DNA of 64,000 nucleotides from Trametes villosa. Taxonomy: Eukaryota > Basidiomycota > Agaricomycetes > Polyporales > Polyporaceae. The DNA is taken from the NCBI GenBank assembly GCA_002964805.2, contig PUDQ02000109.1, positions 1 through 64,000 on the forward strand, read 5' to 3'. This document shows, in pieces, positions 1 through 64,000 of this stretch. Position 1 is the first letter of the stretch. The number at the start of each line of letters is the position of its first letter. The notes under the pieces were generated by a model, which was not told where the DNA came from, made no database searches, and worked only from the letters and a program-made list of their open reading frames with translations. Made by a program: the position numbers and the translations under genes.

Positions 1-3000
1 ATGTGGGCACCAAGAACGCGCTGCGTCTCCGACGGGCTGGACGGGCCTAGAGGTAACACCTGAGCATCTGCTGGGGTCTGCGCGGTAGGGTCGTACCCAC
101 CCATAGGCAGGGAGTCTATGTCGCCGACGTAGTCAGGGAGGGGAGGGCCGGAGAGGGAGTCGGTGAGGGGGCGGTTGCGGAGGATGGTGGTGGCCTGCAT
201 GATATCCAGGTCGACGTCGAGCGCCTTGAAGAGCATCTCGATCTCGAACTTCAGGTTCAGCTTGAGCTCGGCGAAGTGGTACAGCTCGGTGAGGAGGCTG
301 ATGACGGCCATCAGCCAGGGGTTGGGTGGCCTGAAGACCTTGGACCGCGCAGCAGGCTCCAGGGTCTTGCACACGAAGGGAATCGCGACGATGAGCCTTC
401 CGTTGTCGAAGCCCTCGATGAGAAGATCCTTGAACGACAGCTGCTTGTGCTTGATCGGCCTGTCCCGCGCCAAGGTGATGCTTCCCAGCCAGGACGCCAC
501 GTTCTTGAGGATGGCGCGCTCCGAGCCCTGTTGCATCGTCTTCTCCGAGTTCAGCAGGATCGCCGACTTCACGAGCGTCTCGTGCAAGATGAAGCGGAAC
601 AGCGGCTGCACATTCAGCGCGTCGAGGAACCGCAGGTACAGCTGGTGGTTGTTGGGCTCGGTGCTAACGCGCTGATCCACGAGATAGTTGGCGAACCACC
701 TGCAGTACTGTTCCTGGAACTGCCCCTTCATCTCTGACAGCTTCGCGTCGAAGTTCGACGGCGCGAGGTTGTTCACGATGAATAGGATCCTGTCCGAGAC
801 CTCCTCAGGCGGCGCCTCGGGCTCCCCTTCCAGCTTCTCCAGTTGGATCGCCGTAAACACCGGAGGCGCCTCGGGCAGCGGCGCAGCTTGCAGGGTCCGG
901 AGATCGGCTGAACTGCTGGTGCCATCGCCATTCGCCAGAGCGCGCTGAATGATGACGGCAAGGTCCGGGCGGGCTTCGAGAAGGTGGGGAATCTTGAGGA
1001 GAGCCTGGCAGAGGGGTTGCCACTCAGCGAGTCGCGACTCGAACCGTGATAGAGCCTGCAGTCCGAACTTGAAGAGGTTCGTCTCGGGAGGGCAGCCCAG
1101 AGCGTCCAGAACATAGCGGATGGCGATGCCCAGAGGGATGAAGTCCACGAGCTGGTACTGGATCAAGGAGCCAAAGAGGTAGCCGGTCATGGCGAGCTCG
1201 CGAGGGGGGTAACAGTGCTGGAAGAACTTGTACTCGTCGAAGAGGAAGTGGAGCATACACGAGAAGATGTCGTGGTCGCGCGGGTTGCTGGACGCCTTGT
1301 TGCGCTGCAGCAGCTTGATCACCTCGTCGATAGTGATCTGCTCGTCGTACATCTGCTTGTAGATGCTGTCGACCTCGGTCTCGATCTCCGCAGAGTAGCT
1401 GACGACAGCGAAACCGGGCTCCGTGTCCGAACCGGGGATAAGGTTCATCAAACGGGGGTGAATCTGGAGGCAAGCGTTACGGACTTCAAGACAGTAGTCA
1501 ACGTCGCTCTCGTGCATGATGGCAGAGCTGTAGCAAGCTCTTTCAGAGTTCGTTCATTGTTATAAGGCGCATACACATACCTGTTCCGCAGCACACGCAA
1601 GAAGATGGTGATTGTCTGCGGTGAAAGCTGCATGGTACGAGGGTCAACCGGGGGGTCAGACACTCGTTGAGCCTTCTCGCTCTCCATCTTGAGATCCAGG
1701 AACGCGATAACCGCATGCAAGAAGTCTGCTCCGTGTGCCGACACATTGTCCGCGAGCCACTTGTCGAGGTTGAGATACTCGCGGCGAGATGCCAGAGCGG
1801 CCACATCGAGCGCAAACGTGAATGGCCGGACTTCCAACAAGGAGTCGAGAATCTGTGAGGACGGTGTTAGGTATCAGGAAAGGTCGAACAAATATGAAGA
1901 CTTGCCTTCAGGTCTTGGGCGACGTCTAGTATTCTCGTGATGTTCAGGGGGCTCTCCTCGTAGAAGTCACGGAACGCGTTGGTGAGGTACGTGGGCTCGA
2001 TCTGCCAGATCCTCATGAACACGAGCTGGTGGTTGGGATGTCCGGCCAAGAACATAGCGAGAAGTCGCTGAGTGTACTCCAGGCGGATCTCGTTCCAAGA
2101 CGTTTGCTATGCGAGGGTTAGAACCTGCTATTGAATGGTGGCGCGATTGACTTACTGGTACTTGCAGCAGGCCCATATGGACAAGTTCGGCACTGATCTT
2201 AACGGCCTTGTCGAGCATCTCACGCACCACATTCTCCACGTCGGGGTTCTTCAAGTCCGCCGCTTGCACTAGCACCTCGAACAAGTCCAGCGAGTTCCAG
2301 GTATGACCCTGCACATTAGCAGCGAGGGACTTGATCGTGGGGCTAGCACCAGCTACGTCGTCAACCGTGACGATCTTGCGGCCAGGAAGGTTGACGAAGT
2401 TGAACGTGTCAGCCGGAAGAGAAAGGAGGGCGTCCAGCAGGCGGAGTTGGTAGAGGGTGTTCGACCACAGCTGCCAGAAGCCGGTCACCGCGTGCTGGTT
2501 GTCGTCGCGTGGCGCATTCATGAGGATGGCAATGAGAAGCTTCAGCGTCGCCGTGTCCACGCCCTGCCGGTCAGGCATGTCGAAGGCCTTGATTGCTGCG
2601 GCCCAGTTGAGTTCACCATTCTAGTGATAACGGTCACATCAGCACGCTGTAAGAATTTTGAATCTCGTAGTACGCACCAAGCTGCTCAGCGCCCGGACAA
2701 CAGAACCAACGTCAGGCAGATGTGTTCCCTCCGACGCTAACCTTGCCAGTGCAGTGATGACTTCGACCAACTGGGCGTCCGTGGGTGGGTTGCTTTCTGT
2801 GAGACCGAATCTCACGAAAAGCGCACGAGCGACGTCAGGGTCCCCAGTGACCTCAGAACCCAGCTGTACCAGAGCCTGCACGAGCGACGTCCCGGGAGGA
2901 AGGCTACCCAACAGAGGTCAGCCGTGATGAACTTGAGGCGCTTCTTCGAACATGCGCGGGAGACATACCTCAGACTAGGCAAGATACGCTGCAGGATTGG

Positions 3001-3779
3001 AGAGACGATTTCCGAGCCATACTTGGCCTGCGCAGCAAGAATCAGAGCCTGCCGCTGAGTCGCATCCAGGACCGGCGCATCCAAGGGAGGCTCCGCCAGC
3101 AGGTTAGACAGCAGTTTGGCAACCTGATTGGGGCTCAGATCGGCGTGGTCGAAGGAGGGATGCTGGCACAAAGCCAACACTGCGTTCTCGAAGTCCACCC
3201 GAATGACTGTCGCCGCCTGAGCTGCGAGTTCTTTACGCGTGGGAGCGGCGAGAATCGACGACGCCAAGATGAGCCTCTCCAACGGCCTGAGCCCTATGCG
3301 ATCGGCAAACTTGATGAAGTCGAAGTTGCGGAAGACATCCCCCTCGCCGCGATCGATGCCATCTCGAAACCTGTCGGCAAGGAAGGGGTCGCGTGCAAGA
3401 CGTTGGGTTTCTTGGACTAGCAGGCGGAATGTGAGGGCGGCGGATTGGTCGAACGCGGCGGGGGAGGCGGTGGAGGTGAGTCGGCTGTGGGAATGGACGA
3501 TGAGGCGGCGGATGAAGTGGAGGTACGTGTCAATGCCATGCTGCTCCGACAGCTGCATACGCGCAAATCAAACATGGGTACGAACGTCAGCAAACCTCGC
3601 AAAAGACGTCGGAACGCGCATATACGCACCGAACGGATCTCCACTTGATTCCTCTCAAAATTGTCCTCCGTAAGCGTCGAGAGAAGAAAGACGATCTGGG
3701 CTTTGACGATGGTATGTATGTTGGGACTGGCGGTGCCGTCCATGGCAGGCGTGCGCGCCCTGGCTGAGGCCTCCGTCAT
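1..3779 (-). CDS. NOT1: CCR4-NOT complex scaffold subunit NOT1 (3' part beyond the window)
   Basis: This is the scaffold of the CCR4-NOT deadenylase complex, which shortens mRNA poly(A) tails and influences transcription. Reading the minus strand gives an N-terminal helical-repeat region with RNFDFIKFADRIGLRPLERL, then a long helical middle part. Near the window edge it contains ASWLGSITLARDRPIKHKQL and VFRPPNPWLMAVISLLTEL, which match the conserved CAF1-binding MIF4G region of eukaryotic CNOT1/Not1. Several short introns interrupt it, for example 3553-3629, whose removal joins ERNQVEIRS to the exon beginning LSEQHGIDTYL. The first in-frame ATG is at 3779. The frame stays open upstream to about 3850, next to a possible splice acceptor, so an additional 5' exon is possible. 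The C-terminal NOT domain lies outside the window. The gene is divergent from the chorismate-lyase-like gene at 4478. The family call is firm; the exact start is not. Confidence 0.93.
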
Positions 3780-4342
3780 CCGTCGACCGGCGGGGCCGCT
3801 GCCAGAAGCCGTTTTGAAGGGTTTGGGAAGGGGAGAGGGTGAACTGAGGGACAAGACAGACCGAAGTCGCCTTGAACAGCGAGCAGAGAGCCTTTACAGA
3901 AGCTGAGTGACAGTGAGCACGCGTCCCACACTTCAAGCTCCGCTTCAATCGCAGTGGCGGCAACTCCCCACGCCCGTCCCGGTCTCAACGCCTTCAACTC
4001 TCGTGAACACCCTCCGAGCTTTGATATGCCCTGCTTGTATACTACCCCCGCGTTCCATGTATGAACACCTTTGTGTCAATTGACCTGCAACTTCGCTGCT
4101 CAACGTGCAAAGGCTCGGAGCCCCGCCTGGTAGCGCGCGTCTGGCAGTGCCTGAGTGCACGCGTGCCGCGTGGTCCCCGTGAGTCGCGACTTGCGAGGAT
4201 TGAGCTTGACGTCGTTCGCCTCGTATACTTCCGCAAACTCGCTGTGCTTTCTACACCTCCGAAGACTCGGGTTATTGGAGGATTCACTAGCTGTGCGGCA
4301 CCCCCTTGGTCAGATTATACTCAACGCCAGCGCCAGTGCACC

Positions 4343-4349
4343 TATAAAA
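4343..4349 (+). promoter_or_regulatory. TATA-box-like element upstream of the chorismate-lyase-like gene
   Basis: TATAAAA lies about 130 bp before the ATG at 4478, inside the roughly 700-bp divergent spacer shared with NOT1. The rest of that spacer shows no other convincing feature. The assignment is based on sequence and spacing only. Confidence 0.4.
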
Positions 4350-4477
4350 TCGGCTTGTCGTTCCCGTGGGCCATAGTGAGTAGATCCCACGACCATATGG
4401 ACTCTTCCATGCGTTTTGGAATATCGTTGACATAGAGTTGTATCGCTGCCGTCAGTCTCCCACAGAAAAGACGCGAT

Positions 4478-5145
4478 ATGCTTCCGACCTCGGAGGAAAA
4501 CGGGCTTGCTAGGGACACTTACACTGGCGCTTCTACCAGCGTAGAAGTTCGTGAGCGGCACAGGGCGTATGATTTGTGCTAACCGCGTCATAGATCGACT
4601 GTCCAGAGGACATCACTGGGCTGGAGAGGATTATGTTGGTCGCCCAAGGGGACTTGCAGCGACTACTCAGGTACGCTCTTGACCACCCCATCATAGCTCC
4701 ATGTCTCATCGTGTACTATTGCGGTCCTGCCAGTGCTTTCTTCGGAAGAACGATTACGATAGAGTGCATATACTCCGACACAGGTTCCCGGAGCACCTGT
4801 GCATCTCAACAAAGCCCCATCAAGCAAGCACGCCAAGTACATCTCAAGTGCGGCGCCCGTGTCCTCTGTGTCGCGACGTCCTCAGTTACGGTCACCTCGC
4901 CCGAGTGCGAAAGGCTACTCCTCGACGAACGCTTTGCTCTGGGCCAGATCTTCAGACACCTTCGACGCTATCCGGACTTTTCGCTGTTAAGCGTCGCCGC
5001 TCAGACTGTCGGCGGCAAGCGCGAACTCAGGAGGACGTACAAGCTCGAAACAGACGGCATCTTGTGCGAGATCCTCGAGGTCTTCCCAGATCGGGACATG
5101 TTCTCCTTTGGAGAAGCATGGTTAGACCAGGACTCGCAGGGCTAG
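4478..5145 (+). CDS. chorismate-lyase-like (UTRA-fold-like) protein, Agaricomycete family
   Basis: A small soluble protein in about three exons. The first exon starts MLPTSEENGLA. Removing an intron that ends GTGCTAAC...ATAG (up to 4590) gives IDCPEDITGLERIMLVAQGD, and removing 4672-4731 joins LQRLL to SAFFGRTITIECIYSD. The C-terminal half contains ERLLLDERFALGQIFRHL, RRTYKLETDGILCEILEVFP and DRDMF. This order (a ligand-binding 'ALGQIFR' helix, a strand with an Arg-Tyr pair, then 'EVFP') resembles chorismate pyruvate-lyase/UTRA-fold proteins. Enzymatic activity is inferred from that resemblance only. It has no signal peptide or membrane segment. The ATG at 4478 is the first in a frame that continues through the first splice, with a TATA-like box 130 bp upstream. 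It could instead be a UTRA-type binding protein without lyase activity. Confidence 0.62.
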
Positions 5146-6236
5146 GCTACCGCAGCCGATATAGACCGCGGCAAGTTCAGCTGTTCACCCCCGCAGATCA
5201 AACCTGGCCCCATCATAGACCGCCCTCACCCAGCTGCTTCTTCCACACGGACATGAGTGTATGTAGACAATCACGAACACAACTTAGTACCTTCATCCAA
5301 GGACAGTCAGCGTGCCCCTCCCCCCTTTTAAGTGGTTTTCAAGCCTCAAGGACATGGGGAGTTGGAACTTGCGACGATGCTTCTTTGCCACTGTAATTCT
5401 ATGTTCGTTCCCGCGGCAACTGGCGGATTGCTTCTTAGCAGGTGCGGTCCGGCCTTCGCCCATCACAACCTTGATACATTACTGACTGACTGACAACTGC
5501 CTCAGGGCTGGGGCCGTCCAAGGCGGAGAAATGCATACAGTACGGCCACGCGTGGTCTTCCAAGGAGAGTTAGGTAGAAATCGACCCGGCCCTCTCCCCG
5601 GCATTATACAACGCCTCCCGGCCACAGGTGAACCATCCCGCTCGGAGCGACATCGCTTCACTCAATGAATTACGGCAGCGCGGGCGGGTTGTCCGCCCTC
5701 ACCCGTCGATGCCAAGCGTGCGCACCACGACGGCGTTGACGCCGCCCCCAAAGCACAATTTACCTCCGCAAAAGCTGTGCAAGACCATGGTCCTGATGCG
5801 TCCGCGGACCTCTGGACTCTGGAGTCGGGTGCAGCAGCCCTGCGCCATCATTGAACGTGGGTCCACCGCTTGCTGGCACGGGCCCGCCGGCGTCGATCGC
5901 AAACGAGCGAACTGACACGGCCCATCAGCGCAGCGCACAGATGCGGCGAAGGACGCGCCGTCGCCCCGCGGCGGCAGCACAGAGACGAGAGCTTTTCGCC
6001 GATCCGCCCGCCTTGGGCACCCGGGCGCGCTCCCACGGCGCGAGGGCGTTTCGCGCGAGCGTCGCAGGGGCTGCGCCGAGGCTGCACGAATGCTGGCGCG
6101 TCGCGAGACAGCCGCAAGCGGCCGGGGCGGCGCGCGACGGCGGCGGCGAGAGCTCGGCTATGCCGCGGTTTGAGGTCGCGCGGTGCGACGCGTTGACGCG
6201 AAGTGGGGAGTGCGCGTGGCTTGGCACGAGCGGGGG
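5146..6236. other. intergenic region upstream of the laccase gene
   Basis: About 1.1 kb with no convincing gene. Short open frames here lack splice-supported continuity. The part from about 5900 to 6240 is strongly GC- and CpG-rich. A GTGGGG sequence at 6203-6208 fits the SYGGRG consensus of the carbon-repressor CreA/Mig1. The region probably carries laccase regulatory DNA. Confidence 0.5.
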
Positions 6237-6250
6237 TGCACGCTATAAAG
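6237..6250 (+). promoter_or_regulatory. metal-response-like element abutting the laccase TATA box
   Basis: TGCACGC at 6237-6243 fits the metal-response-element consensus TGCRCNC found in many fungal laccase promoters. It is followed directly by TATAAAG at 6244-6250, about 170 bp before the laccase ATG. The arrangement suggests copper- or metal-responsive transcription, but that is inference. Confidence 0.5.
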
Positions 6251-6418
6251 GCGGGGCGGGGAGGAGGAGCGGATCAGCACGTTCAGTCTTCCGTTCCTTG
6301 GATTCCTGGCAGCTTAGTATCCCTTCGCGTCCCACCTCTCTGCCTGTTTTCTTTCAGGCTTCTTCTACTCTTGCTTTTCAATTTTTCGCTTCTATCCAAG
6401 GGTAGAATTGGGATCGCG

Positions 6419-8535
6419 ATGACTGGGCTCCGTCTTCTTCCTTCGTTCGCGTCGCTCGCCGTGGTGGTGTCGCTCGCACTTAACACCCTCGCGTCGATCG
6501 GCCCCGTGACCGACCTCACGATCACCAACCAGGACGTCTCGCCCGACGGCTTCACTCGTGCGGCGGTCGTCGCGAACGGCGGTGCACCGGGCCCGCTCAT
6601 TGCGGGCAAGAAGGGCGACCGCTTCCAGATCAACGTGGTCAACAAGCTGTCGAACCACACCATGCTCAAGTCGACCAGCATTGTGAGTGCTCCACAGGCT
6701 GCACACAGGAGAGGATTGCGCTGACGCACACACGCGTGTTTCGCAGCACTGGCATGGCTTCTTCCAGAAGGGCACGAACTGGGCGGACGGCCCTGCGTTC
6801 GTGAACCAGTGCCCGATTGCGACTGGTCACTCGTTCCTGTACGACTTCCAGGTTCCTGACCAGGCTGGTATGTTGGGATGGGTGGTAAGGGCGTGCATAC
6901 ACTGACGAGCAGCATAGGTACTTTCTGGTACCACAGCCACTTGTCGACCCAGTACTGTGACGGTCTGCGTGGACCTTTCGTCGTCTACGACCCGAACGAC
7001 CCCCATGCCAGCCTCTACGACGTCGACAACGGTAAGTTGGCATCCGAATTGGTAGTATTGGGTACCTTATTGACCGCTATCAGACAATACCGTCATTACT
7101 CTCGCTGACTGGTACCACGTCGCGGCCAAGCTCGGTCCTGCGTTCCCGTAAGTTGGGATATCACTGCCTAGAAGCATTGTGCTGAGGGGTTTTTGCGCCA
7201 TACAGTCCGGGCTCGGATGCCACCTTGATCAACGGGCTCGGGCGTACGTCCGCCACCCCCAACGCAGACCTCGCTGTCATCAAGGTCACAAGCGGGAAGA
7301 AGTAAGCACTTCCACCTCACATTCCGCCCAGGATGCTCACAAGCTATGCTTTAGGTACCGCTTCCGCCTGGTCTCGCTCTCCTGCGACCCCGCGTATACC
7401 TTCAGCATCGACGACCACGACCTCACGATCATCGAGGCCGACAGCGTGAACACCAAGCCGCTCGTCGTCGACTCGCTGCAGATCTTCGCCGGCCAGCGCT
7501 ACTCGTTCGTGCTCGACGCGAGCCAGAAGTCGGGCAACTACTGGGTGCGCGCGAACCCGCTGTTCGGCACGACGGGCTTTGCGGGCGGGATCAACTCCGC
7601 GATCCTGCGGTACGACGATGCGACGCCCGAGGAGCCGACGAGCGAGCAGGGCACGTCGAAGAAGCCGTTGAAGGAGACGGATCTGCACCCGCTTGAGTCG
7701 ATGCCGGTGGTAAGTGACCATGGCTTCAAACACTAAAAGAGTTGCTCACGGGATGTTTGCAGCCCGGTACCGCTGTGTCCGGGGGTGTTGACAAGGCTAT
7801 CAACTTCGCCTTCAGCTTCGTACGTACAACCACTCGGTCCCTCCTAAGGATGCAGCTGACAGGTACCCGCAGAACGGCACGAACTTCTTCATCAACGGCG
7901 CGACCTTCCAGCCCCCCACCACGCCCGTCCTGCTGCAGATCATGAGCGGCGCCCAGGACGCCAAGGACCTGCTGCCGTCCGGCGACGTCTACTCCCTGCC
8001 TTCGGACGCGACTATCGAGCTCACGTTCCCGGCCTCTGCGGGTGCTCCTGGCGCTCCTCATCCCTTCCACCTGCACGGTGTATGTGGCCCAAATTCTTCG
8101 GTTTCGCATGAAGGCTAACGGCACTGTAGCACACCTTCGCTGTTGTGCGCAGCGCGGGTAGCACGGAGTACAACTACGACGACCCCATCTGGCGCGACGT
8201 CGTCAGCACTGGTACTCCTGCTGCCGGCGACAACGTCACGATCCGCTTCAGGGTGAGTCAAGCATGCCTCAATAAGACGCAATGGGTTCCTGACAGTACC
8301 TCAGACCGACAACCCCGGCCCGTGGTTCCTCCACTGCCACATCGACTTCCACTTGGAGGCCGGTTTCGCGGTGGTCATGGCCGAGGACATTCCCGACACC
8401 AAGCTTGCTAACCCCGTTCCTCGTGAGTATATGTCTTGTCGTTCTCCTTGAACCAACAACTAACGGCGACACTTTACAGAATCGTGGTCGGACCTCTGCC
8501 CGATTTACGACGCCCTCGACGTCAACGACCAGTGA
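6419..8535 (+). CDS. lcc: secreted laccase (multicopper oxidase)
   Basis: A blue copper oxidase that oxidises phenols and reduces O2 to water, acting outside the cell in lignin and aromatic turnover. Eleven exons (first 6419-6682, last 8480-8535) encode 524 residues, the usual family length. The N-terminus is a signal peptide (about residues 1-25), with the mature protein probably starting near [10 protein letters not shown]. All four copper-ligand signatures are present: [34 protein letters not shown] and [12 protein letters not shown]. The residue axial to the type-1 copper is Phe, as in high-redox-potential polypore laccases. Acidic stretches around [10 protein letters not shown] and several N-x-S/T glycosylation sites are visible. 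All introns are GT-AG and restore the frame exactly. A metal-response-like site and TATA box precede it. The gene looks intact. Confidence 0.97.
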
Positions 8536-9026
8536 AGACGCTTCACGAGCCTGCTGACGCCTCTCTTGCCCACGGAATCGCTATTGCCTCGCTATTACGG
8601 ATTTTTATTGTGCACCCCCCGCTCTTCCCTCTCTCACACTACGGTCTCTTCGTGAACATGGACTTTGCACGGACTTCGGATGGACTGTAGATAGTTTACA
8701 AGCTGTATACTCGAATATTGACTTAATCGATGGATGGTAGTGGCATCTGACCTCCAAACGCTGTTGCGCGAAGCTGGAGCACTTCGGAGCATGACGAGCA
8801 TGCCGGTAACTACATAGTACTATGCGGTAGAGGTTGTTGAGATGCTTTTCCTCTGTGGCTCGAAGGCGGCGCTGGGCAACGCGCGCCCGCGCGAGGTGGC
8901 CATGATGTGACGCGCGCGAGGCGTGAATGTGACTGATCGCGTTCTATTACTCTGACGCGTTAGATACTTGTCTCTCTTCCTTCGCTCTCGACCACCACGA
9001 CCTCTCCAGCTCACTCAGCACTCGTC
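8536..9026. other. intergenic region between the laccase and MCM-binding-protein genes
   Basis: About 490 bp holding the laccase 3' untranslated region and the promoter of the next gene. No further gene or structured element was recognised. Confidence 0.5.
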
Positions 9027-11141
9027 ATGACAGCAGACTACAGACTACAGGCGCTTGACGACCCGACCGCGGTCATTCAGGAGCTCTACCGCGCCCACTC
9101 CGGCCCAGACAGCTTCCCCCGCTTCGTCGCCGATCACTTTCAAAATCTCTTCGCGTCTCGGAACGCGTACAGGAAGGTATGCGCGATGCCTTGAGTGAAC
9201 ATACCAACGTCTAAACTTGTCATGCTTTTAGATCCCTACACTCGATGTGCGGCGACCTCCCGAGTCCCACAAAGACCGCGCGCTCGTACGCTTCCGCGCA
9301 ATGGTTCAAGACACGTCCCTCTCCACGGAGATGTATCTCTCCAAATTCTCGGACGGAAGCTGCGGCGGCTGGGGTATCTATGAGACCGAGGGTGGAAGTA
9401 GCTCAAGTTCTCGCGAAGTGGACTACACAAACCTGCGAGAGTGCAGCGTCCTCTGGGCGACCAGTGTCCCCGCAGAGTCGGAATGGTGTGCGGCAGAGCT
9501 TGATGGCACTGGTGCGGGTGAGTCCGCAGCGCTCAGGCAATCCTCCTCTGCCTGACATTATCGGGGGCAGTTGGACATCCCGGTGCCCCTGCCCCTGCTA
9601 CCGTGTCCACGCGAGCCTACAAGTATCCCCATGCAGACTCTGGGCACGTAGGGGTTCAGGTAAAGGTGAGATCAATCGAGCTGGGGGTACATCTTCCATA
9701 TCGACTCATCCCCGCTCGTAGCTCTACGACAGAGAAGGCGCGGAGTCCTACAAGTCCACCGAGATCGTGACCTTCATCGGGATCCTGTCTTCTGAGCCGT
9801 ATGTCTTGGCGTTCTCGAGGCAGACGAGCAATCTCTGACATCTCATGTTGTCAGATGCAGTCTAGACGATACTAGTGCATCTCAGCCGGACGCGCCTACA
9901 CTGCATGTGCTCTTCACGCAGTCACATACCCCCACTATTCTCAACCGCTCCTTCCCTCGCAAGGAGAGGCCACTTCAGGATGCCCATGTTATCAGCAGCG
10001 CAGACGCGCAATCGGCTCTGCAGCCTGCCCAGGATAACGCACAGGTCCGGGAAGAGCTAATATCCTGGATCGCAGACGAAGCCCTTGGAGGGGACAAGAT
10101 CGCCGCAGAATGGGTACTTCTGTCTTGCATCGCGAGAGTGTAAGTGATCCGTTGGTATGAATTGTTCTCACTACTGATGCTGCACCAGTCAATCACGCCA
10201 CCCGCCCCTCCACCCGCCGTCGCTCACCATCTCCCGATTCCCGTCACCGCCTCCTGTGCCGACGACCGGCGCGTCCACACAACTGCCTACGCCAGCCTTG
10301 TCTACCGTTCTTCAGCTACTCCTCCCCCTTCTGCACACGCTTCCGCTCTCGCTTGACACTCTGAACAAGACCCAATTCATGCCGGAGAGCAAGGACGAAG
10401 ATCTGCACGCAGGGGCGCTGCAGCTCCCACAGGGCACGGTACTCCTAGTTACAGAAGGCGGTGTGCAGGAAGGCCAGCTCATGGAGCGCGGTACGCTGTG
10501 CTCACGCGTTCGATCCCAGCTCATCGCTGAACAGTGCACCATAGGGGTTCTGAACGTGCGCGCCCTGCAGGACGTCATGGACGCGCAGACGCTTGCATAC
10601 GTCTTCCCATTCAGCCAGTTCTCGTTCCCTACGGATATAAGCTGTGTTGTCCTGAGCGAGGGCCGCAAGAGCGCGTTCTTCAGGACCGATCTGAACGTAC
10701 CGCTCAGCGCGCCGACGACGCCCGCCGCGGTTGCCTCCCTATATAAATCCGCGGATGAGGTGAACCTACCGTCTGCGGAGAAGTTGGCTGCTTTCCGGGA
10801 CCTGGTTGTTGGTGCGAGGGTCGGCAAGGTGCAGGTACCGGAGGAGACTTCCGAGGTGAGTAGAGTCCTCGTGAGCCACATGCGGGGAGTGGGGCTGACG
10901 CCCTCCACAGCATATCCAGGCCGACTTCGTGAGCGACCGACGGGCCAACCCGAGCTTGACCGCCGACGACCTCATCCGCAGGATGACTGTCGCGAAGTAC
11001 GTCCGATGTCATACTAGATGCGTCAACTGCTAATCCTGGAACAGATTGTATGCGCTTTCGCTGCACGAACCGGTGCTGAGCGTCGAGACATGGAAACGCG
11101 CGAAGGCGTTCGACGATCAGCGCAGAGCGTCGGTAGCCTAA
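9027..11141 (+). CDS. mini-chromosome maintenance complex-binding protein (MCMBP) homologue
   Basis: MCMBP family proteins bind the MCM2-7 replicative helicase in the nucleus and affect its assembly, stability or unloading. The spliced protein begins MTADYRLQALDDPTAVIQEL. It then shows the family order: FRAMVQDTSLSTEMYLSKF, the phrase SVLWATSVPAESEW, the segment STEIVTFIGILSSEP, and WIADEALGGDKIAAEWVLLS (compare the human 'ALGGDALAAEYLL' segment). The C-terminal AAA-like part has LPQGTVLLVTEGGVQEGQL, DVMDAQTLAYVFPFSQFSFP and CVVLSEGR. Exon 1 ends at 9176 and exon 2 starts at 9232; the gene has several further short introns and ends with the TAA at 11139-11141. It converges on the phosphopentomutase gene with only 134 bp between stop codons. 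The family call rests on motif order recalled from vertebrate and plant members. Confidence 0.85.
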
Positions 11142-11275
11142 CGCACCGCGACACCCTCATAGTGATGTTGGAACAGGAACGAAAAGTCGACGCAGCCTGT
11201 AATCATCTATCCATGTAGAACTTGTTGTATTCTGTCCTTCTTGCTTGTATCTGCTACCGCTGGTTCCTTTGCTCC

Positions 11276-14173
11276 TTAGGGCTTTCCAAGGCCATGCTTG
11301 TCCGCCTCCATCCACACGTCCGACAGTTCTTGCACGACTTTGCGCAAGAGCTCGCCGACAGCGTTGGCGTCCTTGCCGCTGCCCTCCAAGTAGTACTTAA
11401 TCTGCCACCGGATGTCAACGACCATGCACGCAAGAGACCTACTCGCCCACATACCTTCGGCTCCGTCCCGCTCGTCCTGCACACACCCGCCCCAATCCCG
11501 TCAGCACCACGTCCACCACCACAAGCACTCTCACCACTCACCTCGTCGTCAACGTGATCCTCGACCCGTCCGCCTCGCTCTCCGCGCGGAACTGGATCAT
11601 GTGCCCGGACGAGAGCGGCAGCTCGGGCTTGAAGCTCGGCGCGTTCCCGCTGTCGTACCCGACGGTGAGGTCGCGCACGCGCGTCACCGCGAGCCCCGCG
11701 AGCGTCGGCGGGTAGTGCGGCGTGCCCCCGGAGGCGGAGGTGGCGTGGCCGTCGAAGTTGCGCAGGCGCGCGAAGATGGCGTCGATGGTGCGCGGCTCGG
11801 TGCAGATGAAGTAGGAGTTGCTCGTCTGTAGGTGAAAGGTGAGTTGATACACCGAGAGAGTGCGCGTGGGGACTGGCTGCTTGCCTGGAAGTAGCCGTAG
11901 CTGTGGAGAGGATTGTCAGTGCGTGGATGATACCTGGAGAATGTATGTGAACAGACGCACCGTTCGTAGAGCTCTTTCAGGTGCGCGCTTGCCGTCTTGC
12001 CCGCCTTCTGCAGCGTCACCACAAACTCTGCGAACATGAGCTGGCATGGAGGATGAGATGCGAGTTCGGAAGGACCACGCATAGGTGACCCACCGATGCA
12101 GCAACGCCGTCCTTGTCGCGCAGCAGGGGACCGAACATGAAGCCAATGGCCTCTTCGTAGCCGAAGGGCACCTCATAACCCTCCTTCTCCAGCGTCAGCG
12201 CTGTGTTACCGATGTACTTGAAGCCTGTTTAGAAGACGCAGAGGTGAATGGATGTTGGCAGCTCCAAGGCCAGTGGAATACCAACCGGTGAGACACTCGG
12301 CAAACTTGAAGCCCTCTGCGTGAGCGATCGCTTCAATCATCTTCGAACTGACGGTGGAGGCGACCATCGCGAGCTTAGCTGAGCCACTGTCAGCTGTAAA
12401 CCTGTGGCCAGCCGGGCGCGACTCACAGAGTGGCTTCCCGGATGCCTTGTACTTCTCCAGACATGCGCTCGCGAAGAGCGTCCCCAGCTGGTCGCCGGTG
12501 AACTGAATCCACTTGCCATCCGGGCTGTAAAGCATCGTAAGCGAGCAGAGAGTGGCAAGAGTAGTGATGTGCGTACCCTTTCTCCGCGGCTGCGAAGCGA
12601 TCTGAGTCAGGGTCTTGGGCTAGGATGTAATCCGCTCCGACTTCGTTTGCGGTCGCGATGGCAAGATCCTGGTTGGAGTCAGCCATCCACTCCTGGGGAG
12701 GTTACTTGCCTTCAACATACCAGCGCGCCTGATGGAAATTGTCTTGGGTTAGCATCCGCCCTTTCCGTGCGCAGGAGCACATACCTTTCTCCTCCGGGTT
12801 CGGGAACTTGACAGTGGGGAACTCAGGATCCGGCTTCTGCTGGGCGACCACGGGAATGTACTTCGGCAGCCCGAACAGATCAAATGCTTTGGACATCGCA
12901 GGATCGCTGACGCCGTGCATGGAGGTGTTCACGAACTTCAGGGGCGTCTGCGCGTTGAGTGTCCTATTTTGCAGGAAAGCGGGGTGAGAAGTTGAGATGT
13001 TCGCATGGGCGCGAAACTCACTTGTAAAGGCACAGAGAGCCAATATACTCGAAGTAGGCGGACTCGTCGAATTTCCGAAGTAACGGCGAGCTCGATAGGC
13101 TCTCGATGTCAAGCGGCCGCGGCTCTGTTTGCTCTCGGATGGATGCCGAGATGCCCTTGTCATGGGGTTCGATGATCTACAATGTATCGTGAGTTTGCGG
13201 TGGATGAGCCGCTGATGTAGAGCATCCCAACCTGCACAGCGTTTTCCCAGTACACCTTGGATAGTTTCTCCTTGTCAGCCGCACAAAGGTGCGAACATAA
13301 CCGTACGGGCGCACCTTGTACCCGTTGTCTTGCTGTGCGCGAAGTTCAGCAACCAGCATACCATGAACAGAGGAAACAAATTAACCTTCGGATTATGACT
13401 GGCTGTATCGGGTGAAGGATATAATGTCAGTACGACAGAGAATTGGAACATGGAACGACACTGACCCGTGATCATCACGCCGCAAGCCGCGTTCTTCGCC
13501 TTGACCGTGAAGGGCACTCTGGCTACGTCAGGCTCATCTGCGTATGCCGGCGATGTGGTCACTACCTACATCGGTGTATGGACGACGCCATCGTGGACGT
13601 AAGCCGGCACACCCTGGTCGATGAAGGCTGCTGCAGTCAACTTTGCCCATTTCTCCGAGTGATGACGGTGGTCGTGACCGACTACCACCCCGCGCGAGCG
13701 TGCATCCTTGACGTTCTTCACGACGTATGCACATAGTCCCTGCAGATTGTTCGTAAGCTAGCTGCTCAGAAGACGCCTCGAAAGCGCAATCACCTGGGAT
13801 GCTTGGATGATGATCAGATCGTTCATGCGCGCCCAGCCGGCTGCCATTCTGCCACGGAGTCCTACACGCAGTTGAGTAGTGTATCCCAGGTCAAGTATCC
13901 AAGGTACATACCGGCCGTTCCAAACTCGATCCTCGGGCTACAAAAGATCAGCCCTCTATGCTGAGCCTACACAAAGCTATTCACATACCTCATGCGTTTC
14001 TGAAGCTCTGAGATGTTGCCATCCTTGAAAAGCCTCTGTATCTCAGCCCTTGTTTCTTCGTTCTGAAAATGCGAAGGGTTAGCCCATCCGCTCCGGATCA
14101 AACGCGCAAAGAGGGTACTCGCGGGATCGAGGCGGAGCCACTGATCGACGAGGGTTTGCAGTTCTGAGTTCAT
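11276..14173 (-). CDS. phosphopentomutase / phosphoglucomutase-2-like (alpha-D-phosphohexomutase superfamily)
   Basis: It moves phosphate between C1 and C5 of pentoses (or C1 and C6 of hexoses) through a phosphoserine, linking nucleoside salvage to the pentose phosphate pathway in the cytosol. The spliced order is RIEFGTAG then LRGRMAAGW near the N-terminus, GVVVGHDHRHHSEKW, the catalytic-serine loop TASHNPK (split by an intron before SHNP), the Mg-binding loop DPDSDRFA, the sugar-recognition segment FGYEEAIGF, RDKDGVA, and the phosphate-binding RTSGTEPK near the C-terminus. This set matches yeast Prm15/Pgm3 and human PGM2 rather than classical PGM1. The start MNSELQTLVDQWLRLDP is at 14173; the frame extends upstream, but without homology. 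More than ten introns are implied. No lesion was seen in the catalytic motifs. Confidence 0.92.
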
Positions 14174-14433
14174 AATCGGGTGCAGAGCGAGGCGATAGCT
14201 GATGTTATGAGCAAACGGCCCCTCAGAGCTTGCAGTGCACTCGAGCTGGCAATGGGTCCTCTCCACAAGTTCGTGGCGTTCTTGGACGACTTGATATGCC
14301 TTCCATATCGAGACGCGCAGAGCTTCCTTCGCGCAGAGCGGTCCAGGCCCTTCGTAAGCGCCCACATGATATTGACCTCAATCTCTCAGAGCGTGCCACG
14401 AGTAACTGACAACCAGGTCAAACATCCTATGAA

Positions 14434-16220
14434 TCAGGTCGTATTTGCGGCACTTGGGCCCTGGCCCGAGGTCACATCGATATTATACGGGAAGTTGGGG
14501 TCCTGCAAGTCGGACTGAATCCTCTCCGCAATCCTATCTCTGATGTCGCTCGCAACGGCGAAGAAGACGTCCAAAGACTCTCCGTCTACGTATGCCTTGT
14601 CACTGGGTTGGCTGTCCGCTACGTTTGACCGGAACACCCTGACGTAGCGGTCATTGAGGCCGGAGATATAGAATCGCATGGAGCCTGGGAGACCAAAATG
14701 AGCGGACCGCCAATCGATCCTATGTTTATGGAACGCATGACGGTGAGCATCGCCCTATAGGTGGTTCGCACGACATGCAAGGGGGACGTACGATGCGTTC
14801 GAGTTCACAGACAGCTTTCCGGGGGTTGCGGTGAAGAGCAGAGAGTGTTCGTTGTTGGCGGTTGACAGCATCAGGGAATTCGCGACTGCCATGTACTCCT
14901 CGACGAAGATAGGGTCTCTGCAGTGCCTGATGGATCGTCGAATAGCAAGCGCGGTGTCAGAGAGGGACCCCGAAGCCTTCTCCAGGGAGGTGGGTATCTG
15001 GAAGACATCTCTGAGGGTCAGGTAAACCCCCGAAGGCGAGTACTGCGACACCCACAATGTAGATCGCGTTTCCCGCGACATTTGTACTTGGTACGACAGA
15101 GGGGACGTTTCGATACTGTGACGGTCAGGTCAGCGCCCCTCTACACACGAAGCTCGAGATTACTGGCACTTACGCTGGCTGCATTCGTGATGTCTGTGAT
15201 CGGTGTGTTCAGGTAGCGGTTGAGAGTCCTCACGATGTATGCTGTCAAGACGTCTTGTGCGGAAAGGACGGTGTCGGTATGCCCCAGGGCTTCCGTAACT
15301 CGCCGCTTGAGTTCTTGCAGCCGGTCCCGGGATACCTTGAAGCTAACCCAGGAGGTGTCCCCGTTCATCTCGGCGTACCGTTGTCCGAGCTCGGAGGTGG
15401 GACAAGTATTCGTGAGGTGAGGCATTAGTGGAGAGTAGCGCTCGATGAGGGATGGCATTGGGACTTGGAAACTTCGCTTCTGGAAGGTGGGAACAGGGAG
15501 ATGGGCGATGTCGTGGCCTTGGTACAGTTCCGAAAGATGCTGCAAGAAGCGCTGCAAGACGGTGGCATCCCCTGTGTGTGTTTCGCAAAGTAAGCCGCCG
15601 GGCAGCTGACAATCTTTGAGGAGGCATACCTAGAGTGTGATGCCAGGAGGCTCCGATGGCAGTCTCGTCTCTAGCGAGGGTGATCTTGAGCGATAGAAGG
15701 CGGGTCTCCTCGTCGGGTTTCGACGGTGACGCATATATATCCATAGGTCCGGTTCCTTTGGTCGCGAAGAACTGGCGGAGGTTTCGTTGTAGCACCCAGT
15801 CATTGTCGATCCCTACCGACGCTCCTTCAATGTTAGCAGTTTCCACTGGGACTGCGGAGTTTGATAGCACTATCTACTGAAAGGTCAGACGGGTGCTCGC
15901 CAACAGTGACACAACAAGTGCTGAGCGGTATATGTACCTCCCACTCGTCTTCGTGTCTGTGCAGACGGCCCGCAGCATGGGGGTATAGCCTCAACGCGTT
16001 GGCAAGTGCGTCGGCAAAACGGGGAACATCGATACGCGTCGGGACGACCAGGACGTTCTCAATCTGTCGGATGGACGAATCAGCTTCGTATTACGCCAAA
16101 CTAGCTCGGAGACACACTTACGTAGTTCATCCACAATTCGAACCCCGGCAGCTTCACGGAGTTCTCACTTTTCAGCACTGTCGGCTCCTGGGGTTTAACG
16201 GTAAGACGTGTCTGCGGCAT
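14434..16220 (-). CDS. BAHD-family acyltransferase
   Basis: BAHD enzymes transfer acyl groups from acyl-CoA to alcohols or amines, often in specialised metabolism. The start MPQTRLTVKPQEPTVLKSE is at 16220. The N-terminal half carries ADALANALRLYPHAAGRL, the usual 'LS..L..YP.AGR' element. The catalytic HXXXD motif is HTLGD, formed across an intron near 15630. SAQDVLTAYIVRTLNRYL matches the mid-domain helix. The C-terminal structural motif, usually DFGWG, is degenerate: DWRSAHFGLP (near 14690-14720). The protein ends GPSAANTT. The domain order is complete, so it is probably functional, with an unusual second motif. Substrate unknown. The gene sits 260 bp from the phosphopentomutase gene on the same strand, with nothing recognised in the spacer. 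Confidence 0.86.
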
Positions 16221-16515
16221 CTAGTGAGAGGTCGTGTTGGGAAGAAGGTTAGGTATATCAAGTTCATCGCAGCGACGGATGGTTGCAATTCCGACCCGGA
16301 CCGCCCGGAACGCGTGCATGAGCTCCATGGGGCCTACCTGCGCGAACGCTTCATGAGGTACTTTGTATTAAAGAGCGACGGAGGGTCGGTGTAAACATTG
16401 TGGCGTAAAACGATTGGAACGAATTGCAATACATGGCCTTACAGTATGGAGAGAACTAGACACGATAGTATAACGATAGCGATCTGTCGTGCAGGGGCGT
16501 GCGTGGAGGGGGCGA

Positions 16516-19500
16516 CTAGAACGACTCGACGGGGCTGGTGGAGAGCCCGGCCTCGCTGGCCCGCGCGCTGGGGCCAGCGTCGCTCGTCGTCGCGGAGTTC
16601 ATGGAAGCAGGAATCGAGGACTGCCTCCTCAATGACCGGCGAGGGCGAGATGAGACCGATGTGGCGGCAACCGCGACCTTGGCCGGGGAGGCCTTCGGGA
16701 CGGTGTCCGCAGCGGGGGCCGGGGGAAGAAGAGAGGGCGAGTTAAGGGCACTCAGTCTCGGAAGGCGGATCTTCAGAGTGGGAGTGGCATCCGTCTTGCG
16801 CTCGCCGGCGGCAGTAGATGTGGCCTGACCATTCAGCGTAGGGGGAGTCACCGGCTTGGCGTTGTTACGAGCGGCAGATGAGCCGCCTTCGGCGGTGCCG
16901 TTCGTCTTGCGCTTGCCGGTATGGGAGGAACTCGTGGCAGTCGCCTTCGGGGCATGTGCTTCCTGCTTGGCGTGGTCATGGGCGCGACGTTCCGACGCAG
17001 TAGTGGGAGGCTCGATTTGAGCTGCAGGAGCACCGCGAGAGTGTCGACTTCTCTTGGGCTTGTGGGGAGCAGGAACAGAGACAGCGTCCGCGGGCGCGGG
17101 TGCGGGCGCCTCGTCGACCTTCGGTGGTGCGTCGACAGCGCTGACAGTTGGTTCTGCAACCTTAGCCGCACCAGCTGATGCTTCAGCAGGCCTGGCAGCC
17201 TTCCTGCGTGCGTCAGGCCGCTTCCCAGAGGAGATTACGAGTTCAGGGAGGTCGACGTCCATCGGTACCTCGTCTGTCGACTTTCCGGGCCGTCTCGCCA
17301 TTCTTAACTTAGCCCGAGAGGGAGCAGGCGTCCGAGAACTGGCGGCACGACGAGGCCTCGCGGAATTCGACACCGACAGCACTTCGGCGGCTGGGCCCGT
17401 TGTGATTGCGTTCGGCTGTTTGGAGGCCTCCTAGACGCTGCATGAGAACCCTGCATACATGGCAGGTGTGTGGCTCACAGTAACAACACCGTTCTCTTGC
17501 TTGACCCGGACCAGAGGCGTGCTACCCGCTTGCGGCGTCTCCCGGGGGATGCTACTGGAGTTACTGGCCGTACGTCCCTCGCTATGTGACGAGGGATTCT
17601 GTAGGCGAAGGCCGCAAAGTAGCTAGATTCCATTTCTGAGACCGATGGTACGTATTATTGTAGAGTAACGCTCACCTGGGCAAACCGCACATCGTCGAGG
17701 GTGTACATAGAAGGCTCCATAGATAGAGGTGGCACGCTCTCATCGTCGAGCGAGCTGAGTGACGTGAGCGGCGACGACATTCTGCTCGAATCATCGACCT
17801 CGTGACTGTAGGCCGCGTAAGTACGGGATCCCCACACGTCCACGTCTACAAAACGACTCACGTCTCGGAATGCCCACCCTTGTCCTTGGATACCTTGTCC
17901 CAGAAATCAAGCGTGATGATCCTCTCTGGCACTCGATACCGACGGCCGTTGATGAGGACCTCGTCAACGTTCAGCTTAGGCGGTACAACAACCGGAGCTG
18001 GCGCTGCATCCGTGCTGGTGACTTCGATGATGCCGTTGTTCCACTGATGAGGCTTTGTGATCTCGATGGGGGTCGCATTGGCTCGCGGGATACGGCGTTT
18101 AGGCAGCTAGAACGACAGTGAGGACAGCCCCATTGATGGTCAGAACAGGGAAACCGACCAGTATCCGTTCGGCATGGTTAGGGCACATCCATTTCTTGTT
18201 CCAAGGTGGCATGAACACCAAGGGCGGGTTGAGACAGTCGAGGTGCCAATGAAGGTGACAATAGTCGCACGAGATGATAGCCCTCCCCGTGTTGTAGTTG
18301 CTGCTGGCACTCGATGTGGCGCGTCGTGCCCGCTTCGCGGTAGGAGAGTCAGCGGCCAGGTCCGGTGGTAACGCAGAAGTCCCGCATTGGAAACAGAGGA
18401 CAGGGTCGCCATTGCGGTCCTTGAGCCTGTACGGGTCGCGGTCCTCAAGTTGGCCATGACGGCTACGGCAAAGGTCAGAGAGACATGACAAGGAAGTTTT
18501 CGGACCCTCACTTCAATCGAGCTTGCTTGACCTCGGATGTATCCAAATAGGTACCCCTGATACTGCTGCCCACTATATGCGCGTTGAGCACAGGGGAAGT
18601 ACACGCTGAGAGCAAAGCGGCTCACCGTCCTTGAAGAAAGTGCGGATATCTTGCGGCAACTGGAACTCCGAAGGTATCTTCGAGTCCAGTTCGTGGACGA
18701 GGGGTCCCATGAACTTGAGGGAGGCAGGTGGCTTCGGTGGCGGTCGCTGTCCGGCCGCCCTCAATGGTGGCGATAGGGACGATAATAGAAGATCTCTCAC
18801 CTGTTCAAGGGCACACGCCGGGCAAAACCACCGTTCACCCTCTGGGAGGTCGGCTGATTCCATCGGGGGGTCAAGACACCACAGATGGAAGGCACGGGGA
18901 CAACCATCGCAATAAACGAGGGAACCAAATGAACGACAGGCGGAGCAGTGGTCTTCGTTGGACTGATGGCAGTGGCGGTTGAAGGACTGCGTCACTGGGC
19001 ACGGAGTTGGAACTCACTAATGACGGGACTACCTCATTGCCCAGCGACACCATGGCCGGCTCCTCCTTCACTTTCACCACAGGATCTCTCTCCCGCTCCT
19101 TCCCCTTTCCATTCTCCTTCGTAGGACGCCCCCGCCCGCGTTTTGCAGATGACCCAGACTCCGGAGGGGAGTCCTCGGCGTGCGCCGTTGTTGCTCGAGA
19201 CATGATGGCGTCGTCAGAGTCCAGAGGCAAGGGGAGCGGATCGTACTCTGGCGGGAGTTGAGATGACGAGGCAGCACCTTCAGGCGCCACGATTGGGTCT
19301 GGCAAGGGGGCGGCAGCAGAGAGGTTGCGCGCTGAGGCTCGTTGTGATCGATTCCTCTCGGCACTGTCGACGTGTACGCGAGGGAATGCGGGAGAGTGCC
19401 GATTGATTGAAATAGCAAGGGTTCGGGATACCACAGAGTATGTGCGGGTTTCGTATGAGTACACTGGATGCACACCTGTAAGCACACAAACGACGCACCC

Positions 19501-19803
19501 TTTGTCCAGTCGGGCCCGTTTCCGCCTGGAACCATCCATGTCGGTGGAGGTACTGGCAGCAGGGATAATGCTTGCGAGATGGTTCGGATAAGTCGTTCCA
19601 GGGTCAGAGGCAGGCAAATACGAGAGCGCGACAGAGGTTTTTTTATGGTCTTTCCTCGGCAGACCTGCTTGCTGAATAGAACCTAGGGGTGGCGGACCAG
19701 GTAGAATCTCCGTAGCCAGCGACGGGTCGCCTTCCAGATGAGCGGGCTGCGAGACCGAGACTCCTGGATGCAGGTATGCAGGTAGGCTCTCGACGGACGC
19801 CAT
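16516..19803 (-). CDS. RCO1: Rco1-like PHD-finger protein (Rpd3S histone deacetylase complex)
   Basis: Rco1 pairs with Eaf3 in the Rpd3S complex, which deacetylates histones over transcribed genes marked by H3K36 methylation. The protein starts MASVESLPAYLHPGV at 19803 and has an acidic and Ser-rich linker with RGRGRPTKENGKGKER, an AT-hook-like run. The first PHD finger is HCSACRSFGSLVYCDGC...AFHLWCLDPP...WFCPAC. The second PHD-like finger is CFQCG...ISCDYCHLHWHLDCLNPPL...WMCPNH. After it come PIEITKPHQWNNGIIEV-like residues and VDEVLINGRRYRVPERIITL, a C-terminal block conserved in fungal Rco1. The last exon (16516-17420) is an Ala/Pro/Lys-rich tail with several RP and KR clusters. PHD Cys/His spacing is intact. 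The tail length is unusual but in one open frame. Confidence 0.85.
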
Positions 19804-20023
19804 TTCCAGGTGGTATGCGCACGAGCGTAAGAGAGCGGATCAAAAGAGCGAGCTGCGCGACGAGTGGGCGCGCTTTCTATCCGAGAAGTACAACTCCAAG
19901 AGACGGACGGAGACACCGTCGGTGGCGATGATGGATGTAAGCGACAAAGTCCGTCGCTCCATTTTCGTTCCTCTATGCTACCGTAGCTACATCCTATACC
20001 GCGCGCGGCACCTCTCTACACAT

Positions 20024-20412
20024 TCACGTTCTCGCCGCAGTATCCTTCTCGATGTGGTCGCGCATATAGGGGTAACCCTGCGCGCCGAGCAGCCGGAAAT
20101 ATTGGAGACTGCCCTGCTGGGAGGTCCGACTATGCTCTCTTGAGCGTTCATCGTCGGCGGTCTGATTGGTCAATTGCCACTTCCCCTCAACGAAGGGCAA
20201 GGTGATGAGCAGCCACTGGAACACCTCATGATCAGCCGACTGTTCTGACTACTAGTCGGTGCGCGACGAACCTGATTAGCATTACTAGAACAGTGAGGCG
20301 TATCGCATCCAATCGAGAAGGTGGAGTTTTGTCTTGCCGTTCTCAATGTGCGGTGGAAAGTGCCTCGGTCGGACGACATGTCCAAAAGACGTGTCTCTGG
20401 CCACACCTGCAA
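20024..20412 (-). CDS. hypothetical protein fragment next to the element's left end
   Basis: A two-exon reading frame is possible. The first exon starts MQVWPETRLLDMSSDRGTFH. Removing an intron of about 47 bp (around 20233-20279) joins ...CSSNANQ to VFQWLLITLPFVEGKWQL and continues to the TGA at 20024. The second exon looks protein-like, but no family was recognised, no signal peptide or membrane segment is evident, and the true 5' end may lie further upstream. It sits between RCO1 and the large element, so it could be a remnant of a gene disturbed by the insertion. Confidence 0.3.
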
Positions 20413-20849
20413 GGCGCGAGCGCTGCAAGGGTATGTAGCCGCCCTCGTGGTATCTCTGGCAACACCGTGAGCAGCTATATATGTCTAGGCACTGGCAGCG
20501 CCTTCGCTATAGACCATGTCTTCGATGGTCATGACACTGGAGAATACAGAGCCGGTGCGTGAGTTATGGCAGCAACACCAGACATCGAAGGACCATGCAC
20601 CTACCTTCCGAGTCAGACCCGGTCTCTGCCACTGTGTCTCATGTTTTCGCACCATTGCGTCACAGTCATCGAGCACATAAGCCAGGCCTTCTGGCTAGCT
20701 TCAGGCACAGTAGCACGTTCTAAGCATCGTCGAAGACGTAACTGGCGTGAGCTCGAACCTGCTCACGTCGGTGAGAGTGCGAAGGAAAGCCGTAATTTTG
20801 ATGGGCAGCGAGCGGGCTGCGCCATCACGTCGGCCTGGCGGGCGGTGGC

Positions 20850-20857
20850 GGCGGTGG
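20850..20857 (+). repeat. 8-bp target-site duplication, left copy
   Basis: GGCGGTGG immediately precedes the left terminal inverted repeat. The same eight bases follow the right terminal repeat at 56023-56030 in the same orientation, as expected for a staggered-cut insertion. Caution: the left flank is locally GGTGGC-rich, which raises the chance of coincidence. Confidence 0.7.
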
Positions 20858-20892
20858 AGGACCTGGGAAGATACACTAAGAGCTCACATGCC
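20858..20892 (+). repeat. terminal inverted repeat, left end of the 35-kb element
   Basis: 35 bp starting AGGACCTGGGAAGATA and ending CACTAAGAGCTCACATGCC. It matches the reverse complement of 55988-56022 with one difference (G at 20870, A in the other copy). It contains the CACTA sequence (20874-20878) that names the superfamily of the adjoining Tnp2 transposase. Confidence 0.85.
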
Positions 20893-21202
20893 ATTTTGAG
20901 GCGTTTTGGCCTATTTTCGGGGGTCCCAATCTGGTCACTTTTCGGGGATTCTCACGTAACTTGCGGCCGGCTTCGCCGGAATCGGGGGTTCGGGGCATGT
21001 AACATGTTCGTAAGCGCCCGCTTGGCGCCCGGTCGGCCGTTCTGAGACTAACGCAGATCAGGTTTTCCGGCTTCTGCTGTGCCGGAGAGCTAGTTTTTCG
21101 CCCCTCGGACGGCGGGCTGGTAAGAGTGGTGGGCCGGTCCGCCGCCCGCTGCCACGGCGAGCGGAAGGAGGCTTGCTTTCGGGGGTCCGGCATGTATCCA
21201 TC

Positions 21203-23072
21203 CACGGCGGGCAACAGGGGGGGACCCCCTGGCACTATAGCCATGTGAAAGGTGCTCCGGGCGTTTAAGTTTTGCACGCCTCTCACAGGCGTATAACATG
21301 GCAGAATAGGCAAACTAGCACGCGTCTTTGAGCGACACATACCCTAGGCGCGCGCGAGAACTATCACAAACCATATTGACGTCCGTTATAGCCTTGTTGT
21401 AGCCGTGTATATGCTGGCTATCACGGCGTGTAATAGGCATGTGCTGAATTTCCTTTTCAGGCGGTATAACAAACATGTAACTCGCAGGAATAGTCAGAAA
21501 ATCACACATCCCTCAGCCGTCCGCAACAAAGGGCTAAAGGACAACTATGTAAGGCGTATAACAACGCCATCGACACTGAGGATAGCCGTGCGACTACCGT
21601 GTCATGCCCGTGTCATAGCACTCAGCGCTGAATAACCTATCACACAGCTGGAACACTATGGTACACGCGCGTCGAAGTAATCCTGCTACAGGGCTATAAA
21701 CAAGGTGAGCATGGGTGAGATACTAATCCTATGCACACAGGGGGCTCAGGTCCTCGGCGTGACGGCGTGACGTCCGTCTAGCACCGCGATCGCGCGAATC
21801 GTCGCGCGCGCGCTCCTGGGGTCGGGGTCCGCCATGCGCAACCTCTCCCGACGTTGCTCGAGCCGCAGCCCGACGCGACACGGTTTGGAGGAGCTGCCCG
21901 ATACGCCATGCCTCGTACGGTACTGCGCAGCGAACTTGTCGCGCCGCCCACCCGCTCGCCGCGCCGCGAACCCACACAGGTCAAACCGCACCCTTCGACG
22001 CCGAATCGCTCTGCCGTGCGCTGTGGAGCACCGCGCGGGGCGTCGCTCGAATTCACACTCGGCGAGCCATGTTGCACCGCGTCAAACCGTGCGGCTACGC
22101 CCCAGCTGTAGACGGAGGCACCCCACGCGCAGCCGCGCGCCACCCCAGCGAGCCGCGCCGCGCCAATCCGCACAAAGCCGCGCCAAACCACGCCAAACCG
22201 CGCCAAACCGCACGAGGTCACACCAACGCGCGCCACCCCACCGCGCCAACTCGCGCGGCGACGCACCGCACGGCGACGCCCCGCGCGCAACCGCGCGCGA
22301 TCGCCCCACGCGGCGACGCCCCGTGCGCACCTGCGCGCCACCCCACCAAACCGCGCCAAACCGCGCCAACCCGCGCGGCGGTGCACCGCACAGCGACACC
22401 CCGCACGCAACCGCGCCCAGTCCCGCCAAACCGCGCCAAACCGCGCGGCGACGCACCACACTGCGCCACCCCGTGCGCAACCGTGCGGCACCCCAGCGAG
22501 CCGCACCAAACCGCGCCAAACCGCGCGGCGACGCGCACGGCGACGCCCGCGCCCTACCCCGCGCAACCACAACGGGCCATGACGCACCACGCCATGTCCT
22601 GCGCCGCTCTCACCCGCTGCACTCCGTCGCGCCGCACCTCGTCGCATCCCGCCGCGCACCGCCGCGCACCGCCGCACCTCGTCGCGCCCTGCGGCGCCCC
22701 GCCGCACCCTGTCGTGCCGCACCTCGTCGCACCCCGCCGCACCTCGTCGCACCCCGCCGCACCCCGCCGCACCCCGTCGCGCCGCACCTCGCAGCGCCGC
22801 CACACCCCGCCGCACCCTGTCGTGCCGCACCTCGTCGCACCCCGCCGCGCCCCGCCGCACCCCGTCGCGCCGCACCCCGCCGCACCTCGCAGCTCCTCGC
22901 CGCACCCCGTCGCGCCGCACCTCGCAGCGCCGCCACACCCCGCCGCACCTCGTCGTGCCGCACCTCGTCGCACCCCGCCGCGCACCGCCCCGCCGCACCT
23001 CGTCGCGCCCTGCGGCGCCCCGCCGCACCCCGCCGCACTTCGTCGCGCCCTGCGGCGCCCCGCCGCACCCCG
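21203..23072 (+). repeat. left subterminal inverted-repeat arm (about 1.87 kb)
   Basis: It is the near-identical inverted copy of 54113-55877. From 21203 inward the two run without indels for hundreds of bases: position p matches 77,080 minus p (for example GGCGTATAACA at 21288 and its complement ending at 55792). Further in are a few indels, including about 66 bp present only here near 22360-22430. The inner 1.2 kb is a degenerate mosaic of CCGCACCCCGC-, GCGCCAAACC- and CGTCGCGCC-like units with extreme strand asymmetry (C-rich on this strand). Long open frames across it are low-complexity artefacts. Between the terminal repeat and this arm (20893-21202) the two ends differ, though both carry TTTTCGGGGATT-type motifs. 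Confidence 0.9.
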
Positions 23073-23210
23073 CCGCACGCTCGCTGCATGGGTGGCATTC
23101 CAGGGGGGACTACTGGCGGTTAATGGCGGCTGCTGACTATCCACGCTGGAATGCCGCGGACTCGTGTTCGTCATGCTACATAGTACCACAATATACAACC
23201 ATCGAAACGA

Positions 23211-26200
23211 TCACCAGACCAGCAAAAGGCACTTCCACCCTTCAGTTCTGAGGGCAGGTATGTCAATGACTAGCTGATACGATGAAAGGGACGCGTACCC
23301 GGTCCAAAGAGCGGACGACCACACAGGCCTCTCCGATATCTGACGGCTCGTAAAAGAGTGCCGCGAAGTGTGCACGGATGTCTGTCTGCGCGAGAACCCT
23401 GGGCGATGGCTCGAAGGCGTCGTAAAACAGCCGTGTTTGAAGATCCTCGTATTGGCGGTAAGGGTCCATCCCGGCATGTAGAGGAGAAAGCGGCTTGTAC
23501 TCGTCGACTACGAAGTACGGCTCGACGATGGTCTTGCCGTCCTCGGCACGGACATGCAGAAAGATCTCTCGAATACGGCCCGCGGAAGGGAAAGTGCCGG
23601 AAGCATCGCCAGGAGACGTGAAGATGACGAACGAGTTTCGTGCTTGGCTACCGTGCGTCGAGAACTTGATCGTGTCCTGAGGCTGGAAGTCCGCGATGTA
23701 TTGGCCCGCCGTAAATAGCCTTGGCCGCTTATCGCTGTATGGGGCGAAGAGAGACGTGAATGAAGCACCGGGTATCCTCGTGATGCGATCCACCAAGGCA
23801 CTGTAAACGTCGCGAGGGAGATTAGTCGCCTTCTGAGAGTCATACTCTGGGTTGAGGGGGCCTGTATCTTCGCCATCGCCCCCGACATGGGCGGAGCGGA
23901 AATCCGCTGTTTGTGTCCCTCGGGTCGCCAGTTTGAACGCTCTGGAGAATGCCGCAACCATGGCGTGAAAAGGGGGGGCGTCTAACCACTGTAAAGTGGC
24001 GAAAAGCCATCGAAGATTGGCCCCGAGGTAGAAGTAGCGCATGAATGTAAGAGGCATCGCATCTATATCGAAGCGTCAGTAGAGTGTCATATGTTCGACT
24101 TAATCACATACTGGGCTTGCCACTGGTATTGAAGGCCTGCAGTAATCCGTTCAAGCGTTCGAATGGGAACGCCCACCAAGCGTGAACAGGACCGAAGTTC
24201 TCGAGGCACTCCTTGAGGTGAAGAGAGAGATGATGGTTAGGTACGAGGTGATGCCAGTCGAAGAGCTGCTGAAGGCCGCGTAGGTACTGGAGCATATGAT
24301 CGTCGAACCTGTCGACTTGGTCCTGATCGATAGATCTTCTTGTTGCGAGATCCACAGCAGAGACGAGGTGCACGAAGTTGTCGACCAAGGCTTTCTCTTT
24401 GGTACCAGCCGCAGAAGCGCCCCACAGACGCACCAGCGTGATGACCATGCTGACCGTACAGACAGTGCGCCAATGGTCGGCCTTCAGCTTCCCGTGAGAG
24501 GGGCTGCCAAAGTTCCGTGGGGGACGCTCCATCCAGGATGGGAGGAAGGTGTCGACGATGTCCTTGCGCAGCTGTGTGATTGCACCGTGATCGAGGATAT
24601 TGAACTTGGATATGTCGTACTGTCCTTTGACGAGGTGGAAGTTCGTTGTGGGCTCGTCTAGTACGGGCGGAATCCGTAGTTCCAGCTGTCCGCTCTTCTT
24701 CCACTAGACGTTGAAAGTTTGTGAGCGCCAGGCGAACTACCAACGTTTTTTGGAGACGTACCCATCTGATAAGTGCGTCGATGCATTTATCCTTCGACCA
24801 ATCCGCCGACTCAGGTATCGCTCCATTCAGCTCGGCAGTCGCGGCGATATATCCCTTGCGCACGCGGGTGAGCTTGCCCTTCGCGCCTTTCTTCACGTGG
24901 GCTTCGACCTGCTCGAGGAACTTCTGCTGCTCTGCTGGTAGATGGGGGCGCACTCCAGGAGAGTCGGGAGCCTTGTCCTTGACATTGATGCCCCATACGT
25001 CGCGGCAGTGATGACGCAAGGCTCCAAGGAAAAGGTTGTGCATCGCGTCAACCAGCGCAAAACGAGTGGGATCCCAGTAGGGCAGTCGCAAGAGCTCTGA
25101 CCAGCGAATGCCGTACTTGTCGAAGAGCCTCTCCCGCTCAGCCTCCGAGTCAGCGTCTCTCCACCTTTGCGCATACTTGTCGTGGTCCGCGCGACTTCGC
25201 CTCCGCCAGCTGCTTCGGTCGAGGTTATCGATGTCGGTCTTGAGCAAGCGACAGAAAGAGCAGAAACGAGTGGCCGAATGACTCGCGAAACCGCCGGTTT
25301 TCCGTAGAGCGGGGAGATCGCACACCAGAGGGACTATCGCCGCGCGTACGAGCCACCCGGAACCACTGCCGCTGAGATAGATGCCCCTGTGCCAGAGCGT
25401 TAGAAACTCGTCCACGATCGGCCGCAGGTAGTGGTTGATCCGGTGGAGCTCCGGCTCGTGGGGCCCCGGAATTACGCCCGCCAGGTAGATGTTTTCGGGG
25501 CGGTAGCGAAGGTGGGGTGGGAGGTTCAGACAGACGAGGAAAACGGCGCCGACGGAGTGCGATTTTCCCGCCTTCTTGTTCCCGTATGGGTTGAACCAGT
25601 CCACGAAGAGGCTGAAGACAAGGTGTACGGAGCCTTCTGGTTGAACCGAGAACGGAGTGCGGCCGTCTGGTCCCACGAATCGCCGGAGAAGAGGCGCATC
25701 CCAGATGTCCTTCCATCGAGATGTAGGTTGCCGCGGGACACCCCAAGCGTCGTGAGCTAGCTGCAGCAGCTCTGGACGCTTCGACAGAGTGGCGAGCCAA
25801 GGACGAACGGAATGGAAGGGGTAGTACTTCAGAGGGTTGTTATCCTTGTCAAGAAGAGGCTCCTGACATGGCCCTCTGTCCGTCTCGACGTGTTTGCATA
25901 CCTTGGGATACGGGTCCTTCGGCTTCTCTGCGTCGGGAGGATACGTGCAGTGGCATTTGGGGCAGCTCGCGTAGCGCACGATGTCAGGCTCCAGACCCAA
26001 CCGAGAAAGAACGGTTCTGATGTCCGAAGGGATCATGTCGAATAGCGTCTTCTGAGTCGCAGTGAGGGTGGCCGGGAGGCGCGACGCCAGGTTGCAACAT
26101 ACGAAAAGGCCGTAAACAACGGCCTGCAGAGTCGCCAACACGTACTGAGCGTCGAGCCGAGCAACTGCCGCTAGCGCGTGGAGGACAGCTACCATGACGA

Positions 26201-27098
26201 GACCAGCGATCAACCACGGTTCCGTGGTTCTAGCGTAGGTACCGGCGCGGTCGTCTGTGGTAGACCTCCGTGTCAGCCCAATCGTATCTCTGTGCGGCGC
26301 GGCAAGCTCACCTATCGGAACAACCAGGGGCCCTCGATCTGTAGGGAGCTTTGACAGCATGAATGTCACGATCTCCGCGCTCCAGGCTTCGAGTTTGCGC
26401 TGCTCGAGTAGCGCCACGTGCTCGTCTATCCTCTCTAAGAGAACATCCCGACGACGGTCGAGATCGCGATCCCCTATCAGCTCCATCTCCGCCAGTTGAG
26501 CACGATGCTCGTCCAAGAGACCCCGAACGCTGTAGAAGAGGGGGTTATCACCACCGTCTCCCAGGTCCGGCATCGGATCCTCGAGCGCCGTGGGCGATGT
26601 TGCGAAGCGAAAAGCCATTGTATCCGGGGTCCGCAGGCGTAGATCTTGTAGGAGCCCTTCGATTGCGCTCAGCTGCTTGAGGCGACCTTTGTGGGGACGA
26701 CGAGGTGGGGGATCCTTCTCAGAACTGTGTCAAATCTCGCAAGGCGGGAAGGGCTGGCATGTAACATACCTCCACAACGGGAGGAACTTCTTCCGCAGTA
26801 GGTGTCGGGGATCGAGGCGGCGAATCCCGCTCGACCTTCGAAGACAGTCAGCGGCGCACGGATTATACGGTGAAGATACATGCTACGAGCGACTGACCTG
26901 AGGATCATCATCTACCCCAAGATTCGGTTGGGTGAGCAAAGCCTCCGCGTCCGCATGACCCTGGACGGTTGAGGCCGACTTCCAGAGTTTACCTCGATGC
27001 CGCTCTCCGCTTCTGCCGTACCAGGAGCCTTTCCGACACTTACGGCGGCATGTGCAGAGGTATCTCCCCTCTGGAACGTCGTCTTCCGGTAGAGGCAT
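23211..27098 (-). CDS. Tnp2-family (CACTA/Plavaka-like) transposase
   Basis: The transposase of Agaricomycete CACTA-type elements, expected to bind the element ends and catalyse excision and integration in the nucleus. It begins MPLPEDDVPEGRYLCTC at 27098 with a Cys-rich N-terminus, then a helical linker. A treble-clef-like cluster CPKCHCTYPPDAEKP...CKH follows. The catalytic region contains VDWFNPYGNKKAGKSHSVGA, the stretch FCSFCRLLKTDIDNLDRSSW, and RFALVDAMHNLFLGALRHHC with its conserved Asp and His. After two short introns come GSPSHGKLKADHWR, HHLSLHLKECLENFGP and FPFERLNGLLQ. The longest exon is open for about 790 codons, and no stop or frameshift was found in any domain. Splice choice at the 3' end puts the stop at 23263 or, after removing a 50-bp intron, at 23211. 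The upstream ATG at 27248 is possible but less family-like. It reads toward the left element end. Confidence 0.9.
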
Positions 27099-27263
27099 GA
27101 TGGTAGGCACGAAAGACAGACTGCCTTGCTCGGCGTAGCCTGAGATGGCGACGATAAGAATGCGTGATGGGATGACCGTCACGCGATGTTGCCTTGCGCC
27201 TTCGAGATAGAAAAGTTGTCGATTGACATATTGACCGAATCGGTACATATCATGCTCTACGCC

Positions 27264-30205
27264 CTACGCGGGGAGTGTGCCATTAGTCTGCAGCCTAGCG
27301 TCATCCCAGAGGGGATGATCACTGGCCAACGTCTCGTTCATTCGCTCGACCACGGCTGCTTGCTGCTGGGGCTGTGGCAGGTACAACGTAGGACGACCAT
27401 ATTGAACGGTTAATGCTATGGTGATGCTCAAGACCGCCATGCACTGTGGCTCGGTAAGCTGAAAGACAGTGCGGATGGCGGGGCGTAGCTCACCAGAAAT
27501 ACATAGAGAGCTGCGCGCCGGCCTCGCGGTGACCGTTCGATTGTAATGAGTTCTTGTCGCCTCGAGTAGAGTGCCTAGAAGGTTTCACTTGTTAACCAAA
27601 CCATCGTAGGCGAAAAACACAGAGGAGACATTAGCAGGACTTACCATGCAATGTCCAAGTAAGACCAGGACGACCGCGTGGGCGAAGTTCGGTGATGCAT
27701 ACGCGGGGGGACGGCTGGGACCTGGTGCTCCAGAATGCGAGGACGCACCGGGCACAGGCGAAGAGGAACTCGATGGTGAGGCAGGGGAAGGAGTGTCGTG
27801 CGGCGGCGACGCGCCAGGCGCAGACGAGGCGGAGGGAGAGATGTCGCACAGTGGCGGCGCAGGCGAGGGGGGATCCGGGCGCGAGGGGGGATCCGGGAGC
27901 GGGGCGGGATCCGGGAGCGGGGCGGAAGAGATTGCGTCGGACAGCGGCGGCGCGCCTGGCGCAGACGAGGCGGGGCCCGAGAGCGAGGCGGAGGGAGGGG
28001 TGGCGCACAGTGGCGGCGCAGGCGAGGATGGACCCGGGAGAGGAGCGGGATCCGGGAGCGGGGCGGAGGGGAGGGTGTCGCGCAGTGGCGGCGCAGGCGA
28101 GGAGGGATCCGGGAGCGGGGCGGAAGAGGTTGCATCGGACAGCGGCGGCGCGCCTGGCGCAGACGAGGCGGGGCCCGAGAGCGAGGCGGAGGGAGGGGTG
28201 TCGCGCAGGGGCGGCGCAGGCGAGGAGGGATCCGGGCGCGAGGGGGGATCCGGGAGCGGGGCGGGATCCGGGAGCGGGGCGGAAGAGATTGCGTCGGACA
28301 GCGGCGGCGCGCCTGGCGCAGACGAGGCGGGGCCCGAGAGCGAGGCGGAGGGAGGGGTGTCGCGCAGGGGCGGCGCAGGCGAGGAGGGATCCGGGCGCGA
28401 GGGGGGATCCGGGAGCGGGGCGGGATCCGGGAGCGGGGCGGAAGAGATTGCGTCGGACAGCGGCGGCGCGCCTGGCGCAGACGAGGCGGGGCCCGAGAGC
28501 GAGGCGGAGGGAGGGGTGTCGCGCAGGGGCGGCGCAGGCGAGGAGGGATCCGGGCGCGAGGGGGGATCCGGGAGCGGGGCGGGATCCGGGAGCGGGGCGG
28601 AAGAGATTGCGTCGGACAGCGGCAGCGCGCCTGGCGCAGACGAGGCGGGGCCCGAGAGCGAGGCGGAGGGAGGGGTGTCGCGCAGGGGCGGCGCAGCGGG
28701 GAGGGATCCGGGAGCGGGGCGGAAGAGGTTGCGTCGGACAGCGGCGGCGCGCCTGGCGCAGACGAGGCGGGGCCCGAGAGCGAGGCGGAGGGAGGGGTGT
28801 CGCGCAGGGGCGGCGCAGGCGAGGAGGGATCCGGGAGCGGGGCGGAAGAGGTTGCATCGGACAGCGGCGGCGCGCCAGGCGCAGACGAGGCGGGGCCCGA
28901 GAGCGCGGTGGAGGGAGGGGTGTCGTGCTGTCGCGGCGCGATGGGACCGGGTGAGGCAGGACGAGACGATGAGGCGGAGGGGATCTCTACGCGCATAGAC
29001 TGTGCGATAGGGAGTTCACAGAACGCGTGGGCATCTTCGCTGTCTTGACTGGGGTTGCGTCTGCGCGTAGAGGGCTAGGGAGGCAATCAAGATGCGAGGA
29101 CTGCGTGTCGAGCATGACAACGAACCTGTCGTAGATCGGACCCGGTAGACCCCTTTGACTGGCTGCCCCACGACATCTCCTCGGCGAGGGACAAGACTCC
29201 CATGCTTGATGTCCCGAACGACGACTGGGTTGGCGAATCGGACGATGAATACGAGTGCGGCGAACGGTCTTTGACGCCTTGGTCGGCGTAGGGAAGATGG
29301 AAGAAGGTAGACGGGCTGCCGTAGTGTTCAGAGCTCTCAGCGCAGGGTTTTTTTTCGGCAGTCTTCTGAAGATTCACTTCGAGTTGCGTCACCCTTCCCG
29401 AGATGTCTCCTGCCCATCCCTGAATCGAGGCGAGCACATCATCGATCCCTTCCTTCCCTTGCTCGTTCTCCGCCAACTTGTGTTTCAGAACGAGAAGCTC
29501 CAGCTCCGCAGATCGCAAACGTGCTGTTAGATTCTCTACAGAATCCTCGCAACGGTCGCGGAACGCTTCGAACGTGTTACGTTCCTTATTCAGGTTGCCT
29601 CGATGCATCGTCATCATATGTCCAGGAGGAAGGATAGAACTTAGAGGGCTCTCACCTTGAGCGTGTCGATATGCGAGTTTCGCGGGGCGCGTGCTGTGGT
29701 CGCACTGTTGACGACTGTATACGATCTCCTCCTCCATTTGTACCATGCGTGCCTCACAGGCCTTCTGCTTTAGTCATCAGTCATAGGCACCGTACGAAGT
29801 CGCGGCGCACTCACCGTAGTACGCTTCAAGTCCAACACGGCTCGATACAAAGCTGCATTACAAGAATTGAGTTTCCCAAGCTCTTTCAGCGCGTCTCCGT
29901 AACGGGTCTCCCAAGCCTCGTCCCCGTCATCACGGCTGCTCGCCCCAGGAGTTAGTATGAGCCGCACATCATGAACAAGGCGAGACAACCCACGCTATCT
30001 GCTCGAGTTGTTCGACCGCTCGCGGAGAGAGTCTGTATTCCGAGAGCAGAAGTGGCGTCGCGCCACCGGAGTGGCTCTCAGCTACTGGCTCGTCCTCGGG
30101 CGAGATGTAGTAAGTCCCGCGTTGATCGTGTGACCCAAGCGGGACCGCGATACCAGATTCGTCCGCGACGGTTTCTGGTGCAGCGTTCATGGCTGGATGA
30201 GACAT
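27264..30205 (-). CDS. coiled-coil protein with Ser/Pro/Ala-rich tandem repeats
   Basis: Function unrecognised. It begins MSHPAMNAAPETVADESG. Spliced exons give heptad-rich helices (DALKELGKLNSCNAALYRAV, then ENLTARLRSAELELLVLKHK). An in-phase 51-bp intron (about 29086-29136) joins SDLRQ to PSTRRRNPSQDSED and leads into the repeats. The full unit is 53 residues, with phrases such as PPSASLSGPASSAPGAPPLS and APLPDPAPLPDPPSRPDPSS. After the array come two hydrophobic stretches (FAHAVVLVLLGHC and MAVLSITIALTV) and the stop at 27264. A 122-bp unit near 28606-28728 shifts the frame by one base, so the N-terminal part and the hydrophobic tail are not in one frame as read. The array is open in every minus-strand frame, so a stop is avoided. 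Either the unit was miscounted or the tail differs. Originally this could be two genes. Confidence 0.55.
27860..28930. repeat. GC-rich tandem repeat array, main unit 159 bp
   Basis: The landmark ATTGCGTCGG / GTTGCATCGG recurs at 27931, 28129, 28288, 28447, 28606, 28728 and 28851. The spacings are 198, 159, 159, 159, 122 and 123 bp, so three neighbouring units are the same length and nearly identical. Shorter internal GGATCCGGGAGCGGGGC motifs account for the length differences. One spacing (122) is not a multiple of three. The array is free of stop codons in most frames on both strands. Confidence 0.9.
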
Positions 30206-30436
30206 GGTCGGACAAGAAGATAGTGATCAGGATAGGATGGTGACGCCGCATTAGATGAACCCGAACCTCACAAACGACAAACATCTTTGTTTCTTGTCGA
30301 CGCGACAACGTTTGCACCAGCGTGGCTTGCGGGGACGCCTTCGCGGTATGCCACGTACGTCCGAGGCACACGTGTCGTAAACGCAGCGACGGGAGAAAGG
30401 AATTCATAACGATGACACGACGATACACAGACTCGA

Positions 30437-31671
30437 CTACTCCTCCTCCTCCTCCTCTTCTATACAGTTTAGTTAGCGTGGCGAAGTTACCTGAGATGAA
30501 GGCCAACTTACGCTGGTGCCACGCTCGTTTGTACCACCGCGGCCCGACCCACGACGGCTTGAGGTTGACCTCTGTCAGGGACAGGAGCCGACCATCGTCG
30601 CGTGTATAGCCGAGGTGAACCGACTTCCACCGAGGCGGACCACCTTCATCCTTCACTCGCAACCATAACTGTGCGAGTCGCCATTCAGTCGGATGTTTGT
30701 GGTAGAACAGGTCGCCGATCTGCAGCTTCTCTGAGGGAATGAGGTGGTCAGCAGGGCGTTGGATCTGGTCCTTCCCCCGTGTCTCGAACCACGCAGTCTC
30801 GATCCCATTCGGGGCATCCTCTCCTTCGGCAGCCGGCCGTGAATTGCGCAACCTCTCCAACAGCTATAGAGTGTCAAGATCTGCCGCATACTCGAGAAGG
30901 CGAAGGCGCGAATGTCGACGTACCTTCAAGCCCATGACGCTGCGACCCCTGCGACCCCGATCGCTGGGACCAGAAGTATCGAGGTGCGAGGACACCGGCC
31001 TGGGGCCGGGTGAGCCATCGTTGGCGGGGCTCGAACTGGTTCCCTGCGGCGGAAGGCGGTCTGCTGATACATTGGGAAAATGCTCGATGAAGGGTTGGGT
31101 ATTAGACATGCGGCAGTACATACCTGCAGAGCTACCGGGGCCTCGAGAGTCGCCTGTCGAAGTTCCGGTGGACGCGGCATGGGGGAGACAGGGACTGATT
31201 TTCAGCGGCGACCGGCGAGTAGGTCGAATAGACGGTTTCTCAGACGTGGGAGGTGACTGCTGCTCCCCTGCGGGTAACGCAGAGCGAACCGACGTGTCCG
31301 ATGCGGCGACATGGGCCGTGGACTGAACCTCGTCTGCACCCAAGGGCGCTGAAGAGTCCAATTCAGGGGCGAACCTGGATAAGAGTAAGCTCAAGATGTT
31401 TCGGAATGACGACGCCGATTACTTACTGCGCCCGTATTTTGGTGAAGTCCCGCAGAACGGTCGGCTGCCCCTGAAACTCGCCACCCGGGGGAGAGGGTAC
31501 ATGAAGCTCGAGGTGTAGAGTATTCTGTGCTTTCAGGACAGCGGTCGCGGAGTAGAAGAAGAAAGTCGTGCGCGACTTGAACGTCTTTGCGGAGCGAGCA
31601 CGCCATATGTAGTAGAAGCAGAGGAGAAAAATCAGGAGCGAGCCACTCGAGATGGTCGTAGTCGCATCCAT
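30437..31671 (-). CDS. single-pass membrane protein, cargo paralogue B (unrecognised C-terminal domain)
   Basis: Unknown function. It starts MDATTTISS at 31671, with a membrane helix around SGSLLIFLLCFYYIW (residues 9-23). A Ser/Pro-rich disordered linker is spread over three exons. The C-terminal domain of about 90 residues contains LQIGDLFYH, QLWLRVKDEGGPPRWKSVHL and GYTRDDGRLLSLTEV, then PSWVGPRWYKR. Splicing GTAAGTTGG...CTATAG near 30506-30461 gives a tail of consecutive glutamates and the stop at 30437. The same layout and domain occur in the neighbouring gene at 32116-33365, so the two are tandem paralogues that have diverged strongly in their linkers. The N-terminal anchor suggests attachment to a cell membrane with the domain on the cytosolic or lumenal side. 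Confidence 0.6.
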
Positions 31672-31941
31672 GTTTGAGAGTGGCGGGGAGGAAAGCGCGA
31701 GTCTGAGTCCGTGCTCGACATCTTGTGGTAGGAGGACAAAGGACGACTGTCTGCGAAAGGTCTTGCCGGGGATGACTCTGTACGGGCGTCTATGACGGAA
31801 AGCGCTTTCTCGCGGATCGATTTCATTGAACAAGTCACGAACAGTTCACTCCTTCATGAGGGGGCGAAACATGTGATTTATTGCCGATGCTGGGCTACGT
31901 AGGGTAATACGGAAGGGAGACAAGAGACTAGGAGGACATAG

Positions 31942-31995
31942 AAGAGCGGGAGCGGGAACAGGAGCGGGAGCGGAGGCAAACAGGAGCGGGGACTA
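31942..31995. repeat. GGAGCG-type microsatellite
   Basis: A run of degenerate GGGAGC/AGGAGCG hexamers in the 440-bp spacer between the two membrane-protein paralogues. Nothing else was recognised in that spacer. Confidence 0.7.
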
Positions 31996-32115
31996 CAATA
32001 TCTACAAGACGGCAGCGGCAAGCTACAGCTCTCGTAATGTATACGGCGGTGTGTAGCGACTTATCCGCGTTGAGCTATGGAGGAGAGGTAAATCAACGAT
32101 GGTCTCGACGAGACG

Positions 32116-33365
32116 CTAACAGGAAGACGACTCACACGCCATCTTGGCCCGCGACTTGGCCATCGCCGCAGCCTGGGTTTGCTTCTTCAGCCGATTGAAG
32201 TACTTCTCGGACACCCACGAAGGGTCCCACTTGGCGGCAGAAACATTGAGCGTCCTGCCGTCGGCGCGGACGTACCCGACGGACACCGACTTCCAATCGA
32301 GGGAGCCATCGGCGTTCGCGAACCAAAGCCACAGTTGGTGCTTAGGCTGGTCACCCCCCGACGCGGTGTGCAAGAAAACGTCGCCTGCCTGGAGGCGCTG
32401 GCAGTCGAGTGGGTCAGGCGGAGCAGACATAGGTGCTGGCGTCTCCGACTTGAAGTAGTAGTACCGGAGCTGCGGAGCGCCCGGCAGCGAAGAGAGAGGC
32501 TTGTTGCGGCGTCGGTAACGATAGTTGCCGCCCTCTTCGTCGTCCGATTCCTCGTCGTACTGAGTTGTCGCCGCGGATAGGACGGTCTGCGGGGACGACG
32601 TGGAGCTTGGAACAGAAGGCGATGTCGGGGGCGTAGCCACGGTAGGGGTATCCGGAGCGACCGAGGAACGAGGCGAAACGCTCGGCGAACTGAGCTCGGA
32701 AGGTGCCAGCGACGAAGTGCGGGAAGCACTAGTGGTAGGCCGCATGTTCCGCGAACGAGACGCCAAAGATGCGGAGGCCGACGTATCATCCGCTACCAGA
32801 TGACGAACGCCAGAACCGCTGGGTCCGGGCGTAGGGGTACGACGACGGCTCTCTTCTGCTAGAGCGCGGGAGGTAGAGAACGCCGATGGAGAGGGGCGTG
32901 GCGTGGTCGACCGAGAAGGGGGCGTTGGGGGGCGCACCATAGCAGACACGACAGACTGTGAGCTGCGTGGCATGATCTCGGAGTTGTGCCATCCGGTGGA
33001 TGGTCCAGCACTCAACGAGTCACGTACGGCACCACGGTGTTCGGGTTGCCTGAAGGTTTTGTCAGCATCTCCAGAACCTGTTGACCATTCACGACGTACC
33101 GAGAAACTGTGGCGCTGTTGAACGTCCTGCTAATGGTAGCGCTGACCTGAGGTAAGTCCTGAGACGCCATGGGGGTCCCACCACGAGCGAAAGATGCGGA
33201 GTGCCCGGGAACCTGGACATCCTCTTCGATGAAAGCGCGACCAGCACGCTTATCGACGGAGGCATCGCGAAGGAGGAGGCTCAGATACAGGAAGAGGGCC
33301 AGTGACAGGGCAAGTAGAAGCAAAACGGATAAGACGACGGTATGTACCTCGAGAGTGACCGACAT
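32116..33365 (-). CDS. single-pass membrane protein, cargo paralogue A (unrecognised C-terminal domain)
   Basis: Unknown function. It starts MSVTLEVHTVV at 33365 with a strong membrane helix (VVLSVLLLLALSLALFLYL, about residues 10-28). A 51-bp intron (about 33050-33100, branch-like TGCTGAC) leads to a Ser/Thr/Pro-rich linker of about 150 residues and an acidic patch (DEESDDEEGG). The C-terminal domain contains LQAGDVFLH, QLWLWFANADGSLDWKSVSV and GYVRADGRTLNVS, then PSWVSEKYF. The domain aligns column by column with the gene at 30437-31671. The linker is confidently one exon; the end, RAKMACESSSC, is at 32116. No catalytic motif is obvious. The conserved Trp, Gly-Asp and Arg-x-Asp-Gly-Arg positions suggest a compact beta fold. 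Confidence 0.65.
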
Positions 33366-33880
33366 CGTGAGGAGAATAGGATGAATGAGGAGTTGGGGTT
33401 GTCGCGTCTCGTTTTAAGCCCCACGAGTGGCAAGGCATGCACGATCAGCTTCAGAAAGAACCAAAGGGCCTTTGGGACGTACCAATTGGCACGCTTCAGC
33501 TTCCCTTGTATCCTGCGATGCAGACTGGAAGGATACAATCGCGGAATGCACTGCATGGTTGTCATCGTCTTTAACCTCATCCAGCCGTGGATATGAGTAA
33601 AATGTCCACGCTTCTGCGAAGCGTATGAAGGCGCATTGCACGCCAGGTCGACGGACTGGAGGTTCTGCAGATGTAAACTGGACAAAGGAGTTGAGCGGCT
33701 AACAGACGACGTATGGAGTCTGGCGCTCGTTTACGAGCATATGGTCCTCCTGGACCTTACTGTACGCCGCCACACCCATGAGCCCCGGAGCGATTGCGCA
33801 GGTCTAGGACAAGGCAGGCGCAGGATATAGATGCATACACAGAGCACAAATACCTAATTACTTCTCGTACAGTAAGAAGC

Positions 33881-35230
33881 CTAGACAGCCCGCCCTTCCA
33901 CGCCGATACGCGCTTGATCGCCCCTTGCTACAACTGGGATACTAGTACGGCCGTTGGCGGTACCTCCCAGTTTCAGCTTCCCCTCCCTCAGCTGGAAAAT
34001 TCCCCGCTCAACGCTTGCGATCTGAACCTCGATGGGGAGCTTGTTAGCGTTCGCAGCTGGGGTTCTCAGCTGCACCTCGAGAACCATCAGTTCTGCCCTG
34101 ATCCCTCTGAGCATCTGCACCGCCGCTGCTATGTACGTCGCCGCGAGGCTCCGGTACTCTTGGACCTTCTGCAGAACTTTCGCGCGGCGCTCCATGCCAA
34201 GACGACGCTCCTTGTTTCCGCCGAGACGTGTCCAAAGCTGCCACAGCAGATCGTCTTTCGCGACCGCCATCGTGAACTGCTCTTGTATGCAGAGTGTATG
34301 GATGGCGTGCAGGCGCGAGCCGAGCTGGTCGAGGTTCGTGGCCGTAGACAATCCGTCGGCGATCAGCTGCGAGATTTGCGCGGAGAAGAGGTCCATAGAG
34401 TCTCGGAATCTTTGAAGCAAGGTCGCGTCGAGTGCACGCTCCCCTTGCCCTTTTGCTAAGTTGAGTTCATTCAGGGTGAAGGCGTTGTTGGCGGAGATAC
34501 TGAAAAATGCAGGGGTTAGTCTTCACATTCAAGTGCAAATGAGGCGGGCTTACGTGTTGATTGTGCCATGAACGTTCGCAGCGAAGACCTCGAGGGCATC
34601 GGCAGACCGCTCAGCGTCGCCGACGAAGCCAGCGAGAGCCTCGAGAAGATTGACGTTGATGGTGATGTTGCTGCCTTGGACCAATGCCGCCAGGTCCTGT
34701 ACGGCGCAGCCGGCGTGATTGATGTTGGTCGAGAGGTCTGACCCCGCGGACGAATAACCGAGGAACTCGTCCATTGCCTTGTGCTCGATCGAGAGGAGTT
34801 GCGGGAAGTCGGGCTGATGTCCTTGGGTGGGAGCAGGGTTGGGCGTGCAAATCGGGAGTAGGGATACCCCGGGCCACTGGCAAAGATTATACGATGGAAG
34901 GGCGGATCGTAATGTGCTGATAGCGAAAGCTACCAATCCGAGGAGCAACGAGGCGGTGAAGATGAACGACAGCATGACGGAGACGGGCTCTTTCATCATC
35001 ATCAACGCGCGAAGGATGACTTCTGCCACATGGCGTGCAATGCTCGCCATGCCGCTCAACAGGATGAGCAGGTGGTTTCGTGGCATCTCGTCGGGACGTT
35101 CGACATCGGCGTTCTAGATTTGCATCAGCACTAGGTTAGGCGTTACGGAGACCGTGCGTACCGGATACATTGCTTCGTTCGACTGCGCGGCAGGGGTGAT
35201 GATAGGGGTTGTGGTACGACTGGAATGCAT
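33881..35230 (-). CDS. membrane-anchored helical coiled-coil protein (Agaricomycete family of unknown function)
   Basis: It starts MHSSRTTTPIITPAA at 35230. A short intron joins it to NADVERPDEMPRNHLL. A hydrophobic segment (VSVMLSFIFTASLLLGLVAF) probably spans a membrane. A long amphipathic helical region follows, beginning near IEHKAMDEFLGYSSAG, with ISANNAFTLNELNLAKGQGE after the intron near 34500-34555 and helices up to the stop at 33881. The pattern (a membrane segment, then about 300 residues of heptads with a conserved start, in two or three exons) is a recurrent, uncharacterised protein type in basidiomycete genomes. A pore, tether or scaffold role would be a guess. It lies in a run of five same-strand genes (27.3-35.9 kb), all with coiled coils or membrane anchors. 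Confidence 0.65.
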
Positions 35231-35581
35231 GAGAGGAATGCACGAGACTTATGAGCATCTACGGGACTAAGAAACGTTGGCCAGCTATAAAAGCACCCGG
35301 GAGCCGTTTGCACAGACGTGGCAGCTCAGACGCAGCATGGAAACGAGCCACAACCGACAAATCCATTCGACAACTACGAAAGCATTCCACCAAACGAGGA
35401 TACAGCGAAAGCGAGATAGATGCAAAGGCGTACACAACTTGATAACCCCCGAACAGCGACGGCGATGCATGAGCGTAGCATGCGGCGTGTATGTATTCGC
35501 GCGTCTTCGAGGCTACCCGGATATACGATCTCCACGAGCACGGTTCAGTATCGTAACCGATGTTCGTGGTAAGAGGACGTA

Positions 35582-35925
35582 CTAGGAGGCCCAGGGCGGG
35601 GCAGAAACGCCAGATACGTGGCGCGCGTCCAGGACGGTCAACAGCAAGAATTCCAAATCAGCGATCTGCTTCCCGGTGAAACGAGTCGATTGGCTCTGAA
35701 GCTTGACCAAGTCGAACAAGGACTTGTTTTCGATGGCTTGCACGGCAAGAGCTCTCCTGGTCTCGCCAAGCTCAGCTTCCAACTGGCGAATGCCTACTGA
35801 CGGGGTAAGCACAAGGGATTCTGCGGCGGAAGGACTCGCTACTCACGGGCGAGGGCCTCATCGAAAGTCAGGGGCGCCAGAGGGTCGTGACGTTCCACGA
35901 CTACGGATGCGCGAGGAGTATGCAT
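35582..35925 (-). CDS. small coiled-coil protein (about 95 residues)
   Basis: Unknown function. Exon 1 begins MHTPRASVVVERHDPL at 35925. Removing an intron (GTGAGTAGC...GTCAGTAG, about 35795-35848) joins DEALA to RIRQLEAELGETRRAL. The C-terminal half is a predicted amphipathic helix (KSLFDLVKLQSQ, then DLEFLLLTVLD), ending SAPPWAS at 35582. The splice restores one frame and the helix is well patterned, which argues for a real gene. No homologue is recognised. Confidence 0.45.
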
Positions 35926-36510
35926 TGCTATGCCGGGAGCTTCTTTCATCAGTACCGCAGAACAGAGGCAGCCCACCAACAATGCTCACTTTGGTCACTC
36001 ATCGCGATAGAGAACTTGGGCTGGAGCGCTGGACGTCTGAGGCAAAGGGGGAAATGTTTGAGTCTTCCGAATCCCATTGCCAGCGTGATATTTGTGCGTG
36101 CTTTGTTTGGCTCAATCACGCGCCGCAGTTAACTCCGTGAATATGGCGCCCAAGTACTACTCCTGCAGCAATCCTGCAGAGGGCGCAACAGTGTATGGCG
36201 GGGCGCGGACTGAGTCAACAATGTCCCAGTACCACACAACAGGCGTGGGGCGACAACAAGCACACTCGGAGGGGTATGATGCGCCATGAGCGCGCGAAGA
36301 GGACCTGGCAAGGCGCGGGCTCGCGCGGAAGGGCGTGGCGGGGCGCACTGGCGCGCGCGTAAGGACGTGGTGGGATACGAGCGTTCGCGAGCGCGCTCGC
36401 CTGCGCGGCGGGGCGTGAGCGCGCGTCGCGAGGCACGACGTTGCGCGAGCGCGCGGGAAGGCGTGGCGTCGAGGGGCGTGGGGCACGGGCCGCGCGACAA
36501 GCACGCTCGG

Positions 36511-36690
36511 AAGGACGTGGCCTGGCGCGAGCGCGTGTGGCGGGGTGTGGCCTGGTGCGAGCGCGCGTGGCGGGGTGTGGCATGGCGCGAGCGCGCGTGG
36601 CGGGGTGTGGCATGGCGCGAGCGCGCGTGGCGGGATGTGGCATGGCGCGAGCGCGCGTGGCGGGGCACGACGCTGCGCGATTGCGCGTGG
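36511..36690. repeat. 30-bp minisatellite, six units
   Basis: Six exactly 30-bp units starting at 36511, 36541, 36571, 36601, 36631 and 36661, of the form CGGGGTGTGG-CATGGCGCGA-GCGCGCGTGG. The three middle units are almost identical, while the first and last are degenerate, as expected when a tandem array grows from the centre. Confidence 0.9.
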
Positions 36691-37358
36691 CGAGGGAATA
36701 CGGTGGCATACCGCGACGAGGTGAGCGGTAGAAAGCGAGGATGTCACACTCGGGGTATACGGAGGTGTTGAGAGGGGGAGATAGGACGCGAGTGGACGGA
36801 CGATAGGTGCGAGGAGGAATGAGCGCATGATCCCGCCGCGACACGGGCGCGCGAAGTTGCGCGGCGAGGAGTGGGGAGGCGCGTGAAGGCGTGTGGCGGT
36901 TTGCGAATTCGACAGATCGCGGCGTTCACGCGTGGTGAGAAGAAGGCGCTATATATTGCACTAACGCGCTGATTTACAGAGTTAGAGACAATTGTATCTG
37001 CCAGCTCCGTGACTGTGAAGCGACGTCGGTGGAGAGCCGCAGAGTGCGAACGTTGTTGGTAAGTCTTGGGCTGCCTGCGGCGAACCGCATTGGAATGGGA
37101 GGGAGCTGCCGAAGGAGCATAAACCGAGGGACCGCGATGAGAGCAAGTAGAGAGGGCGGTCAGAGGAGGGGAGGGGAAGCAGGGTCGAGCAGGAGCGACG
37201 TACCCTATGCTAGCGCGCGTTGAACACACTCGAGGCGGGCGGAGTGGAGAAGACTGACTGCCAGTGAAAAGGGTGGTAGTGCCGTGCTCGCGGGAGAGAG
37301 ACGGTGGTAGGAAGTGGGAAGTGGGTCCCCTGCGTGATGGACATATGGGTGGATATGG

Positions 37359-37396
37359 AGGGATGAGGGAGGGAGGGAGGGAGGGAAGGAGGGAAG
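37359..37396. repeat. GGGA purine-run microsatellite
   Basis: Consecutive GGGA/GGAA tetramers. The G-runs could form a G-quadruplex on the plus strand. It lies 30 bp beyond the pseudogene's stop. Confidence 0.75.
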
Positions 37397-37427
37397 TCGC
37401 CCGCGAGAGGCGATAGCCAGTACGACG

Positions 37428-38492
37428 TCATGTCAGACGTGGAACAAACGAATCCTTGTTCCACCCGTAGAGTTTCTCAAGCTTCTGCGCTACGCTATGC
37501 CACGTTACTTGATCCACAAGTGGTTCGTGTGAAGTTACAACTCACCGACTCAAGTCGCGACGGCCTAGCTCATCGCCCTTGTGCCCGTGTGGCTGGGAGG
37601 CGATGGTCAGTGGCCTATATGGGCCAACGATTGAGGGCGTACCTCATGTATCATCATCGGTGGCGCAGCGGGCAAGCCCCGCGGCTGGAAAATCCTGCGC
37701 GACCCTCCGGATGGCCGAGGGCTACAATCGAGGCCCAGTTTCTTCATAGCCTAGTCCGAGGTTTGAGCCACAATCGAAGCATTATGGGTCCGTACGCACC
37801 TTGACGAGGGCATCCCATTTCACAGTACCCCTCTTCCCCGGACCGATTGAGAAGATGGCAGTGCATACCTTGCGGGCCGTTCCAGCGTTGCGATGCCCAA
37901 GCGCAAAAATCAACACACCTTGTACGTATCCTTGTCCACCTCCATGACCGGGTGCGAGGACGTCGTAAACGGTAGGTTGACGTAGGGCCTCGGTTGGGTT
38001 AACTGGAGCGTATCCCAGAGCAGGAGTGGTGAAACGAGGCCGAGGTAGAACGAGCGAGCTCAGTAGCGCGAACGAGGGATAGACAGAACTACTGCCAGAG
38101 TCTCAAGCACCGCGAAGCCTCGGGTAGCACCAGATTGCGTAGGAGGGGTCTGAAGACTTGAGGCGAGGTAAGTGTTGGAGGAGTAGGGAGTCTTGGAGCG
38201 CGTACTGGCGGATACGGAGAGGCGCTGGGGATTCGAGGAGGAGGAACTGCAGACGAGCGTCAGAGCCCCCCTTCGCGCTCGGGCGGTAACTCAAGCGCCC
38301 TGGAGAGCGCAGTGAGGTCTACCGGCTGTGGTGGAAGGTGCCGCTTCGCGATTTGCGCCCATTGAAAGTAGCAAGAAAGGGTTGAACGTAGGCTCGCCCG
38401 GCGGAGCGGTAGCTCACCAGCTTACGTCGATACTCATCTGCACTGATGAGATGTGCGTCGCCCATACTCGGCGCCACCGGCAGAGTTTGCAT
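37428..38492 (-). pseudogene. decayed member of a basidiomycete multi-copy family of unknown function
   Basis: The order of parts resembles a family seen repeatedly in Agaricomycete genomes: YFQWAQIAKRHLPPQPVDLT, RALELPPERE, then YAIWCYPRLRG, ALLSSLVLPRPRFTT, YDVLAPGHGGGQGYVQGVLI, KRGTVKWDALVKAMKKLGL, IHE + PHGHKGDELGRRDLSR, and a C-terminal VAQKLEKLYGWNKDSF. The last four segments join through good introns and end at a TGA (37428). Upstream, the parts lie in different frames. A run of six Gs near 38270 is one base too long for the frame to pass, and around 38085-38115 the frame must shift twice or pass an in-frame TGA. With three lesions, loss of function is likely. Sequencing error at the G-run is possible but would not explain the others. 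The start is placed tentatively at the ATG at 38492. Confidence 0.65.
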
Positions 38493-38926
38493 CTACAGAC
38501 GCAGCGTAGGACGGCAGGGCCACATCTGGATCTCAGACCGGGTATACAATTATGACATTGTAGTTATCGTATCATCTGCAAGGACGCGTTAGTTGACGTG
38601 TTCCGTGGAGACGACGCTTCGACGTACCTTATGGCTACATAGAACATCACGCGGGTACATTAGTCGGTGGAATTGGTACTGAACGGCAAAATAACATAGC
38701 ACAGCAGTAACTGTGCGCATCAGACCGATTGAAGTGTAGACGAGGAGCGAATATACAGATAAATGGTAGCGAGGAATTTTGGAACGGGAGCGAAGGAAAG
38801 TACTTGAGAGTGACTGGTAGAACGGCGACAGCGCACAGCGCCGTCTTCGCGACCGAACATGGAGGCTAGGCAGTAATGTGAATGTCGGGTAGCCTCGGTA
38901 GGCAGCTGCACGTACGTACCTGCAGT

Positions 38927-41460
38927 TCACAAGGCGCTCGCAAAGTGGCGTAGCGACAGGAAGCCAACGCGCCTCTCTTGCCTATACCTCTCGCCACCTT
39001 GAACGACCATATCTAGGTCCCCTCCCCTGAGCTCGGAGGCCGCGACGAGTACAGCGGGGTGCAAGAATCCTGCACCGTCTGAGGCCTCTTGGTAGTCTTG
39101 CCCATACTGCGGGTTAGTTATGAAATGGCTGGAGAATGCAGTCAGCATGTGCGAGATCTTACGTCGCTATGCAGCACTCACCCCCATCTCAAGTGCAGCA
39201 GCATTCGCTGCTGCCGGAGCTTTTCCATGGAGTGCGGGATTGCGCAATGTAGACACTCGTAGACAGCGCCCTGCGCTACCTCCTCCGCAGTGAGTCTGTA
39301 CCGTGCGCACTCGACTCGCTGGGCTTTGTATGCCACAGCTGGCGGCACTGACGCCCATCTGAGCTCGGCGCTGGGATGCGATTCGAAGGCATGAATGATC
39401 TGAAGCGCACTCGGTGATCAGCCGGTACGTGCATGAGAACACGACGTGTCACATACCGCGCGATGCCAACCCATGACCAGCAGAGCGTTGTCCTTGCTAC
39501 AAGAAGCACATGCTAGATGCATGCCGTCGATCTGGCCGACACCGAGGTGCTGGGACCGTACGTCGACGCCTAGTGCAACGAGAATGTCCCTGATCAAGGC
39601 GGAACAAGGGCGAAGGCAGGAGAGGGACCAGCCGTACACTCCCTCGAACTCCCTAGAACATGCTGACTTGAAGACGTCGCAGGTGATGCGAGGGAATTTA
39701 CCGTCAGCGTCAGGAGAAAAGTATGCTGTCTCCCGCCAGTCCTCGTTGAGGAGGTAACAACACGCGTGCGTCATGGCCGCCGTGTGCGAGATCACGACCT
39801 TGCACTTCGTGCAGAAGAACCGTCCAAATATGGAGAGTGGAGGCGATCCCGTGCGATCCGACGAGCGAGTGAGGATGCGCCCCGAGGGATCGCACGCATG
39901 GCTGGAGAGAGCGCTTGGATTCCAGAGTGAAGGATCGTCCTCAGCGAGTTTCGAGATGAGTTCGTGCTCTCGCCTTTGCCGCCAGTTGCGGAGCCAGCCT
40001 GGGAGGAGCTCGGAGAAGATCGGGTACGGCAGGGTAACCATGGGTGGGAGACTGAGCGTCGGGATGAGGGTCGCGTCCATACAGATGTCGACGGTATGCG
40101 GCAAGAACTCGCCAGGGTTTGCCTCGCGATACTCGTTGAGGGCTTTGGTGAGATGGCCCAGACGCAAGGTGATTATGACCCGGTGCCAGTACCACTCCCG
40201 AAGAACTCGCCTCTCCTCGAAGAAAGCGATCACCGTCGGCGCGATGATCGACCACTCTATTAATCAGTGTTAGGCGTCTTGTGGAGCATTTTAAGACAAT
40301 CTAGCACGAGCGTACCGTCGTTGGTTAGGGGATCCACCTTGTCAAAGATCGCCGCGACGGGGGGTTCGCCGAGAGCCTGGAAGTGACGACCCAAAAATGG
40401 GATATCCCGGCTGTAGCCTAGGTCTCGAACGCGCGAGAGAATCCTGCAGGTCAACCTGTCAGGTACAGAGTATATCTTAAGTACAGCCAAGCACTTACGC
40501 CTCTTGCCGTTGGCGCTTTGCCAGCAGAATCTCCATGCGGATCCTAGCGTCGCGGTCTCTCTGCCATACGAGACACTGCTGGGAGTGCTAGAAAACACAT
40601 GCCAGCTCAGGTTCACGACAACGACGATTCAATCGACGAGAATCTCACCTTGCCATACTCGCGCATCTGCGCCTCCCATTGGCATAGGACATTAGAACGC
40701 CTCTTGTTAAGCTCGGTTGGTCCTCCGTCGCCGTTGCTTGTTGCCACGATCGCGGCACGAAGACGGTTGATGTGAGGGATATGGAAATAGTCCCTCACAC
40801 GGTGACGATAGCCTAGGACTCGTGGGTGAGTGAAGAGTGCGTATGGATAGTGGGAACACGAACCTAGAGGGACACGGCGTGGCGTGCATGGCACGCACAA
40901 GTGTGGTTTTGCAAGAAAATCTTCTAGATACGCCCCGGTGGGGAAGTCTTCGAATGGGTTTCTCGATGTGACTCTACAGATGCAGCATGAGCCTGGCGAC
41001 GGTGTTGGTTGCGCGACAAGACTCACTGAGTGGGAATGCACGTGGTGCAATAGCGCGCATTGAACACCCAGATGGTGCCGCTGCCCTTCAGATTGGGCTT
41101 GAGGCACTTCTGGCAATGATCGTCAAAGCAGAGTGCAGCGAACTGCGGCTCGCTCAGCCACGGAGGGCAAGGAGGCAAGCCCGGTTCGTTTTGACGGGCG
41201 TGCCGCCACTGTCGCCTGCCGACCGGGCTCTGGAGATGATCACGCAGAGCTCGGCCGACACGGTACACACTGAGCAGATCCTTCGGCGTGAGATAGCGCG
41301 TTATCTGGATGATTCGTGAGCGAGACCAAACGAAGTGAAGACCGAAGCATACCTCGTCGAAGATGTCGTATGGGAGATTCAAGAAGGGGGAGACGTGCGG
41401 CTTGAGAGCGAACACGACGATCGAGTCGGCAGTAGACAACTTCGTGGATGAGGCAGCCAT
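38927..41460 (-). CDS. F-box protein with long C-terminal extension
   Basis: F-box proteins recruit targets to SCF ubiquitin ligases. It starts MAASSTKLSTADS at 41460. The F-box-like part has LPYDIFDEVC, a divergent middle, and YLTPKDLLSVYRVGRALRDH. It is followed by the typical Agaricomycete block RQWRHARQNEPGLPPCPPWL, SEPQFAALCFDDHCQKCLKP and a Cys pair (ARYCTTC). Four to six introns separate further exons: RVLGYRHRVRDYF, the long exon 40233-39430 with WSLSCLRPCSAL and CASCSKDNALL, and the last exon ending SLRHFASAL at 38927. Cys-x2-Cys pairs (CTKCK, CASCS) hint at zinc binding. Targets unknown. The family is strongly expanded in Agaricomycetes, so cargo status is plausible. Confidence 0.75.
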
Positions 41461-42887
41461 GTTCGATAGACGAAGGTATTCACGGTCTCGGTTTACCCGT
41501 CACGGCTGCGTAGGCTTATAGGTCGCACCCTTAGGTGCAGTTAACAAAGACTTTGGTTTGGTATAGATGAGTGGATTCCATAAGTACTCAGACTAGCCCT
41601 TGCGTGATGCATTGACCCTAAAGTTGTTTATAACACTCTAACCCATCGTAAAGCCAAGCACAAATGGAATATCTCACAAACGAGAACAGCGATACATTAT
41701 ATTTCGTCGTTGGACACGGGTGGAAACGCCTTCGTTCTCAAGAATCACATCAACCACGAGGGGGCGAGAGCATTGGTAGCCCGCTACTGCCCATCCAATC
41801 GTCCCCCACGACAGAGGTTTGGCGACATACCTTTCAGTGAGAGATGGCATAGTGTTTGGTCGTGCACAGCAGTCGCAATGCACAACAGCAGCGATCTTTA
41901 GACGGAGATATCAGCACTGAAACGTAGTATCAGCCTGCCCAACGGGTAAGGCTGGGACGACTTACCAATGGTCGGTGAAGTTCGCTGAAGTCTTGTACAC
42001 GGAGCGGGTAGCCGCGATAGCCGTGGATCCATGCGCGTACAGGTTGGTGTGCACAAAAACTTGGCTACCGCTCGAGAACTGCCTGAAAGCACGTGCGATA
42101 TGGGGTAGAGGTCACGACGATGAGAGCGATGAAGGGACTCAGCTCACGTCTCGGTCTGCGGATCGCTTGACGACTAGGGGCGGGATACAGCTGAACGCGC
42201 GTGACAAAACGAGCATCCCTGTGAGTCCAGCAGGTAGCCGCCAGGGTAGGAACCTGTCGAAGTCGTCTACAGGGAGAAGGAGTGGGAGAAGGAGTAGGCT
42301 GGCGGGGGTTGGGGCGAGGTGGTTGGGTAAAGGGCAGTTGAGAGCAGCACAGATAGGAACACAGCGATGCGAGGCGCACACAGCATCGTTCGCTGATATC
42401 TAGACTTGTTTTTCTTTGAGCAGGTAACCATGAAAACCGGTAGCAGTCGTCCGCAGGGGAGAGATGGCCTGATAGGCTTGTTGGGCTCATGGTGGGCATT
42501 CGAACCGCTGCCCCAGTGCGAACTGGTGTGAAAGCGCCGAAAAATATTGTCAACACGTACAAACACTGTGTCTCAGCTTGGACGACAGATCGAGACTCGA
42601 GCCATGCTTATATCAGTACATCGAGTGAGTGCTCAATATCTCGAATTCGGGAGCGGAAAAAGTGGACGAGGGTGCTGCGACGGGCGCGGGGGTGGGCCGC
42701 GCGGTGCGGTGTGGAGGGAGGTTACAAGAGGCAGCGCCGGCCGTGTAGGGGCGGTACGCAGGAGACTCGTATTCATACATAAGTGAGACGGACGCAGGAA
42801 TAGTGGTACATGGACGGTAGGGACACTAGAATAATAACACGGAAGCTTGAGGATGCAAGGGTGAATATGGAAACCGAGGACGAGAGT
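41461..42887. other. intergenic region within the element, no supported gene
   Basis: About 1.4 kb. A minus-strand frame near 42139-42566 has a hydrophobic, secretion-signal-like start (APRIAVFLSVLLSTALY), but no splice-supported protein or known domain follows. The remaining short frames are incoherent. Confidence 0.45.
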
Positions 42888-43089
42888 TCACGGCCAAGAG
42901 GACTCGCCGCGGGCATCGACGAGGGGATATTGGCCTCCGACGCACGTAGGACGCTCGACACCCAGTGCCTCCTCGCGCGTCGTATGAAGGTCGAAGTCAT
43001 CGTACTCCGCATCATCCCCATCGAATGCCGCTTGCGGGGCTTCGAAACCCGCTTCATCAGCGCTGTACAGCTCCCGCTCTTCGTCGGTA

Positions 43090-43120
<31 letters not shown>

Positions 43121-43809
43121 AGTCGTCAACACCACGAGCGGTATGGTACTCCTCATCGTCCATGGTGTCCTGATCACCGACGCAGGTGAACTCGTCGTTT
43201 TCGGCCCCGAGGTCTACTTGAACCGATGCGTCCGCCTCAGCTGAGAGAATGGTGAGTTACGAACGATTTTGGGTACAAACACTTACATGGGTCGGCTGCG
43301 CTCGATGCTGGGGAGTGTGGGTGTGCCAAGGGGAAATTGGACATCGCTTGATCAAAGAGAGAGGAAATCCTGGCACGTCGCCGGGACATCCCCAACTTCG
43401 CGTTGACGAGACACCGGCAAAGCTCCCAGAAGTTGACCTCGTCGTGGAACTGCAGGTAGAAGCGAGCCCCATTGCCTTTGCTGCAGCTGAGCATGCGATG
43501 CGACTGGGAACCTTCGATAAGAATATTTCTCCGCACATCGATGAGGGCTGTACTTACCGCGTCTATAGACCAGTCGAAGTAGTCGTCAAGCATAGCCGAG
43601 ACCGTAACAGGAGGGGGGTTGGCACATCGTTGGCCGTCAACGAGTAAAGATCCCAGCAAGCAGTCTATGTATAATCATTAGAGGTATGCAGCTGCCGGGA
43701 AACGACCACACTCACACCAGGTAGGCGCGAGCTCTGCGACAATGACATGTATGCCGACCCATCTAGCGGCATCACCTTCTTCAAGGATATTGCCACCGGT
43801 GGGATCCAT
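42888..43809 (-). CDS. unclassified protein with acidic Thr-Asp-repeat tail
   Basis: Unknown function. Exon 1 starts MDPTGGNILEEGDAARWVGI at 43809 and runs to ELAPTW. The second exon contains LLGSLLVDGQRCANPPPV, ARFYLQFHDEVNFWELCRCL and AMSNFPLAHPHSPASSA. The third is acidic, with DASVQVDLGAENDEF, a run of six or so Thr-Asp pairs encoded by a GTCGGT microsatellite, and ends GESSWP at 42888. No signal peptide or membrane segment is seen. The middle exon looks like a folded domain and is not low in complexity, which supports a real gene. No family was recognised. Confidence 0.5.
43083..43121. repeat. GTCGGT hexanucleotide microsatellite in coding sequence
   Basis: Tandem GGTGTC/GTCGGT hexamers encode alternating Thr and Asp on the minus strand. 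Length changes would keep the frame, so repeat number could vary freely between strains. Confidence 0.8.
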
Positions 43810-44516
43810 CGCCAGAGTAGCCCGACGAGACGTGTAAACAACACGAGGCTCTCTATAGATCTTGGTTAGCTATGGGGGCGCAAACAAGTATGGGGATAGC
43901 GCACGTATAAAACGGATAGGGAGTCCCTTCGAGCTGGTTCATGGTATCGCGTTACGGAAGCGATCGGATAGAAGAGAGTGGGTTCTCCCCACGTCCATAA
44001 ATGATGTGCTACTTATACAGTTCGAGTATAGCAGCCTAGCGAGAAGCATAGCAAAAACATGTGAGAAAGACACCGCCATAGCGGACGACCTGGACAAGCA
44101 GAGCAGGGCAAAGGTGCGCTGCGCTGCCATTCTGCGTGGTGACAACGTGCTTTCAGCTAGGATTGGCTGTTATGATCCCCGATAGAGCATATATACATAC
44201 TCCGATTGTCTGAGTCTCAAAACTTCTGGATGCCCTTTCGCTCCCTTACCGTAACACTGTGTTTATGCGCCAGGACCAGTTCTCTGTCGTACACCGCCAG
44301 GTTCGCTCGTCCCTTGGTTTGCTGTACATCCGGGACGTTGTAGGACAATCAAATGGAACCAAAACACTTCCCTCAATCGCCGTGGGGCGGTTTGGGGCGT
44401 ATTCCTTTGCGTCAACACGCTCCAGGGGCTTTCAGCCCTGGCATATACATGGACAGCGTGCTTCTTCACTGACCGAAGTCTGCCTCGCAATCCCCCCAAT
44501 AGCCACACATAGCAAC
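43810..44516. other. spacer between divergent genes, no supported gene
   Basis: About 700 bp between the divergent genes starting at 43809 (-) and 44517 (+). Plus-strand frames at 43862-44185 and 44259-44576 show no domain, and the second overlaps the start of the next gene. A bidirectional promoter is the simplest reading. Confidence 0.4.
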
Positions 44517-45298
44517 ATGGAAAGTAACGGCTGGACAGCTCAGTACGTCGCCTATCATACCGCCTGGGTCGCCTGAGTGCACAGCTAACACACGCCCTAG
44601 GATGACTATCCTACCCGTCGCCGTGCACTCGTGGGGAATGACTACCGGCGACGAGTATGCTGCTGAGGCAGCTTACCTGAGGGTCCTGCTACACGGCAAT
44701 GGATCTTGTACGTTCAATGTGTCCTGTACAACCGCGATCCCTGACAGAAACTCCGCATAGGCTATGTGTGTTTCAGCCAGAGTGGCTGCAGTGAGGTCTT
44801 ACTGCTCCCTATCGGGGTCTTACAATCGGAAAGCAGTGCGAAGCGATGGGTACGCCGTCAGATCAACTTCAATTTGCGAGAGCTCACACGAGCTTTCCAC
44901 AGACCTCAGTCACGGTGACATATCGTGCCCCAAACGCCGGTATTTACCTGACACTCCCTGACGAGACGTCTTTGAACTCGTTTGAGGAGTTTGTTCGATC
45001 AGCTCATCTACCGCGCGCAGGAGCACAAATTTGTCCCACTCTGGATGATTTGTACGCACTCGGCGTTTTGCAGCGGCCTCGCATCCTCGGAACGTACTTC
45101 GAGTCAACACCTGCTGTCCCAACGGGTCATGTTGTCGCCGACCCGGGCGACGATGATGCCAGCTCTCTAGCGTCTTATGGCAGCGACTACGCCTCCGCTT
45201 TCTTGGAGGATTTGGTCGAGCGCTCGGGCTCGTGGCTCGACACGGAGGCCACCGAGGAGTACGATTGGTTCGAGCTAGATGTAGGATACCAAGGGTGA
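44517..45298 (+). CDS. unclassified protein with acidic C-terminus
   Basis: Unknown function. The proposed exons are MESNGWTA, then (after GTACGTCGC...CCCTAG) MTILPVAVHSWGMTTGDEYA through RVLLHGNG, then CYVCFSQSGCSEVLLLPIGV and FNLRELTRAFHRP. A further exon is either FDQLIYRAQEHKFVPLWMIC or the alternative frame beginning EFVRSAHLPRAGAQICPTLD. The last exon, YGSDYASAFLEDLVERSGSW, ends acidic (TEEYDWFEL) at 45298. Two mutually exclusive frames look protein-like around 45000-45110, so the exon structure there is unresolved or the gene is decaying. No domain was recognised. Confidence 0.4.
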
Positions 45299-45691
45299 AC
45301 CCGCGGTTGGTGGTGTATTCTATCGGGAGCAATGTTTTACATACGAGATGTTTGTGCAGATTGGTGCAAAATACTCTTGAGAGCTCGACATCTGGCCGAG
45401 GGTGAAGTGCGGCGAGAAATTGCGTCATCGTGAAGCGGCGCCCGTGCCACTCATATTTTTGGAGGCCGGCTACGCCATGTATTGTGCCGGCGTCCGTACG
45501 GGGAGAGAGAGCATGAGCTGACGAACTTCAAGGCACTGGCATGAAGCATACGGCGTAGTTGCATAGCGGAATCCGAAACATACATGAGCATATGAGATAC
45601 ATAGAGGCATATTGTAGCATAGGTGAACGTGAGCGCGCGGATCATCCATGTCCTCGCCTGCCGGAGGACCGCGGCATACAGAGAACGCCTC

Positions 45692-46993
45692 CTACGTGCG
45701 GGCGAACGCGACAGTATACGGCGCCTCCGCATCAGAAGCCGCCTTAGCGTCTTTGAGTTCGTCGTAAGCACCGTACAGGAGCTGGACAGGTCCGGGCATT
45801 CAGATGATAAGTTTCGACGTCGAGAGCGAGCTCTAGCTTACCTGTGCGGTGTGCGCACTCAGCATGCGCAGTGCCTCGAACTCGTTGCGCGCTTCTCGCA
45901 AACGACCGACGGAGACCTCGCAGCCATGAGGGCCGCACAAGGTTTGTGGGGCGACCAGGGCATCGCCTGCTACGGTCTATATAGAGTCAGGTCGACTGTG
46001 AGGACGAGAACAGAGGGGAATACTGCACCTGAAGGGTACGTAGGACAGCTTCCTGGGAGACTTTGTTGTTCTCGAGGAACTCCTTCTGAACAGCTAAGAC
46101 TGCGAGCGCCGATGCCAGCTCGGTAGTCTGGATGACTCCGGTCTGCGGGGCCATCCATGCCAAGGTCTTCGCCATGCGCAGCTGCTGGAGTTCGTCGAGA
46201 ATGCGGCGTCGTTCGTTGACAACGGAGATCAGCTTCTCGAACAGCGTCGGGATACTCTCCAACAACACGTTGGAAGGTACGTCAGCCTGGAGAGAGAGCG
46301 CCACATCCCTAAGATGGTCCTATCATCGATGTTAGCAGATATACGAGCAACGTCCAGCATCGCAAAACGCACCTTCTGCGACAAGATCATGAAGTATTCC
46401 TTCCAGCTATTCACCTTCTCTTGCATCGAGCGTTGGGCATCTTCTAACCCCACGATCGTGCCTCGAAGGTCGTCGAGCAAGCGCACGACCGCGGCGCGGG
46501 CAAATCCGCGAAGGGCGCCATCAGTAGAGCCGCGTCCGTACACGCGGCCAAGCTGATGGTGTGTAAGAGCTCAGGCTGGGTACGAAGAAGCAGCGGGCGT
46601 ACGTCGTCATAGAGCTCACGGGCTGCCTTGATACCCTGACCGGTGGCACTGATGTGTAGCAGGAGTTCTTTGAAAGGATTCGGGGGCGCGTCGCCGGGCG
46701 GCAGGAGGGTACGCAAGTACTTCGCGTCGCGCGCTAAGTCGTGTAGGATTTGGTCGCGGTATTCCTCGTTCAGTAGGTTCCAAGCGGCAGTGAAGGCCGC
46801 AGCCCAAGTATCCGGGCGTTGAGGGGGTATAACGTAGCGAGTGAGAAACCTAACATAGTCAGTGGCGAGTGAGCAAAGCTTCGAGTGGCGCTCACCTGCT
46901 CACGTCCATGTCGAGTGGGCTGGCGAGAGCCCGGATGGACTCTTCAAAGCGCTGCATCTGAATGATGGCTTCTTGAGCTGCTATTTCGAGCAT
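45692..46993 (-). CDS. soluble helical coiled-coil protein of unknown function
   Basis: It starts MLEIAAQEAIIQMQRFEESI at 46993. The exons give FLTRYVIPPQRPDTWAAAF, PFKELLLHISATGQGIKAAR, AQRSMQEKVNSWKEYFMILS, LFEKLISVVNERRRILDELQ and SVGRLREARNEFEALRMLSA, and the protein ends KAASDAEAPYTVAFART at 45692. Nearly all of it is heptad-patterned helix without a membrane segment. Three introns restore the frame exactly. Near 46548 the frame of ...TISLAA must shift by one base to continue into YGRGSTDGALRGFARAAV, or else an intron (about 46470-46550) is removed. So either an unusual splice or a recent frameshift is present. The overall helical organisation resembles the membrane-anchored gene at 33881-35230, but without its anchor. 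Confidence 0.5.
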
Positions 46994-47758
46994 CTTATAT
47001 CAGAGGATGGTTGGGAGGAAGGATGAGCGGCGTAGAGTTGACCAGGTGGGAGGAAGGATCAAGAATGAATCCTGTTGTGCCACTGGAGGTGCTCGTTCAC
47101 ATGCTGTATGACACGCTACGCGCTTCCGGTAGTAAGGCCTCGTGTTGAAGCGAGTGGCACACCTGGGCCCGCCCGTACTGTGGAATCGGGGAGAAGACGG
47201 GCGCCTCGATTTCCTCGTAGTCGTCTCCCGCCCGATAGAGCCCTCGCGGCCCTGGGTGGCGGCAATCAGCTATGCCATGCGAAATGGGACCTGTACAACG
47301 CTCGGCTTGTGCGGGAGGTAGGAACTAGGGCCACGTCGCCAGCGTAGCCTCGCAGCCACTGAGGCGCACTGTGCGTGGGCGACGGGCTCGTTTCAACGAG
47401 GATATGAATGTGCATCGCATTAGACGCCCAGACGAGCGCAAAGCCACGGCAGTGTAGAGTGCACTTCAGCATAGGGTGGGTGTCGAAGTGCCGCTTGAGA
47501 AGACAGTGTTAGTGATTGCTGGGATGTGCGGACTTCGCCGTCGTAGGCTACACCCACAGCCTCGCCCACTAGCCTATCTCACCGCGAAGCCGGCCCGCGA
47601 CGTTCCCTCTCGGTGTGCCAGATTACGAAGCGATTCTGTCGGTGCGGCAGGGCTGAAATTGTCGCCATCGGGACATATCATATTTCTCGCGCTACGTGGG
47701 GTACACCGTAGTACCACGCGCAAACTATGGAAACACTGATGACGATGAGGCTAGAAAT
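46994..47758. other. spacer within the element, no supported gene
   Basis: About 760 bp. A short plus-strand frame from about 47069 (NPVVPLEVLVHMLYDTL) faintly resembles the start of an F-box protein but stops quickly. Nothing else was recognised. Confidence 0.4.
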
Positions 47759-49180
47759 CTATGTGTTGAGCGTTAACACGGTGATCATGAGGATAGGGCG
47801 ACGTCCACGTACTCCGATGCATGACATAGTACACCTCTTCACTACGTTCCTGCGGCTCTGCGGGTCCCCTTGATAGAAAATCAGCCTAAAAATCAAACGG
47901 TGGAAATCAAGCGACGTACGAGCAACCCAAAGCACAACAGATGCGGGTGCTCCCGCGTTGGCGATACCCGTCGCGATTAGGAACCGATCAGTGGCGTCGT
48001 CGTAGTTGGCCTGCAGCGAACGAGCTTCAGCTTGAGGCACAGACATACAACACGAGAAACGTACCGCGATAGCCATGATATTATTCGCAGCTGAAAAGGC
48101 GTGATCATCAGGAACAACCGGGCTCTTGGAGGACGCACCACCGAGAGAAAACCTTTGATGAACCCGGGCGTTATGTATGTTCCATAGATGTGCCACGCCC
48201 ACAGTGCTGCCGCCGAGCAACGCGTGGCCACCGTGGACAAACATCACCGGTACCGCCCGAAGTGCGCCGACGGGGTGAGGGAACGCCTGGAACGACTCCT
48301 GGGAAGTTAAGTCATATAACTCGAAACCTGAGACCATATTCGAGATGGCGATTGTCGTTCCGTCTGGACTGACGCTGGCATTGGCGCTGCAACGTACACG
48401 TTGTGAGTAGCGCAGTCCGCAAGGGAGATAATCGAGGGCATACATGGGACTTGAGATTGGTATATGTCGCACTAGAGTCCAGTTGGTGCTATCGAAGATG
48501 CTACACCGAATCATTAACCGGGAATCTGAGGGAGAGATCGGAAGACCTACCCGACACCATGATGCATGTATGTGACCAGCAGGAAAGACGAACGAGGCAT
48601 CCAGTGAATACTGGTGACCAGTACCTCGCTCCTCTCGTTCAGACTGTTGGTGGGCGGCCTGACAAGATCGACGGCATGTCTCCATTGACCTGGGGAGGGG
48701 AATGTAACGATGCAGATGATTCAGAGGACTGACTCACGTTTCTGCCACGCCCATATCGCCACGTCGCTATGTGCTCCGGATGCAAGGGACGACCCTTTCA
48801 CCGCTAGGTGTTCGATCGGATATTTCTGAGCCCAGAAGCCTGTAACGTTGAAAGTTTTCTGAAGGTACGCGTTAAAAATGGCTGGCTTTTGTAGAGGAAT
48901 ACGCACGTACCGGAGTGAAGGATACCGACAACAGCACTCCGCCATGGGAACCGCATACGAAGGCGTCTTCGCGCCCGGGTAGCCAGTGCAAACATAGAAC
49001 AGCCGAGGAGCTCTTGTGAGTGTAGAGGAGTTTTAGATCGGCGACTCGCCAGATGTAGACTGTGCAGTCCACGACTCCTGCTGTGACGACGTAAGTACCT
49101 CGGCAGCTCAGTGCAACGGCGGATACGCCATTGACATGGCCCCGTTTGAGGCACCCGAGCTTCTCATAGCGGAGAGCCAT
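47759..49180 (-). CDS. WD-repeat (beta-propeller) protein, Agaricomycete family
   Basis: WD repeats form beta-propeller platforms for protein interaction; the partner is unknown. It starts MALRYEKLGCLKRGHVNGVS at 49180, with the first blades AVALSCRGTYVVTAG plus CTVYIWRV, and LCLHWLPGREDAFVCGSHGG. The next exons give YPIEHLAVKGSSLASGAHSD then VAIWAW, a later SIFDSTNWTLVRHIPI, ASVSPDGTTIAISNM with GFELYDL, and HGGHALLGGSTVGVAHLWN. At least six blades can be traced over about five exons, as in a family often seen in multiple copies in polypores. The last exons (to LMITVLTLNT at 47759) carry a hydrophobic tail that may be a membrane anchor. A 20-codon upstream ORF (ATG at 49226) overlaps the start. 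Confidence 0.75.
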
Positions 49181-49441
49181 GAGGGGTCGTGGAATCAAGG
49201 ATGTCGTGCGTCGAGAGATCCTCCATGACGAAGCGGTATCGGGAGAGGCATGGCGGGGGTAGCCGGATGTATGAACAAAGGAAGTATGTGCTACAAGCGC
49301 CCATCGCGACCGCTTCACGAAACGTTAGCGCTGAGCACTGACCCTCCATCCCTCCAACACGATCAAGGGCAGCCAGTACGGCTAGCAACTATACTCATAA
49401 AATTCGCACCTCACAACCAAACCTCGAGTCATCAAGCCGAG

Positions 49442-50494
49442 ATGCCCAACAAAGATACGGGACCGCGAGACCCCTTTTCCGATCGCTTCGTATACGAGGA
49501 AACTTCTCTATCTAGTACGAGATTCCTGACTACCTGTGTCTACGACTCCGCTGACGTTGTAAACGACGAAGCAGGGGGGAATAAACCACACCCAAATCAG
49601 CCCGCGGAAACCCGCCAGGCATTGGCAGCTTCGCGAGCGCCTCATCGCGCTCCAAGTGGTGGTCTTCGCTGGGGATTCCCCGTCATCACCATTGCTCTCG
49701 TCACCCTGTTCTCCCTCGCCTTCGCTACCCTGGTGTCGCAGCCTGTAGCTGGCGTTTGCGAGGGGCTCCCTCCTCGTACGTGGTCCGCGAAGCTTAGCAT
49801 ATGGACCGTGGAGCTGCATGTGCGATCTTGCAAGGAGGAACGCCTCTCGGCCGACATCCAACCTGCAGGCGGCGTCACCGCTACTTCTAGAGCTCCTGCT
49901 CGACTTCGAGACTTCGCACTTCACACCGATGGTGGGAGAGTCTGGGACGACCTCACGTCCACCCGGGCCACGCACGATCTTGCCGAGTCGCGGGTTCCTA
50001 TACATCCTCCGGAGATCGCCCTTACGGAGGATATGCGTGTTGGGAGCTGCTGGATGCTCTCCCAGGCCAGCGGCCAGCTGGGCATCGTCCTCCCCGCACT
50101 TATCCACCCAACCAACGTGACCATCGACCACATACCTCTCGAGATCGCACCCGACATCGGGCAGGCCCCCCGCCACATGTTGTTGTGGGGAGTGGTAGAC
50201 GGCAAGACGAACCGTGAACTCCATCGCGGCTTCATGAACGCGTATACCGCTTCCACACCCCCCGCGCTCCATGACGCGCCGAGACGCTCGCAAGGCCTTA
50301 CTCACGCACTCTTGGCGGACTTCATGTACGATATCCGCGCGCCATCCCACATCCAAACCTTCTCTATCGACCCCCTCGTCAGCAACTCAGGCATGTCCTT
50401 CGGCCTCGTGATATTGGAGATCTTGGACAACTGGGGTAGTACGCAAACGTGTCTCTATCGAGTACGTATCCACGGAGATGTACTAGCACAGTAG
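49442..50494 (+). CDS. membrane-anchored SUN-domain protein
   Basis: SUN domains sit in the lumen of the nuclear envelope or ER and bind KASH or other partners. This intronless gene encodes 350 residues from MPNKDTGPRDPF at 49442 (the frame is open to an ATG at 49250, but that part lies in the WD-gene promoter and looks non-conserved). One membrane helix (FPVITIALVTLFSLAFATLV) follows an N-terminal tail of about 75 residues. The C-terminal SUN domain has CWMLSQASGQLGIVLPAL, HPTNVTIDHIPLE, APRHMLLWGVVDG, a long insert, FMYDIRAPSHIQTFSID and LEILDNWGSTQTCLYRVRIH, the canonical end of the fold. The order and the Trp-Gly near the end match SUN domains well. It is divergent from the WD gene (260-bp spacer). 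Lack of introns is unusual here and might reflect retroposition. Confidence 0.85.
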   Translation: MPNKDTGPRDPFSDRFVYEETSLSSTRFLTTCVYDSADVVNDEAGGNKPHPNQPAETRQALAASRAPHRAPSGGLRWGFPVITIALVTLFSLAFATLVSQPVAGVCEGLPPRTWSAKLSIWTVELHVRSCKEERLSADIQPAGGVTATSRAPARLRDFALHTDGGRVWDDLTSTRATHDLAESRVPIHPPEIALTEDMRVGSCWMLSQASGQLGIVLPALIHPTNVTIDHIPLEIAPDIGQAPRHMLLWGVVDGKTNRELHRGFMNAYTASTPPALHDAPRRSQGLTHALLADFMYDIRAPSHIQTFSIDPLVSNSGMSFGLVILEILDNWGSTQTCLYRVRIHGDVLAQ

Positions 50495-51184
50495 ACGCGC
50501 TGCACAACAACCTATGTCCGTTAGACAGCCGGCCTCGGGTTTGAGCCACTGACATTATGCCTCAAAGACTTCAGCCGTACAAAGCTTACCTACTAGCAAG
50601 TGCATAGAAGAGATGCGCCTGATAATCCAGGCATTCTCAATGTATAATACCCCTTCAGTCCCTTTCTCAAGTTTACCTTCAAATACCCCGGCTGTCTAAC
50701 GGACGTCCCACTTTCACACCATTCCACCCGTCGCTCCCATGAGCCACTCACCTCCTATCGAATTCCCGAACAATAGCACCGGTTTAATAGGAGGTAGGAC
50801 TTTGCCGTACTTGTCATCCATTCTTCGCTCACCCAGGGTTTCCAGGGACCTATCCAGTCGAATCTATCCTGGGCGGAAAACGTGCCATCCCCGGTAAAAG
50901 CGCCCACATCTTCAAGAACGGCAAACTCCCGAAAATGGCTGAAGACGTAGGTGCCGCGAGCAACTGTTGCGAGCTCGTCCACGTCTAACCATCTCCACGC
51001 AAAGTCCACTGTTCAGCCGCTGAGCCTAGCGTCTCCACCACCGAAGGTAACCGTCTCGCGAACCGGCCAATCCCAGTACTGACCGAAACTGTGGCGTAGT
51101 CACGTCCTACCCGAGGCCGGAAGCTCTCTCGACACCCCGGACAGTTCAATTTTCGACTCCAGCCACCAGCAAGCTCCTCACAAG
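50495..51184. other. spacer with an orphan minus-strand exon-like frame
   Basis: About 690 bp. The minus-strand frame 51009-50755 (FAWRWLDVDELATVARGTYV ... RFDWIGPWKPWVSEEWM) has protein-like composition, but it lacks an ATG and no neighbouring exon was found. It is probably a gene relic. No other feature is supported. Confidence 0.35.
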
Positions 51185-54000
51185 ATGTCGGTGGACCTGT
51201 ACCACCCTCCTCACAGCATATTTTCCAGCTTCAGCTTCCGAACAACACGCCCAGCGATCGCACTCCTGCTCAGTCTCCTGGCCGACAGGTCTTCAACACC
51301 TCGTTCCCCCCGCCGTCGCAGTCCAGCGAGCAGACGCCTTCGTCACAGCATACTTTCCAGCTTCAGCTTCCGAACAACACGCCCAGCGATCGCACTCCTG
51401 CTCAGTCTCCTGGTCGACAGGTCTTCAACACCTCGTTCCCCCCGCCACCGCAGTCCAGCGAGCAGACGCCTTTGGGCAGTACCTCCTTGGTACGGGCGAA
51501 CAGTCATGATCAGTCTATCCGCTAACGTGGTTGGTTGTAGGAAGCATCCTATCAAGATGCTACTCCGCGGGCGCATCGTGCGCTCATCGCGCAAGTCCCC
51601 CTGCCTGCCATGAGCCACCCTCCGGTACAGCCTAGGGCGTCCCCTGCTGTCTCTGAGGCTCCGCAGAGTACGCTGCAGCACCAACCACCGATGCAGCAAG
51701 GAAGCGCACCATCAACCATGGGAACTGCTTCAACGGCAGCGTACCTCCATGAGGACCTGATCATCACTATCCAACGGGAGTATCTGGCGCAGTACCAGCG
51801 GGTTGTGGTAAGATCTACGTCTCTTGCTCGTCTATGGTCACTGACGGTATTGGATAACATCCAGTCGAGCGACGAAGCTGTACAGCGGTGGGCGACCTTC
51901 AGCGAAAGCGACCGCGCATATATGCTGCAGCGTTATGATCATTACATAGCCGAGGCGCACTGGTATCGAATGCAGCAGGCATCGCTCGCCCAGCGAGAGC
52001 TCTCGCAACCCCAGGCCGGTGGCGCCCGTGGACAATTCCCCGCTCCACAGGGTGCCTTCACCTTTGCTGGGCAAACGGCTTTTCCTCTTCGCCAGGAGCC
52101 CACGACAATGTCCTCCCAACCGGTGACGGAGTCTACTATGCAGGTGGATCTCGGTCACGGTCAGATGCCCTCCAATAGTACCCTTTCTAGGGACTGGTCG
52201 CTCTCTACCGTGTCTTCTCTGGACGGCCTGGGCCTGTTGCGGATGGAGGACGTCGTCCAATCGGCGACACCGCATGAGGAACAGCCGGTCGCAGGTGAGC
52301 AGTTTCTCGGAGCTTCTACACCGCGTCCGTTACCGATAACTCATCGCTACGTCGATTACTTTAGGCCCATCTCGCGAAGCCGTCCCTGAAGACGTTGAGA
52401 ATGAGCGCTCTTTGATCGCTGTTGACAAGGGCAAGGTGAGAAGCTCTTACCGATGGCGCTATCCACACTCATATCTTCTAGCGCCGAGCGGTGTCTCCCT
52501 CGGGGAGCGACGCCTCTACTATCATGAACGAGGATGACGTTTCCAGTTCAGCGTCGTCGCATCCCTCTGCAATTCGTCAGGACGTGAGTACGGTTGAGAT
52601 GCGACGTATTGCTTCTGCTCACGCCGCCCTATGCTAGCCCGGAGACCAGTCTGGTTTCATCAGCTCGGATTTCGGGATGTTGATGATGCAGCAAATGCAA
52701 GGCTTTCGCAATGCGTTCGAGACGCAGGCCATGATGATGAAGCAGATGCACGAGAACAACATGCGTTTTCAGTGCGTCGTGCGTATCATATCTGACGGCC
52801 TCGATTACTGACCAGCGGGCTTAGGGAGATGCTCTCGCGGGAGCTTCAGGACCTGAAGGGGAACACGGAGTCTCGCGCGACAGGCAATGAGAGCCCTTCG
52901 GCTTCTCACTCATCGCCCCCGTCGTCGTTCATGAAGAGTACTCGCACCGTGGCCTCCGACAGGAAGGTCGAGATACGCGTCGCGAAGGCGCTAGGGGTCG
53001 AGCCTGAAATCACCCCGGAGGCGGTCGACGACGCGGGGCGCAACACGCTACGGGTGAGATAAACGTACTAGGGTTGCGTTTGACCGCTGCTAATCCAACT
53101 TCTGCAGGAGTATCTTCACGCGCATGTGTTGGCGTTGCTCAACATCCCCAACACGTCGAAGCTCGCCGAGCGGTTCCCTCCCTTGACCGAGGACGAGGTG
53201 ACCTCCTACGAGGAGCAAGATGGCACGTTGGTGTGCACTCCGGAGGAGTACCGCATCGATTTTCAACACGACTGGAAGGGGTTCTCGTTCAACGCCGAGG
53301 CGAGAGCCATCGCGATCTCGACATTCCTCAAGAAGGCGGAGAGCGGCGCGTTCGCCGCGAAACCGATTCTCGGCCATCTGTTGAACGCAAAGGACGTCGG
53401 CAAAGCTCTCGATCGCTACATGGTCCATCTTCGGCGCACCTATCGTGCCCAGCTCAACCCTCCCAGCGAAGAGAAGAAGCGCGAGGTGCAGCGCGCCGCA
53501 GCGAAGACCTCTCGCCAGGGCACCGTGAGTTCATCTTTATTGTCGCATGGGCCACTCAAATAACGTGGCCGTAGCTGTATCGCAGTAGGCGTTTCGTCGT
53601 CGTCCGCGTTCCTCGCCTGGGACGGCACCGCATCTTATTCACGCGGCTGTCGGCGTGCAATATGAGCGGCGATGAAACGGACGGGACAGCGGTGAAGTCC
53701 CCGGCGAAATACCGCATGGTCCTCGCGGATTGGCAGAGCAAGCCGTTGCGCACGTTCTTCTGGGGCGTCGACCAGAAGTACATCGCTTACTGGGAGAACC
53801 CACCCAAGGGCAAGCGGAGGACGCAGGGCAACGGCATTCGAGTGCGTATCCTCTCTCCTGACTGTCGTACCGTACCCGGGACCGCGCCGCCGGGCCTGTG
53901 GCGTAATTGCTACAACCCGGAGTGGCTGGCCAAGCAGAGCGACTGGCAGGTTGAGTTACTTGGAATCATCGACGAGGACTATGACTTTAGTTTGGATTGA
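51185..54000 (+). CDS. transposon-associated protein next to the right arm
   Basis: Function unknown; probably the second gene of the element. The start is uncertain: ATG at 51185, but the frame joined by splicing (QLQLPNNTPSDRTPAQSPGR) opens upstream of it. An N-terminal Gln/Pro/Ser-rich part contains a 132-bp duplication. It is followed by ITIQREYLAQYQRVV, HYIAEAHWYRMQQASLAQRE, Met/Gln-rich helices (LMMQQMQGFRNAF, MMMKQMHENNMRF) and a C-terminal folded part with REYLHAHVLALLNI, DWKGFSFNAEARAIAISTFL, RRTYRAQLNPPSEEKKREVQ, ADWQSKPLRTFFWG, and NCYNPEWLAKQSDWQVELLG just before the TGA at 53998-54000. The final 'GL..N.Y..EWL' ending recurs in multi-copy Agaricomycete ORFs found near transposons, as recalled. 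Six or so introns. It reads outward into the right arm, mirroring the transposase. Confidence 0.6.
51211..51474 (+). repeat. 132-bp tandem duplication in the coding sequence
   Basis: The segment beginning TCACAGCATATTTTCCAGCT (51211) is repeated from 51343 with only a few changes. The 132-bp period (44 codons) preserves the reading frame. Confidence 0.9.
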
Positions 54001-54112
54001 AGCATGTATTGTCTTGTTCATTTTGTATTGTGCTCAGTATCGTATGTTTGCAACATGGCGGGTCTTTCGTTGTCTCACGAACTAGTAGGCTATGCGACAG
54101 AGCGACATGAGA

Positions 54113-55877
54113 CGGGGTGCGGCGGGGCGCCGCAGGGCGCGACGAAGTGCGGCGGGGTGCGGCGGTGCGCAGCGGGGTACGACGAGGTGAGGTACGACGG
54201 GATACGGCGGGGTGTGGCGGCGCTGCGAGGTGCGGCGCGACGGGGTGCGGCGAGGAGCTGCGAGGTGCGGCGGGGTGCGGCGCGACGGGGTGCGGCGGGG
54301 CGCGGCGGGGTGCGACGAGGTGCGGCACGACAGGGTGCGGCGGGGTGTGGCGGCGCTGCGAGGTGCGGCGCGACGGGGTGCGGCGGGGTGCGGCGGGGTG
54401 CGACGAGGTGCGGCGGGGTGCGACGAGGTGCGGCACGACAGGGTGCGGCGGGGCGCCGCAGGGCGCGACGAGGTGCGGCGGTGCGCGGCGGTGCGCGGCG
54501 GGATGCGACGAGGTGCGGCGCGACGGAGTGCAGCGGGTGAGAGCGGCGCAGGACATGGCGTGGTGCGTCATGGCCCGTTGTGGTTGCGCGGGGTAGGGCG
54601 CGGGCGTCGCCGTGCGCGTCGCCGCGCGGTTTGGCGCGGTTTGGTGCGGCTCGCTGGGGTGCCGCACGGTTGCGCACGGGGTGGCGCAGTGTGGTGCGTC
54701 GCCGCGCGGTTTGGCGCGGTTTGGCGCGGTTTGGTGGGGTGGCGCGCAGGTGCGCACGGGGCGTCGCCGCGTGGGGCGATCGCGCGCGGTTGCGCGCGGG
54801 GCGTCGCCGTGCGGTGCGTCGCCGCGCGAGTTGGCGCGGTGGGGTGGCGCGCGTTGGTGTGACCTCGTGCGGTTTGGCGCGGTTTGGCGTGGTTTGGCGC
54901 GGCTTTGTGCGGATTGGCGCGGCGCGGCTCGCTGGGGTGGCGCGCGGCTGCGCGTGGGGTGCCTCCGTCTACAGCTGGGGCGTAGCCGCACGGTTTGACG
55001 CGGTGCAACATGGCTCGCCGAGTGTGAATTCGAGCGACGCCCCGCGCGGTGCTCCACAGCGCACGGCAGAGCGATTCGGCGTCGAAGGGTGCGGTTTGAC
55101 CTGTGTGGGTTCGCGGCGCGGCGAGCGGGTGGGCGGCGCGACAAGTTCGCTGCGCAGTACCGTACGAGGCATGGCGTATCGGGCAGCTCCTCCAAACCGT
55201 GTCGCGTCGGGCTGCGGCTCGAGCAACGTCGGGAGAGGTTGCGCATGGCGGACCCCGACCCCAGGAGCGCGCGCGCGACGATTCGCGCGATCGCGGTGCT
55301 AGACGGACGTCACGCCGTCACGCCGAGGACCTGAGCCCCCTGTGTGCATAGGATTAGTATCTCACCCATGCTCACCTTGTTTATAGCCCTGTAGCAGGAT
55401 TACTTCGACGCGCGTGTACCATAGTGTTCCAGCTGTGTGATAGGTTATTCAGCGCTGAGTGCTATGACACGGGCATGACACGGTAGTCGCACGGCTATCC
55501 TCAGTGTCGATGGCGTTGTTATACGCCTTACATAGTTGTCCTTTAGCCCTTTGTTGCGGACGGCTGAGGGATGTGTGATTTTCTGACTATTCCTGCGAGT
55601 TACATGTTTGTTATACCGCCTGAAAAGGAAATTCAGCACATGCCTATTACACGCCGTGATAGCCAGCATATACACGGCTACAACAAGGCTATAACGGACG
55701 TCAATATGGTTTGTGATAGTTCTCGCGCGCGCCTAGGGTATGTGTCGCTCAAAGACGCGTGCTAGTTTGCCTATTCTGCCATGTTATACGCCTGTGAGAG
55801 GCGTGCAAAACTTAAACGCCCGGAGCACCTTTCACATGGCTATAGTGCCAGGGGGTCCCCCCCTGTTGCCCGCCGTG
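54113..55877 (-). repeat. right subterminal inverted-repeat arm (about 1.77 kb)
   Basis: Inverted, nearly identical copy of 21203-23072. It is shorter by about 105 bp through internal indels in the low-complexity part. The arm begins only about 110 bp after the stop codon of the gene at 51185-54000. Between the arm and the terminal repeat (55878-55987) lie three TTTTCGGG-type motifs absent in that spacing from the left end. Confidence 0.9.
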
Positions 55878-55987
55878 CATCCGGCCTGAGGGTCATTTTC
55901 GGGATCTAAGCTGGGGCTCTCCCGGCCCCGTTTTCGGGGATTTGCATGTAACTTTTCGGGCCCTCCGGGCCCATTTTCGGGGATTCC

Positions 55988-56022
55988 GGCATGTGAGCTC
56001 TTAGTGTATTTTCCCAGGTCCT
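55988..56022 (-). repeat. terminal inverted repeat, right end of the 35-kb element
   Basis: Reverse complement of 20858-20892 with one mismatch. It reads GGCATGTGAGCTCTTAGTG followed by TATTTTCCCAGGTCCT. Confidence 0.85.
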
Positions 56023-56030
56023 GGCGGTGG
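56023..56030 (+). repeat. 8-bp target-site duplication, right copy
   Basis: GGCGGTGG, identical to the eight bases at 20850-20857. On the right the flank beyond it (CGACACACG) is not GGTGGC-rich, which favours a true duplication. Confidence 0.7.
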
Positions 56031-56791
56031 CGACACACGTGCCTTGCATATTCCTTGGCGGTGGGCGCCTGTGCACCTTGCCTTCGACCCCGGCGAGCTC
56101 GAGCTCGCTGCTGCCATTTGATGCCTACTCAGCAGTGTACTAGGGTTGTTCTGGAGTCGAATCAGAAGGCATTGAAAGTGGTATGTCGTGCGACGGATGT
56201 GGCGAGCAAATGCCTCAACTATAACATCACGCTGTAGTATCCCTGCAAAACCTCACAGTGAGTAGGATCATCATGATCATTCTTTCTATCACCTTTCTAC
56301 AATGACGGGGTTGAGTCGTAAAAGGTCCTGTATGTTGAGAAGATCCGGAATATACACGCTGCTCTATGGAACGGCGGATAATACACCTGTGATACAAGGT
56401 CGCCTGCCTTGCGGGTCCATCCCTCCGCGTGGGCCACGAGGAATGAGAAGGCTTTAATCCACCTAACTGCGGCGGAAGGTTCTCAGAACTTCTTCCAGGT
56501 ACGTAGATTGTCGAAGTGTGTATTTACGACTTCTTCTTTCTATCCCAGGGCTGTCAATTACGGACTCACCTGCTGGACCTTCCCATCAGCACGGTCGTCC
56601 TGGTTGTCTGCTTTATTTCCGAGCGCAGCGCCGGCCCTCGGCTGCCGTACGAGCAGTGCGGGGCGAGTTCAGCAACGTGCGTGCTATCCACGCTGCCCAT
56701 TCGTCTCCTTGAGAGTGTCGTTGACCGCCGAGTGCATCGCAGATTATGTCCATGAGAATCCCTGTCACGACATCGACTGCCTCGCGCGACA
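56031..56791. other. host flank between the element and the SurE-type gene
   Basis: About 760 bp with no supported gene. A longer plus-strand frame across 56409-57062 runs into the next gene's first exon and is not spliced coherently. This stretch would be contiguous with 19.8-20.85 kb in the empty site. Confidence 0.4.
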
Positions 56792-56798
56792 TATAAAT
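56792..56798 (+). promoter_or_regulatory. TATA box of the SurE-type phosphatase gene
   Basis: TATAAAT about 85 bp before the ATG at 56883, a typical distance for highly expressed fungal secreted-enzyme genes. Confidence 0.55.
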
Positions 56799-56882
56799 GG
56801 GCTCAGAGTTGGGTACTGGCTAGCGTACGAGTCGCTGCGGTTCATCCCCTCATCGTCGCCTCTTCTGCTCCAACCCTCCAAA

Positions 56883-58421
56883 ATGTGGAAGAGCGTTGCA
56901 CCCCTGTTCACTCTGCTGCCGTGCTCTGCGGCGCTGAACGTCCTGCTCACGAACGATGATAGCTGGGCATCGGCGAACATCCGGTACACTCTCGTGACCA
57001 CGTTCGAAACCATTTACCGCTCACATATAACTCATTGTGCAGTGCAACCTACTCCGCCCTGAAGGCGGACGGACATAACGTCCTTCTAGTCGGGTACGTC
57101 CCCAATGTTGCTACGTGCGGACTATGGATTGACCTCTTGCTAGGCCCGCCGTCCAGCAGTCCGGCAAGGGCGGCACTTTCGTTCTCCCCACCACGAACAT
57201 CACTGCTCCTGGAGGAGAGTTTGGTTCGATTGCGGTCGGCGCGCCGTTCTTCGGCCAAGACTCCCTCAACCCGGACCTATGTGAGTATCCCTGGAGCCGC
57301 ATATGGCCGTTATGTAGAGTCATATGCTGATAGACTTCTACAAGTTTACTTCAATGGCACCCCGGCGGCCACGGTGAGGATCTTCGTCCGCTCAAGAGGC
57401 GACTGTATCTGATAAGATCGTGTCCGGTGACGCAGGTCGTGTTCGGCATTGACATCGTCGCTCCCAAGCACTTCGGGAGCAGTCCCATCGACCTGGTTGT
57501 GTCCGGCCCTAACGAAGGCCAGAACAACGGTCCGTTCTTGTACACCCTGAGCGGGACCATTGGTGCTACATACACCGCTGTCGAGCGCGGAGTGAGTTTC
57601 AAGCTCTATTTCGGTAGTTATGTATGTTCAGAAGCTGACTTCCGGCCCGCGTGCACAGATCCCCGCTATCGCATTCTCTGCGGGCAATGGTACCCACCGC
57701 TCTTTCACGGCTAACACCAACGAAACCAGTGACCCCGCCAACCTCGCCGCTAAAGTATGTCCCTTCTTACGATCATGTTCCCGCTGCTCATGCTAACTCT
57801 CGCGCGCTATAGGTTGTGGCCAACCTTGTTAAGGCCCTCTCCGGCAAGGTGAACGTGTCGCAGGAGCGCTTGCTCCCCCTGGGTATCGGTTTGACGTCAG
57901 TGCCTCCACTGGTGTTGATCATGCGTGTCGTCTCACGAATGTACAACAGTGTCAACATCCCCACCTTTGGTCCCGATAACAACTGCACGGCAGTATGTAT
58001 GCACAATTCTGACCATGTCCCCGCACTGAACTCGTTTCGTAGCCTCCGTTCACTTTCACTCGCCTGACCGGCGGCGCCACCGTGGACCAGATCACCTTGG
58101 ACCCGAACACTGGCTTCCCGGTGTCCTCAAACCTGTGCGTAGCATTTCATATATGTCATCCCCTCGTCCTGACGCTTGCATGCTGTAGTGAGGCTCGCGG
58201 GATCAACGCGAACATCAACGGCATCCGTGAGGACCCTGGTACGTCTGCTGTTCCCGTCAGCTTCTTTCGTGCTTGACGAAGGGATTATAGGTGAGACACC
58301 GACGAGCGCGCAGTGTGAGACGGCCGTGAGCATCTTCGCGGTCGACTACGATGCCCCAGAGCACATCGCTCGCCCCATCCAGAAGCGCCTCCGGCACAAC
58401 ATCCGGTCTGACAGCCTCTGA
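56883..58421 (+). CDS. secreted SurE-like phosphatase / 5'(3')-nucleotidase
   Basis: SurE-fold enzymes remove phosphate from nucleotides and other esters using a divalent metal. The protein starts MWKSVAPLFTLLPCSAALN, a signal peptide, and the mature chain opens directly with the fold: VLLTNDDSWASANIRATYSA (NDD metal ligands). It continues GPAVQQSGKGGTFVLP, GAPFFGQDSLNPDL, the substrate loop DLVVSGPNEGQNNGPF, and SGTIGATYTAVERGIPAIAF. The C-terminal half carries KVNVSQERLLPLGIGLTVNI and a secreted-family tail ending RPIQKRLRHNIRSDSL. About nine short introns all restore the frame. Fungal secreted members are often annotated as acid phosphatases. It is intact and is the first conserved gene to the right of the element. 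Confidence 0.92.
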
Positions 58422-58614
58422 GCCTGAGGATAGGGGCTAAGGTTGCAAAGTCCTTCGGGGTGCCGCATACCCATCATGATATAACGTAGCCGTTTACGCG
58501 TTCAGATGCCATGCAGATAGTCGTAGTGCAACGAGTGCGACAGAACACATAACTATCCGGAAGCCTGAAATGCGCAAAAACATTCAGCTCAGTCAGGTAG
58601 ATCGCCGATGTCTC

Positions 58615-58715
58615 TACTCCCGCCGGGACTCGAACCCGGAACCTTCAGATCGTGCCTACGGATCATCTGCACGAGCTATAGGAATCTGATATCATAGCCA
58701 TTAGACGACGAGAGC
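58615..58715 (-). tRNA. tRNA-Arg(CCU) with an intron
   Basis: On the minus strand: acceptor GCTCTCG pairs with CGGGAGT (two G-U pairs), D-arm GTCTAATGGC, anticodon stem TCAGA/TCTGA, loop TTCCTAA once an intron is removed after position 37, and T-arm CCGGG-TTCGAGT-CCCGG. The anticodon is CCT at positions 34-36. The intron is about 28 bases (roughly TAGCTCGTGC...GGCACG), placed where nuclear tRNA introns occur. The D-arm (CTAATGG) and T-arm resemble eukaryotic tRNA-Arg. No CCA is encoded, as usual for eukaryotes. Confidence 0.88.
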
Positions 58716-58992
58716 ATAGCAGAGTTTACGGCTACCTTGTTGCCAGTGCTGGGCGCCTACTACATACGATGAAGCGCAGGGGGTACTTATACCGCTCGCA
58801 GTTGGATGCTGCGTCGCATCATGTAGTGCATGTATGCTATGCTATCTATCCAAGACTTATAGGAGCTCGAGTTGAAGTGTCCAGAAAGCTTCTAAAGGGT
58901 CTCAATAATTTCGGAGTTCAGTATGATTGCCTTTCCTGGCGTGGTCAAGAGAGATCGAGGTGCACCAAACAGCCGTAAACAACGCGTTCGAC

Positions 58993-60113
58993 ATGGCCAA
59001 CACCACCGTACGCGGCGCGACCGCCATCCACGGCCAGAACCCTCAGGTATGTTCCTCGCTGCCGCACAGATGGAAGACATTCAAAGCTGAATGCATAGTA
59101 CCTAGTCGAATCCGTCATCCGCAACCGCATCTATGAGTCCGTCTTTTGGAAGGAGCACTGTTTCGCGCTGACCGGTACGTCTGGGAGGTATCCTATGCCG
59201 GGTTACTTGCTTATTGACTTTGCGTAATGCAGCGGAGACCATCATTGACAAGACAATCGAGCTCAAGGCAATCGGCGGCGTCTATGGCAACCAGAAGCCG
59301 ACGGAATTCCTCTGTCTGCTCCTCAAGCTCCTGCAAATCCAACCGGAGAAGGAGATCCTATTAGAGTACCTTCAGGCGGATGAATTCAAGTACGTCCCCA
59401 CCTTAGGATTCTGCTCACCGGAAGCTCACCCCGCGGCACCAGATATCTACGCGCCTTAGCGGCGTTCTATATTCGAATGACATTCCGACCAGCGGACGTC
59501 TACGAGGTCCTCGAACCATTACTCAAAGACTATCGAAAACTGCGGTATCGGGGAATGGGTGAGTCCCAGAATTCCGGAATCCGTAGCTCCACCAATGCTC
59601 ACACAAAATCCAGGGGGATACTCCATAGTACATATGGACGAATACGTCGACCAACTGCTCACAGAGGAACGCGTATGCGACCTCATCTTGCCTCGACTCA
59701 CCAAGCGCGACGTCCTAGAAGAACTCGACGAGATAGGACCTAGGAAGAGTCGTTTACTGGATGCCATGGAAGGCAAGAGCGAGCACGGCAGCGAGAAGAG
59801 CCGCAGCAGGAGTCGCAGCAGCGACCGGAGTAGGGGTTCCCGGAGCCGAGGCGGGACTCGGAGTCCATCTCCTTCCGAAAGCCAGGCCAGAGGCCGCAGT
59901 CGTAGCCGGGGGAGCAAGTCTCCTTCCTCCCCTGGTTCGCGATACGTCTCTCGTAGCCGGAGCCGTTCTCGTTCGGGGTCTGGCTCCCCATACCGGTCGC
60001 GCAGTCGTAGCATCTCTCCGGACCGTCTCAACGGTTCAGCGGCTGGCTCGCCAGCTCGATTCCGTTCACGTAGTCGGAGCATATCTCCCGATCGTATGGA
60101 TACTACTGGTTGA
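58993..60113 (+). CDS. PRP38: pre-mRNA-splicing factor PRP38
   Basis: Prp38 is a component of the spliceosomal B complex needed for its activation. It starts MANTTVRGATAIHGQNP, the family's usual N-terminus, followed after an intron by YLVESVIRNRIYESVFWKEH, then KAIGGVYGNQKPTEFLCLLL, EYLQADEFKYLRALAAFYIR, MTFRPADVYEVLEPLL and YSIVHMDEYVDQLLTEERVC. The domain is complete. The last exon continues with PRLTKRDVLEELDEIGPRKS and a long Arg/Ser (RS) tail rich in SRSRSRS, ending SISPDRMDTTG. An RS tail resembles metazoan PRPF38A and is absent from budding yeast Prp38. Four introns. The nearest neighbour upstream is the tRNA gene. Confidence 0.95.
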
Positions 60114-60477
60114 ATGTCGTGGTCTTGCGTCCAGTTTGTTGTACTCAATCTTCTTGAATGCATGCTTGAGCATTCTGCCTTGTGTGCGCTTTGACGGACG
60201 TGGATGAGGGAACGCTGGATAACATACAACATAAAGCCTCAGCAAGCCATCAGTACTTATGACCCGCGTGCGTACTGAAGAGTACTTGGAATGTACCGCA
60301 TATAGGCGCTCGATTAGGTAGTTCTTAGACCAGGACAGCGACGTCGCGGCCGGTTAGACCACGGATGAGACTCGTAACTATCGTCTCTAAAATCCGTACC
60401 AGTATATCTGTGTTGACCATGATCTCAATTCTTTACAGAGCTCGTGGCTTACTAGATTGCTGAGAAAACCCAAGCCG

Positions 60478-62410
60478 ATGTCCTCCAAACCGGTCGTAGT
60501 CATATGCGGAACCACAGGAGTGGGGAAGTCAAAACTCGGCATCGAGCTAGCCCTCTCATTGGCTCGGGGAAGCGACAAGCATCCCTACCGCGGTGCCCGA
60601 ATCATCAATGCAGACTCAATGCAGGTGTACGTCGGGATGGACGTCATCACGAATAAAGTCCCGCCGGATGAGCGTGAAGGCGTCGACCATCTCCTCATGG
60701 ACTACAAGCAACCTGGGGAGCAGCTTACTGGTCCCGAATGGATTAAAGATGCTATGCACGCGGTATGCTTGTATCCATCTTGCGCGCTGGACAGGCAGTT
60801 AACCAGGAGTGTCACTTCACAGATCGAAGAGACACATGCCATGAACCAGATACCCATCGTAGTCGGCGGGACTTCGTACTGGATACAGCACCTCATCTTC
60901 CCGGAACGAATGGCCTCACTCGAGAAAAAAGAAAGCGTTCGCGAAGATGCAAATCCCTCCCATCCGTCGGAGAGCTTGCAGGACGCACTTGGCGCACTGC
61001 CCCCTGAGCTCCTCGAGCTGTTCAACAACCTCCCTGAGCAGGCCCCTCGTGCCGATGACGAACCGGCCTTTGCGCACAGACTACATGAGCTTCTCCTTGC
61101 TCTCGACCCGCTGGTCGCGCAGCGATGGCACTGGCGGGACACAAGGAAGGTGCTGACGAACCTACGGATCATACAAGAGAACCGTCGACTCGCGAGCGAA
61201 GTGATCAAGGAACAGTCACGGGCGATCCCAAAACCAAGGTAGAGCCAAATCATCGTGCACATCCGGGTGACTGCTGAAGTCGACCCAACGACAGGTACAA
61301 CACGCTCTGCTTCTGGCTATATGCACGGCCAGATGTCTTGAAGCCTCGTCTCGACGAGCGCGTCGACCAGATGGTCGAGGTGCGATTCAGTCAAGCATTA
61401 TGGCGTCGACGTTGAATTGTTGCTCACCCAATACCCTGGCTCAGTAGCAAGGCCTCCTGAATGAGCTACGGGCACTGAAATCGATTGCTTCTGCCGCGAC
61501 GGCTGACAGCCGGCCAAAATCACCGAGCGACTCTACCTCTGCGGCCGTTGGAGAAGAGCGGCGCATGGATTACACGCTCGGGATATACCAAGCCATCGGT
61601 GAGTACGCGATTTTTGCGATACCACTCGCGGCGCTGACACAATTGCATAGGGTACAAGGAATTCCACGACTACTTGAGCGCGCCAGAGCCCTCCGATGCG
61701 GCGTTCCGAGAAGCGGTCGAGGAGATGAAGCTGGGTACTAGGCGGTACGCGAAACGACAGGTGACCTGGATTCGGAACAAGCTGCTGCCCGCCGTCAACA
61801 CCGCGAACGCTGCAAGTCAAGCGGAGGGTGAAAGTCCTATGGTCGCGACGTATCTACTGGATGCTACGGGCAAGTCGATTGATGCTTGGCTGGGGACCGT
61901 AATGTCTGATGTGCTTGCTTTCAGAGCTGGGAGATGCGTGGAAGACGAACGTCCTCGATGTTGGAGAGCGTATCACGACAGGTGTGTGCTGCAGTCTTTA
62001 TAGGCCGTTGGCTTCTTGACGCTGAGTCGTGATCCCTAGCTTTCCTGGCAGGCGAGCCCTTGCCAGAGCCTCCTTCGCTTTCGCCTACTGCAGCCGAGAT
62101 GCTCACAGTACGAGACAGGCCCACAGAGTGCGCCGCTCTTTCCTCTCCCCAGCCCACACTCTGTTCTGACTAGTACCATCAAAGCCCTGTTGCAGTTCTC
62201 GCCGCTAACCAGCGGAGGGTGTGCGACATCTGCACGACAGATCCCGAGCAACCCTTCATGGTGGACGGCGGCCTCTGGGAGACGCACTTGCGGAGCAAGA
62301 ATCACCGGTACATGCGGGGAGAGTTCAGGAAAGGGAGCCGCCACCCTGGGGCGGAGCGTCAGAGGGGTGAACAGGATCTGGCGAGGCGCGAGGTAGGGTC
62401 CGAGCTATAG
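60478..62410 (+). CDS. MOD5: tRNA dimethylallyltransferase (isopentenyltransferase)
   Basis: It adds an isopentenyl group to A37 of tRNAs that read UNN codons, using dimethylallyl diphosphate. From MSSKPVVV at 60478 the P-loop CGTTGVGKSKLGIELAL follows, then IINADSMQVYVGMDVITNK, VDHLLMDYKQPGEQLTG, PIVVGGTSYWIQHLIF, a family insert, and DPLVAQRWHWRDTRKVLTNL. The next exons carry RYNTLCFWLYARPDVLKPRL and YTLGIYQAIGYKEFHDYLSA with KRQVTWIRNKLLP. The C-terminus has the eukaryotic Mod5 zinc finger: RVCDICTTD...WETHLRSKNHR (C-x2-C, H-x5-H). Introns lie near 60760-60820, 61240-61290, 61380-61440 and others. An open frame upstream (LRKPKP) has no ATG. The gene is intact. Cytosolic, nuclear and mitochondrial forms are known in yeast, but alternative starts were not shown here. 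Confidence 0.94.
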
Positions 62411-62691
62411 AAGGACGCTGTGTGTTAGCTCGAGTTTAAATCAATACGTTCGCTGCTCGGAATCAATCCCGGAGGAAGTTTACAGTCCGCAGGCCTCCCG
62501 CTTTCAGGCCAAGCAACGGTGCAAGTAGCTCGACAAGGCTGTGTATATTCACTGGTGTTACATGTAGTGTTTGAGAACAGGACGCTTCGGGGTCAATGTA
62601 TCTTATTGCGACGTGTTTGTGTCGGGTACGAGAGAGAAGATAGATGGGAAAGGAAAGACCGGGACCGAACACCGTGTCTGAGGTATGAGCC

Positions 62692-64000
62692 CTACTCCTC
62701 ATCCGCCCAGCGAACCAGCCACTCCTCCCAGCCAGCCCACTCATCCTCCCCACCCACGTCCTCCGCAAAAGTCATAAACGGACCCTCCTCGCCCTCCTTC
62801 GGCGGGCCCGGCGGGCCATGCGGCGGGTGCTCGCTCGGCTTCCAGCGCGGGTTGATCAGCCGGTCCACGATGTGCAGCACGCCGTTGCGCGTGGGCACGT
62901 CCGCCAGCTTCACCGCGGTGCCGTGCGCGAACGTCGCGGTCTGGTAGAACGTGCGCGGGTGGTGCGGGAGCGGGATCGTGTGCTCGACCTGGATGACGTG
63001 CAGGTTCAGGGAGTGGTTTGCGAGCAGGGTGGGGTGCGTGAGGTTGCGGCTGTGCACGACGCGGGAGCGCGGCCGCGCGGGGAAAGGGGGAGGGGGAGGG
63101 GGAGGGCCGGGCTCGGGGAAGTGGGGTCCACCGTGCTCGAAGGGAGGGTGGTGAGGAGGGGGAGGAGGCGGCGGCGGATGGGGGCCGTGCTCGGGGAAGT
63201 GGGGAGCACGCTCAGGGAAGTGTTCGAAAGGAGGGTGATGGGGCGGCGGAGGCGGCGGCGGCGGGTGAGGACCGTGCTCGGGGAAGTGCGGGCCATGCTC
63301 CGGCGGGAAGTGGGGTCCCTCAGACGGGCGGTCGTGGTGATGAGGCGGCGGAGGCGGGGGCGGGCCGTGGTAATGGTAGTGGTAGTGAATCTCCGGGGGC
63401 GGCGGGAAGAAGTGCCCATGGTGGTGGGGCGGCCCGCGCTCGAAAGGCGGGGGCGGGGGAGGGAGAGGACCGTGCCCGTGGTGGTGGTGGTGCGGCCCGT
63501 GCTCAAACGGAGGAGGCGGGGGTGGCGGCGGAGGGAAAGGACTGTGCTCGTGACCATGTCCGTGAGGAGGGGGGTGCGGGGCCCACGGGTCGTGAGGGCC
63601 GTCGTGATGCGGCGGGGGCGGGGGCGGCGCAGGAGCACCCTTCAGCCTGCGAGCCAGCGGGTTCCTAGCTGGCATCTTAGGCCACCCAGAGAACTGCTCA
63701 GGGGTCCGCACTGCGCCGGGGAATCGCCCGGAGCTGATGTTCATGAACTTGGAGCAAGCAGGAATTGGCGCGGACTCGTCCGGGGGTTCCAGCATGTTGT
63801 CGTTGTGGACCAGGTTCCCATACACATCCCAGGCCTGATCTTCCTCCCATGCACGACGGGCGGGAGTAGCGTCCGACTCGGTCGCGTTGTGGATGTAGTC
63901 TGCACGTATGCCGTCAGCACTGAGTCAAGGGGAGTATACGACGAATGAGCTTACCGGCATGGAGGACGAGCTCGGGGACGATGTGGAACTGGAGCAGCTT
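62692..64000 (-). CDS. fasciclin (FAS1) domain protein with His/Pro-rich insert (5' part beyond the window)
   Basis: FAS1 proteins are usually secreted or membrane-tethered and mediate adhesion or matrix contacts. At the window end the minus strand reads KLLQFHIVPELVLHA, a FAS1 strand-helix element, spliced to DYIHNATESDATPARRAW. A low-complexity insert of about 190 residues follows (63650-63080), of Pro-8 runs alternating with HH and GPHF. It includes two similar copies of a unit with PEHGPHPPPPPPPPHHPPFE. The FAS1 part then resumes with SRVVHSRNLTHP, LNLHVIQVEHTIPLP, and NGVLHIVDRLINPRW, the classic domain end. The tail is acidic (EGEEGPFMTF ... WADEE) to the stop at 62692. The start lies outside the window, so a signal peptide cannot be checked. 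Confidence 0.85.

Follow-up and report, generated by a model that had tools for sequence, protein, structure and literature searches.

A giant CACTA/EnSpm-type transposon of Trametes villosa interrupts a small MITE and belongs to a family that carries a SUN-domain protein gene

In a 64,000-nucleotide stretch of the Trametes villosa (Polyporales) genome (GCA_002964805.2, contig PUDQ02000109.1, positions 1-64,000 of the forward strand; hereafter the window, or locus C106) we encountered what is very probably a giant transposon of the CACTA/EnSpm type (21203-55877), predicted to be autonomous, which interrupts a MITE of ~490 bp with 35-bp TIRs and an 8-bp duplication. That a 34,675-bp element is nested inside a small, unrelated MITE is, with high confidence, the best explanation of the locus as a whole. 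The family to which the giant belongs is a long-time carrier of its own gene for a SUN-domain protein of the nuclear-envelope type. A first-pass annotation had interpreted the locus as a giant basidiomycete DNA transposon of the DDE type, Starship-like, bounded by the 35-bp ends and filled with unrelated genes. The first part of this interpretation stands, supported by the transposase, the TIRs, the element's own ends and an empty allele; the boundaries, the unrelated cargo and the likeness to Starships do not. Gene models within the element are home-made predictions, and as there are eleven of them, in hand-picked regions, the earlier count of about a dozen internal genes is fair. Conserved core genes had been placed in the flanks, where CNOT1, PGM/PMM, PRP38 and IPP transferase domains are indeed present in four of the ten flank ORFs scanned.

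Table 1. Positions of the MITE, the giant element and its predicted genes within the window
Feature	Positions	Strand	Basis
Left 8-bp MITE duplication, GGCGGTGG	20850-20857	+	outer repeat and empty-site comparison
Left part of interrupted MITE, 345 bp, begins with 35-bp TIR	20858-21202	+	alignment with five intact MITEs
CATC, left copy of the giant's short duplication (3-5 bp possible)	21199-21202	+	MITE comparison
Giant CACTA-type element, 34,675 bp, ends CACGGCGGGCAA...	21203-55877	+	nesting alignment and end-pattern search
Left long TIR with GC-rich subterminal repeats	21203-23032	+	arm alignment
Tnp2-type DDE transposase gene, model 1235 aa; main exons in ORF 24240-26729, E-motif exon 24112-24703, first and last exons uncertain	23137-27440	-	Pfam and motifs
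GC-rich tandem repeat array, 159-bp unit and others	27828-28939		repeat analysis
G2, coiled-coil-like protein, common to C116 (compared with C116 only)	29016-30284	-	model and comparison
G3, hydrophobic segment and small domain related to G4	30437-31872	-	model and comparison
G4, small domain	32061-33220	-	model and locus search
G5, membrane/helical protein; among SUN loci matched only at C106 and C116	33612-36077	-	model and locus search
Segment without C116 counterpart, putative cargo bay, ~9.7 kb	38210-47905		C106/C116 comparison
F-box-like gene, F-box match below cut-off	39418-41460	-	model and Pfam
G6, WD40-repeat protein, common to C116 (compared with C116 only)	47751-49180	-	model and comparison
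SUN-domain gene, N-terminal hydrophobic segment, C-terminal SUN domain; frame stops at 50492-50494	49377-50494	+	Pfam and profile
R, conserved protein with MSGDETDG motif; start approximate, last model intron probably wrong	50827-54000	+	model and relatives
Right long TIR	54113-55877	-	arm alignment
CATC, right copy of the giant's short duplication	55878-55881	+	MITE comparison
Right part of interrupted MITE, 145 bp	55878-56022	+	alignment with intact MITEs
Right 8-bp MITE duplication, GGCGGTGG	56023-56030	+	outer repeat and empty-site comparison

The transposase, which the first pass had taken to be of the Tnp2 type and apparently intact, contains a stop-free ORF of 830 aa on the minus strand that matches PF02992 (E=5.7e-17). 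Residues that we take to be the D, D, CxxC and H motifs of this enzyme are present at 12 of 12 transposase loci (with C-S-L-C in place of C-S-F-C in one), and the presumed E motif is found at all ten loci for which that exon could be aligned, its surroundings being divergent at one of these. By these motifs, together with its ends, TIRs and short duplication, the giant is a CACTA/EnSpm-type DDE element. A Plavaka identity was rejected, since the match to PF18759 reached 14.3 bits against a cut-off of 26.3 and the ends are neither TGT..ACA nor CATCA..TGATG, the forms given in excerpts of PMC12730594. Marginal Pfam matches to DUF1258, FPP, DUF7801, Cas6b_C, TSC22, PAAT-like and APG6_N were set aside.

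The inverted subterminal arms of ~1.8 kb described in the first pass are 94.7% identical over 1836 aligned columns, and their outer ungapped 1247 nt are 98% complementary. The termini read CACGGC...GCCGTG at C106 and in two siblings, C116 and C88, which agrees with the CA(C)...(G)TG ends of CACTA/EnSpm elements, and the flanking target duplications (CATC at C106, TGA at C116 and CCT at C88) fall within the 2-5 bp (typically 3 bp) of that superfamily, although adjacent Cs leave the length at C106 ambiguous (3, 4 or 5 bp). The inner-end pattern (CACGGCRGGCAA, 5-30 bases, ATAGCCATG) has four matches in the 46.7-Mb genome, and as the reversed control gave none these ends are not a product of chance. 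The four matches are the termini of two elements, C106:21203-55877 and C116:35847-63192; the latter, of 27.3 kb, has its ends in common with the giant of the window. The C88 sibling (88525-110046, 21.5 kb) has the same 12-bp end, CCT on both sides and TIRs that are 99.35% identical over the 1384 bp compared. A genome search for further copies, as foreseen in the first pass, yields siblings with the giant's inner ends at C116 and C88.

The 35-bp inverted ends (20858-20892 and 55988-56022, one mismatch), with GGCGGTGG on both outer sides, are present as annotated, but they belong to the ~490-bp MITE that the giant interrupts. The first-pass annotation, which had set the boundaries of the giant here, had itself named arms bounded by their own ends and duplications as evidence to the contrary, and the arms' own ends and short duplication come close to this. 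At least 11 further copies of the MITE are present in the genome, each with both ends, 486-498 bp in length and falling into two divergent subfamilies; the family thus combines short elements and common ends with a constant duplication length, perfect 8-bp duplications being found in all seven of the other copies examined (five close and two diverged). The five close copies correspond to the left and right parts in the window joined together, with small indels elsewhere, and a 4-bp motif occurs once at the join (CATC in three, AATC or CATT in two); the two diverged copies are likewise uninterrupted across the giant's insertion point. In all seven, the join falls where the window contains the long-TIR unit, which is delimited by its own ends and a 4-bp overlap.

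It is extremely unlikely that 20858-56022 represents a single transposon with 35-bp TIRs and an 8-bp duplication, of which the ~490-bp elements would be internally deleted derivatives. These ends and this duplication do frame the whole unit, and in an empty allele the unit is missing altogether and GGCGGTGG occurs once, but the eleven other both-ended elements keep to one narrow size range across both subfamilies, their join in the seven examined copies coincides with the insertion point of the inner unit, and C116 and C88 have the inner ends with no MITE ends among the matches listed. Derivation of the MITEs from the giant by deletion was rejected on the uniformity of their length and the position of the join. 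Separate insertion of the two arms was also rejected, since together they form the inverted termini of a single unit that has siblings. Perfect ends and duplications may therefore be those of a small element split by a large one, which is a lesson for the calling of element boundaries.

The empty allele is from the other haplotype (C33:1741022-1742425); it aligns with the joined flanks at 92%, its junction is exact, and it has the single GGCGGTGG that the first-pass annotation had predicted. It lacks both the MITE and the giant, and therefore does not demonstrate that the giant moved alone at the C106 site. Their joint presence or absence between haplotypes and the perfect outer duplication would also suit a composite hop, whereby the giant entered the MITE elsewhere and both were then moved here by the transposase acting on 35-bp ends. 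This is very unlikely: there is no second copy of MITE plus giant among the matches listed (which give lower bounds), the MITE system would be required to mobilise 35 kb, and a divergence of ~8% between the haplotypes at this locus allows enough time for two separate insertions. Empty sites are also found for the siblings. The C116 flanks joined via one TGA match C28:6441-7172 (99%) and C1:8998960-8999692 (98%) across the junction, and these uninterrupted, paralogous copies are of equal length to the joined flanks (732/732 and 733/733, respectively). The C88 empty allele (C27) is imperfect, as ~358 bp of the right flank beside the junction is absent.

Most of the internal genes, which the first pass had called unrelated, recur in the same order in C116, and four of them also occur at other loci; we therefore regard them as the element family's own genes. 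C106 and C116 are collinear apart from the ~9.7-kb segment, which looks like optional cargo when the two are compared. This segment has no long inverted ends of its own, only three short imperfect pairs. Assignment of the model at 45.7-47.4 kb to the M20 peptidases was rejected, as it has no Pfam match. The large size of the giant, together with a segment that is absent from C116 and contains an F-box-like gene for which no second copy was found in this genome, could point to a Starship-like vehicle that gathers unrelated host genes by chance. We consider this unlikely, since the remaining groups of genes are found again in C116 in the same order, and four of them at further loci, the divergence of SUN tracks that of the transposase, and a Pfam scan of ORFs and models (small ORFs being partly covered) gave no tyrosine recombinase, in agreement with the first pass. 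No captain recombinase being recognised, and the ends, TIRs and transposase being of the CACTA type, the Starship likeness was not retained; a tyrosine-recombinase element was rejected. The two terminal genes encode the Tnp2 transposase and R.

The SUN protein matches PF07738 (E=4.9e-19) and, by profile, SUN2 structures (E=1.7e-33), with the C-terminal SUN domain preceded by an N-terminal hydrophobic segment as expected of SUN proteins. This segment is evident in the protein of the window and in P0006, P0008, P0011, P0017 and P0027; it is not evident in the other scanned database proteins, among which several are labelled as partial or begin late. In the profile alignment a loop of SUN2, which we take to be the KASH lid, is ~8 residues shorter in the element protein, and its binding of KASH may therefore differ. 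The exons predicted 3' of 50494 belong to R and not to SUN, and the N-terminal exons of R (50866-50934 and 51017-51061) match P0022. No significant relative of R was found among known structures (best E 0.28), nor any Pfam family above cut-off when its relatives P0021 and P0026 and the window exons were scanned.

Among 16 SUN loci, R lies downstream of SUN on the same strand and within 5 kb at 12, G4 is present at 13, and the transposase is located on the other side of SUN, on the opposite strand and within 23 kb, at nine; all four genes are found in the order transposase, G4, SUN, R at eight. R is undetected at four loci and the transposase is not in the expected place at seven, two of which have a contig end on that side. 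At C20:633033 the transposase is on the same strand as SUN, contrary to the pattern, and the strand of G4 in C106 and C116 is opposite to that in the other 11 loci. Judged by this arrangement, transposase, G4, SUN and R are the recurring core of the element family. In the nine elements with both proteins, transposase and SUN distances are congruent (Mantel r=0.806, 0/9999).

That SUN, R and the other genes were acquired in a single capture and have since been inert passengers that contribute nothing to the element's life cycle is rather improbable, as far as sequence can tell. The SUN loci with no detected R or no transposase in the expected place are in line with such passengers, but none of 17 SUN match rows contains a stop, SUN has been retained over a period in which identity among the transposases fell to about 50%, and pN is lower than pS in 12 of 12 segments of seven genes compared with C116, where synonymous sites are near saturation and the segments, being drawn from protein-level matches, favour conserved stretches. 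The domain composition suggests that the SUN protein may act at the nuclear envelope. We tentatively put forward, as a possibility of somewhat less than even likelihood, that a giant CACTA lineage of polypore fungi carries and co-evolves with its own nuclear-envelope SUN protein, plus the partners R and G4, as transposition machinery. By tethering either the element or the breaks left by its excision to the envelope, this machinery would influence repair, the choice of target or movement from nucleus to nucleus within a dikaryon. The transposase would cut the giant out at its TIRs and paste it with a ~3-bp duplication, R might act in the manner of TnpA and bind to the GC-rich repeats of the subterminal regions, and the WD40, F-box-like and other genes could be helpers or passengers. 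A SUN gene kept for so long in a mobile element connects transposition with nuclear-envelope/LINC biology in a way that can be tested.

No report of a transposon-encoded SUN protein was found in the titles and abstract openings of mainly open-access literature, and no SUN-carrying element appears in the excerpts of PMC8290104 and PMC10799480. The element protein resembles SUN1/SUN2 of the LINC complex in its N-terminal hydrophobic segment and C-terminal SUN domain, but is transposon-encoded and short, with one loop shorter in alignment. Excerpts of PMC12632457 describe the fission yeast LINC component Kms1 as antagonising recombination and mutagenic end-joining at repetitive genes. With CACTA/EnSpm (CMCT) elements the giant shares Tnp2 motifs, CAC...GTG ends, ~3-bp duplications and GC-rich subterminal repeats, and EnSpm elements of rust fungi likewise have 5'-CAC...GTG-3' ends and ~3-bp duplications (excerpts of Kojima 2025, PMC12730594); the giant family differs in its length of 21.5-34.7 kb, its up to about 11 genes, its TIRs of at least 1.4-1.8 kb and its SUN/R/G4 core. 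Enlarged EnSpm elements with extra ORFs, also of the CACTA superfamily, are known from Chondrus crispus, with 4-5 ORFs in 16-20 kb (Kojima et al. 2013, cited in part of PMC6431247), but these are from a red alga and smaller, and the cited description mentions no SUN protein. Fungal KDZ, EnSpm and Plavaka elements carrying TET/JBP genes (excerpts of PMC12730594) are similar in that DNA transposons, EnSpm included, have acquired a gene for a host-type protein, whereas the extra gene of the giant encodes SUN and not a TET/JBP dioxygenase. A TE library of Marasmius oreades includes elements of up to ~42 kb, their type not being given in the excerpted text (PMC9674265), and very long basidiomycete elements had therefore already been catalogued. 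Starships are giants driven by a tyrosine recombinase and are reported also in the basidiomycete Tremella fuciformis (excerpts of PMC13066641). The giant resembles them in its size, haplotype polymorphism and variable gene segment, but has a DDE transposase, long TIRs and mostly recurring genes in place of varied cargo. Basidiomycete DDE cut-and-paste elements thus attain lengths of 35 kb and include a core of several genes that recurs, and 'giant' therefore need not mean 'Starship'.

Every feature from which the first-pass annotation had assembled a single cargo transposon at 20858-56022 is present, namely inverted ends of 35 bp that differ by one mismatch, GGCGGTGG on both outer sides, the inverted arms of ~1.8 kb and the Tnp2 transposase, but the 35-bp ends and the 8-bp repeat do not delimit the large element. 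When the genome (46.7 Mb, 140 contigs, numbered here with the prefix C; C106, whose bases 1-64000 make up the window, is 79,006 bp) was searched with these ends, we encountered at least 11 further short elements (MITEs) of 486-498 bp carrying both of them, and two further places on C3 that match one MITE end only. The five closest copies correspond, with small indels, to the left 345 bp and right 145 bp of the annotated span, and each has a single 4-bp motif where the window reads CATC-giant-CATC. Perfect 8-bp duplications flank all seven MITEs examined (the five close copies and two distant ones), and the two distant copies are also uninterrupted at the insertion point. As these MITEs run through the insertion point with duplications of their own, both the 35-bp ends and the 8-bp repeat are features of the MITE, which the giant has interrupted. 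The ~490-bp MITE itself falls into two subfamilies (Table); its ends read AGGACC(T/C) and its duplications are 8 bp long. We took CATC as the duplication of the giant, which gives symmetrical ends, although it could also be CAT or CATCC because of neighbouring Cs.

Table. Positions and strands of the giant, its genes and repeats (window coordinates), and of sibling elements and MITEs on other contigs
Feature	Position	Strand	Remarks
Giant proper	21203-55877		34,675 bp; both ends start CACGGCGGGCAACAGG
Long TIRs of giant	21203-23032 / 54113-55877		94.7% over 1836 aligned columns
Transposase		-	gene model and Pfam
G2, coiled coil		-	gene model and Pfam
G3 and G4, small domains related to each other		-	gene model and Pfam
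G5, membrane/helical		-	gene model and Pfam
F-box-like gene		-	gene model and Pfam
Two models without Pfam matches		-	gene model
G6, WD40		-	gene model and Pfam
SUN		+	gene model and Pfam
R		+	gene model; no Pfam family above cut-off
GC-rich tandem arrays	27828-28939		159-bp unit and others
GC-rich tandem repeat	36377-36692		30-bp unit; between G5 and the variable segment
C116 element	C116:35847-63192		27,346 bp
C88 element	C88:88525-110046		21,522 bp
Close MITEs (5)	C32, C110, C10; C1; C33		motif at join CATC; AATC; CATT
More distant MITEs (6)	C58, C43, C39, C20, C16, C1:337 kb

Empty sites were found within the same genome. The joined flanks of the window match C33:1741022-1742425 as one piece (92%), with an exact junction and a single GGCGGTGG, which is the outcome that the first-pass annotation had proposed to look for; judged from this alignment, the allele on C106 contains the insertion, and that on C33 is empty, with neither MITE nor giant. 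The two contigs differ by ~8% at the site and C106 appears to be the alternative haplotype of C33, which makes it probable that both nuclei of a dikaryon or heterozygous strain are in part represented in the assembly. The flanks of the sibling element on C116, when joined through a single TGA, match C28:6441-7172 (99%) and C1:8998960-8999692 (98%) over the junction, both sides being of equal length. Further copies appear among lower-scoring matches, which indicates that this element has inserted into one copy of a repeat and that the remaining copies of that repeat are uninterrupted. This separate repeat has copies at C28, C1:8998960, C123, C140, C10 and C14. The left flank of the C88 element matches C27 (98%), but ~358 bp of the right flank next to the junction is absent there, so this empty site is resolved in part only.

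The C116 element, with TIRs of its own (97% over 1556), is collinear with the giant, at ~67% DNA identity where stretches of the two match. A pattern for these ends has four matches genome-wide, namely both termini of the giant and both of the C116 element (reversed control, none). The C88 element shares its first 12 bases with the giant, has CCT at either side and TIRs 99.35% identical (1384 bp fetched). The 12-bp end pattern alone is not diagnostic, since its 33 genome matches, six of them termini of the three elements, compare with 18 for the reversed control, and the ends of the remaining relatives were not located with it genome-wide.

Genes were modelled by our own procedure in hand-picked regions and then scanned against Pfam. 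The internal genes had been regarded as unrelated, yet outside the variable segment (38.2-47.9 kb, absent from C116) every gene group has matching stretches in C116, in the same order. Across 12 segments of seven genes, pN is 0.132-0.337 and pS 0.585-0.801, which supports constraint without measuring it, as matches at the protein level were used to choose the segments and synonymous sites approach saturation. The transposase motifs D, D, CxxC and H are present in 12 of 12 loci compared (C-S-L-C at one locus), and the E motif in the 10 in which that exon was aligned, its setting divergent in one. No second copy of the F-box-like gene was found genome-wide at E<=0.001. The long open frames on both strands of the arrays at 27828-28939 are probably composition artefacts. 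Relatives of G5 occur at C10:2013627-2014848, ~2.4 kb from a MITE, and C24:835779-836721, both without a SUN match nearby, and possibly represent a host source or another element.

The SUN gene is found at 16 loci (17 match rows, two within the window), with no internal stop in any row. At 12 of these, R follows downstream of SUN on the same strand, no more than 5 kb away; it was not detected in that place at C5, C20 (twice) and C1:4943879. G4 lies upstream at 13 of the 16, on the same strand and within 2 kb in 11, and on the opposite strand 9.6 kb away in C116 and 17 kb away in C106. Further upstream, on the opposite strand and within 23 kb, nine loci have a transposase (C106, C116, C88, C47, C18, C3, C24, C1 and C5), and eight of the 16 have all four genes. 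At C114 and C33 the contig stops on the transposase side of SUN, C72 and C52 have no transposase in the expected place, and at C20:633033, contrary to the pattern, it is on the same strand as SUN. Among the nine elements with both genes, the pairwise identity of the transposases correlates with that of SUN (Mantel r=0.806, 0 of 9999 permutations), and the two genes agree in the closest pairs (C106+C116, C88+C47, C3+C18) and in grouping C24+C5+C1. Additional partial R-like matches (C116:48057-48344, C88:107742-108122, C47:370152-371137 and C1:5728985-5729230) suggest that R duplicates within elements. The start of C33 (C33:77-6316) copies the G4-SUN-R end of the C1 element (C1:5723756-5729999), the SUN part nearly identical, and is possibly an allele or recent copy of it.

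The window SUN reading frame matches PF07738 (4.9e-19) and a SUN1 structure (3.7e-14), and a profile built from 18 sequences finds SUN2 structures (1.7e-33), over both domain halves. A hydrophobic segment lies N-terminal to the domain, and in the profile alignment one SUN2 loop, which we take to be the KASH lid, is ~8 residues shorter. The frame stops at 50492-50494; exons 50866-50934 and 51017-51061 match the start of P0022, a relative of R (E=1.4e-6), which places the beginning of R near 50.8 kb. Beyond this genome 20 SUN relatives were found, all with PF07738 (three at E of only 1e-5 to 2e-4), the named ones from Pilatotrama, Trametes, Ganoderma and Lentinus; R relatives come from Trametes and Earliella, one search having scored the best 8000 candidates. 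A predicted protein of Trametes sanguinea (P0027) fuses SUN and R regions in one model, suggesting that the two genes adjoin there too. Taken together, these affiliations make a polypore the probable host.

Ends, TIRs, duplications, transposase frame, empty alleles and the recurring core can be read from the sequence. By analogy with CACTA biology, the DDE transposase would cut at the CAC...GTG ends and the element would reinsert with a ~3-bp duplication. TnpA binds subterminal repeats in plant CACTA elements, and R may do likewise with the GC-rich ones here. We tentatively entertain, while thinking it somewhat improbable, that SUN anchors the element, its complex or the break left by excision at the nuclear envelope and, as a further guess, has a role in the dikaryon. 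An anchor of this kind could plausibly be of use, as at repetitive genes of fission yeast the LINC component Kms1 counters recombination and also mutagenic end-joining (PMC12632457).

In the mainly non-subscription literature we found no report of a SUN gene carried by a transposon. The giant does not qualify as a Plavaka element. Nor does it qualify as a Starship, no tyrosine recombinase having been recognised in the ORFs and gene models run against Pfam, and the Starship-like carrier initially envisaged appears unlikely; Starships are on record in Tremella (PMC13066641). Published work also mentions enlarged EnSpm elements of 16-20 kb with 4-5 ORFs in a red alga (PMC6431247) and, in a basidiomycete TE library, elements of up to ~42 kb, type not given there (PMC9674265). 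In its termini, duplication and transposase the giant is like CACTA/EnSpm and fits the description of that group by Kojima (2025, PMC12730594).
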